Below are positions 1 to 64,000 of a stretch of 64,000 nt of DNA, piece after piece. Origin of the DNA: Candidatus Peregrinibacteria bacterium (lineage in GTDB: Bacteria; Patescibacteriota; Gracilibacteria; Peribacterales; Peribacteraceae); NCBI GenBank assembly GCA_018648865.1, contig JABGQH010000004.1, forward strand, positions 1 to 64,000. Reading direction: 5' to 3'. The position numbers and the translations under genes were made by a program. A model generated the notes under the pieces. It did not search any database. It saw only the letters and a list, made by a program, of their open reading frames with translations, and had not been told where the DNA came from. Numbering within the stretch: position 1 is the stretch's first letter; each line of letters begins with the position of its first letter.

Positions 1-57
1 TTATAGCTTATAGCTTATAGCTTATAGCTTATAGCTTATAGCTTATAGCTTATAGCT
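1..57. repeat. 7-bp tandem repeat (TTATAGC)n, about 8 copies
   Basis: Direct reading: ttatagcttatagcttatagc... runs up to the dnaA stop codon. Confidence 0.95.
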
Positions 58-1535
58 TATACAATTATTCCCATATCTCTTTCTATTGCTCGTACTTGCC
101 TAAGTAATTGTGGATCATCGTTTAACTGAGTCTCTATCTTGTGAACAGCATGCATAACTGTTGTGTGGTCTCTTCCGCTACATACTTCCCCAATACCTAC
201 AAAACTCATTCGAGCATGTTTCTTTCCTAAATACATAGAGATTTGTCTTGGAATTAATATCTCTCTAACACGAGATTTTCCAGTAATATCTTGTAATGAT
301 ACTGAGTAATATGTACTAACAGCTTCCATGATGTGTTGAAAAGTTGGAGCACGGTTTTTTGGCATATCAAAGCCAATATTCTCCTCTTTCTTATCTACAA
401 CTGCGCCATGGAATTTAGACATAATTTCTGAAATACTTTTTACCGAAGGCATACGTTCCTCTAGCTCAAATTGAGCAACTGCCTGCATCAAGATTCCTTC
501 TAGTTCACGAACGTTCCTTGTTGCATGCTCTGCTATAAATTGTAAAACCTTTGGATCTATAAATAGTTCATACTCGAGTGCTTTCTCTGTAAGAATTGCT
601 AAGCGAGTTTCATAATCTGGAGCATCTATATCTGCAATCATTCCACGCTCGCATCTAGACTTTAGTCTGTCTTCTAGTAGCAACTCTTTTGGTGGCCTGT
701 CTCCGGATAGGATTATTTGTTTATTTGCTTCGTATAGTGAATTGAAAGTATGAAAAAATTCTTCTTGTGTACGATCCTTATTTGTTAAAAATTGAATATC
801 ATCAATTATTAACACATCAACTTTTCTGTACCTTGACCTGAACTTCTCCATCTTTTGAGTTCTAATTGCATCTACAACCTCGTTAGTAAAATCTTCTGAT
901 GTTGTGTACACAACTGCTGCTTTTGGCATTTGTCTTAAGATTGCATTACCAGTTGCCTGTAATAGATGAGTTTTCCCCAATCCTACTTCCCCATATAAAT
1001 ATAGTGGGTTGTATTTGCCCCCAGGGTACGCAGCAACAGCCTGACATGCAGCATGCGCAAGCCTATTACCGCTACCTACTACAAAATTATCCAACATATA
1101 ACGTGGATTCAAAATCCTGCTTATAATCCCCTCTGGCAGTTTAATCTCTTGTTTATTTGGTAGTTTCCTACCCTTTTTCTGCTCAGGGAAATGTTCAAGT
1201 AAATCGAAAGTTCTACTTCTATTATCTTTTAACGCACCATCAACTTTGTAGACCAATTTTTTAATAGTTGGATCAATTTTTTGGACCTCCTCTAATGTAA
1301 TCCCACGATAATGTTCCAAATGCCACTCAAGACCCATTGGAATAGGCAAACCAATTATAAAAGTACCATCATCTTTGCCAAGTATTGCTGTGTCTCTAAA
1401 CCAAGTAATAAACAAACTTCGTGAGATTCTAGGATACAAAGCTTTTAATATTTTTAACCACACATCTTGTAGCGCTATTTCTTCTGCACTACATTGAACG
1501 GCCACCTGTGTTTTAGAAGAGACGGACAATGTCAT
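57..1535 (-). CDS. dnaA: Chromosomal replication initiator protein DnaA
   Basis: Walker A GEVGLGKTHL, Walker B DVLIIDDIQF, C-terminal DnaA-box binding motif GRDHTTVMHAVHKI. Confidence 0.98.
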   Translation of the reverse strand: MTLSVSSKTQVAVQCSAEEIALQDVWLKILKALYPRISRSLFITWFRDTAILGKDDGTFIIGLPIPMGLEWHLEHYRGITLEEVQKIDPTIKKLVYKVDGALKDNRSRTFDLLEHFPEQKKGRKLPNKQEIKLPEGIISRILNPRYMLDNFVVGSGNRLAHAACQAVAAYPGGKYNPLYLYGEVGLGKTHLLQATGNAILRQMPKAAVVYTTSEDFTNEVVDAIRTQKMEKFRSRYRKVDVLIIDDIQFLTNKDRTQEEFFHTFNSLYEANKQIILSGDRPPKELLLEDRLKSRCERGMIADIDAPDYETRLAILTEKALEYELFIDPKVLQFIAEHATRNVRELEGILMQAVAQFELEERMPSVKSISEIMSKFHGAVVDKKEENIGFDMPKNRAPTFQHIMEAVSTYYSVSLQDITGKSRVREILIPRQISMYLGKKHARMSFVGIGEVCSGRDHTTVMHAVHKIETQLNDDPQLLRQVRAIERDMGIIV

Positions 1536-2625
1536 AGAAAGTGATTAAGAAAATTACACTTATTAGAAACAGGAATCCCACTCCATTAACTATCAATTCA
1601 AATCTACGATTAACAGGTTTTCTGCCAATGAATTCTGCAATTACAAATACTAATCTGCCTCCATCTAGCGCTGGGAAAGGCAAAATGTTTAAAACTGCCA
1701 AGCTCAAACTAAGCAAGGATACTAACCTAAGGTAAGTCATAAATCCTTGTTGTACAGAGACATGTGTAAGATGCGCGATTCCTACTAATCCAGAAATTCC
1801 TTCTGGGACTTTTCCTGATTTAGCCAGTGACACAAACAAATTGGTTATACCAATTATTGTCTGTTCAGTCATAATTTTTGTCTCCCTGAGCGATAAGGAC
1901 AAAGAAGACAACAATGATCTTTTTGGAGATGATAATTCCTTAGCAAGCAAAGAAAGAACTACTCCAGATTTTCCATCTTCTAAATTAACTGTGAAAATTT
2001 CAACTTCAGAAAAATCCTCACCAGAGAGAATCGAATACGTTACAACAGAGTTTTCAGCCTGCAATCTTTGAACTTCGTCTGGCAATCGTACAGGTATTCC
2101 ATTTACAGCCGTAAGTATTGAATTCTGTGGAACACCAATCTTTGCAGCGTTACCTCCGCTAACCACTTCATCTATATGCACAGCAAGCTCCATAGAAATT
2201 ACCCCTCTATCAGCTGCTCGCTGCATATCTTCCATAGAGAGATACGTTGGTATCCATTTACCGAAAGAAAAACCAAAAGTAAGTAAAATAATTGCTAACA
2301 AAAAGTTCATAGTTACACCTGCACACAAAATAACAATCCTCGCTGGAATAGAAGCAGCTCCAAAGCTACCTTTTGCCAAACGATCCTCCTCTGTTAATGC
2401 GTTTTCACCTTGTAGACGAACAAACCCACCAAAAGGAATCCAGTTGATAGTAAAAGATGTTCCACCTTGTTTAAACAAGACTTTTGCCTTTGGCGGTAGA
2501 CCAAATCCAAACTCCTGAACAATGACTCCTGCCTTTCTGGCAGCCATAAAATGCCCTAGCTCATGAATGATGATCAGAACACTTAATAGCAAAATGAAAG
2601 CCAATGTTGACAGAAGAAATATCAT
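1513..2625 (-). CDS. rseP: Site-2 protease family zinc metalloprotease (RseP-like)
   Basis: HELGHFMAARKAGV, PDZ-like segment, LPFPALDGGRL; start taken at MIFLLSTLAF (ORF extends to 2730); 3' end overlaps dnaA start. Confidence 0.93.
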   Translation of the reverse strand: MIFLLSTLAFILLLSVLIIIHELGHFMAARKAGVIVQEFGFGLPPKAKVLFKQGGTSFTINWIPFGGFVRLQGENALTEEDRLAKGSFGAASIPARIVILCAGVTMNFLLAIILLTFGFSFGKWIPTYLSMEDMQRAADRGVISMELAVHIDEVVSGGNAAKIGVPQNSILTAVNGIPVRLPDEVQRLQAENSVVTYSILSGEDFSEVEIFTVNLEDGKSGVVLSLLAKELSSPKRSLLSSLSLSLRETKIMTEQTIIGITNLFVSLAKSGKVPEGISGLVGIAHLTHVSVQQGFMTYLRLVSLLSLSLAVLNILPFPALDGGRLVFVIAEFIGRKPVNRRFELIVNGVGFLFLISVIFLITFYDIVRLF

Positions 2626-2761
2626 GTCAGTTTTTATTAGAGGAAGTGATATTACTCCCGAAGTGGATAACTGAAAAGTTTTCCACACCACTTCAAGTTG
2701 CAGTAAATACAAATCACTTTTGCAATACAATAATGGTCAGAAAACTAGACTGATAAAAGCA

Positions 2762-3400
2762 CTAGCCATGGGCCACAACCCAACCTATAACATTATTGAA
2801 ACCAGCCTCTTTTAGAGTTTTTGCACAAGCATTCAATGTTGCCCCAGTTGTGGATAAGTCATCTACTAGAATCACTGTTTTATTAGAATCCGATCTTTCT
2901 GCAACACATTTAAATGCTCCATTAAGTGCAACTAAGCGTTCTGATCGAGTTCTACGTGCTTGATGTCCAGTTGGTCTAGTGCGAGTTAGTAAATTGATAA
3001 CAGATATTTTATAAGAAGCACCAATCTCTTTTGCCAATACATCTGCCTGATTAAATCCTCTCCAATATTTTCGCGTCCAATGTAGTGGCACAGGGCAAAG
3101 AACAGAATCTTGATTAAATGGAAAATCAGACTGAATAACCATAGAACTTAAATAACTAGAAAGTGATGGAATCCTGCGATATTTAAATAGATGAATCAGT
3201 TTTTTAATATGCTTTGTGTCATAAGGGATTGCAGCATAAATCTCATCAATGTCAGAAAGTCCCCTACTTCTTAGCCTAGCAGTATCCTCATGAATCAAAT
3301 TGATCTTACAAAGCTTCTTCTCATCATCTGTCATCCAAGATCCAATAGATCCAGTTAGGCTTCGTTTAGGGAAAACTAAATCAATGAGTTGGTTAAACAT
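2762..3400 (-). CDS. comF: ComF family amidophosphoribosyltransferase-like protein
   Basis: PRPP-binding motif VILVDDLSTTGATLNACAKTLKEAG, LLTRTRPTGHQARRTRSERLVALNGAF. Confidence 0.9.
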   Translation of the reverse strand: MFNQLIDLVFPKRSLTGSIGSWMTDDEKKLCKINLIHEDTARLRSRGLSDIDEIYAAIPYDTKHIKKLIHLFKYRRIPSLSSYLSSMVIQSDFPFNQDSVLCPVPLHWTRKYWRGFNQADVLAKEIGASYKISVINLLTRTRPTGHQARRTRSERLVALNGAFKCVAERSDSNKTVILVDDLSTTGATLNACAKTLKEAGFNNVIGWVVAHG

Positions 3401-3417
3401 AGCGCATCATTCTATTC

Positions 3418-3457
3418 CTCAAAACAATTTAGAAAAGAGGAGGCATAGTACTTTTTT
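3418..3457. promoter_or_regulatory. Copy 1 of conserved intergenic motif upstream of comF
   Basis: ctcaaaacaatttagaaaagaggaggcatagtactttttt; differs at one position from 5546-5585. Confidence 0.7.
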
Positions 3458-3475
3458 TGTTAATAAATAAAAAAA

Positions 3476-3493
3476 GGGCACCTAGAGGTGCCC
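3476..3493 (-). terminator. Rho-independent terminator
   Basis: gggcacctagaggtgccc hairpin; on minus strand followed by a long T-run. Confidence 0.85.
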
Positions 3494-3523
3494 ATTTTAT
3501 CGCTCTTTGAAAATATTATTTTT

Positions 3524-4063
3524 TTATTTGTTCATATGCTCTTCCATTAGGTCGTGATGACATTGCTTTACAGTTTCCCAATCATCGTTATTTTCCCTAC
3601 ATGACCTCATAGCCTCTTTAAAAGAGACGCGGCCTTCCTCTGAAAGATTATCGATGAAGTCTCTTCCATGACCTCCATGCTTTTTTCCACGTCTTTTTCC
3701 ACAATCTTTCATATCTTTTCCTCTTCCGAAATCAATTCCGCTTTCCTCAGCTAATATCTTTGCGCCTTCAAAGTTCCCCTCTTTTCTTAAGGCATGTATT
3801 CCAATAAATGTTTGAAAATTATCTTCTGTAACAACATCCATTACTTTTGGACTATGAGCAGAATTTTCCATTAGAGATTTCCAAGTTTCATAATCTCCAT
3901 TATCCAAAGCTTCTATAATTTCTTCATGATGTTCTGGAGTAAAATGTGAACCTCTTGCTTCTTTATTTGCATTAGCTGCGAATACAGGAATAACAGCAAG
4001 TACAGAAAGCGATAGAACTGATCCAATAGCTGTGCCACGGACAAATGATAGTGATGGTTTCAT
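3524..4063 (-). CDS. Hypothetical secreted protein
   Basis: N-terminal signal-like hydrophobic segment (GSVLSLSVLAVIPVFAANA); basic/His-rich C-terminal part. Confidence 0.75.
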   Translation of the reverse strand: MKPSLSFVRGTAIGSVLSLSVLAVIPVFAANANKEARGSHFTPEHHEEIIEALDNGDYETWKSLMENSAHSPKVMDVVTEDNFQTFIGIHALRKEGNFEGAKILAEESGIDFGRGKDMKDCGKRRGKKHGGHGRDFIDNLSEEGRVSFKEAMRSCRENNDDWETVKQCHHDLMEEHMNK

Positions 4064-4151
4064 AATTAGATATTTGGTAATAAATATAAAATGTAGACGT
4101 CCACTTGGTACTACGCATTAGATGAAATAATTATTCATTTTTTCAGATTTT

Positions 4152-4862
4152 TTATTTAATAAAACTAGGTCTCCAAGGACGTATAGATTCTGCTATAAAT
4201 ATTTCTTCATCTAAAGAAAACCCAAGTATTCGAATATGCATACCTATCTGCATAAGTTCTAATGGTGGACGTGGTATGCCTGCAATATCCACTTCCCATA
4301 TATAACCATCTAAATCACGAACATATAAAATATCATTTTTTACTTTCTCTATAACACCAGACATCATGCCATCTTCAGGATTAATCCAAAGATTAACCCT
4401 ACGATCACGCACTTCTCTGTAAGGTTGAATATTTTGTTTTAACAACAAATCTAAACTGTAACTCCAACCAGTAGAATGCAAGAAAGAACCTAAAATCAAA
4501 CTAGAAAGAATGGTCGCAACTAAAACAGGAAACACTCTAAAGCGATATCCTTTATTTGTATGCTTTAAATTAAATATTGTAGTACCTATAAGCAAAAACA
4601 TTAACAAAAGCCATAAACAAGGTAGTAATACCAGAATAATAAATGCATCAGAATCAACTAAAACTAAATAATAAAGATCAAATTCCTCTTGTCTAATCAG
4701 AAAAATCCACAAAGAAGCTATGATGCCTCCAAAACAAATACTTAAAACAGCTAATGCCCAAAATAAATCATTGCGAATAACAAATAACCAAGATGGGATA
4801 GGTCGAACTGACTTCTTTCTTATCTTTTTAGAAACCCGATTAGCGATTGTAGATTTAATCAT
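4152..4862 (-). CDS. Hypothetical membrane protein, translationally coupled to ECF sigma factor (candidate anti-sigma)
   Basis: Three predicted TM segments plus C-terminal beta-rich domain; overlaps the sigma gene stop by 4 nt. Confidence 0.6.
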   Translation of the reverse strand: MIKSTIANRVSKKIRKKSVRPIPSWLFVIRNDLFWALAVLSICFGGIIASLWIFLIRQEEFDLYYLVLVDSDAFIILVLLPCLWLLLMFLLIGTTIFNLKHTNKGYRFRVFPVLVATILSSLILGSFLHSTGWSYSLDLLLKQNIQPYREVRDRRVNLWINPEDGMMSGVIEKVKNDILYVRDLDGYIWEVDIAGIPRPPLELMQIGMHIRILGFSLDEEIFIAESIRPWRPSFIK

Positions 4863-5464
4863 GATTTAGATGGAAAGTTACGATCAATAAATTTTTTTAG
4901 CCTTTGTTTTCCTCTTCTGATTAATGTAGCAATAGATCCGATAGGCTTTTTTAAAATATCACTAATCTCCTGCATACAGAATCCTTCCATATAATATAAC
5001 TGTATAGCCTCGCGCTCTTTTAATGGAATAGATGCAATACCTTTTTGCATTATGTCCCTTAAAATTTTTCTATCAAAATCATATCCAAAATCAATGTCAT
5101 CAATTAATTGAATTATATTTTCTGCATCTTGATCAATAGGCTCATAAGCATACTTTGCCCATTTACGATGTTCACTTATTACAGCATTGTGAGTAATTCT
5201 ATATATCCAACTAGAGAACTTTAAGCTTTTATCAAAATCATTTATATACATGTACGCTTTTAAAAATACATCTTGCAAAATATCTTCTACCTCCTGCTGA
5301 TTAAGTACAGATAAACGACGAATATAACGCATAAGCTTAATCTCATAACGTTCCATTAATATGTCATACGCCTCATTTTGAGAGCTAACTAGAGATGCCA
5401 ATTCCTCATCACTTAAATCTGCTAACACTAAATGATTCATGTAATTCAATACATTACTACGCAA
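4859..5464 (-). CDS. RNA polymerase sigma factor, ECF/sigma-70 family
   Basis: Region 2 (ILQDVFLKAYMYINDFDKSLKFSSWIYRITHNAVISEHRKW) and region 4 (LKEREAIQLYYMEGFCMQEISDILKKPIGSIATLIRRGKQRLKK). Confidence 0.95.
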   Translation of the reverse strand: MRSNVLNYMNHLVLADLSDEELASLVSSQNEAYDILMERYEIKLMRYIRRLSVLNQQEVEDILQDVFLKAYMYINDFDKSLKFSSWIYRITHNAVISEHRKWAKYAYEPIDQDAENIIQLIDDIDFGYDFDRKILRDIMQKGIASIPLKEREAIQLYYMEGFCMQEISDILKKPIGSIATLIRRGKQRLKKFIDRNFPSKS

Positions 5465-5545
5465 GTAGAAATAAATTTATTCAAAAAATAAATGCATTTA
5501 AGAGTAAATCAACAATTCAATTATACATTGCTAGTCATACAATTA

Positions 5546-5585
5546 CTCAAAACAATTTAGAAAAGAGGAGGCGTAGTACTTTTTT
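5546..5585. promoter_or_regulatory. Copy 2 of conserved intergenic motif upstream of ECF sigma gene
   Basis: ctcaaaacaatttagaaaagaggaggcgtagtactttttt. Confidence 0.7.
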
Positions 5586-5643
5586 AGAGATATAAACTAA
5601 ATACACTGATCAAATTTTTATACTATGAATCATTTTATACTAT

Positions 5644-6207
5644 TTATTGTTGATGATTACGATGAGCATCAATATATTCTAAAATAACATCACACATAAA
5701 ATCTTCTCTGTAATCGTCATCATAATGCTTATTCTTTTTAGCTTCACTCAAGAGGAACTCATATAATTCTGAATCTTTAATCACATATTCTGAAATAAAT
5801 AATTCTGCCCTATCGACAACAAAACCATTTTCCAAATTTGATGCCACTTGATCAAGAAATAATTCAAGCCCTTTGCGTCTATCTTGATGTTCAGAATGTT
5901 CAACTAGTATTGCTTCAATAGAACCTCGTATTTCGCTACCTAGTTTCTTCATAAGGGCATCCCATTCATCAAAAGAACTTATTTTCCTTCCATAAATAAA
6001 ATCAGCTACAGACCCAAGTTGATCATTAAACATTTCTGTAAGATCATTAATAACTTCGCTTGTTTCTTCGCCACCATATATCCCTGCTAATTCACCCCAG
6101 AATAATTTATCATCGAACAACATTTGTCTCTGGTCATCAAACCACCTATGTAAACCTTTAACTGGGCCAAATAACTGATCCCTATAGTTTTCTAGTGCAT
6201 TTTTCAT
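5644..6207 (-). CDS. Hypothetical protein
   Basis: 187-aa intact ORF, no recognised domain. Confidence 0.6.
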   Translation of the reverse strand: MKNALENYRDQLFGPVKGLHRWFDDQRQMLFDDKLFWGELAGIYGGEETSEVINDLTEMFNDQLGSVADFIYGRKISSFDEWDALMKKLGSEIRGSIEAILVEHSEHQDRRKGLELFLDQVASNLENGFVVDRAELFISEYVIKDSELYEFLLSEAKKNKHYDDDYREDFMCDVILEYIDAHRNHQQ

Positions 6208-6363
6208 ATTTATATTATAACAAGTTTTTGTGTTTTTGCAACTTTACCCTGTCAACTTGAAAAGGTTAATCTGGAGTGAATAAAGGCAACCTAAAACATT
6301 CTTCTCTTTTATGAGAAGAATTGTTCACCATAAGCGAGGAGATATTGCTTTTACAGCAACGAA

Positions 6364-6382
6364 GAGTCGAATGGTGGGCAAT
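6364..6382 (-). repeat. Orphan tRNA 3'-end fragment fused to ATTCGACTC repeat
   Basis: Minus strand ATTGCCCACCATTCGACTC: matches the tRNA-Val 3' end (ATTGCCCACCATT) and the tRNA-Ile 3' junction (GCCCACCATTCGACTC). Confidence 0.6.
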
Positions 6383-6417
6383 AATAGAAAAAGTTAGGAC
6401 TTTGAATAAACATGTAT

Positions 6418-6870
6418 TCATTCAATAGTACTCACCCATTCTCTTCGAAATTCAAGCACTTCAACATTGTCAGCAAACTCGAAATCAGTTGTTCGTAATA
6501 GATTATCAACCTCTTCCTTGTCTCTTGTTACAATGAAAATACGTTTATTCGATATCTTTTTTGCCTTTGCGAGCCATGTATAAACTTTTTCTAGATATGT
6601 CTTTCTATAATATGGTCGTTCTTCAGGATGGAGTCGTTCCAGAAATTTCTTATCTTCGATAACTTCAAATTCGTCAAAGACTACCACTTCTTTATTTAGA
6701 ATAGAAGAAATATCTTCATTCATATTCTTGAAATACCTTACGTATATTCCTTGTTGTTGTAAAAATGGAATAAGTTGCTGTTGAACAAAGAACGATTTTC
6801 CTGCATCTCTATGCCCAACGAGAAGTATATTCTTTTCAGCCAGAATGATATTGAGAATTGTACGAAGCAT
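6418..6870 (-). CDS. Short P-loop ATPase (AAA_14-like N-terminal domain)
   Basis: Walker A LLVGHRDAGKSFF, Walker B VVVFDEFEVI; only 150 aa. Confidence 0.65.
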   Translation of the reverse strand: MLRTILNIILAEKNILLVGHRDAGKSFFVQQQLIPFLQQQGIYVRYFKNMNEDISSILNKEVVVFDEFEVIEDKKFLERLHPEERPYYRKTYLEKVYTWLAKAKKISNKRIFIVTRDKEEVDNLLRTTDFEFADNVEVLEFRREWVSTIE

Positions 6871-6883
6871 TTAAATAATAAGC

Positions 6884-6910
6884 GGAGCGAGGTCGATATG
6901 ACCTCGCTCC
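6884..6910 (+). terminator. Strong hairpin GGAGCGAGGTC-GATAT-GACCTCGCTCC followed by TTTT
   Basis: Perfect inverted repeat plus T-run on the plus strand. Confidence 0.6.
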
Positions 6911-7011
6911 TTTTGTTTATTCTTCAATCTACAGAGCTCAAGGCCAGCTAGAGTTTAAGCTATACATAGATGAAAGAACAGGGTTGATCAGACAGCAAAG
7001 AATTAACTGTC

Positions 7012-7104
7012 TTAGCCACAGCCACTGGTTTTGGATTTCTTGGTGCTGCAGCCGAATCCTTTGATGGGCCTTCGATAAACCTTGGTTTTTGAAAAAGTCT
7101 TCAT
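7012..7104 (-). CDS. Small peptide, candidate radical-SAM-modified RiPP precursor
   Basis: Hand translation: MKTFSKTKVYRRPIKGFGCSTKKSKTSGCG*; SD-like gaaggagag upstream of ATG; 15 nt downstream of the rSAM/SPASM gene. Absent from the ORF track because of its size. Confidence 0.75.
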   Translation of the reverse strand: MKTFSKTKVYRRPIKGFGCSTKKSKTSGCG

Positions 7105-7119
7105 AATACTCTCCTTCAG

Positions 7120-8421
7120 TTAAGAATCATTCAGCGCGTAAAAACGAGCGACGTCACACTTATGTCTAGCTGGCCTAGTATGATCGCCGTTCTCCACTAA
7201 TGCGATGCCAACACAGCTATCGCAACAATCCTTGATTTCGCAAGTGAGGCACTGAGCCATGTCTGCAATAAGGAACTTATCCATAGCCTTTCTACGTGAC
7301 TCAATGGATAATATGTTGTCGACATCACCATACCTTATGTTCCCAATAATCTCAGGAAGATCTAAACAAGGATACACATTTCCCGACGGATCGATCGCAA
7401 TCTGATTTCTACCTGCAAAGCAAGGATTTATACAAGTTGAGCAGTCACGATGTTTTTCTTCCCTGACAAAATCATTATTTCTACGCAAAAAAGGAAGAAA
7501 TTTACCATTGAGTTCTTCGGCAGAAAGACGGAAAGCGATTCCTTCGTCAGCACCTGACCTTCTTGGTGTTATTAATGGGTTATAAAATATGCTGATATCA
7601 GCAATCTTTTTCAAAGTCTGGTGAATCACATCAAGTACATCAATGTTATGCTTGCCGACAATAACAGACAAGCCGACTGGCAATCCCATTTCAACAAGTT
7701 GTCGTATATTGTCAGCGATCCTGTCAAATGGGTAATGACTGTGTGTAATTTCTGATATACCATCTGAGATTTCATAAATTGAGATTTGAAAATCGAAAAT
7801 AGGAAGCCCTTCTAGTAAGGATATTCTGTTGGCATTTAGCAAGGCTCCGTTTGTCTTGATCTCGAGCGCAAAACCCAACTGCGAATACAAAGCAATGATC
7901 TCTGCAACATCAGGTCTCATAAACATTTCACCACCAGTAAGTGATGTGAAAACGACTCCTGCATTTTGTAGTCCGATCCCTAGTTTTTCTAATTCTAACA
8001 AAGACAAGCCGCCATTATTATAGTCAGCGAGATAACAGAATCCACATCGAAAGTTGCATTGAGAGGTAAGCTCAATATTGGCAACAGTAAGTTGCCAATG
8101 AGATGTAGCATACTGTGAAAGTCGCTGGAGTGGAGATACATCGTCCGAGTTCGTTGACGTTGAATCTACTGGCAATGTCTTAGATTTTCCTGCAAGGAAA
8201 AGATCAATTTCAATTTTGATATTCCGACAGTCTTCTCGAATATCATTCCAACTTTCTTCCCCATATTCAGGAAAATCAGAAAGAGTGGGTTCGTAATTTG
8301 CATCAACAACGAAATGTTGAGCAACTTTTGAGGATCCCCCCTCAAAGAAGATTGTATCCCATGTATTCTTTTTGATTCCAAGAAAAGCATCTTCAAACGT
8401 TCGAGTAATTATAGAGTTCAT
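7120..8421 (-). CDS. Radical SAM/SPASM peptide maturase-like protein
   Basis: CxxxCxxC motif TSQCNFRCGFCYL; SPASM-type Cys-rich C-terminus (CSTCINPCFAGRNQIAIDPSGNVYPCLDL...CLTCEIKDCCDSC); start taken at MNSIITRTF with SD aggaga (ORF to 8505). Confidence 0.9.
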   Translation of the reverse strand: MNSIITRTFEDAFLGIKKNTWDTIFFEGGSSKVAQHFVVDANYEPTLSDFPEYGEESWNDIREDCRNIKIEIDLFLAGKSKTLPVDSTSTNSDDVSPLQRLSQYATSHWQLTVANIELTSQCNFRCGFCYLADYNNGGLSLLELEKLGIGLQNAGVVFTSLTGGEMFMRPDVAEIIALYSQLGFALEIKTNGALLNANRISLLEGLPIFDFQISIYEISDGISEITHSHYPFDRIADNIRQLVEMGLPVGLSVIVGKHNIDVLDVIHQTLKKIADISIFYNPLITPRRSGADEGIAFRLSAEELNGKFLPFLRRNNDFVREEKHRDCSTCINPCFAGRNQIAIDPSGNVYPCLDLPEIIGNIRYGDVDNILSIESRRKAMDKFLIADMAQCLTCEIKDCCDSCVGIALVENGDHTRPARHKCDVARFYALNDS

Positions 8422-8520
8422 AGACTTTCTCCTATGGTTTGAAAGGACAACGTACGTAAAGGAAATTGTGCGAATTGCACTAAAATAAAGATTACCAGTA
8501 AGCATTCCATAATCAATAAG

Positions 8521-8546
8521 AAAAAGAGGAGGCGTAGTACTTTTTT
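8521..8546. promoter_or_regulatory. Copy 3 (core) of conserved intergenic motif upstream of rSAM gene
   Basis: aaaaagaggaggcgtagtactttttt. Confidence 0.65.
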
Positions 8547-8587
8547 ATTTAGTTGATTGTACTAAAAGCAGTTAGAACATTAAATCA

Positions 8588-9691
8588 TTGACAAAATACA
8601 TATTAAAGTTTATAAAATATATAATGGTTATCCGACAATCAATAGAGAAGAATACTGCATTTTTAAGTGGCATAGAGAAACAACTATCATGTGCACCCTC
8701 ATCTTATGAGGTAATTAAATCTGAAATTGACAAATTACAACGAGAAAATAGAACTGGATGGTTACAGATAGTGAGAGATTCCGTTTCAAACGCAGTTGAT
8801 TCTAGAAAATTTCAATTAAGCAAAGAACTACTTTGTCAATTAATCAACACTGATAGCTGGGATGCTATATTTGAGAGTATCTTTATTCGCCTATTAATCA
8901 TGCAAGAAGATTATAAAGTAGCATTATGGCATATTTACAATTCTAAATTTTTTAAAGGAAGTATCGTGGCAAAGAAACGATTGGAGTTGTTCGAAGAAAT
9001 TTCCTTTAATACTGATTCTACAGAATTACTTGAACAAATCAGAAGTGATTTTCCAGAAGAAGAAATTGCAAGATGGTATCTTCTTATGCATCGGGCAACC
9101 AAACTAGTAGAAAAGGGGGAGCTAGATGCGGGCAATGATCTTGCAATAAAGATTCAACCTACAGATTCTGATCTCAATATGCACATAGGAAGAAAACTGG
9201 CAGATAGAGGATTTATACGACATGGTGCCAATCTAATATGTGGTGCTACGGATCAGAAGCCTGGTGCGTTTAACGGTGCAGCTCTTGAAATGCTGAGAAT
9301 TGGCTGTGCTCGTGAAGCATCACAAATTATCGAAAATATGTTCAGAGACAACGCTCCACAGAACAAAGGCACAATGCAAAGTTCACTTACTACTCTTGCA
9401 AAATCAGCAGCTCTTGATCCAGTCGCATCAGAGCGATTCAAGAATATTATTTTAATTCTTCAGAAACAAGAACAACACATTGATTTAAAGTTCATGACAA
9501 AATTGAAAAAAATTGCTTCATCGAGACCACGAAAGCAAGAAGCCCCTACTAGGAGAGTTGATATCTCGTCTGAGGAAACAGAGTTTTGCGGTCACTATGC
9601 TCGCTCAAGTTTTTTCAAAGACCCACATCGTATGCTAAGAGCTCACCCTATTGATCGCACAGCTGCACAAGTTGCAAAGAAATCCAAGTAG
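8588..9691 (+). CDS. Hypothetical helical-repeat-like protein
   Basis: Intact 367-aa ORF, predominantly alpha-helical composition; true start uncertain (possibly the internal MVIRQ). Confidence 0.6.
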   Translation: MTKYILKFIKYIMVIRQSIEKNTAFLSGIEKQLSCAPSSYEVIKSEIDKLQRENRTGWLQIVRDSVSNAVDSRKFQLSKELLCQLINTDSWDAIFESIFIRLLIMQEDYKVALWHIYNSKFFKGSIVAKKRLELFEEISFNTDSTELLEQIRSDFPEEEIARWYLLMHRATKLVEKGELDAGNDLAIKIQPTDSDLNMHIGRKLADRGFIRHGANLICGATDQKPGAFNGAALEMLRIGCAREASQIIENMFRDNAPQNKGTMQSSLTTLAKSAALDPVASERFKNIILILQKQEQHIDLKFMTKLKKIASSRPRKQEAPTRRVDISSEETEFCGHYARSSFFKDPHRMLRAHPIDRTAAQVAKKSK

Positions 9692-9814
9692 AACTTGGAA
9701 GTCAAACACTTAAAGAAAATATTAGAACTGATTTTTGGATTTCTTTGCAACTTCTTCCTACCAGCTTAATAAAACTGATCGGAGATATATTCATAACATT
9801 AATTTTGTTTTAAA

Positions 9815-9891
9815 TGGTGGGCAATACTGGATTTGAACCAGTGACCTCTGCAATGTCAATGCAACGCTCTAACCAACTGAGCTAATTGCCC
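9815..9891 (-). tRNA. tRNA-Val(GAC)
   Basis: Cloverleaf read by hand on minus strand: GGGCAATTAGCTCAGTTGGTTAGAGC...TTGACAT...ATTGCCCACCA. Confidence 0.95.
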
Positions 9892-9957
9892 CATTAAGCC
9901 AAAACACTTTACCTACCTGTCTGTTTATCTACAAGAGAGAACATGGTTGTTAAATAA

Positions 9958-10605
9958 CTATTCTCGAACTGCTAAAGCTACACGAATACCAAGAGTGATA
10001 AGAACTGCACCCATTACACGCTCTACCCAATGGTGAAATGTAGAAATCTGTTTTCGAATAATTGGCAAAGATAGAGCAGAACCCAAAAAGGCAAACCAAA
10101 CAAAAGTTTGAAAAGACATATAGATACCAAATCCTAGCTGAACCAAAAGTGGCGTGCTTGGCTCTATAACCTGTGTAAACAGAGCTAAGAAAAATAGCGT
10201 TGCCTTTGGATTAAGAGCATTACAAAGGAATCCTTGCCTGATAGATTGCCAAGCAGAACATTTGTTTTCTGAATCAGAGAATGCATCAGCCAAAGTAGTT
10301 CCCTTCTTTGCTGTTAGAGAATGCCATCCGATGAATAGTAAATAACCAGCACCTATTAGTTTGATAATTGTGAAAAGTACTATTGATTGCGCAATAATGA
10401 ATCCAATGCCCAGAATTGAATATCCCACATGAATCAAAATGCCTAGCGACACCCCAAAAGCAGTCCAAAGAACAGAGCTGCGAGATTGTGTTATTCCATT
10501 CTTAACAACAATAGCAAAATCAGGACCGGGGCTAGCAACTGCTAGAAAGTGAATTATAGCAATAGTGAGGAAGGTATTCATATATAAATTATAATTATCA
10601 CTCAA
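9958..10605 (-). CDS. LysE/RhtB family amino-acid exporter
   Basis: HFLAVASPGPDFAIVVKNGI motif, multiple TM segments. Confidence 0.9.
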   Translation of the reverse strand: MSDNYNLYMNTFLTIAIIHFLAVASPGPDFAIVVKNGITQSRSSVLWTAFGVSLGILIHVGYSILGIGFIIAQSIVLFTIIKLIGAGYLLFIGWHSLTAKKGTTLADAFSDSENKCSAWQSIRQGFLCNALNPKATLFFLALFTQVIEPSTPLLVQLGFGIYMSFQTFVWFAFLGSALSLPIIRKQISTFHHWVERVMGAVLITLGIRVALAVRE

Positions 10606-10736
10606 CTTATGTACAAGAAGAAGAGATAATTGTGTGAACTATTACTAGGAAATAATACAAATACATCTGTCAACCTTCCACGATGTCTAAAAAGGGCGTT
10701 TTCTGCTACAATTAAACGATTAATACCCAAACAAAT

Positions 10737-11219
10737 ATGAACACTTCTTCAGATACACCTACTCCTCTACTTTGCTGGAAAGCAAACATCTATCCAAAAC
10801 ACAAACGTGGAATCGTTTGGATAGTAACAATGCTTAGCATTATTGCTTTGCTTGTCTTGTACAGCGTACTGGCAGGATCATGGAGTTTTACCACAGTAAT
10901 TGTAATGTTTGCCGCTGTTTACTGGTTTATTCACCAGAAAGCAGTAGACGAGAGGGAAATAACAATCTTTGAAGAAGGGGTTGTGATAGAAAAAAAAGCA
11001 ATGATTTGGGAAGACTGTACAGGTTTCTGGTTTTTAGAAGGTCCTGGATATCACGAACTACATTTAGAACACTCTAAAAAAGTAATTGGAGATTTTGTAA
11101 TTCAAACAGGATCACAAAATATAGAAGACATTAGAAGTACATTAACTAAATTTGTACCAGAACTAGAAGACAGAAAAGAGGCGCGAATAAACACTTTAGC
11201 TCGTATTTGCAAAATCTAA
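10737..11219 (+). CDS. Hypothetical membrane protein
   Basis: Two TM segments then a soluble domain. Confidence 0.65.
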   Translation: MNTSSDTPTPLLCWKANIYPKHKRGIVWIVTMLSIIALLVLYSVLAGSWSFTTVIVMFAAVYWFIHQKAVDEREITIFEEGVVIEKKAMIWEDCTGFWFLEGPGYHELHLEHSKKVIGDFVIQTGSQNIEDIRSTLTKFVPELEDRKEARINTLARICKI

Positions 11220-11220
11220 C

Positions 11221-14200
11221 ATGCTTTTTCGCAAAGCTCTAAATACTTCTGGCAACAGAAAATTCTCCATTTCTAAAGAGAATAGATTGCTTTGCTTTGC
11301 AAAAAATGAAGAGGAAGACGAAATAGGAAATGAATCCAATGAATCAAGAAAAGAAGAAAATCCACTAGAGGCTATAAGTGATATAAGCGATAGCATAAGA
11401 GGAAAAGCAGGAATCCTAACACCACAAGAAATTGAAGAAATGCTTAAGCATCCATCTAGCTTGCTTGCATTACTAGAATACGATAACGAGGATCTTCGAA
11501 TTGAAGTTGAGCAAGAAATGCGATTAAAGAATCCTGAATACTATGGATCTGAATCAGATGAAAGTCTTCTACCAATTTATGAAATATTGAGATTCTTAAA
11601 AAGTGACCAAGGGGAAAGCAAAGCAGAAGAAATTGAAGAGAAAGCGGTAGAAAGACTGCAAACATCAACGGATTCACTAATGCAATTTAGTAACAGACTA
11701 GAAACAACTCTAAAAGATATTAAAGACATAGAAGAATCCCTAAGACCTGACCAATCTGGAATTAGAATCGGAAATATTGATATAGAAAGACTAAAACAAA
11801 TTGAAAGCAAAATACTAAAAGTATGCCTACTAAAAGGTTTAAAAATTGGAAAAGCGAATCTAAACGACTGGATTAACGGTAGGTATGATTCTTGGAAACC
11901 AACAAAAGATGAGATAGAGGAAACATTGAATTACATAACAGAAAACAATAGACCACTTCCTAAAAAATTCGAGATAGATACTTCGGAAACGAGTGATCCA
12001 GATCTTTGGAAAAAGTACGAAGAGCTTAGGCTAGAATCTAGTGATGCTGAAGCTGCCTTGAAAGATAACGGCGTCTTGAGCAAAATGTTTAGCTCAGCAA
12101 AAAGAGCAATAACACGCAGAAGAAACGCCAGAATGAGGTTAGATGAAAACACTTCAACAGAAGAAGAGGTTTCATACTCAAGCCAAGACCTAAGTGAGCA
12201 AATATCTGCACTTGAAACAGATATTCTAGAATCTAGAAAAATGATTCTGGCACAGATTCAGGAAAAAGCAGAAGAATTGTATAGACCACTAAAAGAAGAA
12301 ATAGGTAATAGATTTGAAGACACAAGCAGTGAAAATGTTTTAGATGAATTTGGAATGAGCCAATCATTACTTGCAGGGACTGCCGTAGCAGGTGCGCTAC
12401 AACAGTTAGAAAACATTCTGTTTACACCAACATCTACAGACAGTGATGAATTTCCATATTTTGCAAGACTCGCAATACAAGATTTAGAAGACATGGAATC
12501 TAGTAACATACTGGAAACCCAGCTTAATGAAGCTCGTGCCGCACACAAAGACACAATCAGTTGGACAAAATATCTTAATGGCGCAGATACAATTTCTAAC
12601 GCATTAGAAATACTAAATGCAGGAGGAGGAGAGAATATTGTTTTAAATGAAATGTCTGCGGAGGCAAGAGAGTTCCTAAATGACATACTGCCAAGAATAG
12701 CTAGGATTGCCAAAGGAACAGCTACAGACGAAGACTTTAATTTTATAGAACAAGAAATTCCAAACGGAGATAAGAGGTCACAATTCGCATTAATGCTTGA
12801 AGCATTAACAAATGAATCACTTAGAGCAAAACTAGAAACAGTATCCGCTGAAGATAAAATTAAAACGCCATTCTCTGCAGAAGAACTAGAAAAAATAGAA
12901 GCAGAATTTGCAGAAGTTAAAGAACAATTAGATTCAGGAGTAGTACAAGAAGCACTCAATCATCCTAATTGTAGAGTTTTACATATTGGCAATGAGGGTA
13001 TGAATCAGCATTTTGGAAATGTTGAAACTGCAATTATTTCAATGAAAAATGGGACAGAGACAGAAGAGGCATTTAAGTACGCAAGAGATACAATAAATAG
13101 ACTAAAACAAACTTCTGAACTTTTAACTGGAATATCTTATCCAAGTTTCATTGTAAGAGAAAAGGTAGCACCAGAAGTAGGGACAGTTGGTTATTACAGT
13201 AGGAAAAATGGGAATATTATTATCTTTCCAGAAGAAATCGAGCGCAGCACTAGAACAGAAGAAGAGGTAATACATCATGAAAAAGGACACGCAATACTAG
13301 ATATTCTAACAAGACAAACAGGGCTATTCGCGGGGATTCATTTGCGTACGGCAAATCTATTAAGTGAAACAATTCCAAGCGATCAAGCAGAAGATAAACA
13401 GGATACGTTCCGCGCATTGCTTCATAATCAAGCAGATCGTTGGGGTGTATCTAAAAACAAAGATATTATAAAAAAACGAATTGAATTAGAGGAGAGTAAT
13501 CCAGAAAAAGCAAAGCAAAGAACAGAAGAAGAATTTGAAATAATGTTAATGGACGAATTGATCTGTAAATTTGCTGACTGGAATGAAGGAATAAGTAAAT
13601 CAGCAACAGCAGAAGAAATAGTATTATTTAAGCACGTATTTAATGAGATGAAACCAGATGGAGAATCTAAGATCTCTGAAGAGTTACTAAATACAAGTGA
13701 ACTAGCAGATGAAAAACTTTATTTGCAACTAGATGACGACGGTAACCCAATACCAGGCACAGAAGACAATGATGATGGAAGTGGCTCTGCTATTGAAAGC
13801 ATGCGAAACGTTGATGTTTTCGGAGAACTGAGGATGCTTCGAAACGATACAGAAAAAATTAAAGAATTCTGGAAGGCATTTCCATCATATAAATCTCAAC
13901 TTGTTCCTGCGTACGATAATTATAATGAAATAAGTAAAGAAATTGAGGAAAAAATGCAAAAAGGAGAAGTATCCGAACAAGATGCAGTGAGATCAATAAC
14001 TAAAGTAAAAGAACATTTAAAACATGTATTAGAAGAATTAGATGATATTAAATATAATAAATCCAGCGTAGCAGATGCCGCAATGACAGGAAGACAAGGG
14101 TGGAATAAGCTATTTGATAGAGTTCAATTTATGAGCTTAAAAGACGTTTGGATGACGATCAAAAATGGAGCAGAAGATATTAAACGTGTTTGGGAAAGGC

Positions 14201-15858
14201 GTGGAGCTGCCAAGCAAGCCCAATTTGGATTAGGAATAACTAAGTGGATTCCAGAATGGGTTCCATACCTAGGTAGAATGCAAAATGAGTTTTTAAGAAG
14301 AGACAAAGATGCAGAAACAAAAGAGGTAAATGAGTGGAAAGAAAAGTTTAGTGAGGTTGATAGTCTAGATCTACAAAAACAGCTAAGACACGCAAATAAT
14401 CCGGATCAAATAAAAGCTATATTTTTTGTGTTAACAGAGAGAGGAAGACTGGATTGGAATGATAGCGATATGTGGAAGACACTTAATAGGCTGTCTCAGT
14501 ATTCTATGCCGATTGGTGTGTGTAAAACAGATGATGTGTTGCGCGACAAATGGCTACAGAAACTTATTAGTGAAATATGGGACGATAAAGACTTATATAC
14601 AAGTTGGAGACAAACAAATGACAGCGCAACAGATACTGGGAAGAAGAGTTTTACACCTATGGTGGATCAGCTTGCAAATGTTGGTGACCACCTAAATGGA
14701 GAGCTAAAAAATCAGTTAATTCTTTACGATGAATGGAAAAAGACAGGTGAATCTTCACCGGAGCTTAACCCACACCTATACGAAGAAATTCTGGATTACT
14801 CCATGAGAAATGGAAAGATGACTATGGAAGGAAAGCTATATTATTTAATTCAAGGTGTAGCAACAGGAATACTTTCAATCGATAGGCTGCGAACACTAGC
14901 AGGAGAAAAAGGAGGAGTATTGAATATGTACCCATGGCTAGATTATTTCTACAAGAAAAATAATTCATTAACAGAAGTACAAGCACTAGCACATAGGCTA
15001 ACAGAACCAGATAAGGGCCCTTATGAATATGGTCAAAAAACAACTTTGTGGCTCCATCTAGAAAATATGCGTACAGAAAGTACAAGGCAACGTATATCCA
15101 AAGCTATTTCTGGAGGTCGTGCAGAAGAACTTGATCATGAAGATATCCCAACACTTGTTTCCCAAGCTAATCATAAAGATATAGAAAGAATGACAGGTAT
15201 GATTAGTGGAACACGAGAGAAACTAAGTCCAGAAGCTGTAAAAAATACATACACTGGCTTTGGTACAAAATTTAAAATTATGGCGATGCTTTTAGAATAT
15301 GAAGAAAAGGAAGGAGTTAAAGCTTTCACAGAGAAAGATTTACACGATACTGTTAAATCAATCGTAGCCTACATTCATATGGATAATGTATTCACGAGGA
15401 ACGCAAGCTCAAAAGATAAATCTACTCTCACGTGGGACGAAATGGATAACCTATCTGGACCATCTACAAGCACACTCACTGTTTCTGATTATAGAACTCC
15501 ACAGAATTCATTCGTTGCAGACATAATGCGTAGTAATGAATTAGATAATATTGAATGGGATGATTTCGAAGGAATAACAAAGGAAGATGTAATAAGAGGA
15601 GAAGGATTAGATGATAAAAGTGTTTCACGAAAATCTTTTAAAGAAAAAGAGCAAATCGATCGATCAAGCATTATGATAAATAGTTTGTATGACAAGCTAG
15701 AAGCTGCGTTAATGGAAAAACCAGAATTAGTGAAAAAGATGTTAAGAAAATATGCCCATCAATTTAACGAAGAAAACTACTGCTCAGGAGTTGGCGTAGA
15801 TCCAAAGGGTCAATATCTAAATTACGAAGTAATGAAATCATTCATGGGAGGAAAATAG
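11221..15858 (+). CDS. Giant (1545 aa) protein with HEXXH zincin motif
   Basis: Single uninterrupted ORF; EEVIHHEKGHAILDIL matches HEXXH; otherwise acidic, helical, low similarity to families I recognise. Confidence 0.75.
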   Translation: MLFRKALNTSGNRKFSISKENRLLCFAKNEEEDEIGNESNESRKEENPLEAISDISDSIRGKAGILTPQEIEEMLKHPSSLLALLEYDNEDLRIEVEQEMRLKNPEYYGSESDESLLPIYEILRFLKSDQGESKAEEIEEKAVERLQTSTDSLMQFSNRLETTLKDIKDIEESLRPDQSGIRIGNIDIERLKQIESKILKVCLLKGLKIGKANLNDWINGRYDSWKPTKDEIEETLNYITENNRPLPKKFEIDTSETSDPDLWKKYEELRLESSDAEAALKDNGVLSKMFSSAKRAITRRRNARMRLDENTSTEEEVSYSSQDLSEQISALETDILESRKMILAQIQEKAEELYRPLKEEIGNRFEDTSSENVLDEFGMSQSLLAGTAVAGALQQLENILFTPTSTDSDEFPYFARLAIQDLEDMESSNILETQLNEARAAHKDTISWTKYLNGADTISNALEILNAGGGENIVLNEMSAEAREFLNDILPRIARIAKGTATDEDFNFIEQEIPNGDKRSQFALMLEALTNESLRAKLETVSAEDKIKTPFSAEELEKIEAEFAEVKEQLDSGVVQEALNHPNCRVLHIGNEGMNQHFGNVETAIISMKNGTETEEAFKYARDTINRLKQTSELLTGISYPSFIVREKVAPEVGTVGYYSRKNGNIIIFPEEIERSTRTEEEVIHHEKGHAILDILTRQTGLFAGIHLRTANLLSETIPSDQAEDKQDTFRALLHNQADRWGVSKNKDIIKKRIELEESNPEKAKQRTEEEFEIMLMDELICKFADWNEGISKSATAEEIVLFKHVFNEMKPDGESKISEELLNTSELADEKLYLQLDDDGNPIPGTEDNDDGSGSAIESMRNVDVFGELRMLRNDTEKIKEFWKAFPSYKSQLVPAYDNYNEISKEIEEKMQKGEVSEQDAVRSITKVKEHLKHVLEELDDIKYNKSSVADAAMTGRQGWNKLFDRVQFMSLKDVWMTIKNGAEDIKRVWERRGAAKQAQFGLGITKWIPEWVPYLGRMQNEFLRRDKDAETKEVNEWKEKFSEVDSLDLQKQLRHANNPDQIKAIFFVLTERGRLDWNDSDMWKTLNRLSQYSMPIGVCKTDDVLRDKWLQKLISEIWDDKDLYTSWRQTNDSATDTGKKSFTPMVDQLANVGDHLNGELKNQLILYDEWKKTGESSPELNPHLYEEILDYSMRNGKMTMEGKLYYLIQGVATGILSIDRLRTLAGEKGGVLNMYPWLDYFYKKNNSLTEVQALAHRLTEPDKGPYEYGQKTTLWLHLENMRTESTRQRISKAISGGRAEELDHEDIPTLVSQANHKDIERMTGMISGTREKLSPEAVKNTYTGFGTKFKIMAMLLEYEEKEGVKAFTEKDLHDTVKSIVAYIHMDNVFTRNASSKDKSTLTWDEMDNLSGPSTSTLTVSDYRTPQNSFVADIMRSNELDNIEWDDFEGITKEDVIRGEGLDDKSVSRKSFKEKEQIDRSSIMINSLYDKLEAALMEKPELVKKMLRKYAHQFNEENYCSGVGVDPKGQYLNYEVMKSFMGGK

Positions 15859-15922
15859 GAATAGACCAAAAGCAAAATGAATTCTGTTTAGAATATTTTT
15901 TAACATGAGGTACTCTTGAATC

Positions 15923-16357
15923 ATGCAAGTCTCTATTCAACGAATCGACACATCACTACCTTTACCTCAATACGAATCTAAGGGTGCAGTTGGTTTTGAT
16001 TTTGTAACAAGGGAAACAACAACTATCGAGGCAGGCTGCATAGGCTTAGTACCTGGGAATGTGATTGTAAAAGTGCCAGAGGGGCATATGTTAATTATAT
16101 CTCCTAGGTCCTCTCTACCGCGCAAGAAAGGACTAGTGTGCCCACACTCAATAGGGGTCATAGATCAGGACTACCACGGCCCAGAGGACGAAATACTCAT
16201 TCAAGTACAAAACATAACAAAAGAACCTGTAACAGTTGAGCGTGGTGAAAGAATAGCTCAGGGACTCTTTGTAAGAGTAGATCGAGCTGAGTGGCAAGAA
16301 GTAGATTCACACGGCGCGGAAACACGCGGTGGCTTTGGCTCTACAGGACATTCTTGA
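15923..16357 (+). CDS. dut: dUTPase family nucleotidohydrolase
   Basis: KGAVGFDFVT, PRSSLPRKKGL, GVIDQDYHGPEDEI, GERIAQGLF, C-terminal RGGFGSTGH. Confidence 0.92.
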   Translation: MQVSIQRIDTSLPLPQYESKGAVGFDFVTRETTTIEAGCIGLVPGNVIVKVPEGHMLIISPRSSLPRKKGLVCPHSIGVIDQDYHGPEDEILIQVQNITKEPVTVERGERIAQGLFVRVDRAEWQEVDSHGAETRGGFGSTGHS

Positions 16358-16358
16358 A

Positions 16359-16398
16359 AGCTTACTCACAGCTTAAAGCTTATTGCTTACAGCTTTTA
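16359..16398. repeat. Degenerate 7-bp periodic repeat (AGCTTAA-type)
   Basis: acagcttaaagcttattgcttacagctttt between convergent dut and ftsZ. Confidence 0.6.
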
Positions 16399-17628
16399 CT
16401 TACCGACTTTTTTTCTCATAAAGGCTGGGACTTCTAGCTCTTCCATATCCAAATCTGCAGCAGTAGAAGATGCCTCTACAGAAGCAAGCTCCTTCTTAAC
16501 TTCTTTATCAATTGTAGATGACTGAGCAAATGGAGAGCTAGAGAGACTATTTACAGATCCTGCACCTAGCGTTCTAACTTTGGACAAAGGATCTAGATCA
16601 AAACCAGTTGCAACAACTGTGCATTTAACCTGACCTGTGTAATTCTCATCTATAACCGCACCAAAGATAACATTAGCATCTGGATCAGCTGCTTCTGTAA
16701 TAATTCTTGCTGCCTCGTCTACCTCGAACATAGAAAGATCATTACCACCAGTAATATTAAATAGAACACCCTTTGCACCATCTATAGATAACTCCAATAG
16801 AGGGCTATCTACTGCAGCACGTGCAGCCTCAGAAGCTCTGCTATCACCAGTACCATATCCAATACCCATTAACGCAGTTCCTGCATCTTGCATGATAGAT
16901 TTAACATCGGCGAAATCCACATTAACTAGTCCGTGTACTGTTATAAGACTTGCGATTCCTTCTATGGCATGTTGCAAAACTTCGTCTACAACTTGGAAAG
17001 CCTCTGTAAGAGGAGTTGTTTTATCTATTAATGAAAGGATCTTGTCATTTGGAATAGTAATAAGTGTATCTACTTTTCCCTTTAAATTTTCTAGAGCCTC
17101 ATCACTTTGTGTCTTTCTCTTTTGACCCTCGAAACTAAATGGTCTGGTTACAACACCTACAGTTAATATTCCTAGGCTTCTAGCAATGTCTGCAATTACA
17201 GAAATACTTCCTCCTCCTGTTCCTCCACCTAAGCCAGCTGTAATAAATAGCATATCTGCATTTTCTAGAGAAGACTTAATTTCCTCGCTACTTTCCTCTG
17301 CAGCCTTTTTACCTATATCTGGATTTGCACCTGCACCTAAACCACGTGTTGTTCCACGACCGATTGTGATCTTTTTAGGAGCTGGATTGTGATACAAAGC
17401 CTGAACATCTGTATTTAGTGCGATGAATTCAACACCTTGTACCTTGGCTTCTATCATCCTTTTAACAGCATTGGCTCCGCCGCCACCTGTTCCGAGTACA
17501 CGAATATTGGCACCAGGTGTAACATCTGGGCAAACTTCATGAGAAGAAGATGATGTAATATCACTTGTAGATTGCCCGCTACTATCTGGTTTCTGGGCAC
17601 TGAACAAAGATCTAAGGGTATCTGACAT
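16396..17628 (-). CDS. ftsZ: Cell division protein FtsZ
   Basis: Tubulin signature GLGGGTGGGS, GGGGANAVKRM, NTDVQAL. Confidence 0.98.
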   Translation of the reverse strand: MSDTLRSLFSAQKPDSSGQSTSDITSSSSHEVCPDVTPGANIRVLGTGGGGANAVKRMIEAKVQGVEFIALNTDVQALYHNPAPKKITIGRGTTRGLGAGANPDIGKKAAEESSEEIKSSLENADMLFITAGLGGGTGGGSISVIADIARSLGILTVGVVTRPFSFEGQKRKTQSDEALENLKGKVDTLITIPNDKILSLIDKTTPLTEAFQVVDEVLQHAIEGIASLITVHGLVNVDFADVKSIMQDAGTALMGIGYGTGDSRASEAARAAVDSPLLELSIDGAKGVLFNITGGNDLSMFEVDEAARIITEAADPDANVIFGAVIDENYTGQVKCTVVATGFDLDPLSKVRTLGAGSVNSLSSSPFAQSSTIDKEVKKELASVEASSTAADLDMEELEVPAFMRKKVGK

Positions 17629-17666
17629 GGGAAAAATGGGGATAATTAGAAGTAATAAAAATTAAT

Positions 17667-18899
17667 TTAAGGAAGAAGACTTTTAATCCAGCCACTAACT
17701 TGCTTAGCAGTTCGCTTCATTTGGAATGATCCAAGTGAACCAGCTGATTCACCTTCTCTCATTCCCCAAACCAACGTGCCAAGAGCAGTTGCGTATGCAG
17801 GATCGTCTACTTTTTCGATAACTCCGCCAACATCTACTGGGAATCCCATCTGAACAGGAAGCCCAACAACATCTCGTGCAAGATCTAATACGCCAGGTGC
17901 TTTTACTGCAGCACCAGTTAACAAAGCTCCTGCAGGTAACATTCCAGATCTACCAATCTTCTCTAGTTCTTCTTGAACAAGAGAGAAGATTTCGTAATAC
18001 CTAGCCTGCATTATCTCTGCCATGTACCTTTTACTTACGGTTTGTGTATCAACTTTACTTACAGTAGAAAGATCAATCATTTCTCTTTCTGCAATCTCTT
18101 CTGGTAATACAGATCCAAACTCAATCTTAATTTTTTCTGCTGTGTCTATAGAAGTACGTAGTCCAATAGCAATATCGTTTGTAACGCTCTCTCCACCTAT
18201 TGGTAATGATACTGAGTGAAGGATTGTACCGTCTTCGAACACAACAATACTTGCACAACCTGCACCTATGTCTATTACTACAACACCTAGTTCTTTTTGT
18301 CTTTTTGTAAGAACTGATTCTGCGCAAGCAATAGTTGCTGGGACCAAGCTATCTACATCTACACCAGCTTGATCAACACATTTTTCTAGGTTCTTAACAT
18401 GCTGAACATGACCAGTAACAATGTGTGCTTCTACTTCTAATCTTATCCCTGTCATTCCTACAGGATTCTTTATTCCTCGTTGCTCGTCTACTGTGTAACA
18501 CTTTGGTTCGATATGTAATATTCTGCGATTTGCGGGGATAGAGACTGCCTGTGCTGCCTCTAATACACGTCCTACATCATCTACTGTAATTTCAGATCCA
18601 GAGATTGCTATTACTCCTCTACTATCAAATGCCTCAATATGTGAACCACTCATTCCTACATATACATGATTAATTGGAACACCAGCCATGCGCTCTGCGT
18701 CTTCTAAAGAAGAGATTATATTGTGGATCAATTCCTCTACATCTATAACGTGTCCTTTACGCATTCCAAGAGAAGGAGAAATTCCTACTCCAATTATGTT
18801 TGGTACATCTTGATCACGATCACCATCTACTACTGCGACGACCGTTCTAATTTTTGCACTACCTATATCTAGGCTAGCGAGCACACGTTCCTTTGGCAT
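17667..18899 (-). CDS. ftsA: Cell division protein FtsA
   Basis: LASLDIGSAKIRTVVA, VVIDIGAGCASIVVFEDG, GALLTGAAVKAPG; start taken at MPKERVLAS (ORF to 18962). Confidence 0.96.
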   Translation of the reverse strand: MPKERVLASLDIGSAKIRTVVAVVDGDRDQDVPNIIGVGISPSLGMRKGHVIDVEELIHNIISSLEDAERMAGVPINHVYVGMSGSHIEAFDSRGVIAISGSEITVDDVGRVLEAAQAVSIPANRRILHIEPKCYTVDEQRGIKNPVGMTGIRLEVEAHIVTGHVQHVKNLEKCVDQAGVDVDSLVPATIACAESVLTKRQKELGVVVIDIGAGCASIVVFEDGTILHSVSLPIGGESVTNDIAIGLRTSIDTAEKIKIEFGSVLPEEIAEREMIDLSTVSKVDTQTVSKRYMAEIMQARYYEIFSLVQEELEKIGRSGMLPAGALLTGAAVKAPGVLDLARDVVGLPVQMGFPVDVGGVIEKVDDPAYATALGTLVWGMREGESAGSLGSFQMKRTAKQVSGWIKSLLP

Positions 18900-19173
18900 T
18901 TTTAGGGGAGAGGGAAATAATCTAAGTAATAAATTGGCAATTCGGAATACACCTTCAACCAATATTTCTAATGGAGTGTAAGCTCTTTATCTAACTCTGC
19001 AAGAACCTTATGAATACGTTTAGTATTCAAGAGCGGGTAGATAGAACAAAAAAATTAGTCAGTTATTTTGGCTTGTATAAGGGATAAACAAATTTTAGAA
19101 CACAGTTATTATGCACATAAAATCTGCTGAATATCAAATGTGTTCAAGTGATCTAGATCAAGCTTTTATTTTT

Positions 19174-20136
19174 TTAAAGCATACTCATCTGTTCACCAAC
19201 ATCTGATCTGGCTGAAATTGATTCATGAGAAGACTTTAAAAAATGTGTCTGCCCATACTGAGTATCCATAAGTGACTGATACCTTTTAATTAACATAGCA
19301 AATTCTAATTCATTCAATGTATCAAATATATTATCTGTTGGTAGATCATTTACTTCTAAATCCTTTAGAGAAATAGGAAGTGGAATGTCTCTAATAAGGT
19401 CTGCCATATGAACGCAGAAATACGCCTGCTCTTTATCTTTAATAAGCTTATCCTTCGCAGAAGTTTTTATTTCATCAATATTTTCATAAATACCATCCAA
19501 GGTTTTATAGCTCTGCAAAAGTGAGGCAGCAGTTTTTGGTCCAATGCCATGAACACCAGGGAGATTATCTGAACTATCTCCACATAGACCTTTGTAATCC
19601 ACTACTTGCTCTGGAGTAATTCCTAATTTTCTTTCTACATCAGCAGGCCTTACATACTCAGCTTGGTGATATCCTTTATGAGGGATAGCAGCAACGATAT
19701 TATCGTTAACAAGTTGAAGGACATCTTGATCGCCAGTAACAATGGTTACACGCATCCCCTCTTTTTCTCCTGCTATTGCATAAGATGCCAAAAAATCATC
19801 TGCTTCATATTTTGGATCAGAAACTCTTTTAATTCCGAATGAATCAATTAGTTCAAAAACTCTTGGTATCTGTACATAAAAATCATCAGGGGTTTCTGCC
19901 CTACCATCTTTATAAGTTTCATTCTCTTGATGACGGAATGTTTTGTCTCCAGCATCAAAAGCCATCAAAATTGAATCTGGCTCCTCTGTCCTAATTATAT
20001 TTAATAGCATAGAAGCGATGCCAAAAGAGGTATTTGTCTGTTCCCCTGCTCTAGTACGTAAAGAGCGTGGGATCGCCCAATAAGCTCTATACATTAGATG
20101 ATGCCCGTCTATAAGTACTAAGTGACGCACATCCAT
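19174..20136 (-). CDS. 5'-3' exonuclease (stand-alone Pol I N-terminal/FEN-like domain)
   Basis: LVLIDGHHLMYRAYWAIP, KYEADDFLAS, VTGDQDVLQLV, GLCGDSSDNLPGVHGIGPKTA; no polymerase domain. Confidence 0.93.
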   Translation of the reverse strand: MDVRHLVLIDGHHLMYRAYWAIPRSLRTRAGEQTNTSFGIASMLLNIIRTEEPDSILMAFDAGDKTFRHQENETYKDGRAETPDDFYVQIPRVFELIDSFGIKRVSDPKYEADDFLASYAIAGEKEGMRVTIVTGDQDVLQLVNDNIVAAIPHKGYHQAEYVRPADVERKLGITPEQVVDYKGLCGDSSDNLPGVHGIGPKTAASLLQSYKTLDGIYENIDEIKTSAKDKLIKDKEQAYFCVHMADLIRDIPLPISLKDLEVNDLPTDNIFDTLNELEFAMLIKRYQSLMDTQYGQTHFLKSSHESISARSDVGEQMSML

Positions 20137-20236
20137 AGGATAGAGGAAACCACAGCTTAGAAAAAACACAATGTGTGTACTCTTCTAAAAAGAGCCGATT
20201 TCCGCTATAATAAGGGGAAGTCTAAGAAATAAAAAT

Positions 20237-20833
20237 ATGCCAAAAGCCCCATCAAAAACATCTGCTGATACTAGTGTTCTATCTAGAAAGCTAATATCTA
20301 AATCTAATCTACAAAAGAAATTAGATTGGCCAGTAGAAGGAAAGCACGCAGTTGTTTGTTTACCAATGGGTTTAACAAAAGTGCTTGGTGGCGAAATCTT
20401 CGAGAATGTAATTGATGGACTATTAACATTACCAATAGAAATCTTAATCTTAGGTAAAGGGTCTTCCTCTTACGGAGAATTAGTAAAAGAACTACAAGAA
20501 AAGAACGAACATAGAATTGCAATTATCCCAAACGATAAGAATGAAATTGCAGAAATGTACTTAGCTTCAGACATGGCTGTGTTCCTAAGTGATCCAAGTG
20601 ATAGCGTAGAACTAGGGCTCTGCCTAGCAAATGGAGTAGTACCAATAACTCCAGAGACCAAAATGCTAGAGGCTTATAATCCTGTACAAGAAAAGGGAAA
20701 TTCATTTATGTATAAAAAACAGGATCCATGGCACTGCTTTGCAGCAATCGTAAGAGCTCTGGAAACATATATTTTCCCATTCGATTGGAAAACAATTCAA
20801 AAGCAATGTGTTAAGAGCGTAACTGAGGTGTAA
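20237..20833 (+). CDS. Starch/glycogen synthase-like (GT5) C-terminal domain only
   Basis: LQKKLDWPVEGKHAVVCLPMGLTKVLGGEIFENVIDGLL...ILGKGSSSY...MYLASDMAVFLSDPSDSVELGLCLANGVVPI; lacks N-terminal catalytic half. Confidence 0.65.
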   Translation: MPKAPSKTSADTSVLSRKLISKSNLQKKLDWPVEGKHAVVCLPMGLTKVLGGEIFENVIDGLLTLPIEILILGKGSSSYGELVKELQEKNEHRIAIIPNDKNEIAEMYLASDMAVFLSDPSDSVELGLCLANGVVPITPETKMLEAYNPVQEKGNSFMYKKQDPWHCFAAIVRALETYIFPFDWKTIQKQCVKSVTEV

Positions 20834-20959
20834 TAAATAAGACCCAATCTATATTCAGATTTGTGTTTTTTTAAAGTAAAATGAAAATAAATCTGGAAGA
20901 TCGATAGAAAACTCGTATAGTGTCGCAAGACTAGTTATTAATATCGTATTACCACACAT

Positions 20960-21041
20960 GGGTCAGTAGCTCCCACCTTCGCCCTTCCACCTTCGCCCTT
21001 CGGAACTACGGTGGACAAGTCGGGCTTCGGTCGGCAGGCAG
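20960..21041 (+). repeat. tRNA-Lys nt 1-13 duplicate fused to nested palindromic element
   Basis: GGGTCAGTAGCTC identical to nt 1-13 of tRNA-Lys (21098), then CCACCTTCGCCC[TTCCACCTTCGCCC...ACTACGGTGGACAAG]TCGGGCTTCGGTCGGCAGGCAG. Confidence 0.9.
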
Positions 21042-21097
21042 TGGTCCACTTCGCAAGATTAGTTCTTTAAATCATCTATAATTAAATTACCACACGT

Positions 21098-21172
21098 GGG
21101 TCAGTAGCTCAGTGGTAGAGCAGTTGGCTCTTAACCAATTGGCCGTGGGTTCAATCCCCACCTGACCCACCA
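21098..21172 (+). tRNA. tRNA-Lys(CTT)
   Basis: GGGTCAG...CTCTTAA...CTGACCCACCA; encoded CCA; TATAAT just upstream. Confidence 0.95.
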
Positions 21173-21214
21173 ATAATAAAATAAAAAAGTAATTTTAATC
21201 CTGTATGCCCCTTG

Positions 21215-21271
21215 CCCGTTCGTAGTTTCGGCGTAAGCCGAACGAAGACGGGTCCCCACCTGACCCACCAA
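21215..21271 (+). repeat. Hairpin element plus tRNA-Lys 3'-end duplicate
   Basis: cccgttcgtagtttcggcgtaagccgaacgaagacggg then TCCCCACCTGACCCACCAA, identical to 21155-21173. Confidence 0.88.
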
Positions 21272-21373
21272 AGAAGAACTATAAATTTAAATATATGAAA
21301 TACATTGTATTACATTGTCACACAAACTAAAAATATAAATTAATATACTACTAGACACAAATGCTTCTATGCA

Positions 21374-21412
21374 CCTTCTTCTCCAGACGGGAGAAGAAAG
21401 AGATGAGGGGGT
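21374..21412. repeat. CTTCTCC-GGGAGAAG...GATGAGGGGGT repeat
   Basis: Similar to 22720-22757. Confidence 0.6.
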
Positions 21413-21552
21413 AAACAGCTCAACTAAAAAAACTGATGTATTGCATTTGTATTACAACGTATTACGTTGTATTGCTTTTGTATTACATTGTCACACAAAA
21501 CTATAGATACATATATTTGACAGCCTTCTAAATATACTTATAAGATTAATTT

Positions 21553-21771
21553 ATGAATAATAATGAACCACAAAATGATAAGCCAGAAATAGATACACCA
21601 CCATCTGGTGATGAATTTACTTGTACAGAAGTAGACCCAGTAGAAGCTGTTCAAAGAGAAACAGATCCTAGCATGCGTTTTTTACTTGGAATGGCTGCTG
21701 CTGCAGGGAATGTTACTGTTGCTGAAATATCTTATAAGTCAGATGACACTTCTGAGGAACAAGATCAGTAA
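21553..21771 (+). CDS. Small hypothetical protein
   Basis: 72-aa acidic ORF. Confidence 0.5.
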   Translation: MNNNEPQNDKPEIDTPPSGDEFTCTEVDPVEAVQRETDPSMRFLLGMAAAAGNVTVAEISYKSDDTSEEQDQ

Positions 21772-21776
21772 TCACA

Positions 21777-22637
21777 TTACAACACTTTCCTAGCCCGTAC
21801 TTGCCTAGACCCATCTTTAAGTGGCATTAAAACTGCGACAGGAAGATCTTTGTGCCAAGCGAATGTTCCGTCTTTAACATCTTTTGTAATAGATCTACCG
21901 TGAGATATGTCTTCAAACTCCTCATCAGTTAGATCAATGCGAGCAAAGTCTTTTAATACTTCTTTTAAAGGGATAACGTTTCCCCAAGCGATGTTAGAAA
22001 CATCTTTTGAATCATCTATCGAATAATCCCCTACTCTAGTTCTACGTAATCCAGATAAATATCCTCCACAATGTAATAAGTGACCCATGTCATGAGCTAT
22101 GGATCTAATGTAAGTTCCGGAGCTGCAAGAAACATGTAACACGAGTTTTGGATACTCATAAGAAACAACTCTGCAATCATCTATTACAACTTCACGTTCT
22201 GGCATTTCTACTTTATTACCTTTTCTAGCCTCTGCGTAAGCACGTTTACCATTAACATGAACCGCACTATGTGCGGGAGGCGTTTGTTTAATTTTTCCAA
22301 TGAATCTTTCTTGAATCAATAATTGCACAGTGTGAATGCTTGGAATACTCCACCCTGGTTTAGATGGGATCTCTTCTATAACTCCTTCTCTATCATATGT
22401 AGTACTAACAGAGCCGAGTGTGATCTCTGCTTCGTAATCTTTTGTTAATCCGTTAAAGAATTCAATCACCTTAAGTGCCTTAGCACCTACAGCTAAAACT
22501 AGTAATCCAGTTGCAGCTGGATCTAGTGTGCCTAAATGCCCTACCTTTTTTTCGCTTAGAGCTTTGCGAACCAGATAAACAATATCGTGGCTTGTTTTGC
22601 CTACTCCCTTATCTACTAGCAAGAAACCGTGACGCAT
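21777..22637 (-). CDS. truB: tRNA pseudouridine(55) synthase TruB
   Basis: GFLLVDKGVGKTSHDIV, KVGHLGTLDPAATGLLVLAVG, SGTYIRSIAHDMG. Confidence 0.97.
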   Translation of the reverse strand: MRHGFLLVDKGVGKTSHDIVYLVRKALSEKKVGHLGTLDPAATGLLVLAVGAKALKVIEFFNGLTKDYEAEITLGSVSTTYDREGVIEEIPSKPGWSIPSIHTVQLLIQERFIGKIKQTPPAHSAVHVNGKRAYAEARKGNKVEMPEREVVIDDCRVVSYEYPKLVLHVSCSSGTYIRSIAHDMGHLLHCGGYLSGLRRTRVGDYSIDDSKDVSNIAWGNVIPLKEVLKDFARIDLTDEEFEDISHGRSITKDVKDGTFAWHKDLPVAVLMPLKDGSRQVRARKVL

Positions 22638-22642
22638 GGGTA

Positions 22643-22682
22643 TGTATTAAGTATTAGGTATTAAGTATTAAGTATTAAGTAT
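22643..22682. repeat. 7-bp tandem repeat (TATTAAG)n
   Basis: tattaagtattaggtattaagtattaagtattaagtat. Confidence 0.9.
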
Positions 22683-22719
22683 AGTTTTAGAATATCATTG
22701 ATTGAAAACTCTGTCTCGT

Positions 22720-22757
22720 TCCCCTCTCCCGACGGGAGAGGGTTAGGGTGAGGGGGT
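22720..22757. repeat. CCCCTCTCCC-GACGGGAGAGGGTTAGGGTGAGGGGGT element
   Basis: Inverted repeat plus GGGTTAGGGTGAGGGG tail. Confidence 0.75.
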
Positions 22758-22922
22758 CAATACAAATAAAGTAATAACTAACCATCTATAACTAAGTATA
22801 TAAGTAAGATACAAAAACACATTAATAATCTTTTATAAATACTAACAGACAATTCATTAAAACATTCGTAGTGGAAATTTAATCCGCAGAGATGTACGAT
22901 TCCATTAACCCTCTCTTAATAT

Positions 22923-23486
22923 ATGGCTATAACTCTTAGTTGGGATTTGTTTGTGATTGTATTCTTTGCCATCGTAATCACATACAGCCTTATCATCGGA
23001 AAGCACGAATCAGTAAAGATTGTAATATCTACATACATTGCAATTGTTGCTGCCCAAGGTATTGGTAACCTAGTAGAAAGACTATCCGCAGGATCTGTAC
23101 CATTTTTAGATATTGTAGGCATTTCTATGGATATCTCTTTATTATCTAGCACAAAGCTAGTTCTATTTATTCTTACGATAGTATTTTTAGCAGTTAGAGG
23201 AGGTTTTGATATTGAGTACAACAAAGAAACAGGAACAATTATAGACACCTTAATAACTGCGATGTTTGGTTTTGTAACAGCTGGATTAATGCTTTCTACA
23301 CTTATTACGTTTGTTGCAGATGTTCCATTGCTAGATAAAAGCATTGCACTAAAAGAACCGATCCAAGAGATGATGAAAAATAGCGATCTAATGAAAGCCA
23401 TGGTAGTCAATCAAGATATTTGGTTTGCATTACCAGCGCTAGTTCTTGTGGGAATTAGCTTTTTGAATACAGAGAATGATGAATAA
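22923..23486 (+). CDS. Hypothetical multi-pass membrane protein
   Basis: Four hydrophobic segments. Confidence 0.7.
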   Translation: MAITLSWDLFVIVFFAIVITYSLIIGKHESVKIVISTYIAIVAAQGIGNLVERLSAGSVPFLDIVGISMDISLLSSTKLVLFILTIVFLAVRGGFDIEYNKETGTIIDTLITAMFGFVTAGLMLSTLITFVADVPLLDKSIALKEPIQEMMKNSDLMKAMVVNQDIWFALPALVLVGISFLNTENDE

Positions 23487-23574
23487 GTTAACATTTATGA
23501 TTTTTGACAAGGGCTAGTTGACGCATCCTACAAAAATCTAGCTTGCAATACTATGTGTATATGAGTAACAATAG

Positions 23575-23943
23575 ATGAAATTCCCGACTCATTTTATGCG
23601 AAACTTCTTACAAAACTTATCTCTACGAACTTCCACTGCTATCGTAACTTTTGGTTACGCGATACAAGCAAAGGCAGATATCTTTGGTGACATTCCAGAT
23701 ATCGGTGGAGCCGATTCGGCTGATGTTAGAACATCAATAACAGATATTCTAAAAGAGATCCTAACTTATATGGCACTTGTTGCTGTGATCTTTATTGTAA
23801 TCGCTGGTATACGTTTAGTTGTCTCTCAAGGAGAAGATGCAGAAAAAGACAAAGCAAAGAAGACAATTACTTACGTAATTATTGGTCTAATCGTTATCCT
23901 ATTTGCAAGAGCGATTGTCTCAATCGTTGCAAACCTCGTGTAA
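23575..23943 (+). CDS. TrbC/VirB2-like pilin-type protein
   Basis: Signal-like N-terminus, two TM helices around GEDAEKDKAKKTITY. Confidence 0.65.
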   Translation: MKFPTHFMRNFLQNLSLRTSTAIVTFGYAIQAKADIFGDIPDIGGADSADVRTSITDILKEILTYMALVAVIFIVIAGIRLVVSQGEDAEKDKAKKTITYVIIGLIVILFARAIVSIVANLV

Positions 23944-23970
23944 TAAACACACTTAAAAAGAATTTATTAA

Positions 23971-23993
23971 AAACCCTTCACTTCGGAGGGTTT
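23971..23993. terminator. Bidirectional terminator
   Basis: aaacccttcacttcggagggttt flanked by A-run and T-run. Confidence 0.9.
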
Positions 23994-24542
23994 TTAAATA
24001 CTTACATCTGGGACCTTGGTTCTAGAGCAGAAAATGCTCTGCCCCTCTTCTTCTGCTAAAGATTTAGCTGAATCAATGTTCTTAACTAAAATCATTTTTG
24101 GTTTAATTTCTAAAATTGCAGATACAGGAATAGACACCATCCATTTATATAATTTTTTTGGAAACAACCACTGAACAATAAATGACTTTGTATCAAACTG
24201 AACATCTGCACATTTGCCCAGATACCTACCGGACTCAGAAACTATTCTCTGTTTTAAAACAGAACGACTATCCTTTAATATAGGTTGCAATCTAATAATA
24301 TCGTTAGGATCACATATCACATCTACGTCTCGGATAATAAAACGAGTACCAATATTCAATACATCAATTGATGAAACAAACTTCTCTCCTCCAAAGAAAA
24401 AGCCACTATTAACAAATATATAAAATCCCAAAATCTTGCCAGAATCAGGGTCTATAAGCATGTTTGATATTAGGCCAACTAACTTACCATTAGTCTCCTC
24501 TACAACCTCCATGCCTCTACAGGTAGAGAATCTCGTCTGCAT
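23994..24542 (-). CDS. PRC-barrel domain-like protein
   Basis: GKLVGLISNMLIDPDSGKILGFYI and a second repeat SGRYLGKCADVQFDTKSFIVQWLFP. Confidence 0.7.
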   Translation of the reverse strand: MQTRFSTCRGMEVVEETNGKLVGLISNMLIDPDSGKILGFYIFVNSGFFFGGEKFVSSIDVLNIGTRFIIRDVDVICDPNDIIRLQPILKDSRSVLKQRIVSESGRYLGKCADVQFDTKSFIVQWLFPKKLYKWMVSIPVSAILEIKPKMILVKNIDSAKSLAEEEGQSIFCSRTKVPDVSI

Positions 24543-24562
24543 ATGGTATCATTATACCGTAA

Positions 24563-25495
24563 ATGCTTTTATTTGCAGGATCATCTCACCCGGCATTAGC
24601 TAATTCTATAGCTAAAGAACTATCTACTGAATTAGGAGAAATAACTCTTAAGCAGTTTAGTTGTGGTGAACGCTATGTTAAATATGAAGAGTCTTTGAGA
24701 GGTAAAGACGTATACATCCTACAAACATCAACAAGAGAGCCAGACAAAGACTTAATGGAGCTATTTTTGCTTTGCCAAGCTGCAACACTAAGTTTTGCGA
24801 ACACAGTGCATGTAATAATGCCTCACTTCCCATATGCGCGTCAGGATCGTGTTGCACTACCTAGGGAACCAATCTCTTCTAAGTTAGTTGCTCATCTATT
24901 AGAAGAAGCAGGAGCAGACCATGTAATGACACTAGATCTACATTCCAGCCAGATACAAGGATTCTTTTCTATACCGGTAGACGCACTAACTGCATTAGAA
25001 ATTTTTGCTAAATATTTTATAGAAAAAAATATTGATGATGCTGTTGTAGTATCACCAGATGCAGGTGGAGCTAAAAGAGCTAAGAAGTTTGCAGATTTGA
25101 TAGGTGCAGATCTAGCAATTATTCATAAATCTAGACCTCAACATCAACAAGCAGAAGTAATTGAGTTAGTTGGAGACGTAAAAGACAGAACATGCATAAT
25201 CTTTGATGACATGATAGACACAGGAGGAACTCCACTAGCTGCAAAGAACGCTCTAGTAGCTCACGGAGCTAATCCAGATGTTTACGTAGCTGCTACACAT
25301 GGAATCTTTTCTGGAAAAGCAGAAGAGAACATGACAAAAGCTGGATTTAAAGAAGTAGTAGTAACAGACAGCATGCCAATGGATAGTATAAATATTTCTG
25401 GACTAAAGGTATTGGGAGTAGCACCAATGCTAGCAGAAGTAATTTATCACATAGAAAAAGGAGAAAGCGTTACAGAGATGTACAACAAGAAATAA
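24563..25495 (+). CDS. prs: Ribose-phosphate pyrophosphokinase
   Basis: MPHFPYARQDRV, VVSPDAGGAKRAKKFAD, CIIFDDMIDTGGTPLAA. Confidence 0.96.
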   Translation: MLLFAGSSHPALANSIAKELSTELGEITLKQFSCGERYVKYEESLRGKDVYILQTSTREPDKDLMELFLLCQAATLSFANTVHVIMPHFPYARQDRVALPREPISSKLVAHLLEEAGADHVMTLDLHSSQIQGFFSIPVDALTALEIFAKYFIEKNIDDAVVVSPDAGGAKRAKKFADLIGADLAIIHKSRPQHQQAEVIELVGDVKDRTCIIFDDMIDTGGTPLAAKNALVAHGANPDVYVAATHGIFSGKAEENMTKAGFKEVVVTDSMPMDSINISGLKVLGVAPMLAEVIYHIEKGESVTEMYNKK

Positions 25496-25586
25496 TACAA
25501 AGTAAATCATATACGGGGTAACGCAAGGTTGTGTGTAATTCTTTTTGGTATACTTTAGTTCGATTTATTTTAAACCCCTTCATTTT

Positions 25587-26201
25587 ATGAAAAAATTATT
25601 AACTACCTCTGTAGCCTTATCAGTTTTAATAGTTAGCGCTCCAGCACTTGCAGAAGGTACCGTAACATCTGTAACAGCAGTAGATGGAGAAGTCATTTCT
25701 ACAGAATGTACTAACCTAAGACGAACAGATCGTGCAGCTTGCATGCGTCTTAAAACTCAATCAGATGGATTAAAGAAAGGAATAGCAAAAAGATACATTC
25801 AAAGAAACAAAGGAGTCTTAAAGCAGGTACGTTACAACAGACGTTCAGATGATAAGGACGATAAGTTAACACTTAAAGAGCAAAGAATGAAAAATCTAGA
25901 AGAGAGAAAAGCGAATAGACTAAAAACTTTTCAGTCACATCAAAGTAGAATTGATCAAAAAAAGGAGTGGCAAAAAGAATTGCAAGAAAAGAGGCTTACA
26001 CAGCTCAGGGATCGTATAAAAGCTCTAACTCCATCGAATGTAATGACTAGAGAGGAATTCCGCACTCGTGCTCGCAAATTAGATGCTAATACTCAAAGTA
26101 GAAGAGAGACCGTAAAAAGAATTCATGAGGAGTGCAGATCACAGCGTGGAGCCGAAAGAATCGAATGTATGAGAAAAAAGACAGAAGATCAATTAGACTG
26201 A
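25587..26201 (+). CDS. Hypothetical secreted, highly basic protein
   Basis: MKKLLTTSVALSVLIVSAPALAEG signal peptide; Lys/Arg-rich helical remainder. Confidence 0.7.
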   Translation: MKKLLTTSVALSVLIVSAPALAEGTVTSVTAVDGEVISTECTNLRRTDRAACMRLKTQSDGLKKGIAKRYIQRNKGVLKQVRYNRRSDDKDDKLTLKEQRMKNLEERKANRLKTFQSHQSRIDQKKEWQKELQEKRLTQLRDRIKALTPSNVMTREEFRTRARKLDANTQSRRETVKRIHEECRSQRGAERIECMRKKTEDQLD

Positions 26202-26227
26202 AAATGAGAAATTACTTGAATCTAAAG

Positions 26228-26252
26228 GCGGAGAACCGTATGGTATCTCCGC
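26228..26252 (+). terminator. Rho-independent terminator
   Basis: gcggagaaccgtatggtatctccgc followed by ttttt. Confidence 0.9.
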
Positions 26253-26261
26253 TTTTTATAA

Positions 26262-26351
26262 GGGCGATTAGCTCCCACCTACGTCCCGCATTCGCGTGAC
26301 TTCGGTCGGCAGGCAGTTCCAGCCTTCGCAAAGACTACGGCTGACAAGTCC
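26262..26351 (+). repeat. tRNA-Ile nt 1-13 duplicate fused to palindromic elements
   Basis: GGGCGATTAGCTC identical to nt 1-13 of tRNA-Ile (26406); then CCACCTACG...CTTCGGTCGGCAGGCAG and CCAGCCTTCG...CTACGGCTGACAAG. Confidence 0.9.
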
Positions 26352-26405
26352 AACCTCGCATTGCGAATACATCGGAAACACAATCTCCTATATCATTCAC
26401 ATCAA

Positions 26406-26482
26406 GGGCGATTAGCTCAGTTGGTTAGAGCGCGACACTGATAATGTCGAGGTCGGAAGTTCAAGTCTTCCATCGCCCACCA
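26406..26482 (+). tRNA. tRNA-Ile(GAT)
   Basis: GGGCGAT...CTGATAA...ATCGCCCACCA. Confidence 0.95.
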
Positions 26483-26850
26483 TTCGACTCGGCACTACGT
26501 GCCTCGCTCATGGTAAACCATCTCGACTCGATCCTTTTTGTAAACCGAGTCGAATGACCCTGAGTGAGATTTTTGCGGAGCAAAATTGAATCGAAGGGCC
26601 ATTCCTAAATTATAAAACCATTAAACTCTCCAAAAAGTCGAATGATCCTTTAGTTTGAACTTGTTGAAAACTGAGTGAAACGCGTAGCGCTGAATCGAAG
26701 GACCTTTATCAATCTGTATTTTTTCAAAAGCATCCTACTCATGGTTCTCACCGCTTCGCGGTTCGAGCCATTTTGTAATGCCGAGGCGAATGACTCTGAG
26801 CGAACGAAACAAAGTGAAGTGAGTCGAAGAGCCCCTGCATGCACAGGACT
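26480..26850 (+). repeat. Cluster of degenerate hairpin repeats starting at the tRNA-Ile CCA end
   Basis: ACCATTCGACTCGGCACTACGTGCCTCGCTCATGGT, then GAGTCGAATGACCCTGAGTGAG..., repeated diverged GTCGAATGA/CTGAGYGA/GAATCGAAG modules. Confidence 0.75.
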
Positions 26851-26890
26851 CCGCGAAAAATTGAAATAGCTGCTTAAATATTAAAAGAAA

Positions 26891-26909
26891 GCCCGTGCGT
26901 AGCACGGGC
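26891..26909 (-). terminator. Terminator-like hairpin
   Basis: gcccgtgcgtagcacgggc; minus strand followed by TTTC TTTTA. Confidence 0.7.
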
Positions 26910-26919
26910 AATTACTTGT

Positions 26920-27147
26920 TTAGGTGTTTCGTCGCAACTTTCGTACTTGTACTACAGTTGCAACAACGAGCGAGATTACCCCGCATGAGATGGTAAGAAC
27001 ATACATTCCAGCTGAATGAATTGTGTTTGCGACGATGTCAAACATACACAATCCAGAACCGAATGCGATTCCTAATATCCCAGATACCGTGATTACCATA
27101 ACGGGATCAAATAGAGATACTTTCTTCTTAGTCATAGAATCCTCCAC
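26920..27147 (-). CDS. Small hypothetical membrane protein
   Basis: 75 aa with two TM segments. Confidence 0.6.
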   Translation of the reverse strand: MEDSMTKKKVSLFDPVMVITVSGILGIAFGSGLCMFDIVANTIHSAGMYVLTISCGVISLVVATVVQVRKLRRNT

Positions 27148-27282
27148 CTAGGTTTAAAAAAGAGCAAAACAAGCAAAAGGAATATAGGCATTTTTTGCTA
27201 TATAACAACAAAAACCATAACAATAATTGACAAAAACATCCCAGAAGCATAGATTCCCTCCCCTATTTATAACTATTTAACT

Positions 27283-28080
27283 ATGAGTAAAGAACTTCAA
27301 ACAGGAGGCTTTGGACCAGAATTATTACAGCACAAACCAATATTCCGTACTGTTTTTGCAAAACTCTGGGGGAAAGGAATGCTAAATGAAATAATATGGA
27401 CCAGTAAAGATCCAAAACATTGCTGGAACGAATTATGTAGTGATCCTGAGCAAATGAAATATTTTACAGAAGTAGCTATTGAAGCAATCGAAGAAGGAAG
27501 ATTTTCTTTTGAAGAAGATTTTCAAATAATTGAAGGGTCAGAAGGTGCTAGGCTAAATAAAGAAAATATTGATACTGCAGTTTTTGGCATAAATAGAGTG
27601 GCAATAAAGCAAATATCAGATGTATTAAACGGACAAGTACTAGTTAATTATCATAGAGGAGTTGTGTGGGAATCGAGTTCTGAAGCAGGTAAGTACAATA
27701 GAGTAAGCATAACTGAGCTCTGCGAAGGTAATAACAACTGGAGAATGCAATTAATTATTGATAAGCCTGGTATAAGGGAAACATTTCCAATTTTAATAGC
27801 AAATGTAAGTGAGGAAAAACTTGCAGAAGCATTTAATGGACAAGACGACCCTTGGACGCATGATGAAAACGAAGGGTGGATAGGCGGTGAAGAAGTAGCC
27901 AAAGAACCTAATGCTGTATACATATTTACCAGAACCATTACATTAAAAAGGAATGATGGAGGCAATGTAACAATCACATGGAATGGTAAGCATACGAATC
28001 CAGAATCCGAGTACTTTTCCAATCCAGATGAAAAGAAAGGGTTCAGAGTAGAAGATACGTTAGAAACTAAGGTTTCTTAA
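27283..28080 (+). CDS. Hypothetical protein
   Basis: Intact 265-aa ORF. Confidence 0.65.
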   Translation: MSKELQTGGFGPELLQHKPIFRTVFAKLWGKGMLNEIIWTSKDPKHCWNELCSDPEQMKYFTEVAIEAIEEGRFSFEEDFQIIEGSEGARLNKENIDTAVFGINRVAIKQISDVLNGQVLVNYHRGVVWESSSEAGKYNRVSITELCEGNNNWRMQLIIDKPGIRETFPILIANVSEEKLAEAFNGQDDPWTHDENEGWIGGEEVAKEPNAVYIFTRTITLKRNDGGNVTITWNGKHTNPESEYFSNPDEKKGFRVEDTLETKVS

Positions 28081-28241
28081 GTTATAACCAATCAATTAAC
28101 AGAAATGTCTATCTATGAGGTTTTTGGCTTATTTTAGCCGTTTAATATACCCCCCACCCTATATTGGATTTGACAATAAAGAATTTTTCACTAGAATGCG
28201 TTAAATTCTGCTCTGTAACAACATCAATAAGGAGTTTTTAA

Positions 28242-28517
28242 ATGGCGACGATGCAAAAGGCTAAGAAGGAATCGGCACTCGTAATATCATTACGAGCAAT
28301 GTTTGAAAGTAATAATTCTAATGAGAGGCAAGGAGCTCTCTCCAGAACGGCGGGATTACTTAATAGGTACTCATCCCACGCCGAGAACACAAGAATTCTA
28401 GTAGGCCTAGTCTGGTGCTACGAAGAAGACTTTACTCAAGAGGAAATTGAAAAACATTTCCAAAAGCATCTTACGTTCTATGCAAAAAGGGCAATCGAAA
28501 ACGTCAAAAAATCATAA
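28242..28517 (+). CDS. Small hypothetical protein
   Basis: SD-like aaggag upstream; terminator immediately downstream. Confidence 0.65.
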   Translation: MATMQKAKKESALVISLRAMFESNNSNERQGALSRTAGLLNRYSSHAENTRILVGLVWCYEEDFTQEEIEKHFQKHLTFYAKRAIENVKKS

Positions 28518-28538
28518 ATGGTGTACAGAGCAGAAATA

Positions 28539-28561
28539 GCTGTCGTGACTTTCACGGCAGC
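28539..28561 (+). terminator. Rho-independent terminator
   Basis: gctgtcgtgactttcacggcagc followed by ttttttat. Confidence 0.88.
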
Positions 28562-28570
28562 TTTTTTATA

Positions 28571-30100
28571 TTACTTATTCAACCAATCTCTAAATGCTTT
28601 TAACGAAAGTGAGTATGGAAGTTGGTTTCCATTTTTTACAATATCAAATACACGATCACTTAAGGCGCTATAAGAGAAATTAAAAGTATCGTCACCTTTA
28701 GTTGTGCTAAATATTATTCCATTAACTTTGGCAGTACCTTCGTCTGTTACAGATATAGATGTTTTAACTGTGAATACAGCATTCATGTTTTCTAATACAG
28801 AAATCATCTTCGCTCTAACTAACTGCTTATCTTCTGCTGTTAAGGCAGGTTCATCTTGATCTGACTCCCCTTCTAAGACTTCTTCTGTAGTTACTTGAGC
28901 AGGTTCTTCGAAAATAGTTGAGTCCACGCGATTAAGTGATTTTAAGGATTCAATCTTGTTACTTATGTCCTCTGGCAAATTAATTGGCAATGCATCCTGT
29001 AAGCCTTGTAGCGCGCTGGCCCAGCGCCGAGCGCGCTCTGGATATCCATTGTCTTCTGACCAATGAATATGCACATAAGTTAGATCCACTAACTCTTTAA
29101 GGTATCTTAGAGGGTTTGGGATTGATAATACGTATGAACTTACCTCTTCTGCCCATCTAGCAACTGCTAGCTCGCTAGTAGCCTGTGGTAATACATCAGA
29201 CACAGGTAAAGCTGCTAATTTTATAGCTAAACTCTCACTGTCCATATCCTCATCAATTAAAATCCAAATTGAATCACGATAACGTGAATGTAGTGGATAA
29301 AGGATCGCAGCATTTGGATCTAATGTAATTCTCTTTAGTAAAAGCGGAGCAACTGGTGATCCACTTGGGAGTGATGAAAGGATTAATGAGAGATCATTAA
29401 TTTTAAATTCATTATAATTTAAAGATGATTCTACAGAAGCAGTATCTGAAAGTTCCGAATACTCAATAAGTTGAACTAATTGATCTGCCATTCGTGACTG
29501 CTCAATTGACTGCCTAGACGCAGGCAATCTAAATACTGAGAGTTTAATCCAAGATGGAACTCTGCTTAGATCAGATTCAGAAGGCAACATTTCATTATAA
29601 GAAATATCTGGGAACTCAGAGAGGCTTTTTAATTTCTCCTCTAAGAACCTGTTTGGGATAGTGTGTAATTCCCTATCCTTAAACCATTTATCTGCTCCTG
29701 TTTCTTCTAATACAGAAAGTAGATCATCACTTGATTTCCACTGACGATAAGCAGGAACTAATACAGACCCTGCAGGAGATTTAACCAGCACAGGTGCAGT
29801 TAGAGCTGCAACTGTTAGCTTTCCGTTCCGGAAAGAAGTATAAAAAGAACCATCTAATGCAGTTAGTCTGTAGTCCCCTACATTTATAAATTGCATTCCA
29901 ACAACTCGAGTTAAAAACGCACCATCCGTGCAGGTAATTAAATCTTCTTTAAGACAACCATCTCCACTATCTACTAAAACATCAACCCCATTAGAAATTG
30001 ATGTAATCGCATCTACTTGAGTATTATTATTAATTAAAGAAGCAGATAATTTTGCTGGATCATTTATTAAAAACGTAGCAGTAATTACAAACAAAAACAT
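28571..30100 (-). CDS. Hypothetical membrane-anchored protein, FecR-like N-terminal region
   Basis: N-terminal TM; GDYRLTALDGSFYTSFRNGKLTVAALTAPVLVKSPAGSVLVPAYRQ resembles FecR-type beta segments. Confidence 0.55.
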   Translation of the reverse strand: MFLFVITATFLINDPAKLSASLINNNTQVDAITSISNGVDVLVDSGDGCLKEDLITCTDGAFLTRVVGMQFINVGDYRLTALDGSFYTSFRNGKLTVAALTAPVLVKSPAGSVLVPAYRQWKSSDDLLSVLEETGADKWFKDRELHTIPNRFLEEKLKSLSEFPDISYNEMLPSESDLSRVPSWIKLSVFRLPASRQSIEQSRMADQLVQLIEYSELSDTASVESSLNYNEFKINDLSLILSSLPSGSPVAPLLLKRITLDPNAAILYPLHSRYRDSIWILIDEDMDSESLAIKLAALPVSDVLPQATSELAVARWAEEVSSYVLSIPNPLRYLKELVDLTYVHIHWSEDNGYPERARRWASALQGLQDALPINLPEDISNKIESLKSLNRVDSTIFEEPAQVTTEEVLEGESDQDEPALTAEDKQLVRAKMISVLENMNAVFTVKTSISVTDEGTAKVNGIIFSTTKGDDTFNFSYSALSDRVFDIVKNGNQLPYSLSLKAFRDWLNK

Positions 30101-30201
30101 AGGTGCGATGACATAGTGCCTGTGGTAATGTTTTTGGCTATGAATCCAGTAATAATAGCAAATTTTAGGCTTTTTATCAATTGTCGTATACTTTAACTAG
30201 T

Positions 30202-30690
30202 ATGCGAATACTTGGAATAGATCCAGGACTGGCCACAATTGGTATTGGAGTCGTTGAAACAGAGAATTATGTAGATTTCTTGGCTATTGAATGGCTAACA
30301 ATAGTAACAGAAGCAAAAAAAGATCTAGCAGAAAGATTAGTGGAGATTAGAAAAGATCTACATGAATATGTCGTGCAAGCAAAACCTGATTTATGTGTAG
30401 TAGAAAAACTATTTTTTACGTCTAATGTAAAAACAGGAATAGATGTTTCTCATGCACGGGGAGTAATAATGGAAACTATTGGATCTATGGGAATTCCTTT
30501 AATTGAGGTTACTCCGTCTGAACTAAAGTCTGGAATAACAGGAGACGGCAAAGCAGACAAAAAACAGATACAAGAAATGTTACTCCATATACTTAAGCTA
30601 GAGGAAACACCAAAGCCAGACGATGCTGCAGATGCCTTAGCCTTAGCCATATTTGGCGGCTTGCATCCACAAGAATGTCATATCTGTTAA
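30202..30690 (+). CDS. ruvC: Crossover junction endodeoxyribonuclease RuvC
   Basis: MRILGIDPGLATIGIGVVE, VVEKLFF, DDAADALALAIFG; start at 30202 (ORF from 30181). Confidence 0.96.
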   Translation: MRILGIDPGLATIGIGVVETENYVDFLAIEWLTIVTEAKKDLAERLVEIRKDLHEYVVQAKPDLCVVEKLFFTSNVKTGIDVSHARGVIMETIGSMGIPLIEVTPSELKSGITGDGKADKKQIQEMLLHILKLEETPKPDDAADALALAIFGGLHPQECHIC

Positions 30691-31833
30691 TTAAGCCTTT
30701 ATAGTTTCTTTTAATTCTGGCTTTTGATCATTCATTAGAACTTTGCCTCCCTTTTCGACTTTCATGCAGTTAATATTTTCTATTCCATGTGGGATTTTTG
30801 TAGTTGTCATAAATACCTGATACCCACGTAAAGATTGTAATAAACATTTTTGATGACTGTCATCTAATTCAGAAAATACATCGTCTAATAATATTAGAGG
30901 CTTTTCTCCACACCTGAGCTCCAAATAAGAAACCTGTAATAGCAATAGTGCCAATAGTGATGTGCGTTGCTGTCCACGGGAAGCAAATGTATCTACAGAT
31001 CTACCATCTACTAGAACATGCCAATCCTCACGATGTGGACCAACAGAAGTAGATTGCAATATGCAATCACGCTTCCTGTTGTTCAGCAGGATCAGCCTAT
31101 ATTCAAGCCTGAGCTCTGCCTCGTTGGTCGCTTCACCCTTTCTGGCATATGAAAGTTTAATATCTGACCAAGTTTTTTCGCCCAGTGATCGCATTTCTTC
31201 TGGGAATGTGAGCTGAAGAGTTCCGATTAGCTCTAGCCTAGCAATAGTTATAGGTGCTGCTAAAAGTGCAAGCTGGTCGTCCCAAAGATCAAGTTCTGAA
31301 TCTTGTGCTTTGCCTTCTGCGATACGTTTTAGTAGTGAGTTTCTCTGCTTAAGAACTTTTTGGTACTGAAGAATTTGGGATAAATACTCAGGAGAAACCT
31401 GTGATAATAAACGATCTAGAAACTTTCGTCTTTGTGCTGGTGCGCCTGTGAACAGCTGCAAATCTTGAGGTAGAAATACAACCGTAGGAAATAATCCAAT
31501 CATATGTTCTACGGATACTTTCACATCATTTTCGAAACATGCTTTTTGAATACGTGGTTCCTGTTGGCTCACAACCTCTAATTGTTTTTCCTCTCCTGAA
31601 TCTGCTTTTACCGCTCCACGGATTCTATAATGTCCTTTGCCCCAATTAACAAGATCCTTCTCATCTGCTCCTATGCATGATCTGAGTAGAGATAAGATGG
31701 AAATAGACTCCAATATATTTGTTTTTCCTGCACCGTTTTCCCCAACAAAAATACATATATCATCTTTAGAGAAATTTAGATCAAGTGAATTATAAGACCT
31801 AAAATGCTCGAGTTGCAGACAATTAATACGCAT
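30691..31833 (-). CDS. recF: DNA replication and repair protein RecF
   Basis: HFRSYNSLDLNFSKDDICIFVGENGAGKTNILESI, SRGQQRT, LILLDDVFSELD. Confidence 0.96.
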   Translation of the reverse strand: MRINCLQLEHFRSYNSLDLNFSKDDICIFVGENGAGKTNILESISILSLLRSCIGADEKDLVNWGKGHYRIRGAVKADSGEEKQLEVVSQQEPRIQKACFENDVKVSVEHMIGLFPTVVFLPQDLQLFTGAPAQRRKFLDRLLSQVSPEYLSQILQYQKVLKQRNSLLKRIAEGKAQDSELDLWDDQLALLAAPITIARLELIGTLQLTFPEEMRSLGEKTWSDIKLSYARKGEATNEAELRLEYRLILLNNRKRDCILQSTSVGPHREDWHVLVDGRSVDTFASRGQQRTSLLALLLLQVSYLELRCGEKPLILLDDVFSELDDSHQKCLLQSLRGYQVFMTTTKIPHGIENINCMKVEKGGKVLMNDQKPELKETIKA

Positions 31834-31890
31834 ATGATCATTATAGTAACAATCAGGAAGTTTTAGTAATCAATAATCGACATATGTCGA

Positions 31891-32340
31891 TTATTGCACT
31901 CTTCCCGCTATTAATTTATCTACTATTTCTCTGTACTCCTTTCTTTTTATGTATTTATTTACATTTTTTAAATCTGCCCAAACATAATCATTAATTTCTA
32001 CGTTATCAACATGCACAGAATCTGGATCAGAGATTAACTCTGAATAAACAAAATGAATCTGCTGCCCACAAACATTATCTGGCCTAAACCTACGATATGA
32101 ATTTGGAAAATGGTACTGATACATAACAGAGCTTTTTTTTATAACTGATGCATCCAAATCTGTCTCTTCCTTCAACTCTCTTATTGCAGCTTCTTCTACA
32201 CTCTCCCCCTCTTCTACGCCCCCTTGAGGTAATTGCCATGCATCCTTCTTTCTAGGCTTATGAACAAGCAAAACTTGCAACTGACCATCTACCAATCGGA
32301 AGATAACTGCAGAAGCACATTGGCGATAAACATCTTTCAT
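31891..32340 (-). CDS. NUDIX hydrolase (RppH-like)
   Basis: NUDIX box GGVEEGESVEEAAIRELKEETDL. Confidence 0.93.
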   Translation of the reverse strand: MKDVYRQCASAVIFRLVDGQLQVLLVHKPRKKDAWQLPQGGVEEGESVEEAAIRELKEETDLDASVIKKSSVMYQYHFPNSYRRFRPDNVCGQQIHFVYSELISDPDSVHVDNVEINDYVWADLKNVNKYIKRKEYREIVDKLIAGRVQ

Positions 32341-32346
32341 ATATAC

Positions 32347-33249
32347 CTATACTAGATCAGCAGGAGGGCAGGGTACAGGTGGCTTTCTAACTATAAGATA
32401 AACACCAACTAAACTTAGAATGAATCCAATAAACTGGTAAGAAGAAGGTACTTCCTTTAAAAGGAAATACGCAAAAACCAAACTAAATGCGGATGCAGAA
32501 GATGCGACATATGTAACTATTCCAATTGGAAGTATCCTAAGGCCGATATACCAACAGATTTTTGAAATTGTAAGAACTAATATCCCATAAGAGAATAACA
32601 ATAAATAATTATTTGCATCCATAGATGCTATTACAGAAATTGGATCTTCTAGTAAAAAACTAAGTGGAATAAATATACAAACCCCAAATGAGTAACGTAA
32701 GAACAAAACAGTTGTAGAAGATGCCATTTGAAGTGCTTTTTTCGCAAAAATATTTGCGACAGGAAACAAGAATCCAGCCGAAAGAATAATTACGTCTCCT
32801 ATATTTAGTGAAATACTTCCATTAAACAGGACCGCAACCGCTCCTAGCAACACAAGAAGCGCCCCTATCATCTGAACAATGTGCAAATCCTCTTTTAGTA
32901 GAAAGGCAGATAGTAAAAATGCAAATACCATTTCTGTTTTTAAAAGCAGCGCTGTATTAATTCCAGTAGTTGATTTACTACCAATCATAATTAATACAAA
33001 TCCAGAAAGTACAATAGAGGCAACAATCGCAGAATATAAAAATACCTTGAAAGGAATATGCACTCTATAAGAACCAGAAAGTATAAAATATGCACCAAAT
33101 CCAAAAAATGCTATAAGCACGGCAAACGCTACAAAAAATATAGGAGGAAATGAATCCGATGCCATAACGGCAAAAATAGGGAATAAACCCTCTATAATCG
33201 GAGTAACAAGTACAAACAACATGCCTGTTCTTTCATTCCGAACAACCAT
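32347..33249 (-). CDS. EamA/DMT family transporter
   Basis: Ten TM-like segments in two EamA repeats. Confidence 0.85.
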   Translation of the reverse strand: MVVRNERTGMLFVLVTPIIEGLFPIFAVMASDSFPPIFFVAFAVLIAFFGFGAYFILSGSYRVHIPFKVFLYSAIVASIVLSGFVLIMIGSKSTTGINTALLLKTEMVFAFLLSAFLLKEDLHIVQMIGALLVLLGAVAVLFNGSISLNIGDVIILSAGFLFPVANIFAKKALQMASSTTVLFLRYSFGVCIFIPLSFLLEDPISVIASMDANNYLLLFSYGILVLTISKICWYIGLRILPIGIVTYVASSASAFSLVFAYFLLKEVPSSYQFIGFILSLVGVYLIVRKPPVPCPPADLV

Positions 33250-33273
33250 AATGAAACTTAAGAGAATATATTA

Positions 33274-33465
33274 CTATGAATGACGCTCTTCTTTGATTTT
33301 TACTTTAACTATCTTTCTAACACGAGGGCTGTATTTCTTTAGTTTCTTTGCATGTTCTTTAAAAGAAACTCCTTTCTTATCCTGTTTATGTAAACGAATT
33401 GTACCTAAACGGGCTCCCGTTTCGGTGCAAAACATTCCAAATACTGTACGTTTTCCTCTAGGCAT
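33274..33465 (-). CDS. rpmG: Ribosomal protein bL33-like
   Basis: FCTETGARLGTIRLHKQ...KKLKKYSPRVRKIVKVK matches L33 pattern. Confidence 0.7.
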   Translation of the reverse strand: MPRGKRTVFGMFCTETGARLGTIRLHKQDKKGVSFKEHAKKLKKYSPRVRKIVKVKIKEERHS

Positions 33466-33548
33466 AACGCAGAGAGTTTAGAGATTCTGGGATTCTGTGC
33501 AAGGTTTTTATTGTTTATTTGAGGAATATGCGTCCTTTGTTCTTATTT

Positions 33549-34490
33549 TTATCCCATTGCTCCTGAATGCTCTGCTCCTGCTTGCAAATAGCTAAATACG
33601 CTATTTGCTGCGATTGCACCCTCTCCAGCAGCTGTTGCGAACTGAGCAAAGTGGTTACTACCTCCTGTTACATCCCCTGCTCCAAATATGCCAGTAACAG
33701 TAGTACTCATGTCTGGATTCACCTTTAAATGCTTCCTTTCATCTAGTTCACAACCAAGTTTTTCTGCCAAACTAGTAGCTGGAGTTGATCCTATTTCTAT
33801 AAATACTCCATCAACATCTAGCACATCACTTCCATTGAAAGGTTTATCTAGTTTAATTCCTGTAACTTTTTGATCCCCTTGGATTTCTAGTACATTCGTA
33901 GAAAGAACAAATTCAATATTATCTTTTTTATCTACCTCATCTACCCAAAATGGTTCTGCACGGAAAGAATCTCTTCTGTGTACCAAATAAACTTTCTCTG
34001 CAACATTTGCAGCTATTGCCGCACCTTCTACTGCGCTATCTCCTCCACCTAAAACTGCAACTGTTTTACCTCTGTAAAAGAAAGCATCGCAAGTCGCACA
34101 ATATGTAACTCCTCTACCTGCTAACTCATCTTCTCCTGGAGCACCCAAGTGACGCTTATTTGATCCTGTTGCAATTATCACGGATCTGGCTTCTACTGTT
34201 TCCCCACTTTGGAGTACTAAACTATGTCCATTATCAATTTTATTAATAGATTCTACCCGAGCTAATTGATGCTTAACGTTTTCAAAACTAACAGCATGAG
34301 CTTTGAATCTTTCCATAAGGTCTGGCCCCTTTACCTCCATGTCACCAGGCCAGTTACCAACTTCTGCTGCTGTAATACCCATTCCGCCTTCTTCCTCTCC
34401 TATTAAAACAGTATCTAGTTTGTATCTAGCTGTATAAATTGCAGCTGTATATGCCGCACATCCAAGTCCTATAATTGCTACGTCTTTCAT
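33549..34490 (-). CDS. trxB: Thioredoxin reductase-like FAD/NAD(P)-dependent oxidoreductase
   Basis: CATCDAFFYRGK, VLGGGDSAVEGA, GIFGAGDVTGGSNHFAQFATAAGEGAIAA; start at MKDVAIIG. Confidence 0.93.
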   Translation of the reverse strand: MKDVAIIGLGCAAYTAAIYTARYKLDTVLIGEEEGGMGITAAEVGNWPGDMEVKGPDLMERFKAHAVSFENVKHQLARVESINKIDNGHSLVLQSGETVEARSVIIATGSNKRHLGAPGEDELAGRGVTYCATCDAFFYRGKTVAVLGGGDSAVEGAAIAANVAEKVYLVHRRDSFRAEPFWVDEVDKKDNIEFVLSTNVLEIQGDQKVTGIKLDKPFNGSDVLDVDGVFIEIGSTPATSLAEKLGCELDERKHLKVNPDMSTTVTGIFGAGDVTGGSNHFAQFATAAGEGAIAANSVFSYLQAGAEHSGAMG

Positions 34491-34534
34491 GTATTTAGGA
34501 TACGGGAATAAGAATAGTTTAGAAAGGCAAAGGT

Positions 34535-34710
34535 CCAACCTTCGCCGCTTACGCGGACTACGGTTGGCAGGCAAAGGTCGAAAGTCTTACTCAAAACCCC
34601 AACCTTCGCCGCTTACGCGGACTACGGTTGGCAGGCAAAGGTCGAAAGTCTTACTCAAAACCCCAACCTTCGCCGCTTACGCGGACTACGGTTGGCAGGC
34701 AAAGGTCGAA
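34535..34710. repeat. Three tandem copies of a 64-bp palindromic repeat
   Basis: ccaaccttcgccgcttacgcggactacggttggcaggcaaaggtcgaaag... starting at 34535, 34599 and 34663. Confidence 0.95.
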
Positions 34711-34735
34711 AGTAGAAAGTAGAAAGTAGAAAAAA
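34706..34735. repeat. 7-bp tandem repeat (GAAAGTA)n
   Basis: gaaagtagaaagtagaaagtagaaaa. Confidence 0.85.
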
Positions 34736-34987
34736 TACTACTAAAAACAAATACTTCTTTGCATATTCACTACATGTTCATTTTTTGTTTTGATACAAAA
34801 AACGAACCAAAAAAGATCAAGGCAAGCGCAGACTCGTTCGTCGCATACTTGCTAGACATAAGTTTGACTCACAGAGACGAGTCATATTTTTTAGCAAAGC
34901 TAAAAAAATCTGCTCGCCATCTGTTTCGTACCATACTTGAAACTACGCAATGCTCCTTACTCAAACAAGTGCGCTTGCCATTTCATG

Positions 34988-35025
34988 CTTAAAGCTTAAG
35001 TCTCAAAGCTTATAGCTTATAGCTA
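34988..35025. repeat. 7-bp tandem repeat (GCTTATA/GCTTAAA)n
   Basis: gcttaaagcttaagtctcaaagcttatagcttatagctattt. Confidence 0.85.
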
Positions 35026-35026
35026 T

Positions 35027-36313
35027 TTAAACCCAGCCTCTAACCTTCATGGATTCAATCATTCTACTAATACCAACAACAAAAGCAGCCTTTCTGTAGG
35101 ATATATTTTCTCTTCTAACTGTGCGTCTAACTGATTTATATCCTTCTAATATCAATCTCTGCAATTCTAAATCTACACGATCAGCTGTCCATTGTTCCCC
35201 ACTCCTTCCCTGTACCCATTCGAAGTAACTAACCGTTACTCCACCTGCATTAGCTAAAACATCTGGTATAACCATTACTCCATTCTTTTCTAATATTACA
35301 TCTGCCTCGGGAGTTGTTGGACCATTTGCAAGCTCCAAGATATAACGTGCTTTGATTCTATCTGCGTTCTCTTCTGTTATTACATTATCAAGCGCAGCAG
35401 GAACTAAGATGTCGCAATCTATTTCTAGCAATTCTTCATTAGTTACAGTTTTTACTCCATCCATACTCATTCTATCTATATCACAAACTGATCCTTCGCA
35501 GTATTCCCCTGTTACAGACCCTGTCTTTTGTTTGTACTTTTGAACACGAACTGGATCAATTCCATCTGGGTTATAAATTCCTCCCTGAGAATCAGAAACA
35601 GCAACCACAGTGTAGCCATCGCTATGTAATAGATGAGCAATATGCGCTCCTGCGTTACCAAATCCTTGAACAACAACCTTCAATTCACTTGCGTCATGTG
35701 CTTCTCTGTCTGCAAGTTCTTTTAGAATAAAGAATCCGCCCTTTGCAGTTGCAGTGCCTCTACCTAGTGACCCACCAAACGATAGTGGCTTGCCAGTAAT
35801 AACATGTGGGCTAAATGTTTTTGTCTGCTTCTCATACTCGTCTCTCATCCAAGCCATAATATCTGGATTAGTATTTACATCTGGAGCTGGACAATCGATA
35901 TCTGGACCAATGTTATCTTTAAATGCATTTACATATGCACGAGCGATACTCTGTACTTCATTTTTAGAAAGCTTCTTTGGATTACATTGAACTCCACCTT
36001 TTGCTCCTCCAAATGGAATGTTTACAACTGCAGTCTTTATTGCCATCAAGGCAGCCAAAGCCTTTACCTCATTCTCATCTGCCTCTTCGTGGAAACGAAT
36101 ACCTCCTTTGTATGGCCCACGAGCATTATTAAATTGAACTCTAAAAGCAGGAAAAGATTTACTAGAACCATCATCCATATTAATTGTTAGTTCATTTTTA
36201 TGAATGTTTTGAGGTTCTGAAAATATTTTACGAACTTCATCTGATGCACCAAGTATAGAAAGAACATCTTCTAAGTTCTTTTGAAATCTGGTGTAAGGAG
36301 TTGATTGAGACAT
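35027..36313 (-). CDS. gdhA: Glutamate dehydrogenase (Glu/Leu/Phe/Val dehydrogenase family)
   Basis: GPYKGGIRFH, MAIKTAVVNIPFGGAKGGV, CPAPDVNTN, VQGFGNAGAH. Confidence 0.96.
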   Translation of the reverse strand: MSQSTPYTRFQKNLEDVLSILGASDEVRKIFSEPQNIHKNELTINMDDGSSKSFPAFRVQFNNARGPYKGGIRFHEEADENEVKALAALMAIKTAVVNIPFGGAKGGVQCNPKKLSKNEVQSIARAYVNAFKDNIGPDIDCPAPDVNTNPDIMAWMRDEYEKQTKTFSPHVITGKPLSFGGSLGRGTATAKGGFFILKELADREAHDASELKVVVQGFGNAGAHIAHLLHSDGYTVVAVSDSQGGIYNPDGIDPVRVQKYKQKTGSVTGEYCEGSVCDIDRMSMDGVKTVTNEELLEIDCDILVPAALDNVITEENADRIKARYILELANGPTTPEADVILEKNGVMVIPDVLANAGGVTVSYFEWVQGRSGEQWTADRVDLELQRLILEGYKSVRRTVRRENISYRKAAFVVGISRMIESMKVRGWV

Positions 36314-36345
36314 GATTTAAAGTAGAAAGGTTATTTAATAGAGAT

Positions 36346-36411
36346 TTCGATGGCTCGAGGTCGAAGACCGAGAACCATGAGGGAGTCCCACGACTGGGAC
36401 GATTCGAATGG
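36346..36411 (-). repeat. Hairpin repeat starting at the tRNA-Leu CCA end
   Basis: Minus strand ACCATTCGAATCGTCCCAGTCGTGGGACTCCCTCATGGTTCTCGG; same ACCATTCGA...TCATGGT frame as after tRNA-Ile. Confidence 0.75.
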
Positions 36412-36493
36412 TGCCGGAGGAGAGACTTGAACTCTCACTCCCGAGGGAACACGATTTTGAGTCGTGCGCGTCTACCGATTCCGCCACTCCGGC
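36409..36493 (-). tRNA. tRNA-Leu(CAA)
   Basis: GCCGGAGTGGCGGAATCGGTAGACGCGC...CTCAAAA...long variable arm...CTCCGGCACCA, 85 nt. Confidence 0.95.
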
Positions 36494-36549
36494 AATTAGG
36501 GTAAAGATGATATCAGAATGAACAAAAATCTATTAATATTTAATTATAT

Positions 36550-36617
36550 GCGCGCCTGCCTGCCGGCAGGCAAGCCTGCCTACCGAAGGTAGGTCTACCG
36601 ATTCCGCCACTCCGGCA
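36550..36617 (-). repeat. tRNA-Leu 5'-end duplicate fused to palindromic element
   Basis: Minus strand TGCCGGAGTGGCGGAATCGGTAGAC identical to the tRNA-Leu 5' end, then CTACCTTCGGTAGGCAGGCTTGCCTGCCGGCAGGCAGGCGCGC. Confidence 0.9.
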
Positions 36618-36877
36618 TTTATAGATAAGATTTGATACAAAGAACAATAATTGAGGTATTCATCCGCCGTAGTTTCTGCAGAGCAGAACGAAGGTGGACC
36701 GCCACTCTTGTCGAGCCGAAGCTCATTAGAGCGAAGGCTGACCGGCATTTATAGATAAGATTTGATACAAAGAACAATAATTGAGGTATTCATCCGTCGT
36801 AGTTTCTGCAGAGCAGAACGAAGGCGGGCCGCCACTCTTGTCGAGCCGAAGCTCGTTAGAGCGAAGGCTGACCGGCA
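36612..36877 (-). repeat. Two tandem 130-bp units containing split tRNA-Leu 5' fragments
   Basis: Units start at 36612 and 36742; minus strand GCCGG[TCAGCCTTCGCTCTAA...CTCGACAA]GAGTGGCGG followed by TCCACCTTCGTTCTGC...CTACGGCGGATG. Confidence 0.88.
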
Positions 36878-37009
36878 ATATTAATCAAATGATTTAAGAA
36901 TGAACAGTATTTAAGTTACCTGCAATATGGATAGTAATACAGAAATGGTAAGAATTAAAGAAGAGAGATTCACATATAGTTATAATTTATTGGTATGCTA
37001 GGAAAGATC

Positions 37010-38335
37010 ATGAAAACTTATTCCACCTTCATCTTCGATTCATACAACTACGATCCAGATTCTGGGCTAGTTACACTTAAATATTCGCTAGATGATGAAA
37101 TACATTTTGAGGAGAAAATATATTTACCAGCAACCGCATCAATAGATAAACCTCTAGTCTTAGACTCTGCATTATTCGCTTTGCATATAATTGGAGGTAT
37201 TAGCTATTTTAAAACATGTATTCCAAAAAATATTGAGGTAAGGAGTGGAAAGATTGATGAACAACAGGCAAGTTTCTGGAATATGGTTTATACGAAAGGG
37301 TTGTCTGAGTTCTTCTATAAGAATGAAATAGATCCAGAAGGAAAAATCAATTTTCAACCTAGTACAGAGTCACAAATAACTGCTGAGGCTACAGAACCAA
37401 CAGAACAAAGAAAGCCTCGTTGCTTAGTACCTATTGGAGGAGGCAAAGATTCTATGGTTACAGCAGAACTACTTAAACAAGCTGATATGGATTTCTCTTT
37501 CTTTCGACTTGGGGCACACCAATTAATTGGTGTATTGGCAGAAACTTCTGGAGTTGATCTTATCAATGCAAAAAGATCTTTAGACACTCAACTATTTTCT
37601 TTAAATGAACAAGGGGCACTAAACGGGCACGTTCCAATTACAGGTTATATTTCGTTCCTTACGATAGTTGTTTCTATACTGCTTGATTTTGATTACGTAG
37701 TTTTTAGCAACGAAAGGAGTGCAAACGAAGGAAATATAGAAGGAACAGAAATTAATCATCAATGGAGCAAGAGCGCAGAATTTGAAATTGAATTTCAAAA
37801 ATACGTAGATAAATTCATCACTCCCGACATAAAATTATTTAGTTTGTTGCGCCCTATGAGTGAACTAAAAATAATGCAGATATTTTCACTTCATCCTGAA
37901 TACTTTAAAAAAGCTACAAGCTGTAATAAGAATTGGAGAATATTAAGTAAGGAACAAACCGATTTATATTGTTGCGAATGCCCAAAATGTGCATTTGTCT
38001 TTTGCCAAATGGCTGCGTTCTTACCAATGGAGACTGTTACAGAAATATTTGGCAAGAATTTATTTGAAGATGAATCACTAATCCCACTATATAAAGAGCT
38101 GCTTGGACTGCAGGGTAATAAGCCATTTGAATGCGTAGGAACACAAGATGAAGTAAGTGCTGCCTTCTTACTAGCACTAACACAAGAGGGCTGGGAACAA
38201 ACCAAAGCAGTACAAATGTTCCTACAAGAAAAAGCTCCAAATATAGATGATCCAAGCAGTCTAATTAAAAGAACTTTAGATCTAACAGTTGAACATTCAA
38301 TCCCAACTGAATTTTTATCTACACTATCTGTATGA
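37010..38335 (+). CDS. murL: UDP-MurNAc-L-Ala-L-Glu epimerase-like (MurL)
   Basis: CLVPIGGGKDSMVTAELLK, FSNERSANEGN, NHQWSKSAEFE, CCECPKCAFVF; adjacent murD. Confidence 0.8.
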   Translation: MKTYSTFIFDSYNYDPDSGLVTLKYSLDDEIHFEEKIYLPATASIDKPLVLDSALFALHIIGGISYFKTCIPKNIEVRSGKIDEQQASFWNMVYTKGLSEFFYKNEIDPEGKINFQPSTESQITAEATEPTEQRKPRCLVPIGGGKDSMVTAELLKQADMDFSFFRLGAHQLIGVLAETSGVDLINAKRSLDTQLFSLNEQGALNGHVPITGYISFLTIVVSILLDFDYVVFSNERSANEGNIEGTEINHQWSKSAEFEIEFQKYVDKFITPDIKLFSLLRPMSELKIMQIFSLHPEYFKKATSCNKNWRILSKEQTDLYCCECPKCAFVFCQMAAFLPMETVTEIFGKNLFEDESLIPLYKELLGLQGNKPFECVGTQDEVSAAFLLALTQEGWEQTKAVQMFLQEKAPNIDDPSSLIKRTLDLTVEHSIPTEFLSTLSV

Positions 38336-39606
38336 AGATAACCGAACTAAACGGCAAGAAAATCTGCATACTCGGATTTGGGAAAGAGGGACAATCTGCT
38401 CTAAGAGCTCTACAAGAATTCGCAGCAGATGCATCTATTACAATTAGCGATAAAAATCCATCTGTACTAATAGATGAAGGGAATATAGAAAAACAATTAG
38501 GCGATCAGTGGCTAAACAATTTGGATCAGTTTGATGTAATTATTAAATCCCCTGGTATTCCCCCTACAAAAGAAATATCAGCCAATAGAGATAAAGTAAC
38601 CAGTACAACTAAAATATTCTTAGATACAGTTTCAGAAAAAAACTCAGTAGTTATTGGAGTAACTGGGTCCAAGGGCAAAAGTACAACTGCAAGCCTAATA
38701 GCACACATATTAAAAAGTGGGAGGAAGGATGCATATCTAGTTGGGAACATTGGCATCCCCTCTTTAGATCTACTTAAGCAGGCAAAAGCAGAAACAATCT
38801 TTGTGCAAGAAATGAGTAGTTTTCAACTTATGGATTTAACTGTAAGCCCAGAAATTGCCGTTATCACTAGCTTTTTCCCAGATCACCTAGATTACCACGG
38901 ATCTGTAAAAGAATACTTAGAAGCAAAAAGGAATATAACTAAGCACCAGAAAGAAACAGACCAAGTGTTCTATGGGTCACAATGGAAAGAAGTAACTTCC
39001 CTTGCAGAATCTAGCTCTGGTAAAAAACATCCATACTCCAAATATGATTCCCCTGTAGACATAAAAGAAACCAAACTTCTTGGGTCTCATAACCTATGCA
39101 ATATTGCCGGCGCTTACAAAGTAGCTTTGCACCTTGGGGTTAGCGAAAGAGTTGCAATAGAAGCGATCAAGACCTTTGAAGGATTACCTCATCGGTTGCA
39201 GTTATTAGGGAGCTTCGCAGAAATCAATTGGGTAGACGATGCTATTTCCACAACTCCAGAATCTACAATAGCTGCGCTAGAAGCACTTGAGGGTAATGTA
39301 GAGACATTAATATGTGGCGGACAAGATAGAGGGAACGATTTTTCTGAACTTGGAACATTTATTTCTGGTTCAAACATAAAAACTGTAATTGTTTTTCCAG
39401 AAAGTGGTATCAGAATTAAAGACTCAATTAGTAATAAAGATATTAAAATAATTGAAGCATCTAACATGGAACAAGCAGTTAGTGAGGCGAAAACAAACAC
39501 ATCACCAAATAGAGCATGCTTACTTTCCCCTGCTTCCCCTAGCTACAACATGTATAAAAACTTCGAGGAAAAAGGTGAAGTCTTTAAGAGTGAAATAATT
39601 AACTAG
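38332..39606 (+). CDS. murD: UDP-N-acetylmuramoyl-alanine--glutamate ligase (MurD family)
   Basis: CILGFGKEGQSALRAL, VIGVTGSKGKSTTASLIAHIL, GLPHRLQLLG; ATGA overlap with murL. Confidence 0.93.
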   Translation: MKITELNGKKICILGFGKEGQSALRALQEFAADASITISDKNPSVLIDEGNIEKQLGDQWLNNLDQFDVIIKSPGIPPTKEISANRDKVTSTTKIFLDTVSEKNSVVIGVTGSKGKSTTASLIAHILKSGRKDAYLVGNIGIPSLDLLKQAKAETIFVQEMSSFQLMDLTVSPEIAVITSFFPDHLDYHGSVKEYLEAKRNITKHQKETDQVFYGSQWKEVTSLAESSSGKKHPYSKYDSPVDIKETKLLGSHNLCNIAGAYKVALHLGVSERVAIEAIKTFEGLPHRLQLLGSFAEINWVDDAISTTPESTIAALEALEGNVETLICGGQDRGNDFSELGTFISGSNIKTVIVFPESGIRIKDSISNKDIKIIEASNMEQAVSEAKTNTSPNRACLLSPASPSYNMYKNFEEKGEVFKSEIIN

Positions 39607-40115
39607 CCTTCCCCAACAACTACTCTTGCAGGGCGAAGTACTTTTTCATGAAGCATGTAACCTTCTTCAAATACCTCTGTAATCATTCCCTCTTCCCCTG
39701 GTCCTGTTTTTAGAACCTCATGTTTCTCTGGATCTGCCTTTTCATTTAAAGAAGATATCTTCTGCAAACCCACAGCCTGCATCTCTTCTATAAAACCTTG
39801 TTCTATAGCCTGTAACCCCTTTACCCATTCATGATCTTTTAACTCCTCTGGCAAATGAGAAAACGCACGTTGGAAATTATCAATAGTAGGAATCAATCTA
39901 GTAAGCATCTTCTCAACAGCATATCTATGACTAGATGCTGCCTCTTTCTCCATCCTTGCTTTTGCATTTTGTAAATCTGCTTGAGACCTAGCAGCTAAGT
40001 TCTTCATCTGTTCACATTCATTTATTGCATCCTCTAAATCCTTTTGTAATTTAGCAATATTTGGATCTACTTTTTTTGATGCCGCATGTTTTTTATCATC
40101 CTTATTTGATTCCAT
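39603..40115 (-). CDS. grpE: Nucleotide exchange factor GrpE
   Basis: RSQADLQNAKARMEKEAASSHRYAVEKMLTRLIPTIDNFQRAF; VLRPARVVVGEG; start at MESNKDDKK. Confidence 0.94.
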   Translation of the reverse strand: MESNKDDKKHAASKKVDPNIAKLQKDLEDAINECEQMKNLAARSQADLQNAKARMEKEAASSHRYAVEKMLTRLIPTIDNFQRAFSHLPEELKDHEWVKGLQAIEQGFIEEMQAVGLQKISSLNEKADPEKHEVLKTGPGEEGMITEVFEEGYMLHEKVLRPARVVVGEG

Positions 40116-40140
40116 TAAAATTATTTTAACTGGTAAAAGA

Positions 40141-40232
40141 TTAAAGCTCAAAGCTTTCACTGTTTTTACTGCTTCACCCCGCATTCGCGGGACTTCGCTG
40201 CTTTACTGATTTACTGCTTCACTGTTACACTC
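40141..40232. repeat. Degenerate 7-bp periodic repeat interrupted by CCCGCATTCGCGGGACTTCG hairpin
   Basis: aaagctcaaagctttcactgtttttactgcttcac ... tgctttactgatttactgcttcactgttacact. Confidence 0.55.
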
Positions 40233-40238
40233 TGGTTA

Positions 40239-41243
40239 ATGCCTATATTAATACAATTCCTTTTGTTCGTAATCGGTCTATTCCTTTTAATTAAGGGTGC
40301 AGATCTACTTGTTGAAGGTTCGTCCTCATTTGCAAGAAAAATAGGTGTATCGGACCTAGTTATTGGTCTTACAGTTGTATCTTTTGGAACATCTGCGCCA
40401 GAGCTATTGGTAAATGTTGTTGCCAGCTTAAAAGGCAGTGCAGACATCGCAATAGGTAATATAGTTGGTAGTAATATTAGTAATACCCTACTTATTTTGG
40501 GTGCAACTGCTGCAGTTACTCCACTCGCAATTAGAAAGAGCACAGTCCTAAAAGAAATTCCATTCAGCATTCTGGCAGGAATAATGCTACTAATTATGGC
40601 AAACGATAGCATTTTAGATGGTATCGATGGCTCTTGGCTTACTAGAAGTGACGGGTTGGTATTTTTAGGATTCTTCATAATCTTCCTATATTACACATTT
40701 GGAATAAGGAACGATCACAAAGAAGACGCAAATCATACAGAGGATCCAAGACCAATGTGGCTAGCAGCCATTATGATATTTGGTGGACTAGCTGGACTAG
40801 TTGGAGGAGGAACACTAGCTGTTAATACAGCGCAAGAAATGGCACTAGCACTTGGTGTTAGTGAAGCATTCGTTGGTTTAACTGCTATAGCTATTGGAAC
40901 ATCTCTTCCGGAACTTACTGCGTCTATGGTTGCCGCACTTAAAAAGAAACCAGACATGGCAGTAGGTAACATTGTAGGAAGTAACATCTTTAACATTCTA
41001 TGGATACTAGGCCTAAGTTCATTAATTAAACCTATTCCATTTTCTACAGACTTAAATATCGATCTACTTGTTGTACTACTATCTGCAATAGGTTTATTTG
41101 TAATTGTCCACAACGGTCAAATGCATAGGAGGATCTTCTTATGGTGGAAACAATCCAAAGACTTTGTATTAAGTAGAACAGAGGGTGTAACTCTAATCCT
41201 CTGTTACATCGCATATATAGTTTATGTTGGGTACAGAGGGTAA
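40239..41243 (+). CDS. Na+/Ca2+ antiporter (CaCA family, YrbG-like)
   Basis: Two alpha repeats: VVSFGTSAPELLVNVVASLKGSADIAIGNIVGSNISN and AIGTSLPELTASMVAALKKKPDMAVGNIVGSNIFN. Confidence 0.95.
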   Translation: MPILIQFLLFVIGLFLLIKGADLLVEGSSSFARKIGVSDLVIGLTVVSFGTSAPELLVNVVASLKGSADIAIGNIVGSNISNTLLILGATAAVTPLAIRKSTVLKEIPFSILAGIMLLIMANDSILDGIDGSWLTRSDGLVFLGFFIIFLYYTFGIRNDHKEDANHTEDPRPMWLAAIMIFGGLAGLVGGGTLAVNTAQEMALALGVSEAFVGLTAIAIGTSLPELTASMVAALKKKPDMAVGNIVGSNIFNILWILGLSSLIKPIPFSTDLNIDLLVVLLSAIGLFVIVHNGQMHRRIFLWWKQSKDFVLSRTEGVTLILCYIAYIVYVGYRG

Positions 41244-41311
41244 TATATAAAATCATTTTATTAATAAAAAATTGCAGAAAAGAGGCCAATTGCGTAAGGT
41301 ACTTCTGTTTT

Positions 41312-41393
41312 GCCACGGTAGCTCCCACCTACGCCTTTCCACCTTCGCCCTTCGGGTCTATGGTGGACAAGTCGGACTACGGTGGACAGGCAG
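41312..41393 (+). repeat. tRNA-Met nt 1-13 duplicate fused to nested palindromic element
   Basis: GCCACGGTAGCTC identical to nt 1-13 of the tRNA at 41422; then CCACCTACGCC[TTTCCACCTTCGCCC...CTATGGTGGACAAG]TCGGACTACGGTGGACAGGCAG. Confidence 0.9.
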
Positions 41394-41421
41394 TTGGTAA
41401 AATAGTGTTCATTGTGAATAT

Positions 41422-41498
41422 GCCACGGTAGCTCAGTTGGTTAGAGCGCGGGACTCATAAGCCCGAGGTCGACAGTTCAATTCTGTCCCGTGGCACCA
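41422..41498 (+). tRNA. tRNA-Met(CAT) (elongator, or Ile2 with CAT anticodon)
   Basis: GCCACGG...CTCATAA...CCGTGGCACCA. Confidence 0.92.
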
Positions 41499-41654
41499 AC
41501 ATACGTAGTAGGTTGTCCACCGAAGCTTTAGCGCAGGTGGGCTTTATATAGAATAAAAATATTCCTGCTACGGTTGGCAAGCCAATATTAAATTGACACA
41601 CAAATAACAGAAGAGTAAAAGTTATACCCTTATTTAAGTTTACAAATTTAACTC

Positions 41655-42665
41655 ATGAATAATAGAAATTTTCTTTCTGGCGATATCCATGGAGGACATG
41701 CAAGAGCAGGAATTGTAGTAGAGAAGGAAGACGGAAATCTACAACTTGATGAATCAACATTTAGAGTAATTAATTCAAAAGAAAATACTGACCTAGATGA
41801 TGTTTTAACAAATTCATTTGATACAGTAAGAGATAATTTTGATGGAGAAATTGATGGTGTTTCAGTTAGTGTAGCTAGTCCAGTAGGAGGAATATCTAAT
41901 GTATTGAATCCTGCTAACACTGCATGTCTAAAGGCCGCAGTAAAAGAAGGTGGACCATGCGATCTTCAAGCTATCCTGCAAAAACGATATGAAACAAGAT
42001 CAGAAGTTGCTGCTGTATTAAACGATCTACAAGGAGAAGCTGCTGGACTTGCTGGTATGGGAGCACTTGGAACACCCGCTCCTAAACATTTTATATTAGA
42101 AAATGGTGGAACTGGATACGGTGGAGCCAGAACACAAAATGGAAGGACAAATGCAGCAGAGCCTGGACATGTAAAAATTAATAGTAGTGGTCCATTTGAA
42201 CCAATATGTGGATGTGGGCAAACAGGTTGTGCAGAAGCATATTTAGGAAGTGATGCCGTAGCAGATAGAGTTATACAAGTATGCAGAGCAAAAATGATTA
42301 AAATTCCAGAAATTGATCCAAATATTTTTGCAGACCAAGAGGCAAAGAAAGGTACAGAATGGGCGGTTAAACATTTAAGAGAGGTAGCCAATATTTGGGG
42401 AGGACTGTGGAGAGATATTCTTCAACAATTCCCTGGATATGAAAAAATACTTGTTACAGGTTCATATTTACGTGCAGTAATAGAAATCCCTGATTTCTTA
42501 GAAGAAGTGAGAGAAACATTAAAGGAATCTTCTTTCCCAGAGGCATTCTCTAATATCCCAATAGAACCAGCACCCATGCCAGGGATTGACGGTCATCCAG
42601 TAGCACCTATGATTGGAGCTGCAGATCTATTAAGACAACATTTAGATGCTCTTAAGTCAGAGTAA
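41655..42665 (+). CDS. ROK family protein/glucokinase-like
   Basis: LSGDIHGGHARAGIVVE, LENGGTGYGGARTQNG, EPGHVKI...CGCGQTGCAEAYLG. Confidence 0.85.
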   Translation: MNNRNFLSGDIHGGHARAGIVVEKEDGNLQLDESTFRVINSKENTDLDDVLTNSFDTVRDNFDGEIDGVSVSVASPVGGISNVLNPANTACLKAAVKEGGPCDLQAILQKRYETRSEVAAVLNDLQGEAAGLAGMGALGTPAPKHFILENGGTGYGGARTQNGRTNAAEPGHVKINSSGPFEPICGCGQTGCAEAYLGSDAVADRVIQVCRAKMIKIPEIDPNIFADQEAKKGTEWAVKHLREVANIWGGLWRDILQQFPGYEKILVTGSYLRAVIEIPDFLEEVRETLKESSFPEAFSNIPIEPAPMPGIDGHPVAPMIGAADLLRQHLDALKSE

Positions 42666-42754
42666 GGGAACTACTTAAGTATTGCCTTAAATACCTTAAT
42701 AGTTACTAGGCATAGAACTGGCGCTTTTTTGCCAGAAAACATAGTATATATCAG

Positions 42755-43486
42755 ATGAAACCAGTATTACTGTGCTTACATGGATGGGGCGGATCAAAAG
42801 AATCATTTGATCCTTTGGTAAAGGAGCTAAAAGGCGCTGAAATAGATGTATTAGTACCAGATCTACCTGGATTTGGGAGTGAGCCAGAGCCAAGTAGGCC
42901 ATGGAATGTAGATGATTTTGTAGACTGGGCAATTTCATATTTAAATGAAAAAGTGCCAGATCTTTCAGATAGAGAGATTTTTCTACTCGGACACTCACAT
43001 GGCGGACGAATAAGTATAAAGATAGCGGCGAATGAAGGTATTCCTTTATCTCATTTATATTTATGTGCAGCAGCAGGGATCAGACATAAGAGGCACATTA
43101 AAAGGATAATAGGCCTCACATTATCTAAAACTGGCAAAACACTCCTATCTATACCGGGGTTAAGATCACTTAAACCTATTGGTAAAAAACTAATGTACAA
43201 AATTGTTCGTGTACACGATTACGAAAAAGCATCCGAGACAATGAGGAAAACCTTAGTAAATGTATCTGCAGAGGATTTACGTCCTTTATTAAAAGATATA
43301 AAAGTTAGAACAGATATATTCTGGGGCAAGCAAGACTCCCTGACTCCATTTAGTGATGCAAAGATTATGGAAGCAGAGATTACAGATAGCATTCTTCATT
43401 CATACCCAGAAACCAGACATGCAGTGCATAAGACCGAAGCAAAAGATATTGCTAAAGCTATTATTACTAGAGTAAAACAAGACTAA
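42755..43486 (+). CDS. Alpha/beta hydrolase
   Basis: LLCLHGWGGSKESFDPL, LLGHSHGGRISIKIA nucleophile elbow. Confidence 0.93.
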   Translation: MKPVLLCLHGWGGSKESFDPLVKELKGAEIDVLVPDLPGFGSEPEPSRPWNVDDFVDWAISYLNEKVPDLSDREIFLLGHSHGGRISIKIAANEGIPLSHLYLCAAAGIRHKRHIKRIIGLTLSKTGKTLLSIPGLRSLKPIGKKLMYKIVRVHDYEKASETMRKTLVNVSAEDLRPLLKDIKVRTDIFWGKQDSLTPFSDAKIMEAEITDSILHSYPETRHAVHKTEAKDIAKAIITRVKQD

Positions 43487-45009
43487 TGAACAATATTTAT
43501 TTATTAATGGCTCTTACATTGCTTGCGAGTATCTCTCCTCTACTTACATTTGCTTACCTTTGGCAAATAAAAGAATGGAGGATAGACAGACTAAAAGAAC
43601 ACATAAGAGCAGAAGGATTTTTCCGTCAGTTCTTTGGATTAATACGCCCCGCTCTTTTAGTAATTTTTATTCCCTTAGCATTTACTAATATGAGGGAATG
43701 GCACCTACATATTTTAATAATTCTATCGATACTTAGCTGTGTTCAAATAATGATGCACAGGCAACCAAAACCAGTATGGACCATGAAAGCATTATCCTTG
43801 GTCCTTGGATCAATATTTATTACAATAGCAATATCTGCATCTATAATATTATATTCAGGGAATCTTAATCTACTAGCCATCCTGCCATACGTTCAAACAA
43901 TCACCTTAGTAATATCTTGGATGTTATTTTTTCCAATGGATCGCTTATTAAAAATTCAGATTCTAAAGAAAGCTAGCAAGATTCGAGGTATGCATCCAAA
44001 TCTAACAGTCGTAGGTATAACAGGTAGCGCAGGTAAAACAACAACCAAGGAACTACTTAAGCATCTGCTTTCAGATAAAAACATGATGGCCACCCCAGAA
44101 CATACCAATTCTGAAATTGGAGTAGCTAGGTGGATTAAATCAACTTTAAGTAAAAATGAAACACCAGAAATACTAATTGTAGAAATGGGTGCATATAGAC
44201 CAAAGGAGATAGCAAAACTTTGCTATATCGCCAAGCCAACTATTGGAGTGCTAACAACTATTGGGAAACAGCACTTGGCATTATTTGGGAGCCAAGAGGC
44301 TCTTTGTAATGCAAAAGCCGAACTAATTGAGTCGTTACCAGAAAGCGGTCACGCATATATTAATGTTGATAATGAGCTATGTAATAGCGTAAAGAATAGA
44401 ACAAAAGGAGCATTAACAACTATTGGAACAGGAGGGCATTCTGATCTGGAAGCATATGAAATAGAGGAGACCGGTACAGGTATTAATTTTCGGGTTAGCA
44501 ATATGTTTTATAAAGTTCCAATTCATGGAACACACAATGTAACAAATGTTCTGCTAGCGATTGCCGTTGCCAAAGACCTTGGTATGGATGAACATGAAAT
44601 AGCAAGAAAATTACTTTCATTCAAAGTTCCATCTAGGACTTTTTATGTTTCTGTAAAAAAAGGAGTGACCGTACTTAACGATACACACAACGCTAGCCCT
44701 AGCAGTTTTAGAGCTGCAATAGCTTGGGCACATAATCAAAATGCAGAAGAGAAAATATTAATAACAAATGGACTAATGGAACTTGGACAATTACAGGATT
44801 CTATTCATACAAAATTAGGATCAATGGCATCTGACAAGTTCAGTAGAGTTATTTTCTTAAGCAAGCGCAACGCAAAGAACTTCCAAAAAGGATTTAATAA
44901 ACCAGTAGAAATTTACAACAAAGAAATTAAATCAGTTCCAGAAAAAAGCTTACTAGTGTGCATAGGCAGAATGTCTAACAAGACTATTAATTCTATTTTG
45001 CCAAAATGA
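43486..45009 (+). CDS. murF: MurF family ligase with N-terminal membrane segment
   Basis: VVGITGSAGKTTTKELLKHLL, EMGAYRPKEI, VLNDTHNASPSSFRAAI; four N-terminal TM segments. Confidence 0.88.
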   Translation: MNNIYLLMALTLLASISPLLTFAYLWQIKEWRIDRLKEHIRAEGFFRQFFGLIRPALLVIFIPLAFTNMREWHLHILIILSILSCVQIMMHRQPKPVWTMKALSLVLGSIFITIAISASIILYSGNLNLLAILPYVQTITLVISWMLFFPMDRLLKIQILKKASKIRGMHPNLTVVGITGSAGKTTTKELLKHLLSDKNMMATPEHTNSEIGVARWIKSTLSKNETPEILIVEMGAYRPKEIAKLCYIAKPTIGVLTTIGKQHLALFGSQEALCNAKAELIESLPESGHAYINVDNELCNSVKNRTKGALTTIGTGGHSDLEAYEIEETGTGINFRVSNMFYKVPIHGTHNVTNVLLAIAVAKDLGMDEHEIARKLLSFKVPSRTFYVSVKKGVTVLNDTHNASPSSFRAAIAWAHNQNAEEKILITNGLMELGQLQDSIHTKLGSMASDKFSRVIFLSKRNAKNFQKGFNKPVEIYNKEIKSVPEKSLLVCIGRMSNKTINSILPK

Positions 45010-46244
45010 ATCCCTTCAATCCTATCCATCATTCATTTGGGCCCCATGCAACTGTAAAAGTTTGCATGCAAGCAAAATTTTTAATGTGTGTTCCTTGGAA
45101 ATGGAAAAATGGAAAATCAATTCAAAGATTAAAGGATGTAATCTCTAATAAATTTGAAATACAAAATGTGTCCCTTTTTGCTACTGGAAGAGAATCTCTA
45201 CTAGCAGTTTTAAAGGCTTGTAACCTACAAACAGGAGAAGAGGTAATAATCCAAGGCTATACATGTTCCGTTGTCCCTAGCGCTATTCATGCAGCGAAAG
45301 GAGTACCTGTATATGCAGACATAGATAAAAATACCTTGAACATGACTACAGAATCAGTAGAAGCACTTATCAACTCACGTACCAAAGCAGTTATTTGCCA
45401 ACATACTTTTGGGATACCAGCACCTGTTAAAGATTTAAGATCAATTTGTAATGAGCATGGGATCCTACTTATAGAAGACTGTGCTCACATAATGCCAGAT
45501 GAAAATGGCCCAGAAGAAATTGGTAAATATGGAGATTATGTATTCTTTAGTTTTGGAAGAGACAAAGCAATCTCTGGTGTAAGTGGTGGTGCAGCGGCGT
45601 CGAGGAATCCTGAAGGCTCAGTAAAATTAGAGAGTGAGGAGAATCAAGCAAATCAATTGAGCTCTTATACAATTTTTAGATTGCTCTTTTACCCATGTAT
45701 ATACGTTATTGCAAAGCAGTTTTATGGCCTAGGGATAGGCAAAGCGTTGCTAGTGCTCTTCAGAAAAGTTGGTGCGCTAATGCCCTATGTATCAAAAGAT
45801 GAAAAACAAGGTCATATGTCTCCAATGATTAATAAACTACCAAATGCTTGCTCCGCTCTTGCACTTAAACAAATTAAACAATTACAAAAGATTAATAATC
45901 ACAGAAGGAAACTAACAGAGTATTACTTAAATGAATCAAAGGAACTTAATTTAGATTATCCACAAAACATTACAAATAATATGCCTCTGCAAAAATTCCC
46001 TATTTTTATAGATGACGCAGACTTAATAAGGCAACAACTTAAATCAAAAAACGTATATTTAGATGATGGATGGACAGGCTCTGCTGTGTGTCCACGTTCT
46101 AGCAACCTAAGTGCAGCAAATTATGAAAAGAATTCATGCACAGTTGCAGAGCAGTGCGCAATAAACATTCTAAGCCTGCCTACTCACCCAACGATGAAAA
46201 TAAAACAAGCCAAAAGATTAATGAGATTACTATCAAGTAGGTAG
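45006..46244 (+). CDS. DegT/DnrJ/EryC1/StrS aminotransferase family protein
   Basis: GEEVIIQGYTCSVVPSAIHAAKGVPVYADID, LLIEDCAHIM, FFSFGRDKAISGVSGG. Confidence 0.9.
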   Translation: MNPFNPIHHSFGPHATVKVCMQAKFLMCVPWKWKNGKSIQRLKDVISNKFEIQNVSLFATGRESLLAVLKACNLQTGEEVIIQGYTCSVVPSAIHAAKGVPVYADIDKNTLNMTTESVEALINSRTKAVICQHTFGIPAPVKDLRSICNEHGILLIEDCAHIMPDENGPEEIGKYGDYVFFSFGRDKAISGVSGGAAASRNPEGSVKLESEENQANQLSSYTIFRLLFYPCIYVIAKQFYGLGIGKALLVLFRKVGALMPYVSKDEKQGHMSPMINKLPNACSALALKQIKQLQKINNHRRKLTEYYLNESKELNLDYPQNITNNMPLQKFPIFIDDADLIRQQLKSKNVYLDDGWTGSAVCPRSSNLSAANYEKNSCTVAEQCAINILSLPTHPTMKIKQAKRLMRLLSSR

Positions 46245-46277
46245 AACTACAGGCTTAGTACGAGTACAATTCTGTCT

Positions 46278-47336
46278 GTGAATATATGTACAGCAACAGA
46301 TCAATCGGCTTGGGACCAGTTTTTGAGCGAACAACAATACCGTCCATTCCTACAGAGTTGGACTATGGGAGAGGTTTATAAACAAATTGGGCAACAGGCA
46401 ATTAGGCTAGAGATAAGGGAAGGCAATGAGCTAATTGGGATTTGCCAAGCAATTATAGTACCTGCGCGTAGAGGCAAGCATCTAGCTGTTTCATACGGAC
46501 CTGTATTAAAAGAAGATGTGATTGATAATCCATCTGTATTAGAAGAGATTTCTAAATCATTAAAAGAAATAGCAAAAGAACACCAATGTTCATTTATTAG
46601 GTTAAGCCCATTTATTAGCGCTAATAATCCTCTTGAACTAGCGGGATCCAGAAAATCCCCTCTTCACCTTCTAGCTGAACATATCTGGTATATACCTCTA
46701 CAGAACCCTAACCCATTTACAGGGGAAGAATCTGATTCTAATGAAAAGGTAACCGAAGAAGAAATTTTAAAAGGAATGAGGAAGAACCACAGAAATTTAA
46801 TTAGAAGAGCAACAAAAGAAGGTGTAGAAATCATTAAGTCAGATGATCCCATACGTGATTTACCAAAATTTATTGAGCTACATGAAGAAACTAGAAAGCG
46901 TCATAAATTTACTCCGTATACAAACGACTTCTTCCGTGCACAGGTAGAACTTTTTTCCAAAAGAGATGAGTGCACATTGTATATAGCAAAATACAACGGT
47001 GAGACCATTGCATCATCTGTTCATATGCATACATTTGGTGAAACTAGTTACCATCACGGTGCTAGTACAGCTAAGTATCATAAGATACCAGCTAGCTACC
47101 TACTGCAATGGACAGCAATACAAGACGCAATAGAAAGAGGTGATCGTGTATATAATTTTTGGGGTATTGCACCAAAAGATCAAAAGAAGCATCCATTTGC
47201 CGGTGTAACAACTTTTAAAACTGGCTTTGGAGGGCAGATGTTAAACATCCAACACTGCACAGATATCCCAGTTAATTCTAAATACTATGCAACGATTGCG
47301 TTTGAATATTATAGAAAATGGAGACGCGGCTTTTAA
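46278..47336 (+). CDS. FemAB/FemX-like peptidoglycan bridge peptidyltransferase
   Basis: FLQSWTMGEVYKQIG, RKNHRNLIRRATKEGVEI, YNFWGIAPKDQKKHPFAGVTTFKTGFGG. Confidence 0.9.
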   Translation: MNICTATDQSAWDQFLSEQQYRPFLQSWTMGEVYKQIGQQAIRLEIREGNELIGICQAIIVPARRGKHLAVSYGPVLKEDVIDNPSVLEEISKSLKEIAKEHQCSFIRLSPFISANNPLELAGSRKSPLHLLAEHIWYIPLQNPNPFTGEESDSNEKVTEEEILKGMRKNHRNLIRRATKEGVEIIKSDDPIRDLPKFIELHEETRKRHKFTPYTNDFFRAQVELFSKRDECTLYIAKYNGETIASSVHMHTFGETSYHHGASTAKYHKIPASYLLQWTAIQDAIERGDRVYNFWGIAPKDQKKHPFAGVTTFKTGFGGQMLNIQHCTDIPVNSKYYATIAFEYYRKWRRGF

Positions 47337-47379
47337 TTAAATATAGGAAAGTGACTTAGTATTTTTTTTCTGATACGCT

Positions 47380-47742
47380 TTGCTACATATGCCTAATAAG
47401 ATTGCTGACGAAATCGACGAGAAAATGGATGAGGTTATTATGTACCTTAAAAAAATCGACAGACGAGATAAAGTTCGAATGTGGGGAGGACTGTTTCGTG
47501 GAATTATTACAATAATCCCAACGCTCATATTTATATGGAGTATGTGGTATTTTTATGAAAACGGAGACGACATACTTAGAAAGGTAAGCACTATTGCTGC
47601 AGAACAAGCCACTGCAATAACACAGCAACATGGAGGAGACTTATTAGAAAAGCTAATGGGTGCACCAGACGGGACAGTTAAAAACACAGAAGGCGTGCCT
47701 GAAGTAATTAAACTATTGTTCCCTGGATCTGGAGGAGAGTAA
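47380..47742 (+). CDS. Hypothetical single-pass membrane protein
   Basis: 120 aa with one TM segment. Confidence 0.6.
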   Translation: MLHMPNKIADEIDEKMDEVIMYLKKIDRRDKVRMWGGLFRGIITIIPTLIFIWSMWYFYENGDDILRKVSTIAAEQATAITQQHGGDLLEKLMGAPDGTVKNTEGVPEVIKLLFPGSGGE

Positions 47743-47751
47743 GCGATAAGA

Positions 47752-49221
47752 CTATTCCTCCTGAGGTTCTTCTTCGCTTGTTCCTAGTGCAATCGTAATA
47801 ATGTCCTGTCCTGTCATACTAGGAAGTATTGTGAAACTAGGCATCATAAGAAGCTCATCTCTCATTACTTCTCTTTCTGGGCGAACACCAACACCAAATA
47901 GATAACCTGCAGATGCGGCAATTTCTTCTACCCGACTGTTTACTCCTCCAAGAGGATAAAGAACTGCAGTAATTGTTGATCCAATCTTTTCTTCTAGAAG
48001 TTGCCTACTCTGGCGTAATTCTAGTTCAATTTGAGAGTTCGTTAATGATCGTAAGTCATCTCCTGTATGACCAGATGATTGAATGTCGTTTCCATTAGCG
48101 AGTAGTGTCTGAAGCATTTTCTCTGTTATACCATCTAGACCTATCTGATTTGTTTGGATAAAGAATGTTGCGGTTGCAGAACTAGCACGAAGAATATCCG
48201 AAACTTCTTTTACATTTTCTCCTGTTATTCCAGAAACAGAAAGTATTACTGTGTTTGGACCAACACGAACATCTCGCTCTTGCTGAGAAATCAACACATC
48301 AGAGAAATCTCGAAAAGTCATAAGGTCTACACCTTCTTCTTTTAGTTTAGCTACATGCTTAACCAATGAATCACTCATTCCTTCTCTAGACATATCATAT
48401 TGCAACACAGGCAAAGAATATTTTTCTTGTCTTACTAAAAAGTTAGGCAAAAATGGTTTTAGATATTGAACTGCAACGTATCCGTCTTTTCCATCAAATG
48501 GAATACGAGCCCATACTTCATCAACAGAAAGAGGCTTAACAATTGTTTGCCCTGGGAGCTCCCCTATTTTTTCGCTATCTGCATCTGGATCTTTTCTAAC
48601 ATTCAAAAAACCAAAGTTAACAAAATATTGATCTGCAAATTTTTCTTTTTCTATAGATAGCTTCTCTTCGGAAGTTACTTTTGCAATATATCTGATAGCT
48701 ACAAAACCCTCTCTTCCATTCAACAAACGTGCTTTTGCCCATGCTGCATTATGAAACTCAATTATTTCCATCTCATCACCTTTATCTAGCCTACCCAGAT
48801 TATCAGAAGTAACACTAGGAGCACTTCGTATATTCAAAAATGTATTTGTAACTCTATATGAATCTTTGCTGCCATTCATTCCTTCTCCACGGATTGCAGA
48901 ATATGTATCTACATTAGAAAGATCTAATATAATTGGCTGATCAGGATCAATTTGGTCTTGCCCATCTACTACTAGATGAGGGACAGATGAGCTTCCAGTT
49001 TCTGTCATCATCATTTCTCTAAAACGAGCCACATCTTCTTCTGTAAATGTAAATTGATCAGCACTCTCTGGAGGCTGCTCTGTACCACCACATCCCACAA
49101 ATAATATTCCAAAACAGGCAACAAGTATAAAAGCAACAACAGAACTACCATTCGCTTCAGAAACAGCGTGTCGTCTTCTAACTGAGTGAGTTGGTCGCCT
49201 ATATCTATTGTGTGTGGACAT
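47752..49221 (-). CDS. Polysaccharide deacetylase with SH3 domains, lipoprotein/membrane anchored
   Basis: Two SH3b-like repeats (TFLNIRSAPSVTSDNLGRLDKGDEMEII; GFLNVRKDPDADSEKIGELPGQ) and NodB-like region (SSGHTGDDLRSLTNSQIELELRQSRQLLEE). Confidence 0.82.
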   Translation of the reverse strand: MSTHNRYRRPTHSVRRRHAVSEANGSSVVAFILVACFGILFVGCGGTEQPPESADQFTFTEEDVARFREMMMTETGSSSVPHLVVDGQDQIDPDQPIILDLSNVDTYSAIRGEGMNGSKDSYRVTNTFLNIRSAPSVTSDNLGRLDKGDEMEIIEFHNAAWAKARLLNGREGFVAIRYIAKVTSEEKLSIEKEKFADQYFVNFGFLNVRKDPDADSEKIGELPGQTIVKPLSVDEVWARIPFDGKDGYVAVQYLKPFLPNFLVRQEKYSLPVLQYDMSREGMSDSLVKHVAKLKEEGVDLMTFRDFSDVLISQQERDVRVGPNTVILSVSGITGENVKEVSDILRASSATATFFIQTNQIGLDGITEKMLQTLLANGNDIQSSGHTGDDLRSLTNSQIELELRQSRQLLEEKIGSTITAVLYPLGGVNSRVEEIAASAGYLFGVGVRPEREVMRDELLMMPSFTILPSMTGQDIITIALGTSEEEPQEE

Positions 49222-49238
49222 TGTAGAGAGTGGAAAAA

Positions 49239-50948
49239 TTACATGCGTTCAGGAACGCGAATAGTTAAAATCTTTGCACCTGCTTTTAAAACAGATGCAG
49301 TAAGAGAAGTAAGAGCAAGACGAACATCACGCATAGCGCCTTCTGCCTTTAAAATTGGAAGGTCGTTATAAAATGCGTTGTAGTCTTGGCATAGCTGGTA
49401 AAGATAATTTGCAAGAACATGCGGCATCTTAGAGTCGCATGCATCTTGCAAGGCTGAAGAGAATTGAAGAAGGGTTCCGACTAGCACTCGCTCTTTTGTC
49501 TCAAGTGTTTCATCAGTTAAGTTTGGAAAATGAATATTGTCTGTTTCTGATTTTCTTAAAATTGAACAAGTCCGAGCATGTGTGTACTGCAAATATGGAG
49601 CGCTGTTTCCTTCAAAGCTTAAAAATTTGTCCCAATCAAACATCATATCCATCTTTCTATTTTGGCTTAATACTCCGTATACAACAGATCCAACACCCAT
49701 CATTTCAGCCAAATCATCACTATTATCTGTTTTGATTGAATCACCATGAGTTTTGATTTTTTCACCTGCGCGATCAACTGCCTCATTTAAAACTTGCTCT
49801 AACCTAAGGATATTCCCTTTCCTTGTGCTCATCTCTACATCTTTGAATCGCATTCTTCCAAAAAGTATGTGATCTAAGTTTGGCAATTCCCATCCAAGCA
49901 TCTCTACCGTTTTAAACAACTGTTTAAAATGTAATGATTGAGCAACATCTACTACATAATTAATTTCTTTAGGATGCCAAGTATCAATTCTATATCTAAT
50001 TTGTGCTAAATCTCTTGTTAAATAGATCGTTGCAGAGTCTCCCTTTTGTACAACTGCAGTAGATAACCCTGTTTCTTCTTCAAATTCCACAACAACTGCA
50101 CCCTTGTCCCCTTCTACAAATACATTCTTTTTTAGCCCTTCTTTTAAAATTGGCTCCATTAAATCCTGATACATAGATTCACTATGTGGATACTCAATCT
50201 CTACATGCAATCGATCATAAAGTTCATTAATTGCTTTTAGAGAGATCTCTACAACTGTTTTCCAAAAATCTGTAATTTCTTTCTCTCCTTTCTCTAATTT
50301 ACAAAAAGCCTCTCTCGCAACGTCATCTAAAGATGAATCTTTTTCTGCTTCTTCATGGAACCTTACATAAAGAGCGAGCAGATCATCTATTGAATGATCT
50401 GATAATTCTTTTTCTGCCCACTTATCAAATGCAACGGACAGCTTGCCAAACTGTGTACCCCAATCACCAAAGTGATTAACGGTTATTACGTTATAACCTA
50501 AATGAGTATGCAAATTAGATACTGCCTGCCCAATAACAGTAGAAAGAACATGATGAATACCAAGTGGCTTTGCAATATTTGGACCAGAGTATTCAATTAC
50601 GATTGGGTCTTCATCTCTTTTAGGAGTTTTAGAGCAAGACTGCTCTGTATTTATTAATTCTGATATTAATGCATTTGGCTTTAGCCATATATTTACATAC
50701 CCAGCTCCTGCTACTTCACATCTATCAACACTCTCGTCTTTTCCCAAAGCAGTACATATCTTTTCTGCTATATCTCTTGGACTTTTCCCTACCTCTTTAG
50801 CAAGTTGAAGAGCTATAGCAGTAGAAATATCGCCATGAGATTTGTCTTGTGGCCTGCGCCAATTAATTGATACATCATCAATACCATACTCATTTTGTAC
50901 CTCTGAAATGGCCGCTGAAGTGAGTGATTTAAACACGGTATTGAACAA
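49239..50948 (-). CDS. argS: Arginyl-tRNA synthetase
   Basis: EYSGPNIAKPLGIHHVLSTVIGQ, HFGDWGTQFGKL, MSTRKGN. Confidence 0.96.
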   Translation of the reverse strand: MFNTVFKSLTSAAISEVQNEYGIDDVSINWRRPQDKSHGDISTAIALQLAKEVGKSPRDIAEKICTALGKDESVDRCEVAGAGYVNIWLKPNALISELINTEQSCSKTPKRDEDPIVIEYSGPNIAKPLGIHHVLSTVIGQAVSNLHTHLGYNVITVNHFGDWGTQFGKLSVAFDKWAEKELSDHSIDDLLALYVRFHEEAEKDSSLDDVAREAFCKLEKGEKEITDFWKTVVEISLKAINELYDRLHVEIEYPHSESMYQDLMEPILKEGLKKNVFVEGDKGAVVVEFEEETGLSTAVVQKGDSATIYLTRDLAQIRYRIDTWHPKEINYVVDVAQSLHFKQLFKTVEMLGWELPNLDHILFGRMRFKDVEMSTRKGNILRLEQVLNEAVDRAGEKIKTHGDSIKTDNSDDLAEMMGVGSVVYGVLSQNRKMDMMFDWDKFLSFEGNSAPYLQYTHARTCSILRKSETDNIHFPNLTDETLETKERVLVGTLLQFSSALQDACDSKMPHVLANYLYQLCQDYNAFYNDLPILKAEGAMRDVRLALTSLTASVLKAGAKILTIRVPERM

Positions 50949-51202
50949 AAGTTATACTCAAAGAACATGGCAAATGTACCACGAAAACTCTACTTTCATA
51001 CATGAAATAATAATTTGATCTTGCTCAAATTTTCTTCTCATTGTTTGAACACAAATTGTGTGCACAAACGTCCACCCAAAAAAGAGGTCACAAAATGTGT
51101 TCATATGGATAGCAATTGAACAAAAAATGTATCAATAATATTGATGCTAATCACTGCTCATTTTACCTATGCAAATTGCCATAAAACCCTATGTAATGTA
51201 TA

Positions 51203-52069
51203 ATGTACAACGTGAAATACAAATATATTTCTCTGTTAACGATTGCAGTTGTTCTTACTTCTTGTAGTGCTGGCAATACATCTACAGAAGTAGAGGATCT
51301 TCAAACGAAAGCTGCAAAGAATGGAATTGCATCTGCGTTTACATTATCTAAAAGCCTAGCAATAGGAAGCAGGTCTGTTTTTAGGCCATCTGCATCTATG
51401 GGAATGTTTATAAGTAGCTATTTGTCTCAAGGTGCATTTGTAACTGTTCAGAGCGCTATAAATGGGATAGAAGCTGAACTTAAGCTTCTAGCAGGACAGG
51501 TGAAGCCAACAACAAGTGAAACCTTTTCATTGTTAACAGAACTAGGAAGCCTCTTGCAGATTAATGTCCCAGAAATGTTAAATAGGAGTACAAATAGAGC
51601 TGAATCAATTAACTCTTATTCTGAGTCATTAAACAGCACAGGAAAAATAGCGGAACAAAAATTGAGTGAATTAGAAAGCAGAGAAGAAATTCTAAAAAAA
51701 GAACTGCGTGTAAAGAAAGATATAGCGAAAGAGATAGAAAGAGACATAAATAAAGCATTTAAAGACGAAAACTACAGCCATGCAGCCTCTGAGCAAGAGA
51801 AGTTGCAAGAAGCAGAGAGTGAAGTAGCAAAAACAAAAATTGAGTATGATCAAGTTACAGATCTAGTACGAAGATACGAGGATATGCTAGAAATAGCATC
51901 AGATAGGCTAAGAGCCATATCTAAAAACAGAGAAATACTTATATCTGGGCTAAAAATCACAGAAGTGCCTGGAATAGAAAATTTAGAGATTATGAACGAT
52001 TCTAAGAGATATAAGAAATCCCGCGCTGGAGACGGAAATATGTTTGGGTCTGAACATATCGAAAATTAG
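51203..52069 (+). CDS. Hypothetical lipoprotein, coiled-coil
   Basis: Lipobox-like LTSCSAG; Glu/Lys-rich helical remainder. Confidence 0.7.
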   Translation: MYNVKYKYISLLTIAVVLTSCSAGNTSTEVEDLQTKAAKNGIASAFTLSKSLAIGSRSVFRPSASMGMFISSYLSQGAFVTVQSAINGIEAELKLLAGQVKPTTSETFSLLTELGSLLQINVPEMLNRSTNRAESINSYSESLNSTGKIAEQKLSELESREEILKKELRVKKDIAKEIERDINKAFKDENYSHAASEQEKLQEAESEVAKTKIEYDQVTDLVRRYEDMLEIASDRLRAISKNREILISGLKITEVPGIENLEIMNDSKRYKKSRAGDGNMFGSEHIEN

Positions 52070-52129
52070 CCTTAAGCATAAGAAAGAAATTGAATAAAAG
52101 GGCTTTTTCTGCTATAATTACTGGATTAT

Positions 52130-54382
52130 ATGGCTAAGAAGACCAAAAAAAATACCCCGGCAATTAAAGACCAAAAAAAAGTTATTAAACAGAAAGATAA
52201 AAAGAAATGGTTAAAAGCCATAGACGAACTACTTGGTCTAAATTCTGAGAATATTAAACTAAAAGCAAAATCTGATGATAAGGATGCAAGAATGCAACTT
52301 ACACAGGAGGAAAGAGAAGCCTTAAAGCATTATGAGCAAGGAATACAGAAAACATTAGATTTGATTGCACCTGCAGGTATGCAGGTAAGAAGGAATGAAA
52401 TAATTCTGAATAATCTATATTCCAGAACTTATTTTATTCACAACTGGCCTAGTTATATTTTCCCTAACTGGTTATCCCCAACCATCAATTACGATGCAGA
52501 GATGGATATATCTCAATTTATATATCCAGTGAGCAACAAAGCAATTATGAAGATGTTAAGGAAGAAGGTAGCAGAAATGAGATCATCTATCAGAATGCTA
52601 GAACAGCGTGGAGTTGTAAGAGATCCACAATTAGAAGCAGCACTTACAGATGCAGAGGAATTAAGAGACTTGCTGGCCAGAGGCCAAGAGAAGCTATATC
52701 AATTTGGAATGTACATAACAATATACGGAGATGACGAAGAGAAACTTAAAAAGATGGAGACAGATATAGAATCATTGCTAAGTGGAAAACTTGTATTAAT
52801 GAAACCTGCAATGTTCCAGATGGAACATGCATGGACAAGTACTTTGCCATTTGGAATTGATGAACTAGAGATATGTAGGAATATGAATACAAGTCCACTA
52901 TCTACTAGTTTCCCATTTACTAGTTCGGACCTAACAGATGATCATGGAATCTTATATGGGATAAACAGACACAACGAATCGCTGGTTATCTTTGATAGAT
53001 TTGATATGGCAAATGCTAACTCAACTGTGTTTGCTACATCTGGAGCAGGTAAATCCTTTACAGTTAAATTAGAAATTCTGCGTTCCATGATGTTTGGAAC
53101 AGATGTATTCGTTATTGATCCAGAAAATGAATATGTAGAGCTAAGTAAAACAGTAGGCGGAACATACATTCCACTTTCATTACAAAGTTCATTCTGTATT
53201 AATCCATTTGATCTGCCAAAAGCCGTTAGAGGAGATGATGCGAATGTAGGAGAAGTACTTCGCTCTGCAGCAATTAACCTGCATGGATTATTTAAACTTA
53301 TGCTCGGTGAATTAAATCCATCAGAAGACAGTATATTAGATAGAGCGATACTAGATACATATGCTCTAAAAGGAATTAAGCTAGATACAGAGAATCCAGA
53401 AACAATAGAACCGCCTACGCTTCATGACTTAGTTGATGTACTAGGCACAACAGATGGAGGTGAAAATATGGCAAAGACTCTTTCTAAATACACAGAAGGA
53501 AGTTACGCAGGAATATTTAACAAAAAGACAAATGTAGAACTAGATAATCAAATGGTTGTTTTCCAAATTAGGGATCTAGAAGAAAGTCTAAGGCCAATTG
53601 CAATGTACATTGCTCTTAATTTCTTATGGAACCGAATTCGATCTGATATGAAAAAGAGGTTGCTGGTAATAGACGAAGCTTGGAACCTAATGCAACACGA
53701 AGACTCTGCAAAGTTCCTATACGGGCTAGTTAAAAGAGCTAGAAAATATTACCTTGGAATCACAACAATCACACAGGACGTAGAAGATTTTGTGAACTCA
53801 CCATATGGAAAACCGATTGTGACAAATGCACAAATGACATTGCTACTAAAACAGTCACCTACAGTTGTAGATAATTTACAAAAATTATTTTATCTAACAG
53901 ATGGAGAAAAATACCTACTATTAAATTCTGACGTTGGACAAGGATTACTATTCGCAGGTAACAAACATGTTGCTATTCAAATAGTTGCCAGTCCAGATGA
54001 AGAAAAGATTATTACAACTAATCCAGAAGAAGTACTTAAGCGGTCAGATGATCAAAAGGAGATGAAAAAGAATGTTGATAAGGAAGTAAAAGCTGAAGAA
54101 ACTGATTTAGTGAAGCCCGAAGAAGTAAAAGAAGAACCAGAAGTAGTAAAAGAAGCCGTCAATGAGGCAAAACCAAAAGAAGAAGCCACGAAAGTAACAA
54201 AGGAGACACCTGTTAAAACTCCTGAGACTATTGAGGAACCAGTAGTTGAAGATGAAGCAAAAGAAGAAATAATAGATAAACCTTCTGTTCTGCCTGATCA
54301 AGATATTGATGAAAAATCAAAAGAGCTATATTCAACAGAGAGTACTAAACCAAAAAAAGAATCTAGCAAGGAGGATGAATAA
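52130..54382 (+). CDS. VirB4-like conjugation/type IV secretion ATPase
   Basis: Walker A FATSGAGKSFTVKLEILR, DVFVIDPENEYVEL, LLVIDEAWNLMQHEDSAKFLYGLVKRARKYYLGITTITQDVEDF; acidic Glu/Lys/Pro-rich tail. Confidence 0.93.
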   Translation: MAKKTKKNTPAIKDQKKVIKQKDKKKWLKAIDELLGLNSENIKLKAKSDDKDARMQLTQEEREALKHYEQGIQKTLDLIAPAGMQVRRNEIILNNLYSRTYFIHNWPSYIFPNWLSPTINYDAEMDISQFIYPVSNKAIMKMLRKKVAEMRSSIRMLEQRGVVRDPQLEAALTDAEELRDLLARGQEKLYQFGMYITIYGDDEEKLKKMETDIESLLSGKLVLMKPAMFQMEHAWTSTLPFGIDELEICRNMNTSPLSTSFPFTSSDLTDDHGILYGINRHNESLVIFDRFDMANANSTVFATSGAGKSFTVKLEILRSMMFGTDVFVIDPENEYVELSKTVGGTYIPLSLQSSFCINPFDLPKAVRGDDANVGEVLRSAAINLHGLFKLMLGELNPSEDSILDRAILDTYALKGIKLDTENPETIEPPTLHDLVDVLGTTDGGENMAKTLSKYTEGSYAGIFNKKTNVELDNQMVVFQIRDLEESLRPIAMYIALNFLWNRIRSDMKKRLLVIDEAWNLMQHEDSAKFLYGLVKRARKYYLGITTITQDVEDFVNSPYGKPIVTNAQMTLLLKQSPTVVDNLQKLFYLTDGEKYLLLNSDVGQGLLFAGNKHVAIQIVASPDEEKIITTNPEEVLKRSDDQKEMKKNVDKEVKAEETDLVKPEEVKEEPEVVKEAVNEAKPKEEATKVTKETPVKTPETIEEPVVEDEAKEEIIDKPSVLPDQDIDEKSKELYSTESTKPKKESSKEDE

Positions 54383-54386
54383 ATGC

Positions 54387-55373
54387 TTATTTTGGAACTG
54401 ATGGGTTATTAGAATCTACGACTTTCCAACGAACCTCTGGTTGAAGTGATCCTGGTAAAGAAAATCCAGCAGCTTTGCGATGTCCACCTCCTTGAAATTT
54501 ACCTGCCATTTTAGCAACATCTATATCGTCACGTAATGTGCGCAGGGATCCCTTTACTATGTCTCCGCGCTCAGATAGTAGAAGAGAGAACTTCATGCCT
54601 GGTACGGCGTTTATATAGTCAATAGCTCCAGTTAACTCGCTATGGTGTGCGCCAGTCGCACGGAAATCTCCTTTAGTTACAGCAGATATTGCTCCACCCT
54701 CTGAAGTTAGATTTATCTTTTCTAAAACTCTACCCCACAACTTTAATGTACTTAGCTTCGCAGTACGGAATACATGGGTAACTATTTGTTGCTGCCTCGC
54801 GCCTACTCTAAGTAGCCGAGCGACTGTTCTATAAACTTTTGATGTTGTGTTGCTATGAAGCAATCCTCCTGTATCTGTATAAACACCTGTTAATAAACAA
54901 GTAGCAATATCACTATCCATTTCCCAAGACAAATCATCAGCAAGTTGAACAACAATTTCACAAGTGGAAGCAGCATCAGGAAGAATAAAATTAACAGTCC
55001 CAAAATTTGGATTACCCTGATGATGGTCTATACAAATTGAGTTGTGAGTTCCATCAAATAATTCTGGAATATTTTTATCCATTGCTGTTTGCCCAGGTGC
55101 AGCACAATCCAAAAATACAATTACATCACCTTCTTTAAGTTTTGGTTCACGTTGTATGCTGTGCACTCTTGGCAAAAAATGCATAGTGTCTGGAGCAGGA
55201 TCGACGCAATGCATACTTATCTGCTTATTTGGATAAGCTTTCTCTAGTAAAAGACCCATGCCAAGGATTGATCCGATAGCATCTCCGTCTGGGTTTTTAT
55301 GACAAATGCAGAGAATTCTATCTGCAGAAGAGAAGAATTTACTGGCGGTTGATACATCTGTTTTTTGCAACAT
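54387..55373 (-). CDS. DHH/DHHA1 phosphoesterase (NrnA-like)
   Basis: CHKNPDGDAIGSILGM, CIDHHQGN, GVYTDTGGLLHSNTT, GGGHRKAAGF. Confidence 0.95.
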   Translation of the reverse strand: MLQKTDVSTASKFFSSADRILCICHKNPDGDAIGSILGMGLLLEKAYPNKQISMHCVDPAPDTMHFLPRVHSIQREPKLKEGDVIVFLDCAAPGQTAMDKNIPELFDGTHNSICIDHHQGNPNFGTVNFILPDAASTCEIVVQLADDLSWEMDSDIATCLLTGVYTDTGGLLHSNTTSKVYRTVARLLRVGARQQQIVTHVFRTAKLSTLKLWGRVLEKINLTSEGGAISAVTKGDFRATGAHHSELTGAIDYINAVPGMKFSLLLSERGDIVKGSLRTLRDDIDVAKMAGKFQGGGHRKAAGFSLPGSLQPEVRWKVVDSNNPSVPK

Positions 55374-55479
55374 AAGGGATCAATTGTACGAAACAAAAAA
55401 CAAACATGGAACCCTCTGCCCTTGCAGTAAACCTAAATCTTTATGCTTACACTAAAGTGTGAGGAATCTATGTCACGAA

Positions 55480-55788
55480 TCATCTCAATAACTCATCTAT
55501 TCTATTGCCGCGTTCAGTACGTTCATCTGCCTTAAATCTAAGGGCTGGAACTCTAGAACGATTGATTGCTCCAACTTGCCTTTGCAAAAATGGAATACGT
55601 TTCTTTAAATACTTAATTGCAACCTCAGTTTCTTTAAACGAACTAATATATATAGTTGCATGAGAGAAATCATCAGATACATCTACTTCTGTCATAGAAA
55701 CTATTCCACATTCTTGTGGACATTCTCGTAAGACAGGAGAAATTATGTCTCTTATAACCGATGCTAGCATTTTTGGTCGCTTAGACAT
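55480..55788 (-). CDS. rbfA: Ribosome-binding factor A
   Basis: SVIRDIISPVLRECP...VSMTEVDVSDDFSHATIYIS...PALRFKADERTERGNRIDELL. Confidence 0.92.
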   Translation of the reverse strand: MSKRPKMLASVIRDIISPVLRECPQECGIVSMTEVDVSDDFSHATIYISSFKETEVAIKYLKKRIPFLQRQVGAINRSRVPALRFKADERTERGNRIDELLR

Positions 55789-55889
55789 GTACTAAGCATA
55801 GGAGAGCAGATGAATAATTACCAAGAAAATATAGTATTTACTCTATCATTCGACTGAAATTGAAATAGGTACTAATATTCAAACTACAA

Positions 55890-56759
55890 ATGGCCAATTC
55901 ATTCTCTGTAATATTCGCAGGCACTCCAGACTTTGCAGTCCCATCTTTAAGAGCTTTAGTAGAAAGTGATTCATTTAATGTAATTAAAGTCATAACACAG
56001 CCAGATAAGCCAATTGGCAGAAAGCAAATCATTACACCCCCCGCAATAAAAATAGAAGCTAAGAAATATGGCCTACCAATATGGCAACCAATAAATATTA
56101 ATAAGGAATGGGAAGAGGTAGATGAGCCTTTTGATTTTTTTGTAACAGTTGCATTTGGGCAATTGCTAAGCCAAGAAATTCTAGACTCGCCGAGAATAGA
56201 AGCTGTTAATTTACATGGGTCACTTTTACCAAAATGGCGTGGTGCTTCACCAATGCAATCTGCATTGCTTTCAGGTGACAAAGTTACAGGAGTAACTTTG
56301 CAAAAAATGGTAAAACAAATTGATGCAGGAGACACCCTCTCTACCAAAGAACATGCAATGAAAGAAAGAGAAACACTTGAGTCCCTACATGATTCACTAG
56401 CGATAAAAGGTGCTGCATTGCTCGTTGAAACATTACAAAAGACTCTCAATCCAATGCCCCAAGATGAATCACAAGCAACACATTGCAGTAAGCTAGCAAG
56501 AGAGGATGGCAATGTTGATGCATCTAATATGACAGCAGAGGAAATTGATCGTAAAGTTCGTGCCCTTGTTCCATGGCCAGGTGTTACAACTAAATTTGAA
56601 AACCAAACAATTAAATTACTAGAAACATCATTAGAAGAATGTGATGAATCTTTGCCGATCACCTGCGCGAATAACTCAATTCTTTATATTAAAAGATTAG
56701 TCCCAGCAGGAGGAAAACAAATGACAGGCGCAGCATGGGGAAGAGGAAACAAAGGCTAA
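55890..56759 (+). CDS. fmt: Methionyl-tRNA formyltransferase
   Basis: IFAGTPDFAVPSLRAL, NLHGSLLPKWRGASPMQSALLSGD, VTLQKMVKQIDAGD. Confidence 0.97.
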   Translation: MANSFSVIFAGTPDFAVPSLRALVESDSFNVIKVITQPDKPIGRKQIITPPAIKIEAKKYGLPIWQPININKEWEEVDEPFDFFVTVAFGQLLSQEILDSPRIEAVNLHGSLLPKWRGASPMQSALLSGDKVTGVTLQKMVKQIDAGDTLSTKEHAMKERETLESLHDSLAIKGAALLVETLQKTLNPMPQDESQATHCSKLAREDGNVDASNMTAEEIDRKVRALVPWPGVTTKFENQTIKLLETSLEECDESLPITCANNSILYIKRLVPAGGKQMTGAAWGRGNKG

Positions 56760-56853
56760 GAAGTAAGTATTAAGTAAGAAAAATGAAAACAGGGAACCTT
56801 AATACATAATTCTTGATACATAATACTAATCAGTTGCTGCTAAACTAATTCTA

Positions 56854-58110
56854 ATGAAATTACTACTATCCCTTCTATTTATAGGTTTGGTAACTGCAGC
56901 TAGCCCCAACTTAGATACAGATGGAGATGGTTTGCTAAATACAGAGGAGGATAGGAACAGTAATAACATGATGGATATAGGTGAAACAGATCCACTAAAT
57001 GCAGATACAGACGATGGAGGAGAAGCAGATGGAAGCGAACTTTCTGCAGGTAGAAATCCACTAGATCCAACTGATGATTATACCTATGACCTAGATGGTG
57101 ATGGGCTTTCTAATGGAGAAGAGCTACAGATAGGAACTAATCCAGATAATCCAGATTCAGATGATGATGGGATAAAAGATGACGCTGATCCATTTCCTCT
57201 GGATAGAATGTACAAAGAAGACAAAGACATAGATGGAATTCCAGATGAATATGAAGAAGAGAATGGCCTCTCCTCTCAAAATAAAGATGATGCAATGGAA
57301 GACAATGACAATGATGGGATCTCTAATCGTGATGAGTTTATTATCGGAATTGATCCAAATGATCCAGATTCAGACGAAGATGGGATAGATGATGGGACAG
57401 AAGTTGAGGAAGGTACAGACCCAGAAGAAAACCCATGTCTAGCATATGGAGGAGGCAGCTCACACTTCGCAGATTTAGAAGACCACTGGAGCAGAAATTA
57501 TGTAATACATCTACATCAAACAAAGATTATTAATGAAGGCAAAAGAATAATATCTGGCTACACAGAAGGTGACCTTACATTGTTTCTACCAGATAGACCT
57601 ATCTCTCGTTTTGAACTTTTAAAGATCGCATTACTATCTGGATGTACTAAAATCAATGAAGATACGGAACTTAGTTCCTTCAGCTTCACAGATATCCCAC
57701 CAACTAGTAGGCCAAGGGAATCAGAGGACAGAATAGAAAGAAGAAGTATTGTTTATACCGCAGCAGATAGAGGAATAGTAGAAGGATATGAAGATGGTAC
57801 GTTTAGACCAAACGACAGTGTAAACAGAGCAGAAGCATTAAAAATACTATTACTAGCGTCTCAACCAGAGTTACTTAATGAACCATACAGAGACTTACCT
57901 GACTTTGCAGATGTAACAAATGAAGATTGGTTTGCACCTTTCGTAAAGATCGCAAATTCATACGGACTAACATCTGGGTTTGAAAACAATATGTTTAAAC
58001 CCGAACTACCAATAACCAGAGCAGAAGCCAGTAAAATAGTTCTGCTCCTAATGGCAACCAATCCAAAGGTGAATGGATATATAATCCCAACAGATAATTT
58101 AGAAGATTAA
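56854..58110 (+). CDS. Secreted protein with thrombospondin type-3-like calcium repeats and SLH-like domains
   Basis: DTDGDGLLNTEED, DLDGDGLSNGEELQIGTNPDNPDSDDDGIKD; GIVEGYEDGTFRPNDSVNRAEALKILL. Confidence 0.9.
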   Translation: MKLLLSLLFIGLVTAASPNLDTDGDGLLNTEEDRNSNNMMDIGETDPLNADTDDGGEADGSELSAGRNPLDPTDDYTYDLDGDGLSNGEELQIGTNPDNPDSDDDGIKDDADPFPLDRMYKEDKDIDGIPDEYEEENGLSSQNKDDAMEDNDNDGISNRDEFIIGIDPNDPDSDEDGIDDGTEVEEGTDPEENPCLAYGGGSSHFADLEDHWSRNYVIHLHQTKIINEGKRIISGYTEGDLTLFLPDRPISRFELLKIALLSGCTKINEDTELSSFSFTDIPPTSRPRESEDRIERRSIVYTAADRGIVEGYEDGTFRPNDSVNRAEALKILLLASQPELLNEPYRDLPDFADVTNEDWFAPFVKIANSYGLTSGFENNMFKPELPITRAEASKIVLLLMATNPKVNGYIIPTDNLED

Positions 58111-58114
58111 AAAA

Positions 58115-58137
58115 AGAGCCGCCATTCAGGCGACTCT
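58115..58137. terminator. Terminator-like hairpin
   Basis: agagccgccattcaggcgactct between convergent genes, A-run upstream. Confidence 0.65.
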
Positions 58138-58159
58138 CTTAAATATTTTAAACTTGAGA

Positions 58160-58471
58160 CTAAACGAATTCTCTCATGCTTTCAAAAGCTTTAATGAATT
58201 CTTCTAGGTCTTCTGAATCAAACATGATTGTAGTTTTTTGACCTCCTCGTGATTTTTCAGAAACCTTAAAGAATTTACCATGACCAGACTCCTTTAAATC
58301 TATATAAAATGTACGCTGACGTGCATGGATAGTTACAGAACTTAGTTCCTGTGCAAACTTACCATTTCCGCCTCCGCTTTGGCTTTGTGCTGCAGGCTTA
58401 TCATCCTGCTCTACTGGTGCGCTTTCGTTACTTGTACTCTCATCAGAGAGTTCTGACATTGGATCAAACAT
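58160..58471 (-). CDS. PUR-alpha-like (DUF3276) nucleic-acid-binding protein
   Basis: KRTF-like core: ARQRTFYIDLKESGHGKFFKVSEKSRGGQKTTIMFDSEDLEEF. Confidence 0.85.
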   Translation of the reverse strand: MFDPMSELSDESTSNESAPVEQDDKPAAQSQSGGGNGKFAQELSSVTIHARQRTFYIDLKESGHGKFFKVSEKSRGGQKTTIMFDSEDLEEFIKAFESMREFV

Positions 58472-58601
58472 ATTAATATGTGGAAAAAAATATTGTGGCT
58501 CCCTTTCCTCTTTCCCTCAGCAATTCGCCTCGGTCTTGAAGTCCCGCATCCCTTTTGAAATAACGGGATAAGAGCACATTTAGCGTATCATACTTATTTT
58601 A

Positions 58602-60143
58602 TTACTCAAGCGGAGCGAAGAGTATTTCTGGCTCCCCTATTTTTGTCCAATCCTTGCATCCGCCCCATTCTTTCATCTCCTGAGTTATAACAAAATCCTT
58701 ACTTAACATTTCCTTTGCATATGGAACATTTAACTGCCTAGAAATGCGATATGCAGTGTCTGGGACTATAGGCAAAAGCATTAGTGAAATATGGCGGAGC
58801 ATTTCTGCTATCGCACTCAATACTTCAATTTTTTCTTCTCCAGAGAGTGTCCAAGGCTTCTTTTCATCCATTCTAAGATTACCATCTTCTACCAAGGCAA
58901 CAGGATGATTTGTGATTGAAGTTGAAACTTCAAAAGAATCCATTTGATTTAAATATGAATCCCAATGATTAACAATTTCTGAACTAAGTGGATCACTATC
59001 TGAAATAATTAATTCACAGTCCTCTTTCTTTAAAAGAACCAGAACTCTATTAAGTAAATTACCTAATTTATTCCTAAGGATTGAATCATAAAGTTTTGTG
59101 AATCTCTCCCAAGAGAAATCACCATCACGTCCTACTGGTACCTCATGACTTAAATAAAATCTAAGAGGATCTGGATTACCATCAAACTTTTTAAGTACGT
59201 CATCTGGAACCACTACATTACCAAGCGACTTACTCATCTTCTCTCCTTCGCTTGTTAAGAATCCATGGATCAATAGCTCGTCTGGAATACGTATATCTGC
59301 CTTTTTAAGCATAAGAGGCCATATAAGCGCATGGAAACGTGCAATGTCTTTACCTATTACATGCGTTACCTTTGCGTCGTCCCACCATTCGCGTTCCTCG
59401 TGATCTGTTAGAAAACCCAGTCCAGAGATATAGTTTGTAAGAGCGTCACACCAAACATACATAACTTGGTCTGAATCATTTGGAACAGGAATCCCCCACT
59501 GCAAACTAGAAACAGAGCGAGAGAAAGAGACATCTTCTAAGCCTTGTTCGATTAATGAAAGGGTTTCTTTTTCTCTAAAACTTGGAACGATTCTGTACTG
59601 CTCTTTGTCCCATTCCTTTGTGAGCAGATCTCCTAAGTCTTTTGTGTACTCACTCATCTTTAAAAACCAGTTCTCCTCTGTTACCTCCTCTGGTTCTACC
59701 TGATGATTAGGACACTTACCTTCTACTAAGTCTCTTTTTCCCATAAACCTTTCGCACCCACTGCAATAAAAACCTGTATATGACCTCTTTTCCAATGCTC
59801 CTGATTTTTCTAATCGTTTCCAGAGCTCAGTAACAGTTGGATAGTGTTCTTTTTCATCGGATGTTCTAACAAATTTATCATGAGATATATTTAATCTCTC
59901 ATAAAGATCGGTAAACAAAAGAACGTTTCTATCTACCAATTCCCTTGGAGTCATACCTTCTTTTTCTGCTGTACGTTGTATTTTTATACCATGCTCGTCT
60001 GTACCTATCTGAAAACGTACGTCGTCTCCTCTTAACCTAAACCATCTAGCTATTACATCTGCTAGCACCTTTTCTAGTACATGTCCCATATGTGGAGCTG
60101 CGTTTGGATAATCGATTGCTGTTGTTATGTATCTGCGATTCAT
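58602..60143 (-). CDS. metG: Methionyl-tRNA synthetase
   Basis: TTAIDYPNAAPHMGHVLEKVLADVIARWFR, GFLTSEGEKMSKSLGNVV; start at MNRRYITT. Confidence 0.97.
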   Translation of the reverse strand: MNRRYITTAIDYPNAAPHMGHVLEKVLADVIARWFRLRGDDVRFQIGTDEHGIKIQRTAEKEGMTPRELVDRNVLLFTDLYERLNISHDKFVRTSDEKEHYPTVTELWKRLEKSGALEKRSYTGFYCSGCERFMGKRDLVEGKCPNHQVEPEEVTEENWFLKMSEYTKDLGDLLTKEWDKEQYRIVPSFREKETLSLIEQGLEDVSFSRSVSSLQWGIPVPNDSDQVMYVWCDALTNYISGLGFLTDHEEREWWDDAKVTHVIGKDIARFHALIWPLMLKKADIRIPDELLIHGFLTSEGEKMSKSLGNVVVPDDVLKKFDGNPDPLRFYLSHEVPVGRDGDFSWERFTKLYDSILRNKLGNLLNRVLVLLKKEDCELIISDSDPLSSEIVNHWDSYLNQMDSFEVSTSITNHPVALVEDGNLRMDEKKPWTLSGEEKIEVLSAIAEMLRHISLMLLPIVPDTAYRISRQLNVPYAKEMLSKDFVITQEMKEWGGCKDWTKIGEPEILFAPLE

Positions 60144-60227
60144 GGCAAAAGAGTAACGCAAAGACAATAATAAATATAGCAAAGCAAAAACAAATCTACT
60201 TATAACTTTTAAGGATCTATCTAAATA

Positions 60228-60575
60228 TTAAAAACTAATTAAACCGAAGAAATTTGATGTAAATGTAATAATTGCCTGAGACATCAAAGCAAGTACAACT
60301 CCAATTAGAGCATACTGAACTGTCTTTTTTGCATTGTCTTTTACTTCTTCATTACCTCCAGAGGCTGCCATACGAATTCCACTCCACATTATTGCAAGTA
60401 TTGCTCCACCTGTAATAAGCATTAGGAAAAAATTCGCACCTCTAATTGCTACGTCTACAACAAAATATTTTCCACTGCCTGATCCTCCAAACGTAGTGTA
60501 ATAATCACGCCATACACCCTGTGCATAAGCAGATGGAACAATTATCGAACTAAGAATAGTAATTATGGAAGTCAT
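60228..60575 (-). CDS. TrbC/VirB2-like pilin-type membrane protein
   Basis: Signal-like N-terminus; GSGRY-type two-TM layout around SGGNEEVKDNAKKTVQYA. Confidence 0.65.
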   Translation of the reverse strand: MTSIITILSSIIVPSAYAQGVWRDYYTTFGGSGSGKYFVVDVAIRGANFFLMLITGGAILAIMWSGIRMAASGGNEEVKDNAKKTVQYALIGVVLALMSQAIITFTSNFFGLISF

Positions 60576-60576
60576 T

Positions 60577-61194
60577 TTAAAATCCTGCGGTAAGAATTAT
60601 ATGTACCAAAGCTCTAGCAATATTTACTAATGCTGCCCCAATAACTGCATGCTTTAGGGTGCTTCTGGAGCTTGTAATATCCTCTTGTTTACCATGGTTA
60701 ATTACCATGCGTGTTCCTGCTACTACAATAATCGCTACAAAGACTGCATTAAACACATTTAGCATTGTATCTACACCGACTCTCATAACAGCTAAGGCAG
60801 GATTATCAACGGCAGTAGCCAAGCCACCTGCATATGCGCTGCTTAATACAAAAGAAACAATGGCCTGAGAACCCAAAGCAAGTGCAAACCCACCAAGGGC
60901 ATAATAAACTGAATGCTTTCCTTTGGTTATCATGCCGTCATTACCGAATCCTAGTATTAACTGAAAACCTCCTACAACTATGAACAGCACAGATAATCCC
61001 GCTGCAACAGATACAAATACCGATGCGGTATTTTGAATAAGAATACCAATGAGCTCTTGTCCATTTGTACTACACCCACCAATCCTGCCACATGGATCTA
61101 CTCCTGGAGTTGGTGGAGCAGCAAAAGCTACTGATGGAACAGTTACTAATGCAAAAGTAATAATTGAGCCAAATGATCTAGGTATTAATTTCAT
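60577..61194 (-). CDS. TrbC/VirB2-like membrane protein
   Basis: Signal peptide; ILGFGNDGMITKGKHSVYYALGGFALALGSQAIVSF. Confidence 0.6.
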   Translation of the reverse strand: MKLIPRSFGSIITFALVTVPSVAFAAPPTPGVDPCGRIGGCSTNGQELIGILIQNTASVFVSVAAGLSVLFIVVGGFQLILGFGNDGMITKGKHSVYYALGGFALALGSQAIVSFVLSSAYAGGLATAVDNPALAVMRVGVDTMLNVFNAVFVAIIVVAGTRMVINHGKQEDITSSRSTLKHAVIGAALVNIARALVHIILTAGF

Positions 61195-61620
61195 CTATCT
61201 AATAAAGAATAATGAATTAAGAGTACGTAGAATTACTCCAGAGAATAGCAAAATAAGAAGCCCTACTACGGACCAAATTATTCTAGAAATCGCTGCGCTT
61301 CGTCTACTTTGGTTATTTCCAGAAGTCATAAACATCACTCCTCCGATAAGTATCCAAAGCACTGTAAACCCGACAGCTACACGAAATAGCCAAAATCGAG
61401 ACATATTGAAGTAATCAATAAATATAGTCGGGCTAGATGCCAAACTAGCAGTACTGTCATCCAAAGGCTGTATTAAGCCAACTGAACCATTAGTCTGCTG
61501 CGCGGATACTGTAGAAACCCATGTAAGAAGGGTTGCACAAAGTGCAATAGCCCAAGGAGTTTTTGTATTTTTTTGTCTATACATCTTAATATCATAGCAG
61601 ATTTGGCCACTTTTCGCCAC
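61195..61620 (-). CDS. TrbC/VirB2-like membrane protein
   Basis: Signal peptide; IGGVMFMTSGNNQSRRSAAISRIIWSVVGLLILLFSGVIL. Confidence 0.6.
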   Translation of the reverse strand: MAKSGQICYDIKMYRQKNTKTPWAIALCATLLTWVSTVSAQQTNGSVGLIQPLDDSTASLASSPTIFIDYFNMSRFWLFRVAVGFTVLWILIGGVMFMTSGNNQSRRSAAISRIIWSVVGLLILLFSGVILRTLNSLFFIR

Positions 61621-61740
61621 TGTTTAGGGTTAAGTTATTCATATTCGATACACATCAGTAACTCTTCTGCAAAATGATAAATAATCAGTACTGCTCAATA
61701 TTTTACGCTCAGGTTTAAAAATGTTACTTTTTACAGTGTT

Positions 61741-62367
61741 ATGAAACCAAATTTAAGAGAATTGGCATTTATTTTAATTATTGGTAGCCTGCAGCCAATA
61801 GTAGAACTTATAACTAACTCCCAAATTTCTACTTACTACAATGGATCTGCGATATTTATCGCAGTGATATACGTAATATATCGTATCTTAAAATCAAAAA
61901 AAATAATTCTAATCGAGTGGGGGTTTCGATTAGATAATATTAAGAAATGCTTACTTCCATATTTTATCTCTGCTGTTATTGGTAGTACTGCAATATATTG
62001 TTATGGATGGTATTTTGGTAATACTCCACTGCCAATAGGATTTTGGTATGTGATTATTCTATATCCTATTTGGGGTATCATGCAGCAGTTTGCATTACAG
62101 AATTTTGTTGCTAGGAATCTAACAAATCTGGTTCCATCCTTACCTTTAAGATCTTTAGTTACTGCAATATTATTCGCATGTGCACATATCCCATCTATTG
62201 AATTAGTATTACTTACATTTATTGTTGGCTTCATTTTTACGTATATATATCATTACTATTCGAATCTATTATTACTTGGTTTTGCTCATGGAATACTGGG
62301 GGCGCTAGTTTTTCATTTAGTACTTAATCAAAATCAATGGGATATTTTATTGAAATACTTTTCATAA
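61741..62367 (+). CDS. CPBP-family intramembrane protease-like protein (QQ variant)
   Basis: WGIMQQFALQNFVARNL, FACAHIPSIELVLLTFIVGFIFTYIYHYYSNLLLLGFAHGILG. Confidence 0.75.
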   Translation: MKPNLRELAFILIIGSLQPIVELITNSQISTYYNGSAIFIAVIYVIYRILKSKKIILIEWGFRLDNIKKCLLPYFISAVIGSTAIYCYGWYFGNTPLPIGFWYVIILYPIWGIMQQFALQNFVARNLTNLVPSLPLRSLVTAILFACAHIPSIELVLLTFIVGFIFTYIYHYYSNLLLLGFAHGILGALVFHLVLNQNQWDILLKYFS

Positions 62368-62451
62368 AAAGTTTGATTTAAAATAACTTTCGATCACTCG
62401 CTTGCAAAATAGGTAGAAGATTCGTAGGATTCCTTTGCCTTATATACTTAT

Positions 62452-62538
62452 GCGGACGTAGCTCCCGCCTTCGTCCCGCTCCCCACCTTCGCCCTTCGGG
62501 TCTACTGTGGGCAAGACGCGGGAACTCCGGTGGACAGG
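62452..62538 (+). repeat. tRNA-Gly(GCC) nt 1-13 duplicate fused to nested palindromic element
   Basis: GCGGACGTAGCTC identical to nt 1-13 of the tRNA at 62582; then CCGCCTTCGTCCCGC[TCCCCACCTTCGCCC...CTACTGTGGGCAAG]ACGCGGGAACTCCGGTGGACAGG. Confidence 0.9.
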
Positions 62539-62581
62539 TTATTCTCGTAAGTATATCCAAGCATTTACTCTTAATTCCTTT

Positions 62582-62658
62582 GCGGACGTAGCTCAGTTGG
62601 CTAGAGCGTCGCCTTGCCATGGCGAAGGTCGCGAGTTCGAATCTCGTCGTCCGCTCCA
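62582..62658 (+). tRNA. tRNA-Gly(GCC)
   Basis: GCGGACG...TTGCCAT...CGTCCGCTCCA. Confidence 0.95.
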
Positions 62659-62807
62659 AAGTTGAATTGTAGATGAAGACAAGCACGAAGTGCGCAGTTT
62701 GAATCACAAGATACTTTGTGCCCCGAAGTCCCGCGAATGCGGGCGAAGGGGTACTTTGTTTTTCCTTTTGGTAGGGTTACTGCTTAAGGATGTTAATATA
62801 TATGCAT

Positions 62808-62881
62808 GTGGGATTAGTACAGTGGTAGTACGTTGGCTTCCCAAGCCAGAGACGCGGGTTCAATTCCCGTATCCCGCTCCA
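62808..62881 (+). tRNA. tRNA-Gly(CCC)
   Basis: GTGGGAT...TTCCCAA...ATCCCGCTCCA. Confidence 0.92.
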
Positions 62882-62971
62882 GCAAAACAATGTCTTTAAT
62901 AAGCTATTCCCATTTTATAGTGGAAAGATCTAGTACTTTACAATATATATTATTTATGTTATTATTATAAT

Positions 62972-63184
62972 ATGAGCAACATATTAAAACTTTCATTACA
63001 TTCATCTCCAGAAGAACCCGTTGAATTAACAGCTGTTTGTGGCGCAAATGGCGAAGTCTATCCGCTCGAACAACCAATACCTATAGACCCCAACGAAGAA
63101 CAGGTATTAACCATTGAAGTCGATGTAAAGGATGGTGTAGCAAAAGTAGTGCCTGAAGCAATAGATGTAGCAAGGGATGAATAA
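62972..63184 (+). CDS. Small hypothetical protein
   Basis: 70-aa acidic ORF. Confidence 0.5.
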   Translation: MSNILKLSLHSSPEEPVELTAVCGANGEVYPLEQPIPIDPNEEQVLTIEVDVKDGVAKVVPEAIDVARDE

Positions 63185-63353
63185 CCGAAAGCTAATATAA
63201 TTCTTCATAAGCTTTCATAAAAAACTCCTAGTATCTCATTCTGTTATAAGCTCCCATAAGGAGCTCCATCCGTCTTTGTTCGTCGGAGACAAACTTCGCC
63301 GTGATGTCGCTAAAATAATCTATACAGGTTTTAGTCACGGCGTAGCTGAATGA

Positions 63354-63470
63354 AATGAAGCGAAGCCGGACGATTCCCGTATCCCGCTCCAACCGGCTTC
63401 GTTAAAAGCGAAGCTTTTAACTATGCCGAGTTGTCTCGGCGAAACGAAGTGAAGCCGGACCGCTCCAAGA
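63354..63470 (+). repeat. Hairpin elements carrying tRNA-Gly 3'-end duplicates
   Basis: 63373-63391 attcccgtatcccgctcca identical to 62863-62881; followed by ccggcttcg...cgaagtgaagccgg and a second ccgctcca. Confidence 0.85.
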
Positions 63471-63486
63471 CAAATATTATTAAATA

Positions 63487-63987
63487 GTGTATAATATATT
63501 TATGGATATTCCTGAGACTCCAGACAAAAAAAGGTTGGCGGAAGAGCCGGGGAAACCAGCGCCTCTAGAAACAGATGAGGTTATAACAGCAGTAAGATTA
63601 TTACTTACAGGTAGCACAATTGAAGATATAGATAATAAAAGAATAATAAATAATGCCGTAGAATTTCTAGAGAACCCCACTGAAAAACCAGAAGAAACAT
63701 TACCGCATTTACTAGGTATCGGAATGATACTAGCTATGAATTATGGCGAAATCGAAGATCAGCCTCCTGTTCTTAACGAAATAAATCACAGATTGTTTAT
63801 ACTTATATCTGAACAACATATCAAAATTATTGAATCAGAACTTAAAAAAGAAAAAATTGATACAGAAAAAATTGATGCATCAATTAAGAGTGCACTAAAT
63901 TTCACGGGAGTACTTGTTAAATCTTACAGTGAGAGTGTTTTGCGTAATAGAGTTATTGAACTGCAAGAGCAACTGGAAAGTATGTAA
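63487..63987 (+). CDS. Hypothetical protein
   Basis: 166-aa intact ORF near window end. Confidence 0.6.
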   Translation: MYNIFMDIPETPDKKRLAEEPGKPAPLETDEVITAVRLLLTGSTIEDIDNKRIINNAVEFLENPTEKPEETLPHLLGIGMILAMNYGEIEDQPPVLNEINHRLFILISEQHIKIIESELKKEKIDTEKIDASIKSALNFTGVLVKSYSESVLRNRVIELQEQLESM

Positions 63988-64000
63988 GTAACAGAGAGGA

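Follow-up and report, generated by a model that had tools for sequence, protein, structure and literature searches.

In Escherichia coli, the tyrT/rtT repeats are arranged in tandem downstream of a tRNA, contain the tRNA 3' end, and are confined to a single locus. Short palindromes in or near genes are known as REP/RAYT and Rickettsia palindromic elements, and in split or permuted tRNA genes the tRNA halves are encoded apart. SegB, a free-standing GIY-YIG endonuclease of T-even phages, reportedly makes cuts inside tRNA genes and drives the segmental amplification of tRNAs in phage T6 (PMC13096335).

The fragments analyzed here were found in a 64,000-nt stretch of DNA (the window) of a Candidatus Peregrinibacteria bacterium. 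As at tyrT/rtT, copies of tRNA 3' ends (tails) lie downstream of tRNAs, but tyrT/rtT is one locus where only 3' ends are repeated, whereas here the copies accompany many tRNAs, include copies of 5' ends (heads) that lie upstream, and have nuclease genes linked to them. As in the REP/RAYT and Rickettsia elements, short palindromes occur in or near genes; unlike them, the palindromes are of several unrelated types and concentrate in redundant tRNA copies, and no Y1 transposase was found in the genome. The separate tRNA parts recall split tRNA genes, but at the loci examined each broken copy adjoins an intact one of the same tRNA; trans-splicing is thus unneeded, and a split or trans-spliced tRNA was rejected. 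GIY-YIG genes next to tRNA genes are shared with the SegB system, from which the Patescibacteria genes differ in being chromosomal, in encoding single-domain proteins of ~80-100 aa, and in adjoining many different tRNAs; moreover, the redundant tRNA copy here is truncated or palindrome-filled. A literature search turned up no account of such an architecture or of a link between GIY-YIG genes and tRNAs in Patescibacteria. Phages already offer examples of homing at tRNA genes; the cellular setting and scale seen here, the head/tail signature, and the palindrome-crippled copies appear to be new.

Broken tRNA copies and their palindromes

The features of the window are listed in Table 1. The 13-nt tRNA-start copies reported in an earlier note at 20960, 26262, 41312, and 62452 are all present there, and the intact tRNAs indeed follow 110-144 nt downstream on the same strand. 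The note placed the element at the end of the 13-nt copy. In the Lys, Ile, and Met copies, however, the tRNA sequence resumes past the palindrome (CAGTGGT, CAGTT, and CAGTTGGT, respectively), so that the best reading puts the element inside a second 5' copy, between its nt 12 and nt 13, and not at the end of that copy; the match at nt 13 of the head is ambiguous because the element itself starts with C or T. In addition, tRNA-Leu-CAA on the minus strand is preceded by three tandem heads, starting at 36876, 36746, and 36616, and tail copies follow tRNA-Lys and tRNA-Gly-CCC.

Table 1. Broken and intact tRNA copies in the window
Feature	Position	Strand	Remarks
tRNA-Lys-CTT head copy, nt 1-12(13)	20960..20972	+	exact match; 138 nt upstream of intact tRNA, same strand
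Lys palindromic insert, nested hairpin CCACCTTCG...GGTCGGCAGG	20972..21038	+	boundary set by tRNA resuming at nt 13
tRNA-Lys copy resumes, nt 13-19 (CAGTGGT)	21039..21045	+	from sequence
tRNA-Lys-CTT intact	21098..21172	+	ARAGORN and Rfam
tRNA-Lys tail copy, nt 58-75 including CCA, hairpin before it	21253..21270	+	
tRNA-Ile-GAT head copy, nt 1-12(13)	26262..26274	+	
Ile palindromic insert	26274..26313	+	followed by CAGTT (nt 13-17), then second palindrome to ~26347
tRNA-Ile-GAT intact	26406..26482	+	
Leu-CAA unit 1	36747..36876	-	GCCGG / palindrome / AGTGGCGG / palindrome / GAATACCTCAAT...
Leu-CAA unit 2	36617..36746	-	same architecture as unit 1
Leu-CAA unit 3 head, nt 1-24	36593..36616	-	followed by palindrome, then nt 24-29
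tRNA-Leu-CAA intact	36409..36493	-	
tRNA-Met head copy, nt 1-12(13)	41312..41324	+	
Met palindromic insert	41324..41390	+	
tRNA-Met copy resumes, nt 13-20 (CAGTTGGT)	41391..41398	+	from sequence
tRNA-Met intact	41422..41498	+	
tRNA-Gly-GCC head copy, nt 1-12(13)	62452..62464	+	
Gly-GCC palindromic insert	62464..62538	+	no recognizable tRNA resumption after insert
tRNA-Gly-GCC intact	62582..62658	+	
tRNA-Gly-CCC tail copy, nt 56-74, hairpin before it	63373..63391	+	

The genome-wide check of upstream DNA that the note proposed shows that heads are not confined to these four tRNAs. In the genome of the window (G000; 1.13 Mb, 43 tRNAs), at least 16 of the 43 tRNAs are preceded, at a distance of 50-300 nt on the same strand, by a palindrome-interrupted copy of their own start that is exact over the first 8-24 nt (chance ~0). 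For 15 of the 43, nt 1-12 recur exactly within the 330 nt before the tRNA, versus 0.05 expected when the starts of other tRNAs are tested on the same upstream DNA; decaying intermediates are few. Thus a genome of only 1.1 Mb has broken copies at about one third of its tRNA genes, and such tRNA-like fragments close to tRNAs can mislead annotation.

The trait is widespread across Peribacteria and sporadic in other Patescibacteria, with a variable breakpoint and hairpin type. Exact heads occur at 11 of 44 tRNAs in G022 and at six of 30, with some decayed heads besides, in G001, which belongs to the genus of G000; even between two species of one genus the presence of heads is not uniform. Heads were found at three of 43 tRNAs in G028, whereas G020 has shorter heads of 8-9 nt with a hairpin in place of the D stem, and G051, an outgroup from another family of the same class, has none. 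Among 84,980 species genomes, the head-plus-palindrome pattern was detected at 35 loci, nearly all in Patescibacteria and mostly in Peribacteria, and at most of them an intact tRNA whose start matches lies just downstream.

The polarity of the copies is strict. In a test of 11-nt matches for 238 tRNAs of six genomes, 37 heads were upstream and none downstream, 19 tails were downstream and none upstream, and no antisense copies of tRNA ends were found. Taken alone, the tails look like attR remnants, as would be left by elements with tyrosine integrases that use tRNA genes as att sites. We consider this origin highly improbable, as the heads are 5' ends and most inserts are just 40-140 nt long. 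Tyrosine integrases rarely use tRNA 5' ends.

Polarity has a simple geometric explanation under another model, in which structured tRNA genes undergo replication slippage or are partly duplicated in tandem, and the extra copy then acquires palindromes and decays, with no nuclease involved: a duplication across the 5' border always leaves the truncated copy upstream, and one across the 3' border leaves it downstream. This model also accounts for the tandem arrays. Near-identical units are repeated at Leu-CAA, Leu-GAG, and Lys-TTT, which bears out the amplification of a leader-head-hairpin unit considered in the note. Further, at L149 of Buchananbacteria, the tandem 5' halves of tRNA-Ala are mostly palindrome-free, the palindrome being in the first half only, and the window is without a nuclease gene. 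Slippage leaves unexplained both the exact heads next to diverged leaders and the strong linkage of GIY-YIG genes to tRNAs, including their position exactly between the copy and the intact tRNA (see below), and we regard it as a rather unlikely alternative.

The common breakpoint at nt 13 suggested by the four initial cases turned out to be a favored site, nt 12^13, with breakpoints that differ among tRNA classes and among genomes. Of 102 heads, 56 are followed by a resumption of the same tRNA past the insert, 32 of them at nt 13; most copies end between nt 19 and 24, and some between nt 26 and 35. Other inserts occupy nt 5^6 (Leu), 7^8, 14^15 (Ser), 19^20, 23^24 (Leu), or the anticodon loop, and some copies are near full length but crippled (Val L377, Thr L144, His L404, Ile L183). 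Since the tRNA is usually continued beyond the palindrome, mostly from nt 12/13 on, the fragments amount to a second copy of the tRNA that is partial or crippled, with palindromes in its D arm or anticodon loop. Of the proposed insertion with target duplication, the preference of palindromes for nt 12^13 of a redundant 5' copy stands, and a duplication of fixed length at nt 13 does not, given breakpoints from nt 5 to 35, several unrelated hairpin types, and the nearly full-length crippled copies.

A palindrome family, YCCRCCTWCG...GGYGGRCARG, is recognizable at the favored site in many genomes and has a few copies elsewhere, as would be expected for a non-autonomous REP/RAYT- or MITE-like palindrome that targets nt 12^13 and generates a long target duplication. 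In 343 kb, its regular expression matched eight times within 350 nt upstream of a tRNA and four times elsewhere, one of the latter being Leu unit 1 and three belonging to one tandem array; copies away from tRNAs are rare in this sample, and a few more intergenic ones were seen besides. The target duplication would have to span from 8 to more than 24 nt, and different hairpins fill the same role in G020 and G022. The RAYT/Y1 gene that the note proposed to look for was not found: no match to the Y1 transposase domain (PF01797) was found in G000, control genomes being positive, and the nuclease tied to the architecture is of the GIY-YIG family. A RAYT-type element is therefore unlikely, and palindrome insertion of this general kind is a quite improbable origin of the fragments.

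GIY-YIG genes beside tRNA genes

In G020 and G022, small open reading frames that separate tRNAs from their tails encode GIY-YIG proteins (PF01541, E-values from 2e-8 to 8e-19). A whole-genome search of four genomes identified 28 GIY-YIG genes. One long ORF per genome (776-830 aa), taken as UvrC from its length, was excluded, leaving 24 small genes, 18 of which are within 600 nt of a tRNA by gene and tRNA coordinates, compared with ~1.2 expected (P ~1e-19). Fourteen of these are downstream of the tRNA on the same strand, three are upstream on the same strand, and one is on the opposite strand. The proteins, which come from relatives and from G000 loci outside the window, are single-domain, match UPF0213-type structures, and have invariant active-site residues Y5, Y16, G18, R26, H30, and E62 (13 proteins); known homing endonucleases usually have an extra DNA-binding domain, which these proteins lack.

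At nine loci the gene is exactly between the intact tRNA and a broken copy, either in the order tRNA-GIY-tail (L400, L402, L408, L396, and L183) or head-GIY-tRNA (L404, L407, L410, and L189), and other tRNA-adjacent genes have no such flanking copy. In L189, L410, L183, and L400 the open frame extends into the tRNA sequence. At L407 the head and the intact tRNA have identical leaders, and CCTGCCTGCCGGCAGGCAGG sits at nt 23^24 of the head, just where palindromes interrupt the gene-less Leu heads of G000. At L183, the T arm of the crippled copy is common to G000, G018, and more distant genomes, while that of the intact copy is rarer, as if, at this one locus, the intact copy had arrived together with the GIY-YIG gene.

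We suggest, with moderate confidence, that the fragments are footprints of tRNA-targeting, free-standing, SegB-like GIY-YIG homing elements, generated by putative cutting and repair. The endonuclease would cut the neighboring tRNA gene, and repair would duplicate the tRNA locally, so that one copy is left intact. The redundant copy would be truncated or silenced by palindromes, which may also abolish the cut site. Slippage or recombination between the direct repeats could then add or remove units, and the endonuclease gene would often be lost afterwards; gene-less units, including all those in the window, would be decayed or non-autonomous. In this scheme we infer that a break occurs, how it is repaired, and that the palindromes protect.

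Several observations count against the homing account. A profile search of the window ORFs detected no GIY-YIG gene, so the window loci are assigned by the anatomy that they share with GIY-YIG-bearing loci. Heads and genes are not matched locus by locus: in G000 only two head loci, Val-TAC and Arg-TCG, have a GIY-YIG gene nearby, and G051, which lacks heads, has one GIY-YIG gene beside a tRNA. The single-domain structure of the proteins is a further difficulty. If homing is nevertheless the cause, the essential tRNA genes of a large and mostly uncultured bacterial branch would be a battleground for minimal nucleases, some small GIY-YIG proteins of Patescibacteria would gain a role, and it would be explained how selfish genes aimed at essential tRNAs can spare the host.

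More tentatively, a possible extension is that tRNA-parasitic homing elements form a class widespread in Patescibacteria, in which a minimal GIY-YIG gene would travel with a replacement tRNA and split the resident tRNA, whose copy would be left behind silenced by palindromes. Palindrome-only units such as those in the window could then be non-autonomous derivatives that make the locus immune to further cutting.

Leaders, promoters, and exactness of heads

The leader of the head is unrelated to that of the tRNA in 83 of 97 cases, though nt 1-8 or more are exact, exactness of nt 1-8 being the rule by which this set was selected. Among 59 heads chosen by the element alone, 48 have no mismatches in nt 1-7. 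Homologous Leu units at three loci agree in both palindrome positions and in the GAATACCTCAAT tail, and the nt 1-7 of each are those of its own host; homologous Leu and Ser units likewise match their own host's nt 1-14. These exact heads next to diverged leaders, together with the host-matching Leu units, indicate that either the tRNA is copied again into its head or selection keeps the two alike. Because the Leu and Ser units track the host and most leaders have diverged, the homing account too requires conversion or selection.

Selection would be expected if the heads were functional, with a promoter, the tRNA 5' end, and the hairpin forming a structured 5' RNA or an extra promoter module for the tRNA. 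In line with this, -10-like hexamers are enriched upstream of heads at the spacing found for genuine tRNAs, and positions -1 to -4 show the base preferences of real tRNA leaders, as would also be the exactness and host matching described above. However, the presence of heads differs between two species of one genus, hairpin types are unrelated, and some heads are decayed. The mismatches do not clearly preserve pairing to the tRNA 3' strand, although they are too few for judging wobble preservation. A function of this kind seems to us unlikely.

Pairing of the head with the tRNA 3' strand was favored by three energy models, but shuffled spacers gave the same result; the alternative-pairing energies are uninformative, as the head and native acceptor foldings are near iso-energetic and differ by just 0.4-5 kcal/mol in the four window cases. 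Complementarity of nt 1-8 to the tail of the same unit showed no excess over the tails of other units. Three other candidates were rejected: origin of the spacer from the tRNA trailer (no similarity), a phage reservoir (the motif is absent from 2.9 million viral contigs), and loss of RNase P with leaderless tRNAs (RNase P RNA is present).

Finally, following another proposal of the earlier note, loci were compared by eye with those of unit-free relatives. The single leader of the latter resembles the leader before the head (Gly-GCC in G001 versus G000, and Val-TAC in G076 versus G061). The ancestral promoter seems to be upstream of the head, which suggests a history as if the tRNA start had received an insertion and the tRNA had then been restored.

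Palindrome copies away from tRNA genes

The palindrome family occurs three times in tandem, with a period of 64 nt (sequence CCAACCTTCGCCGCTTACGCGGACTACGGTTGGCAGG), at a site in the window that has no adjoining tRNA and lies upstream of a minus-strand thioredoxin-reductase-like ORF. Intergenic copies away from detected tRNAs are rare in the window's own genome, G000 (L084, L085, and L086 in the table). Other repeat-like stretches, for instance ctccctctcccgaggggagaggg, are found close to the copies in C8 and C11.

Palindrome copies, trailer hairpins, and a tRNA-like match
Feature	Locus	Sequence	Position	Context
Tandem palindromes		window	34534-34710	
Intergenic palindrome	L084	G000 C8	7985-8050	away from detected tRNAs
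Intergenic palindrome	L085	G000 C11	17333-17363	away from detected tRNAs
Intergenic palindrome	L086	G000 C4	17288-17305	away from detected tRNAs
Trailer hairpin		window	26483-26520	
Trailer hairpin	L079			
Trailer hairpin	L076			
Trailer hairpin	L061			
Trailer hairpin	L060			
Val-GAC 3'-end match		window	6372-6383, minus	~3.4 kb downstream of tRNA-Val-GAC

Other hairpins and a tRNA 3'-end match

Many tRNA genes have a recurrent trailer, TTCGACTCG-hairpin-CTCATGGT, immediately after their 3' end (examples in the table), and the ACCA encoded by the gene is complementary to the end of this trailer. At three Ile-GAT loci, L176 (G022), L180 (G006), and L187 (G011), the hairpin of the head, that is, the broken upstream copy of the tRNA 5' start, is followed by another one, part of which is antisense to the D and anticodon arms of the tRNA. 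This second hairpin has an A-run and, seen from the opposite strand, would resemble an intrinsic terminator. The distant 12-nt match to the 3' end of tRNA-Val-GAC may be due to chance.

Heads with nearby GIY-YIG endonuclease genes

Locus L138 (JAIPIN010000003.1) carries two Thr heads with palindromes, an intact tRNA-Thr, and a GIY-YIG gene downstream. This contig is labelled Kiritimatiellales and binned outside Patescibacteria, which may reflect horizontal transfer or mis-binning. In genome G012 (L088/L137), two mutually inverted Val-TAC genes are each preceded by two head units, and a GIY-YIG ORF is located ~430 nt away.
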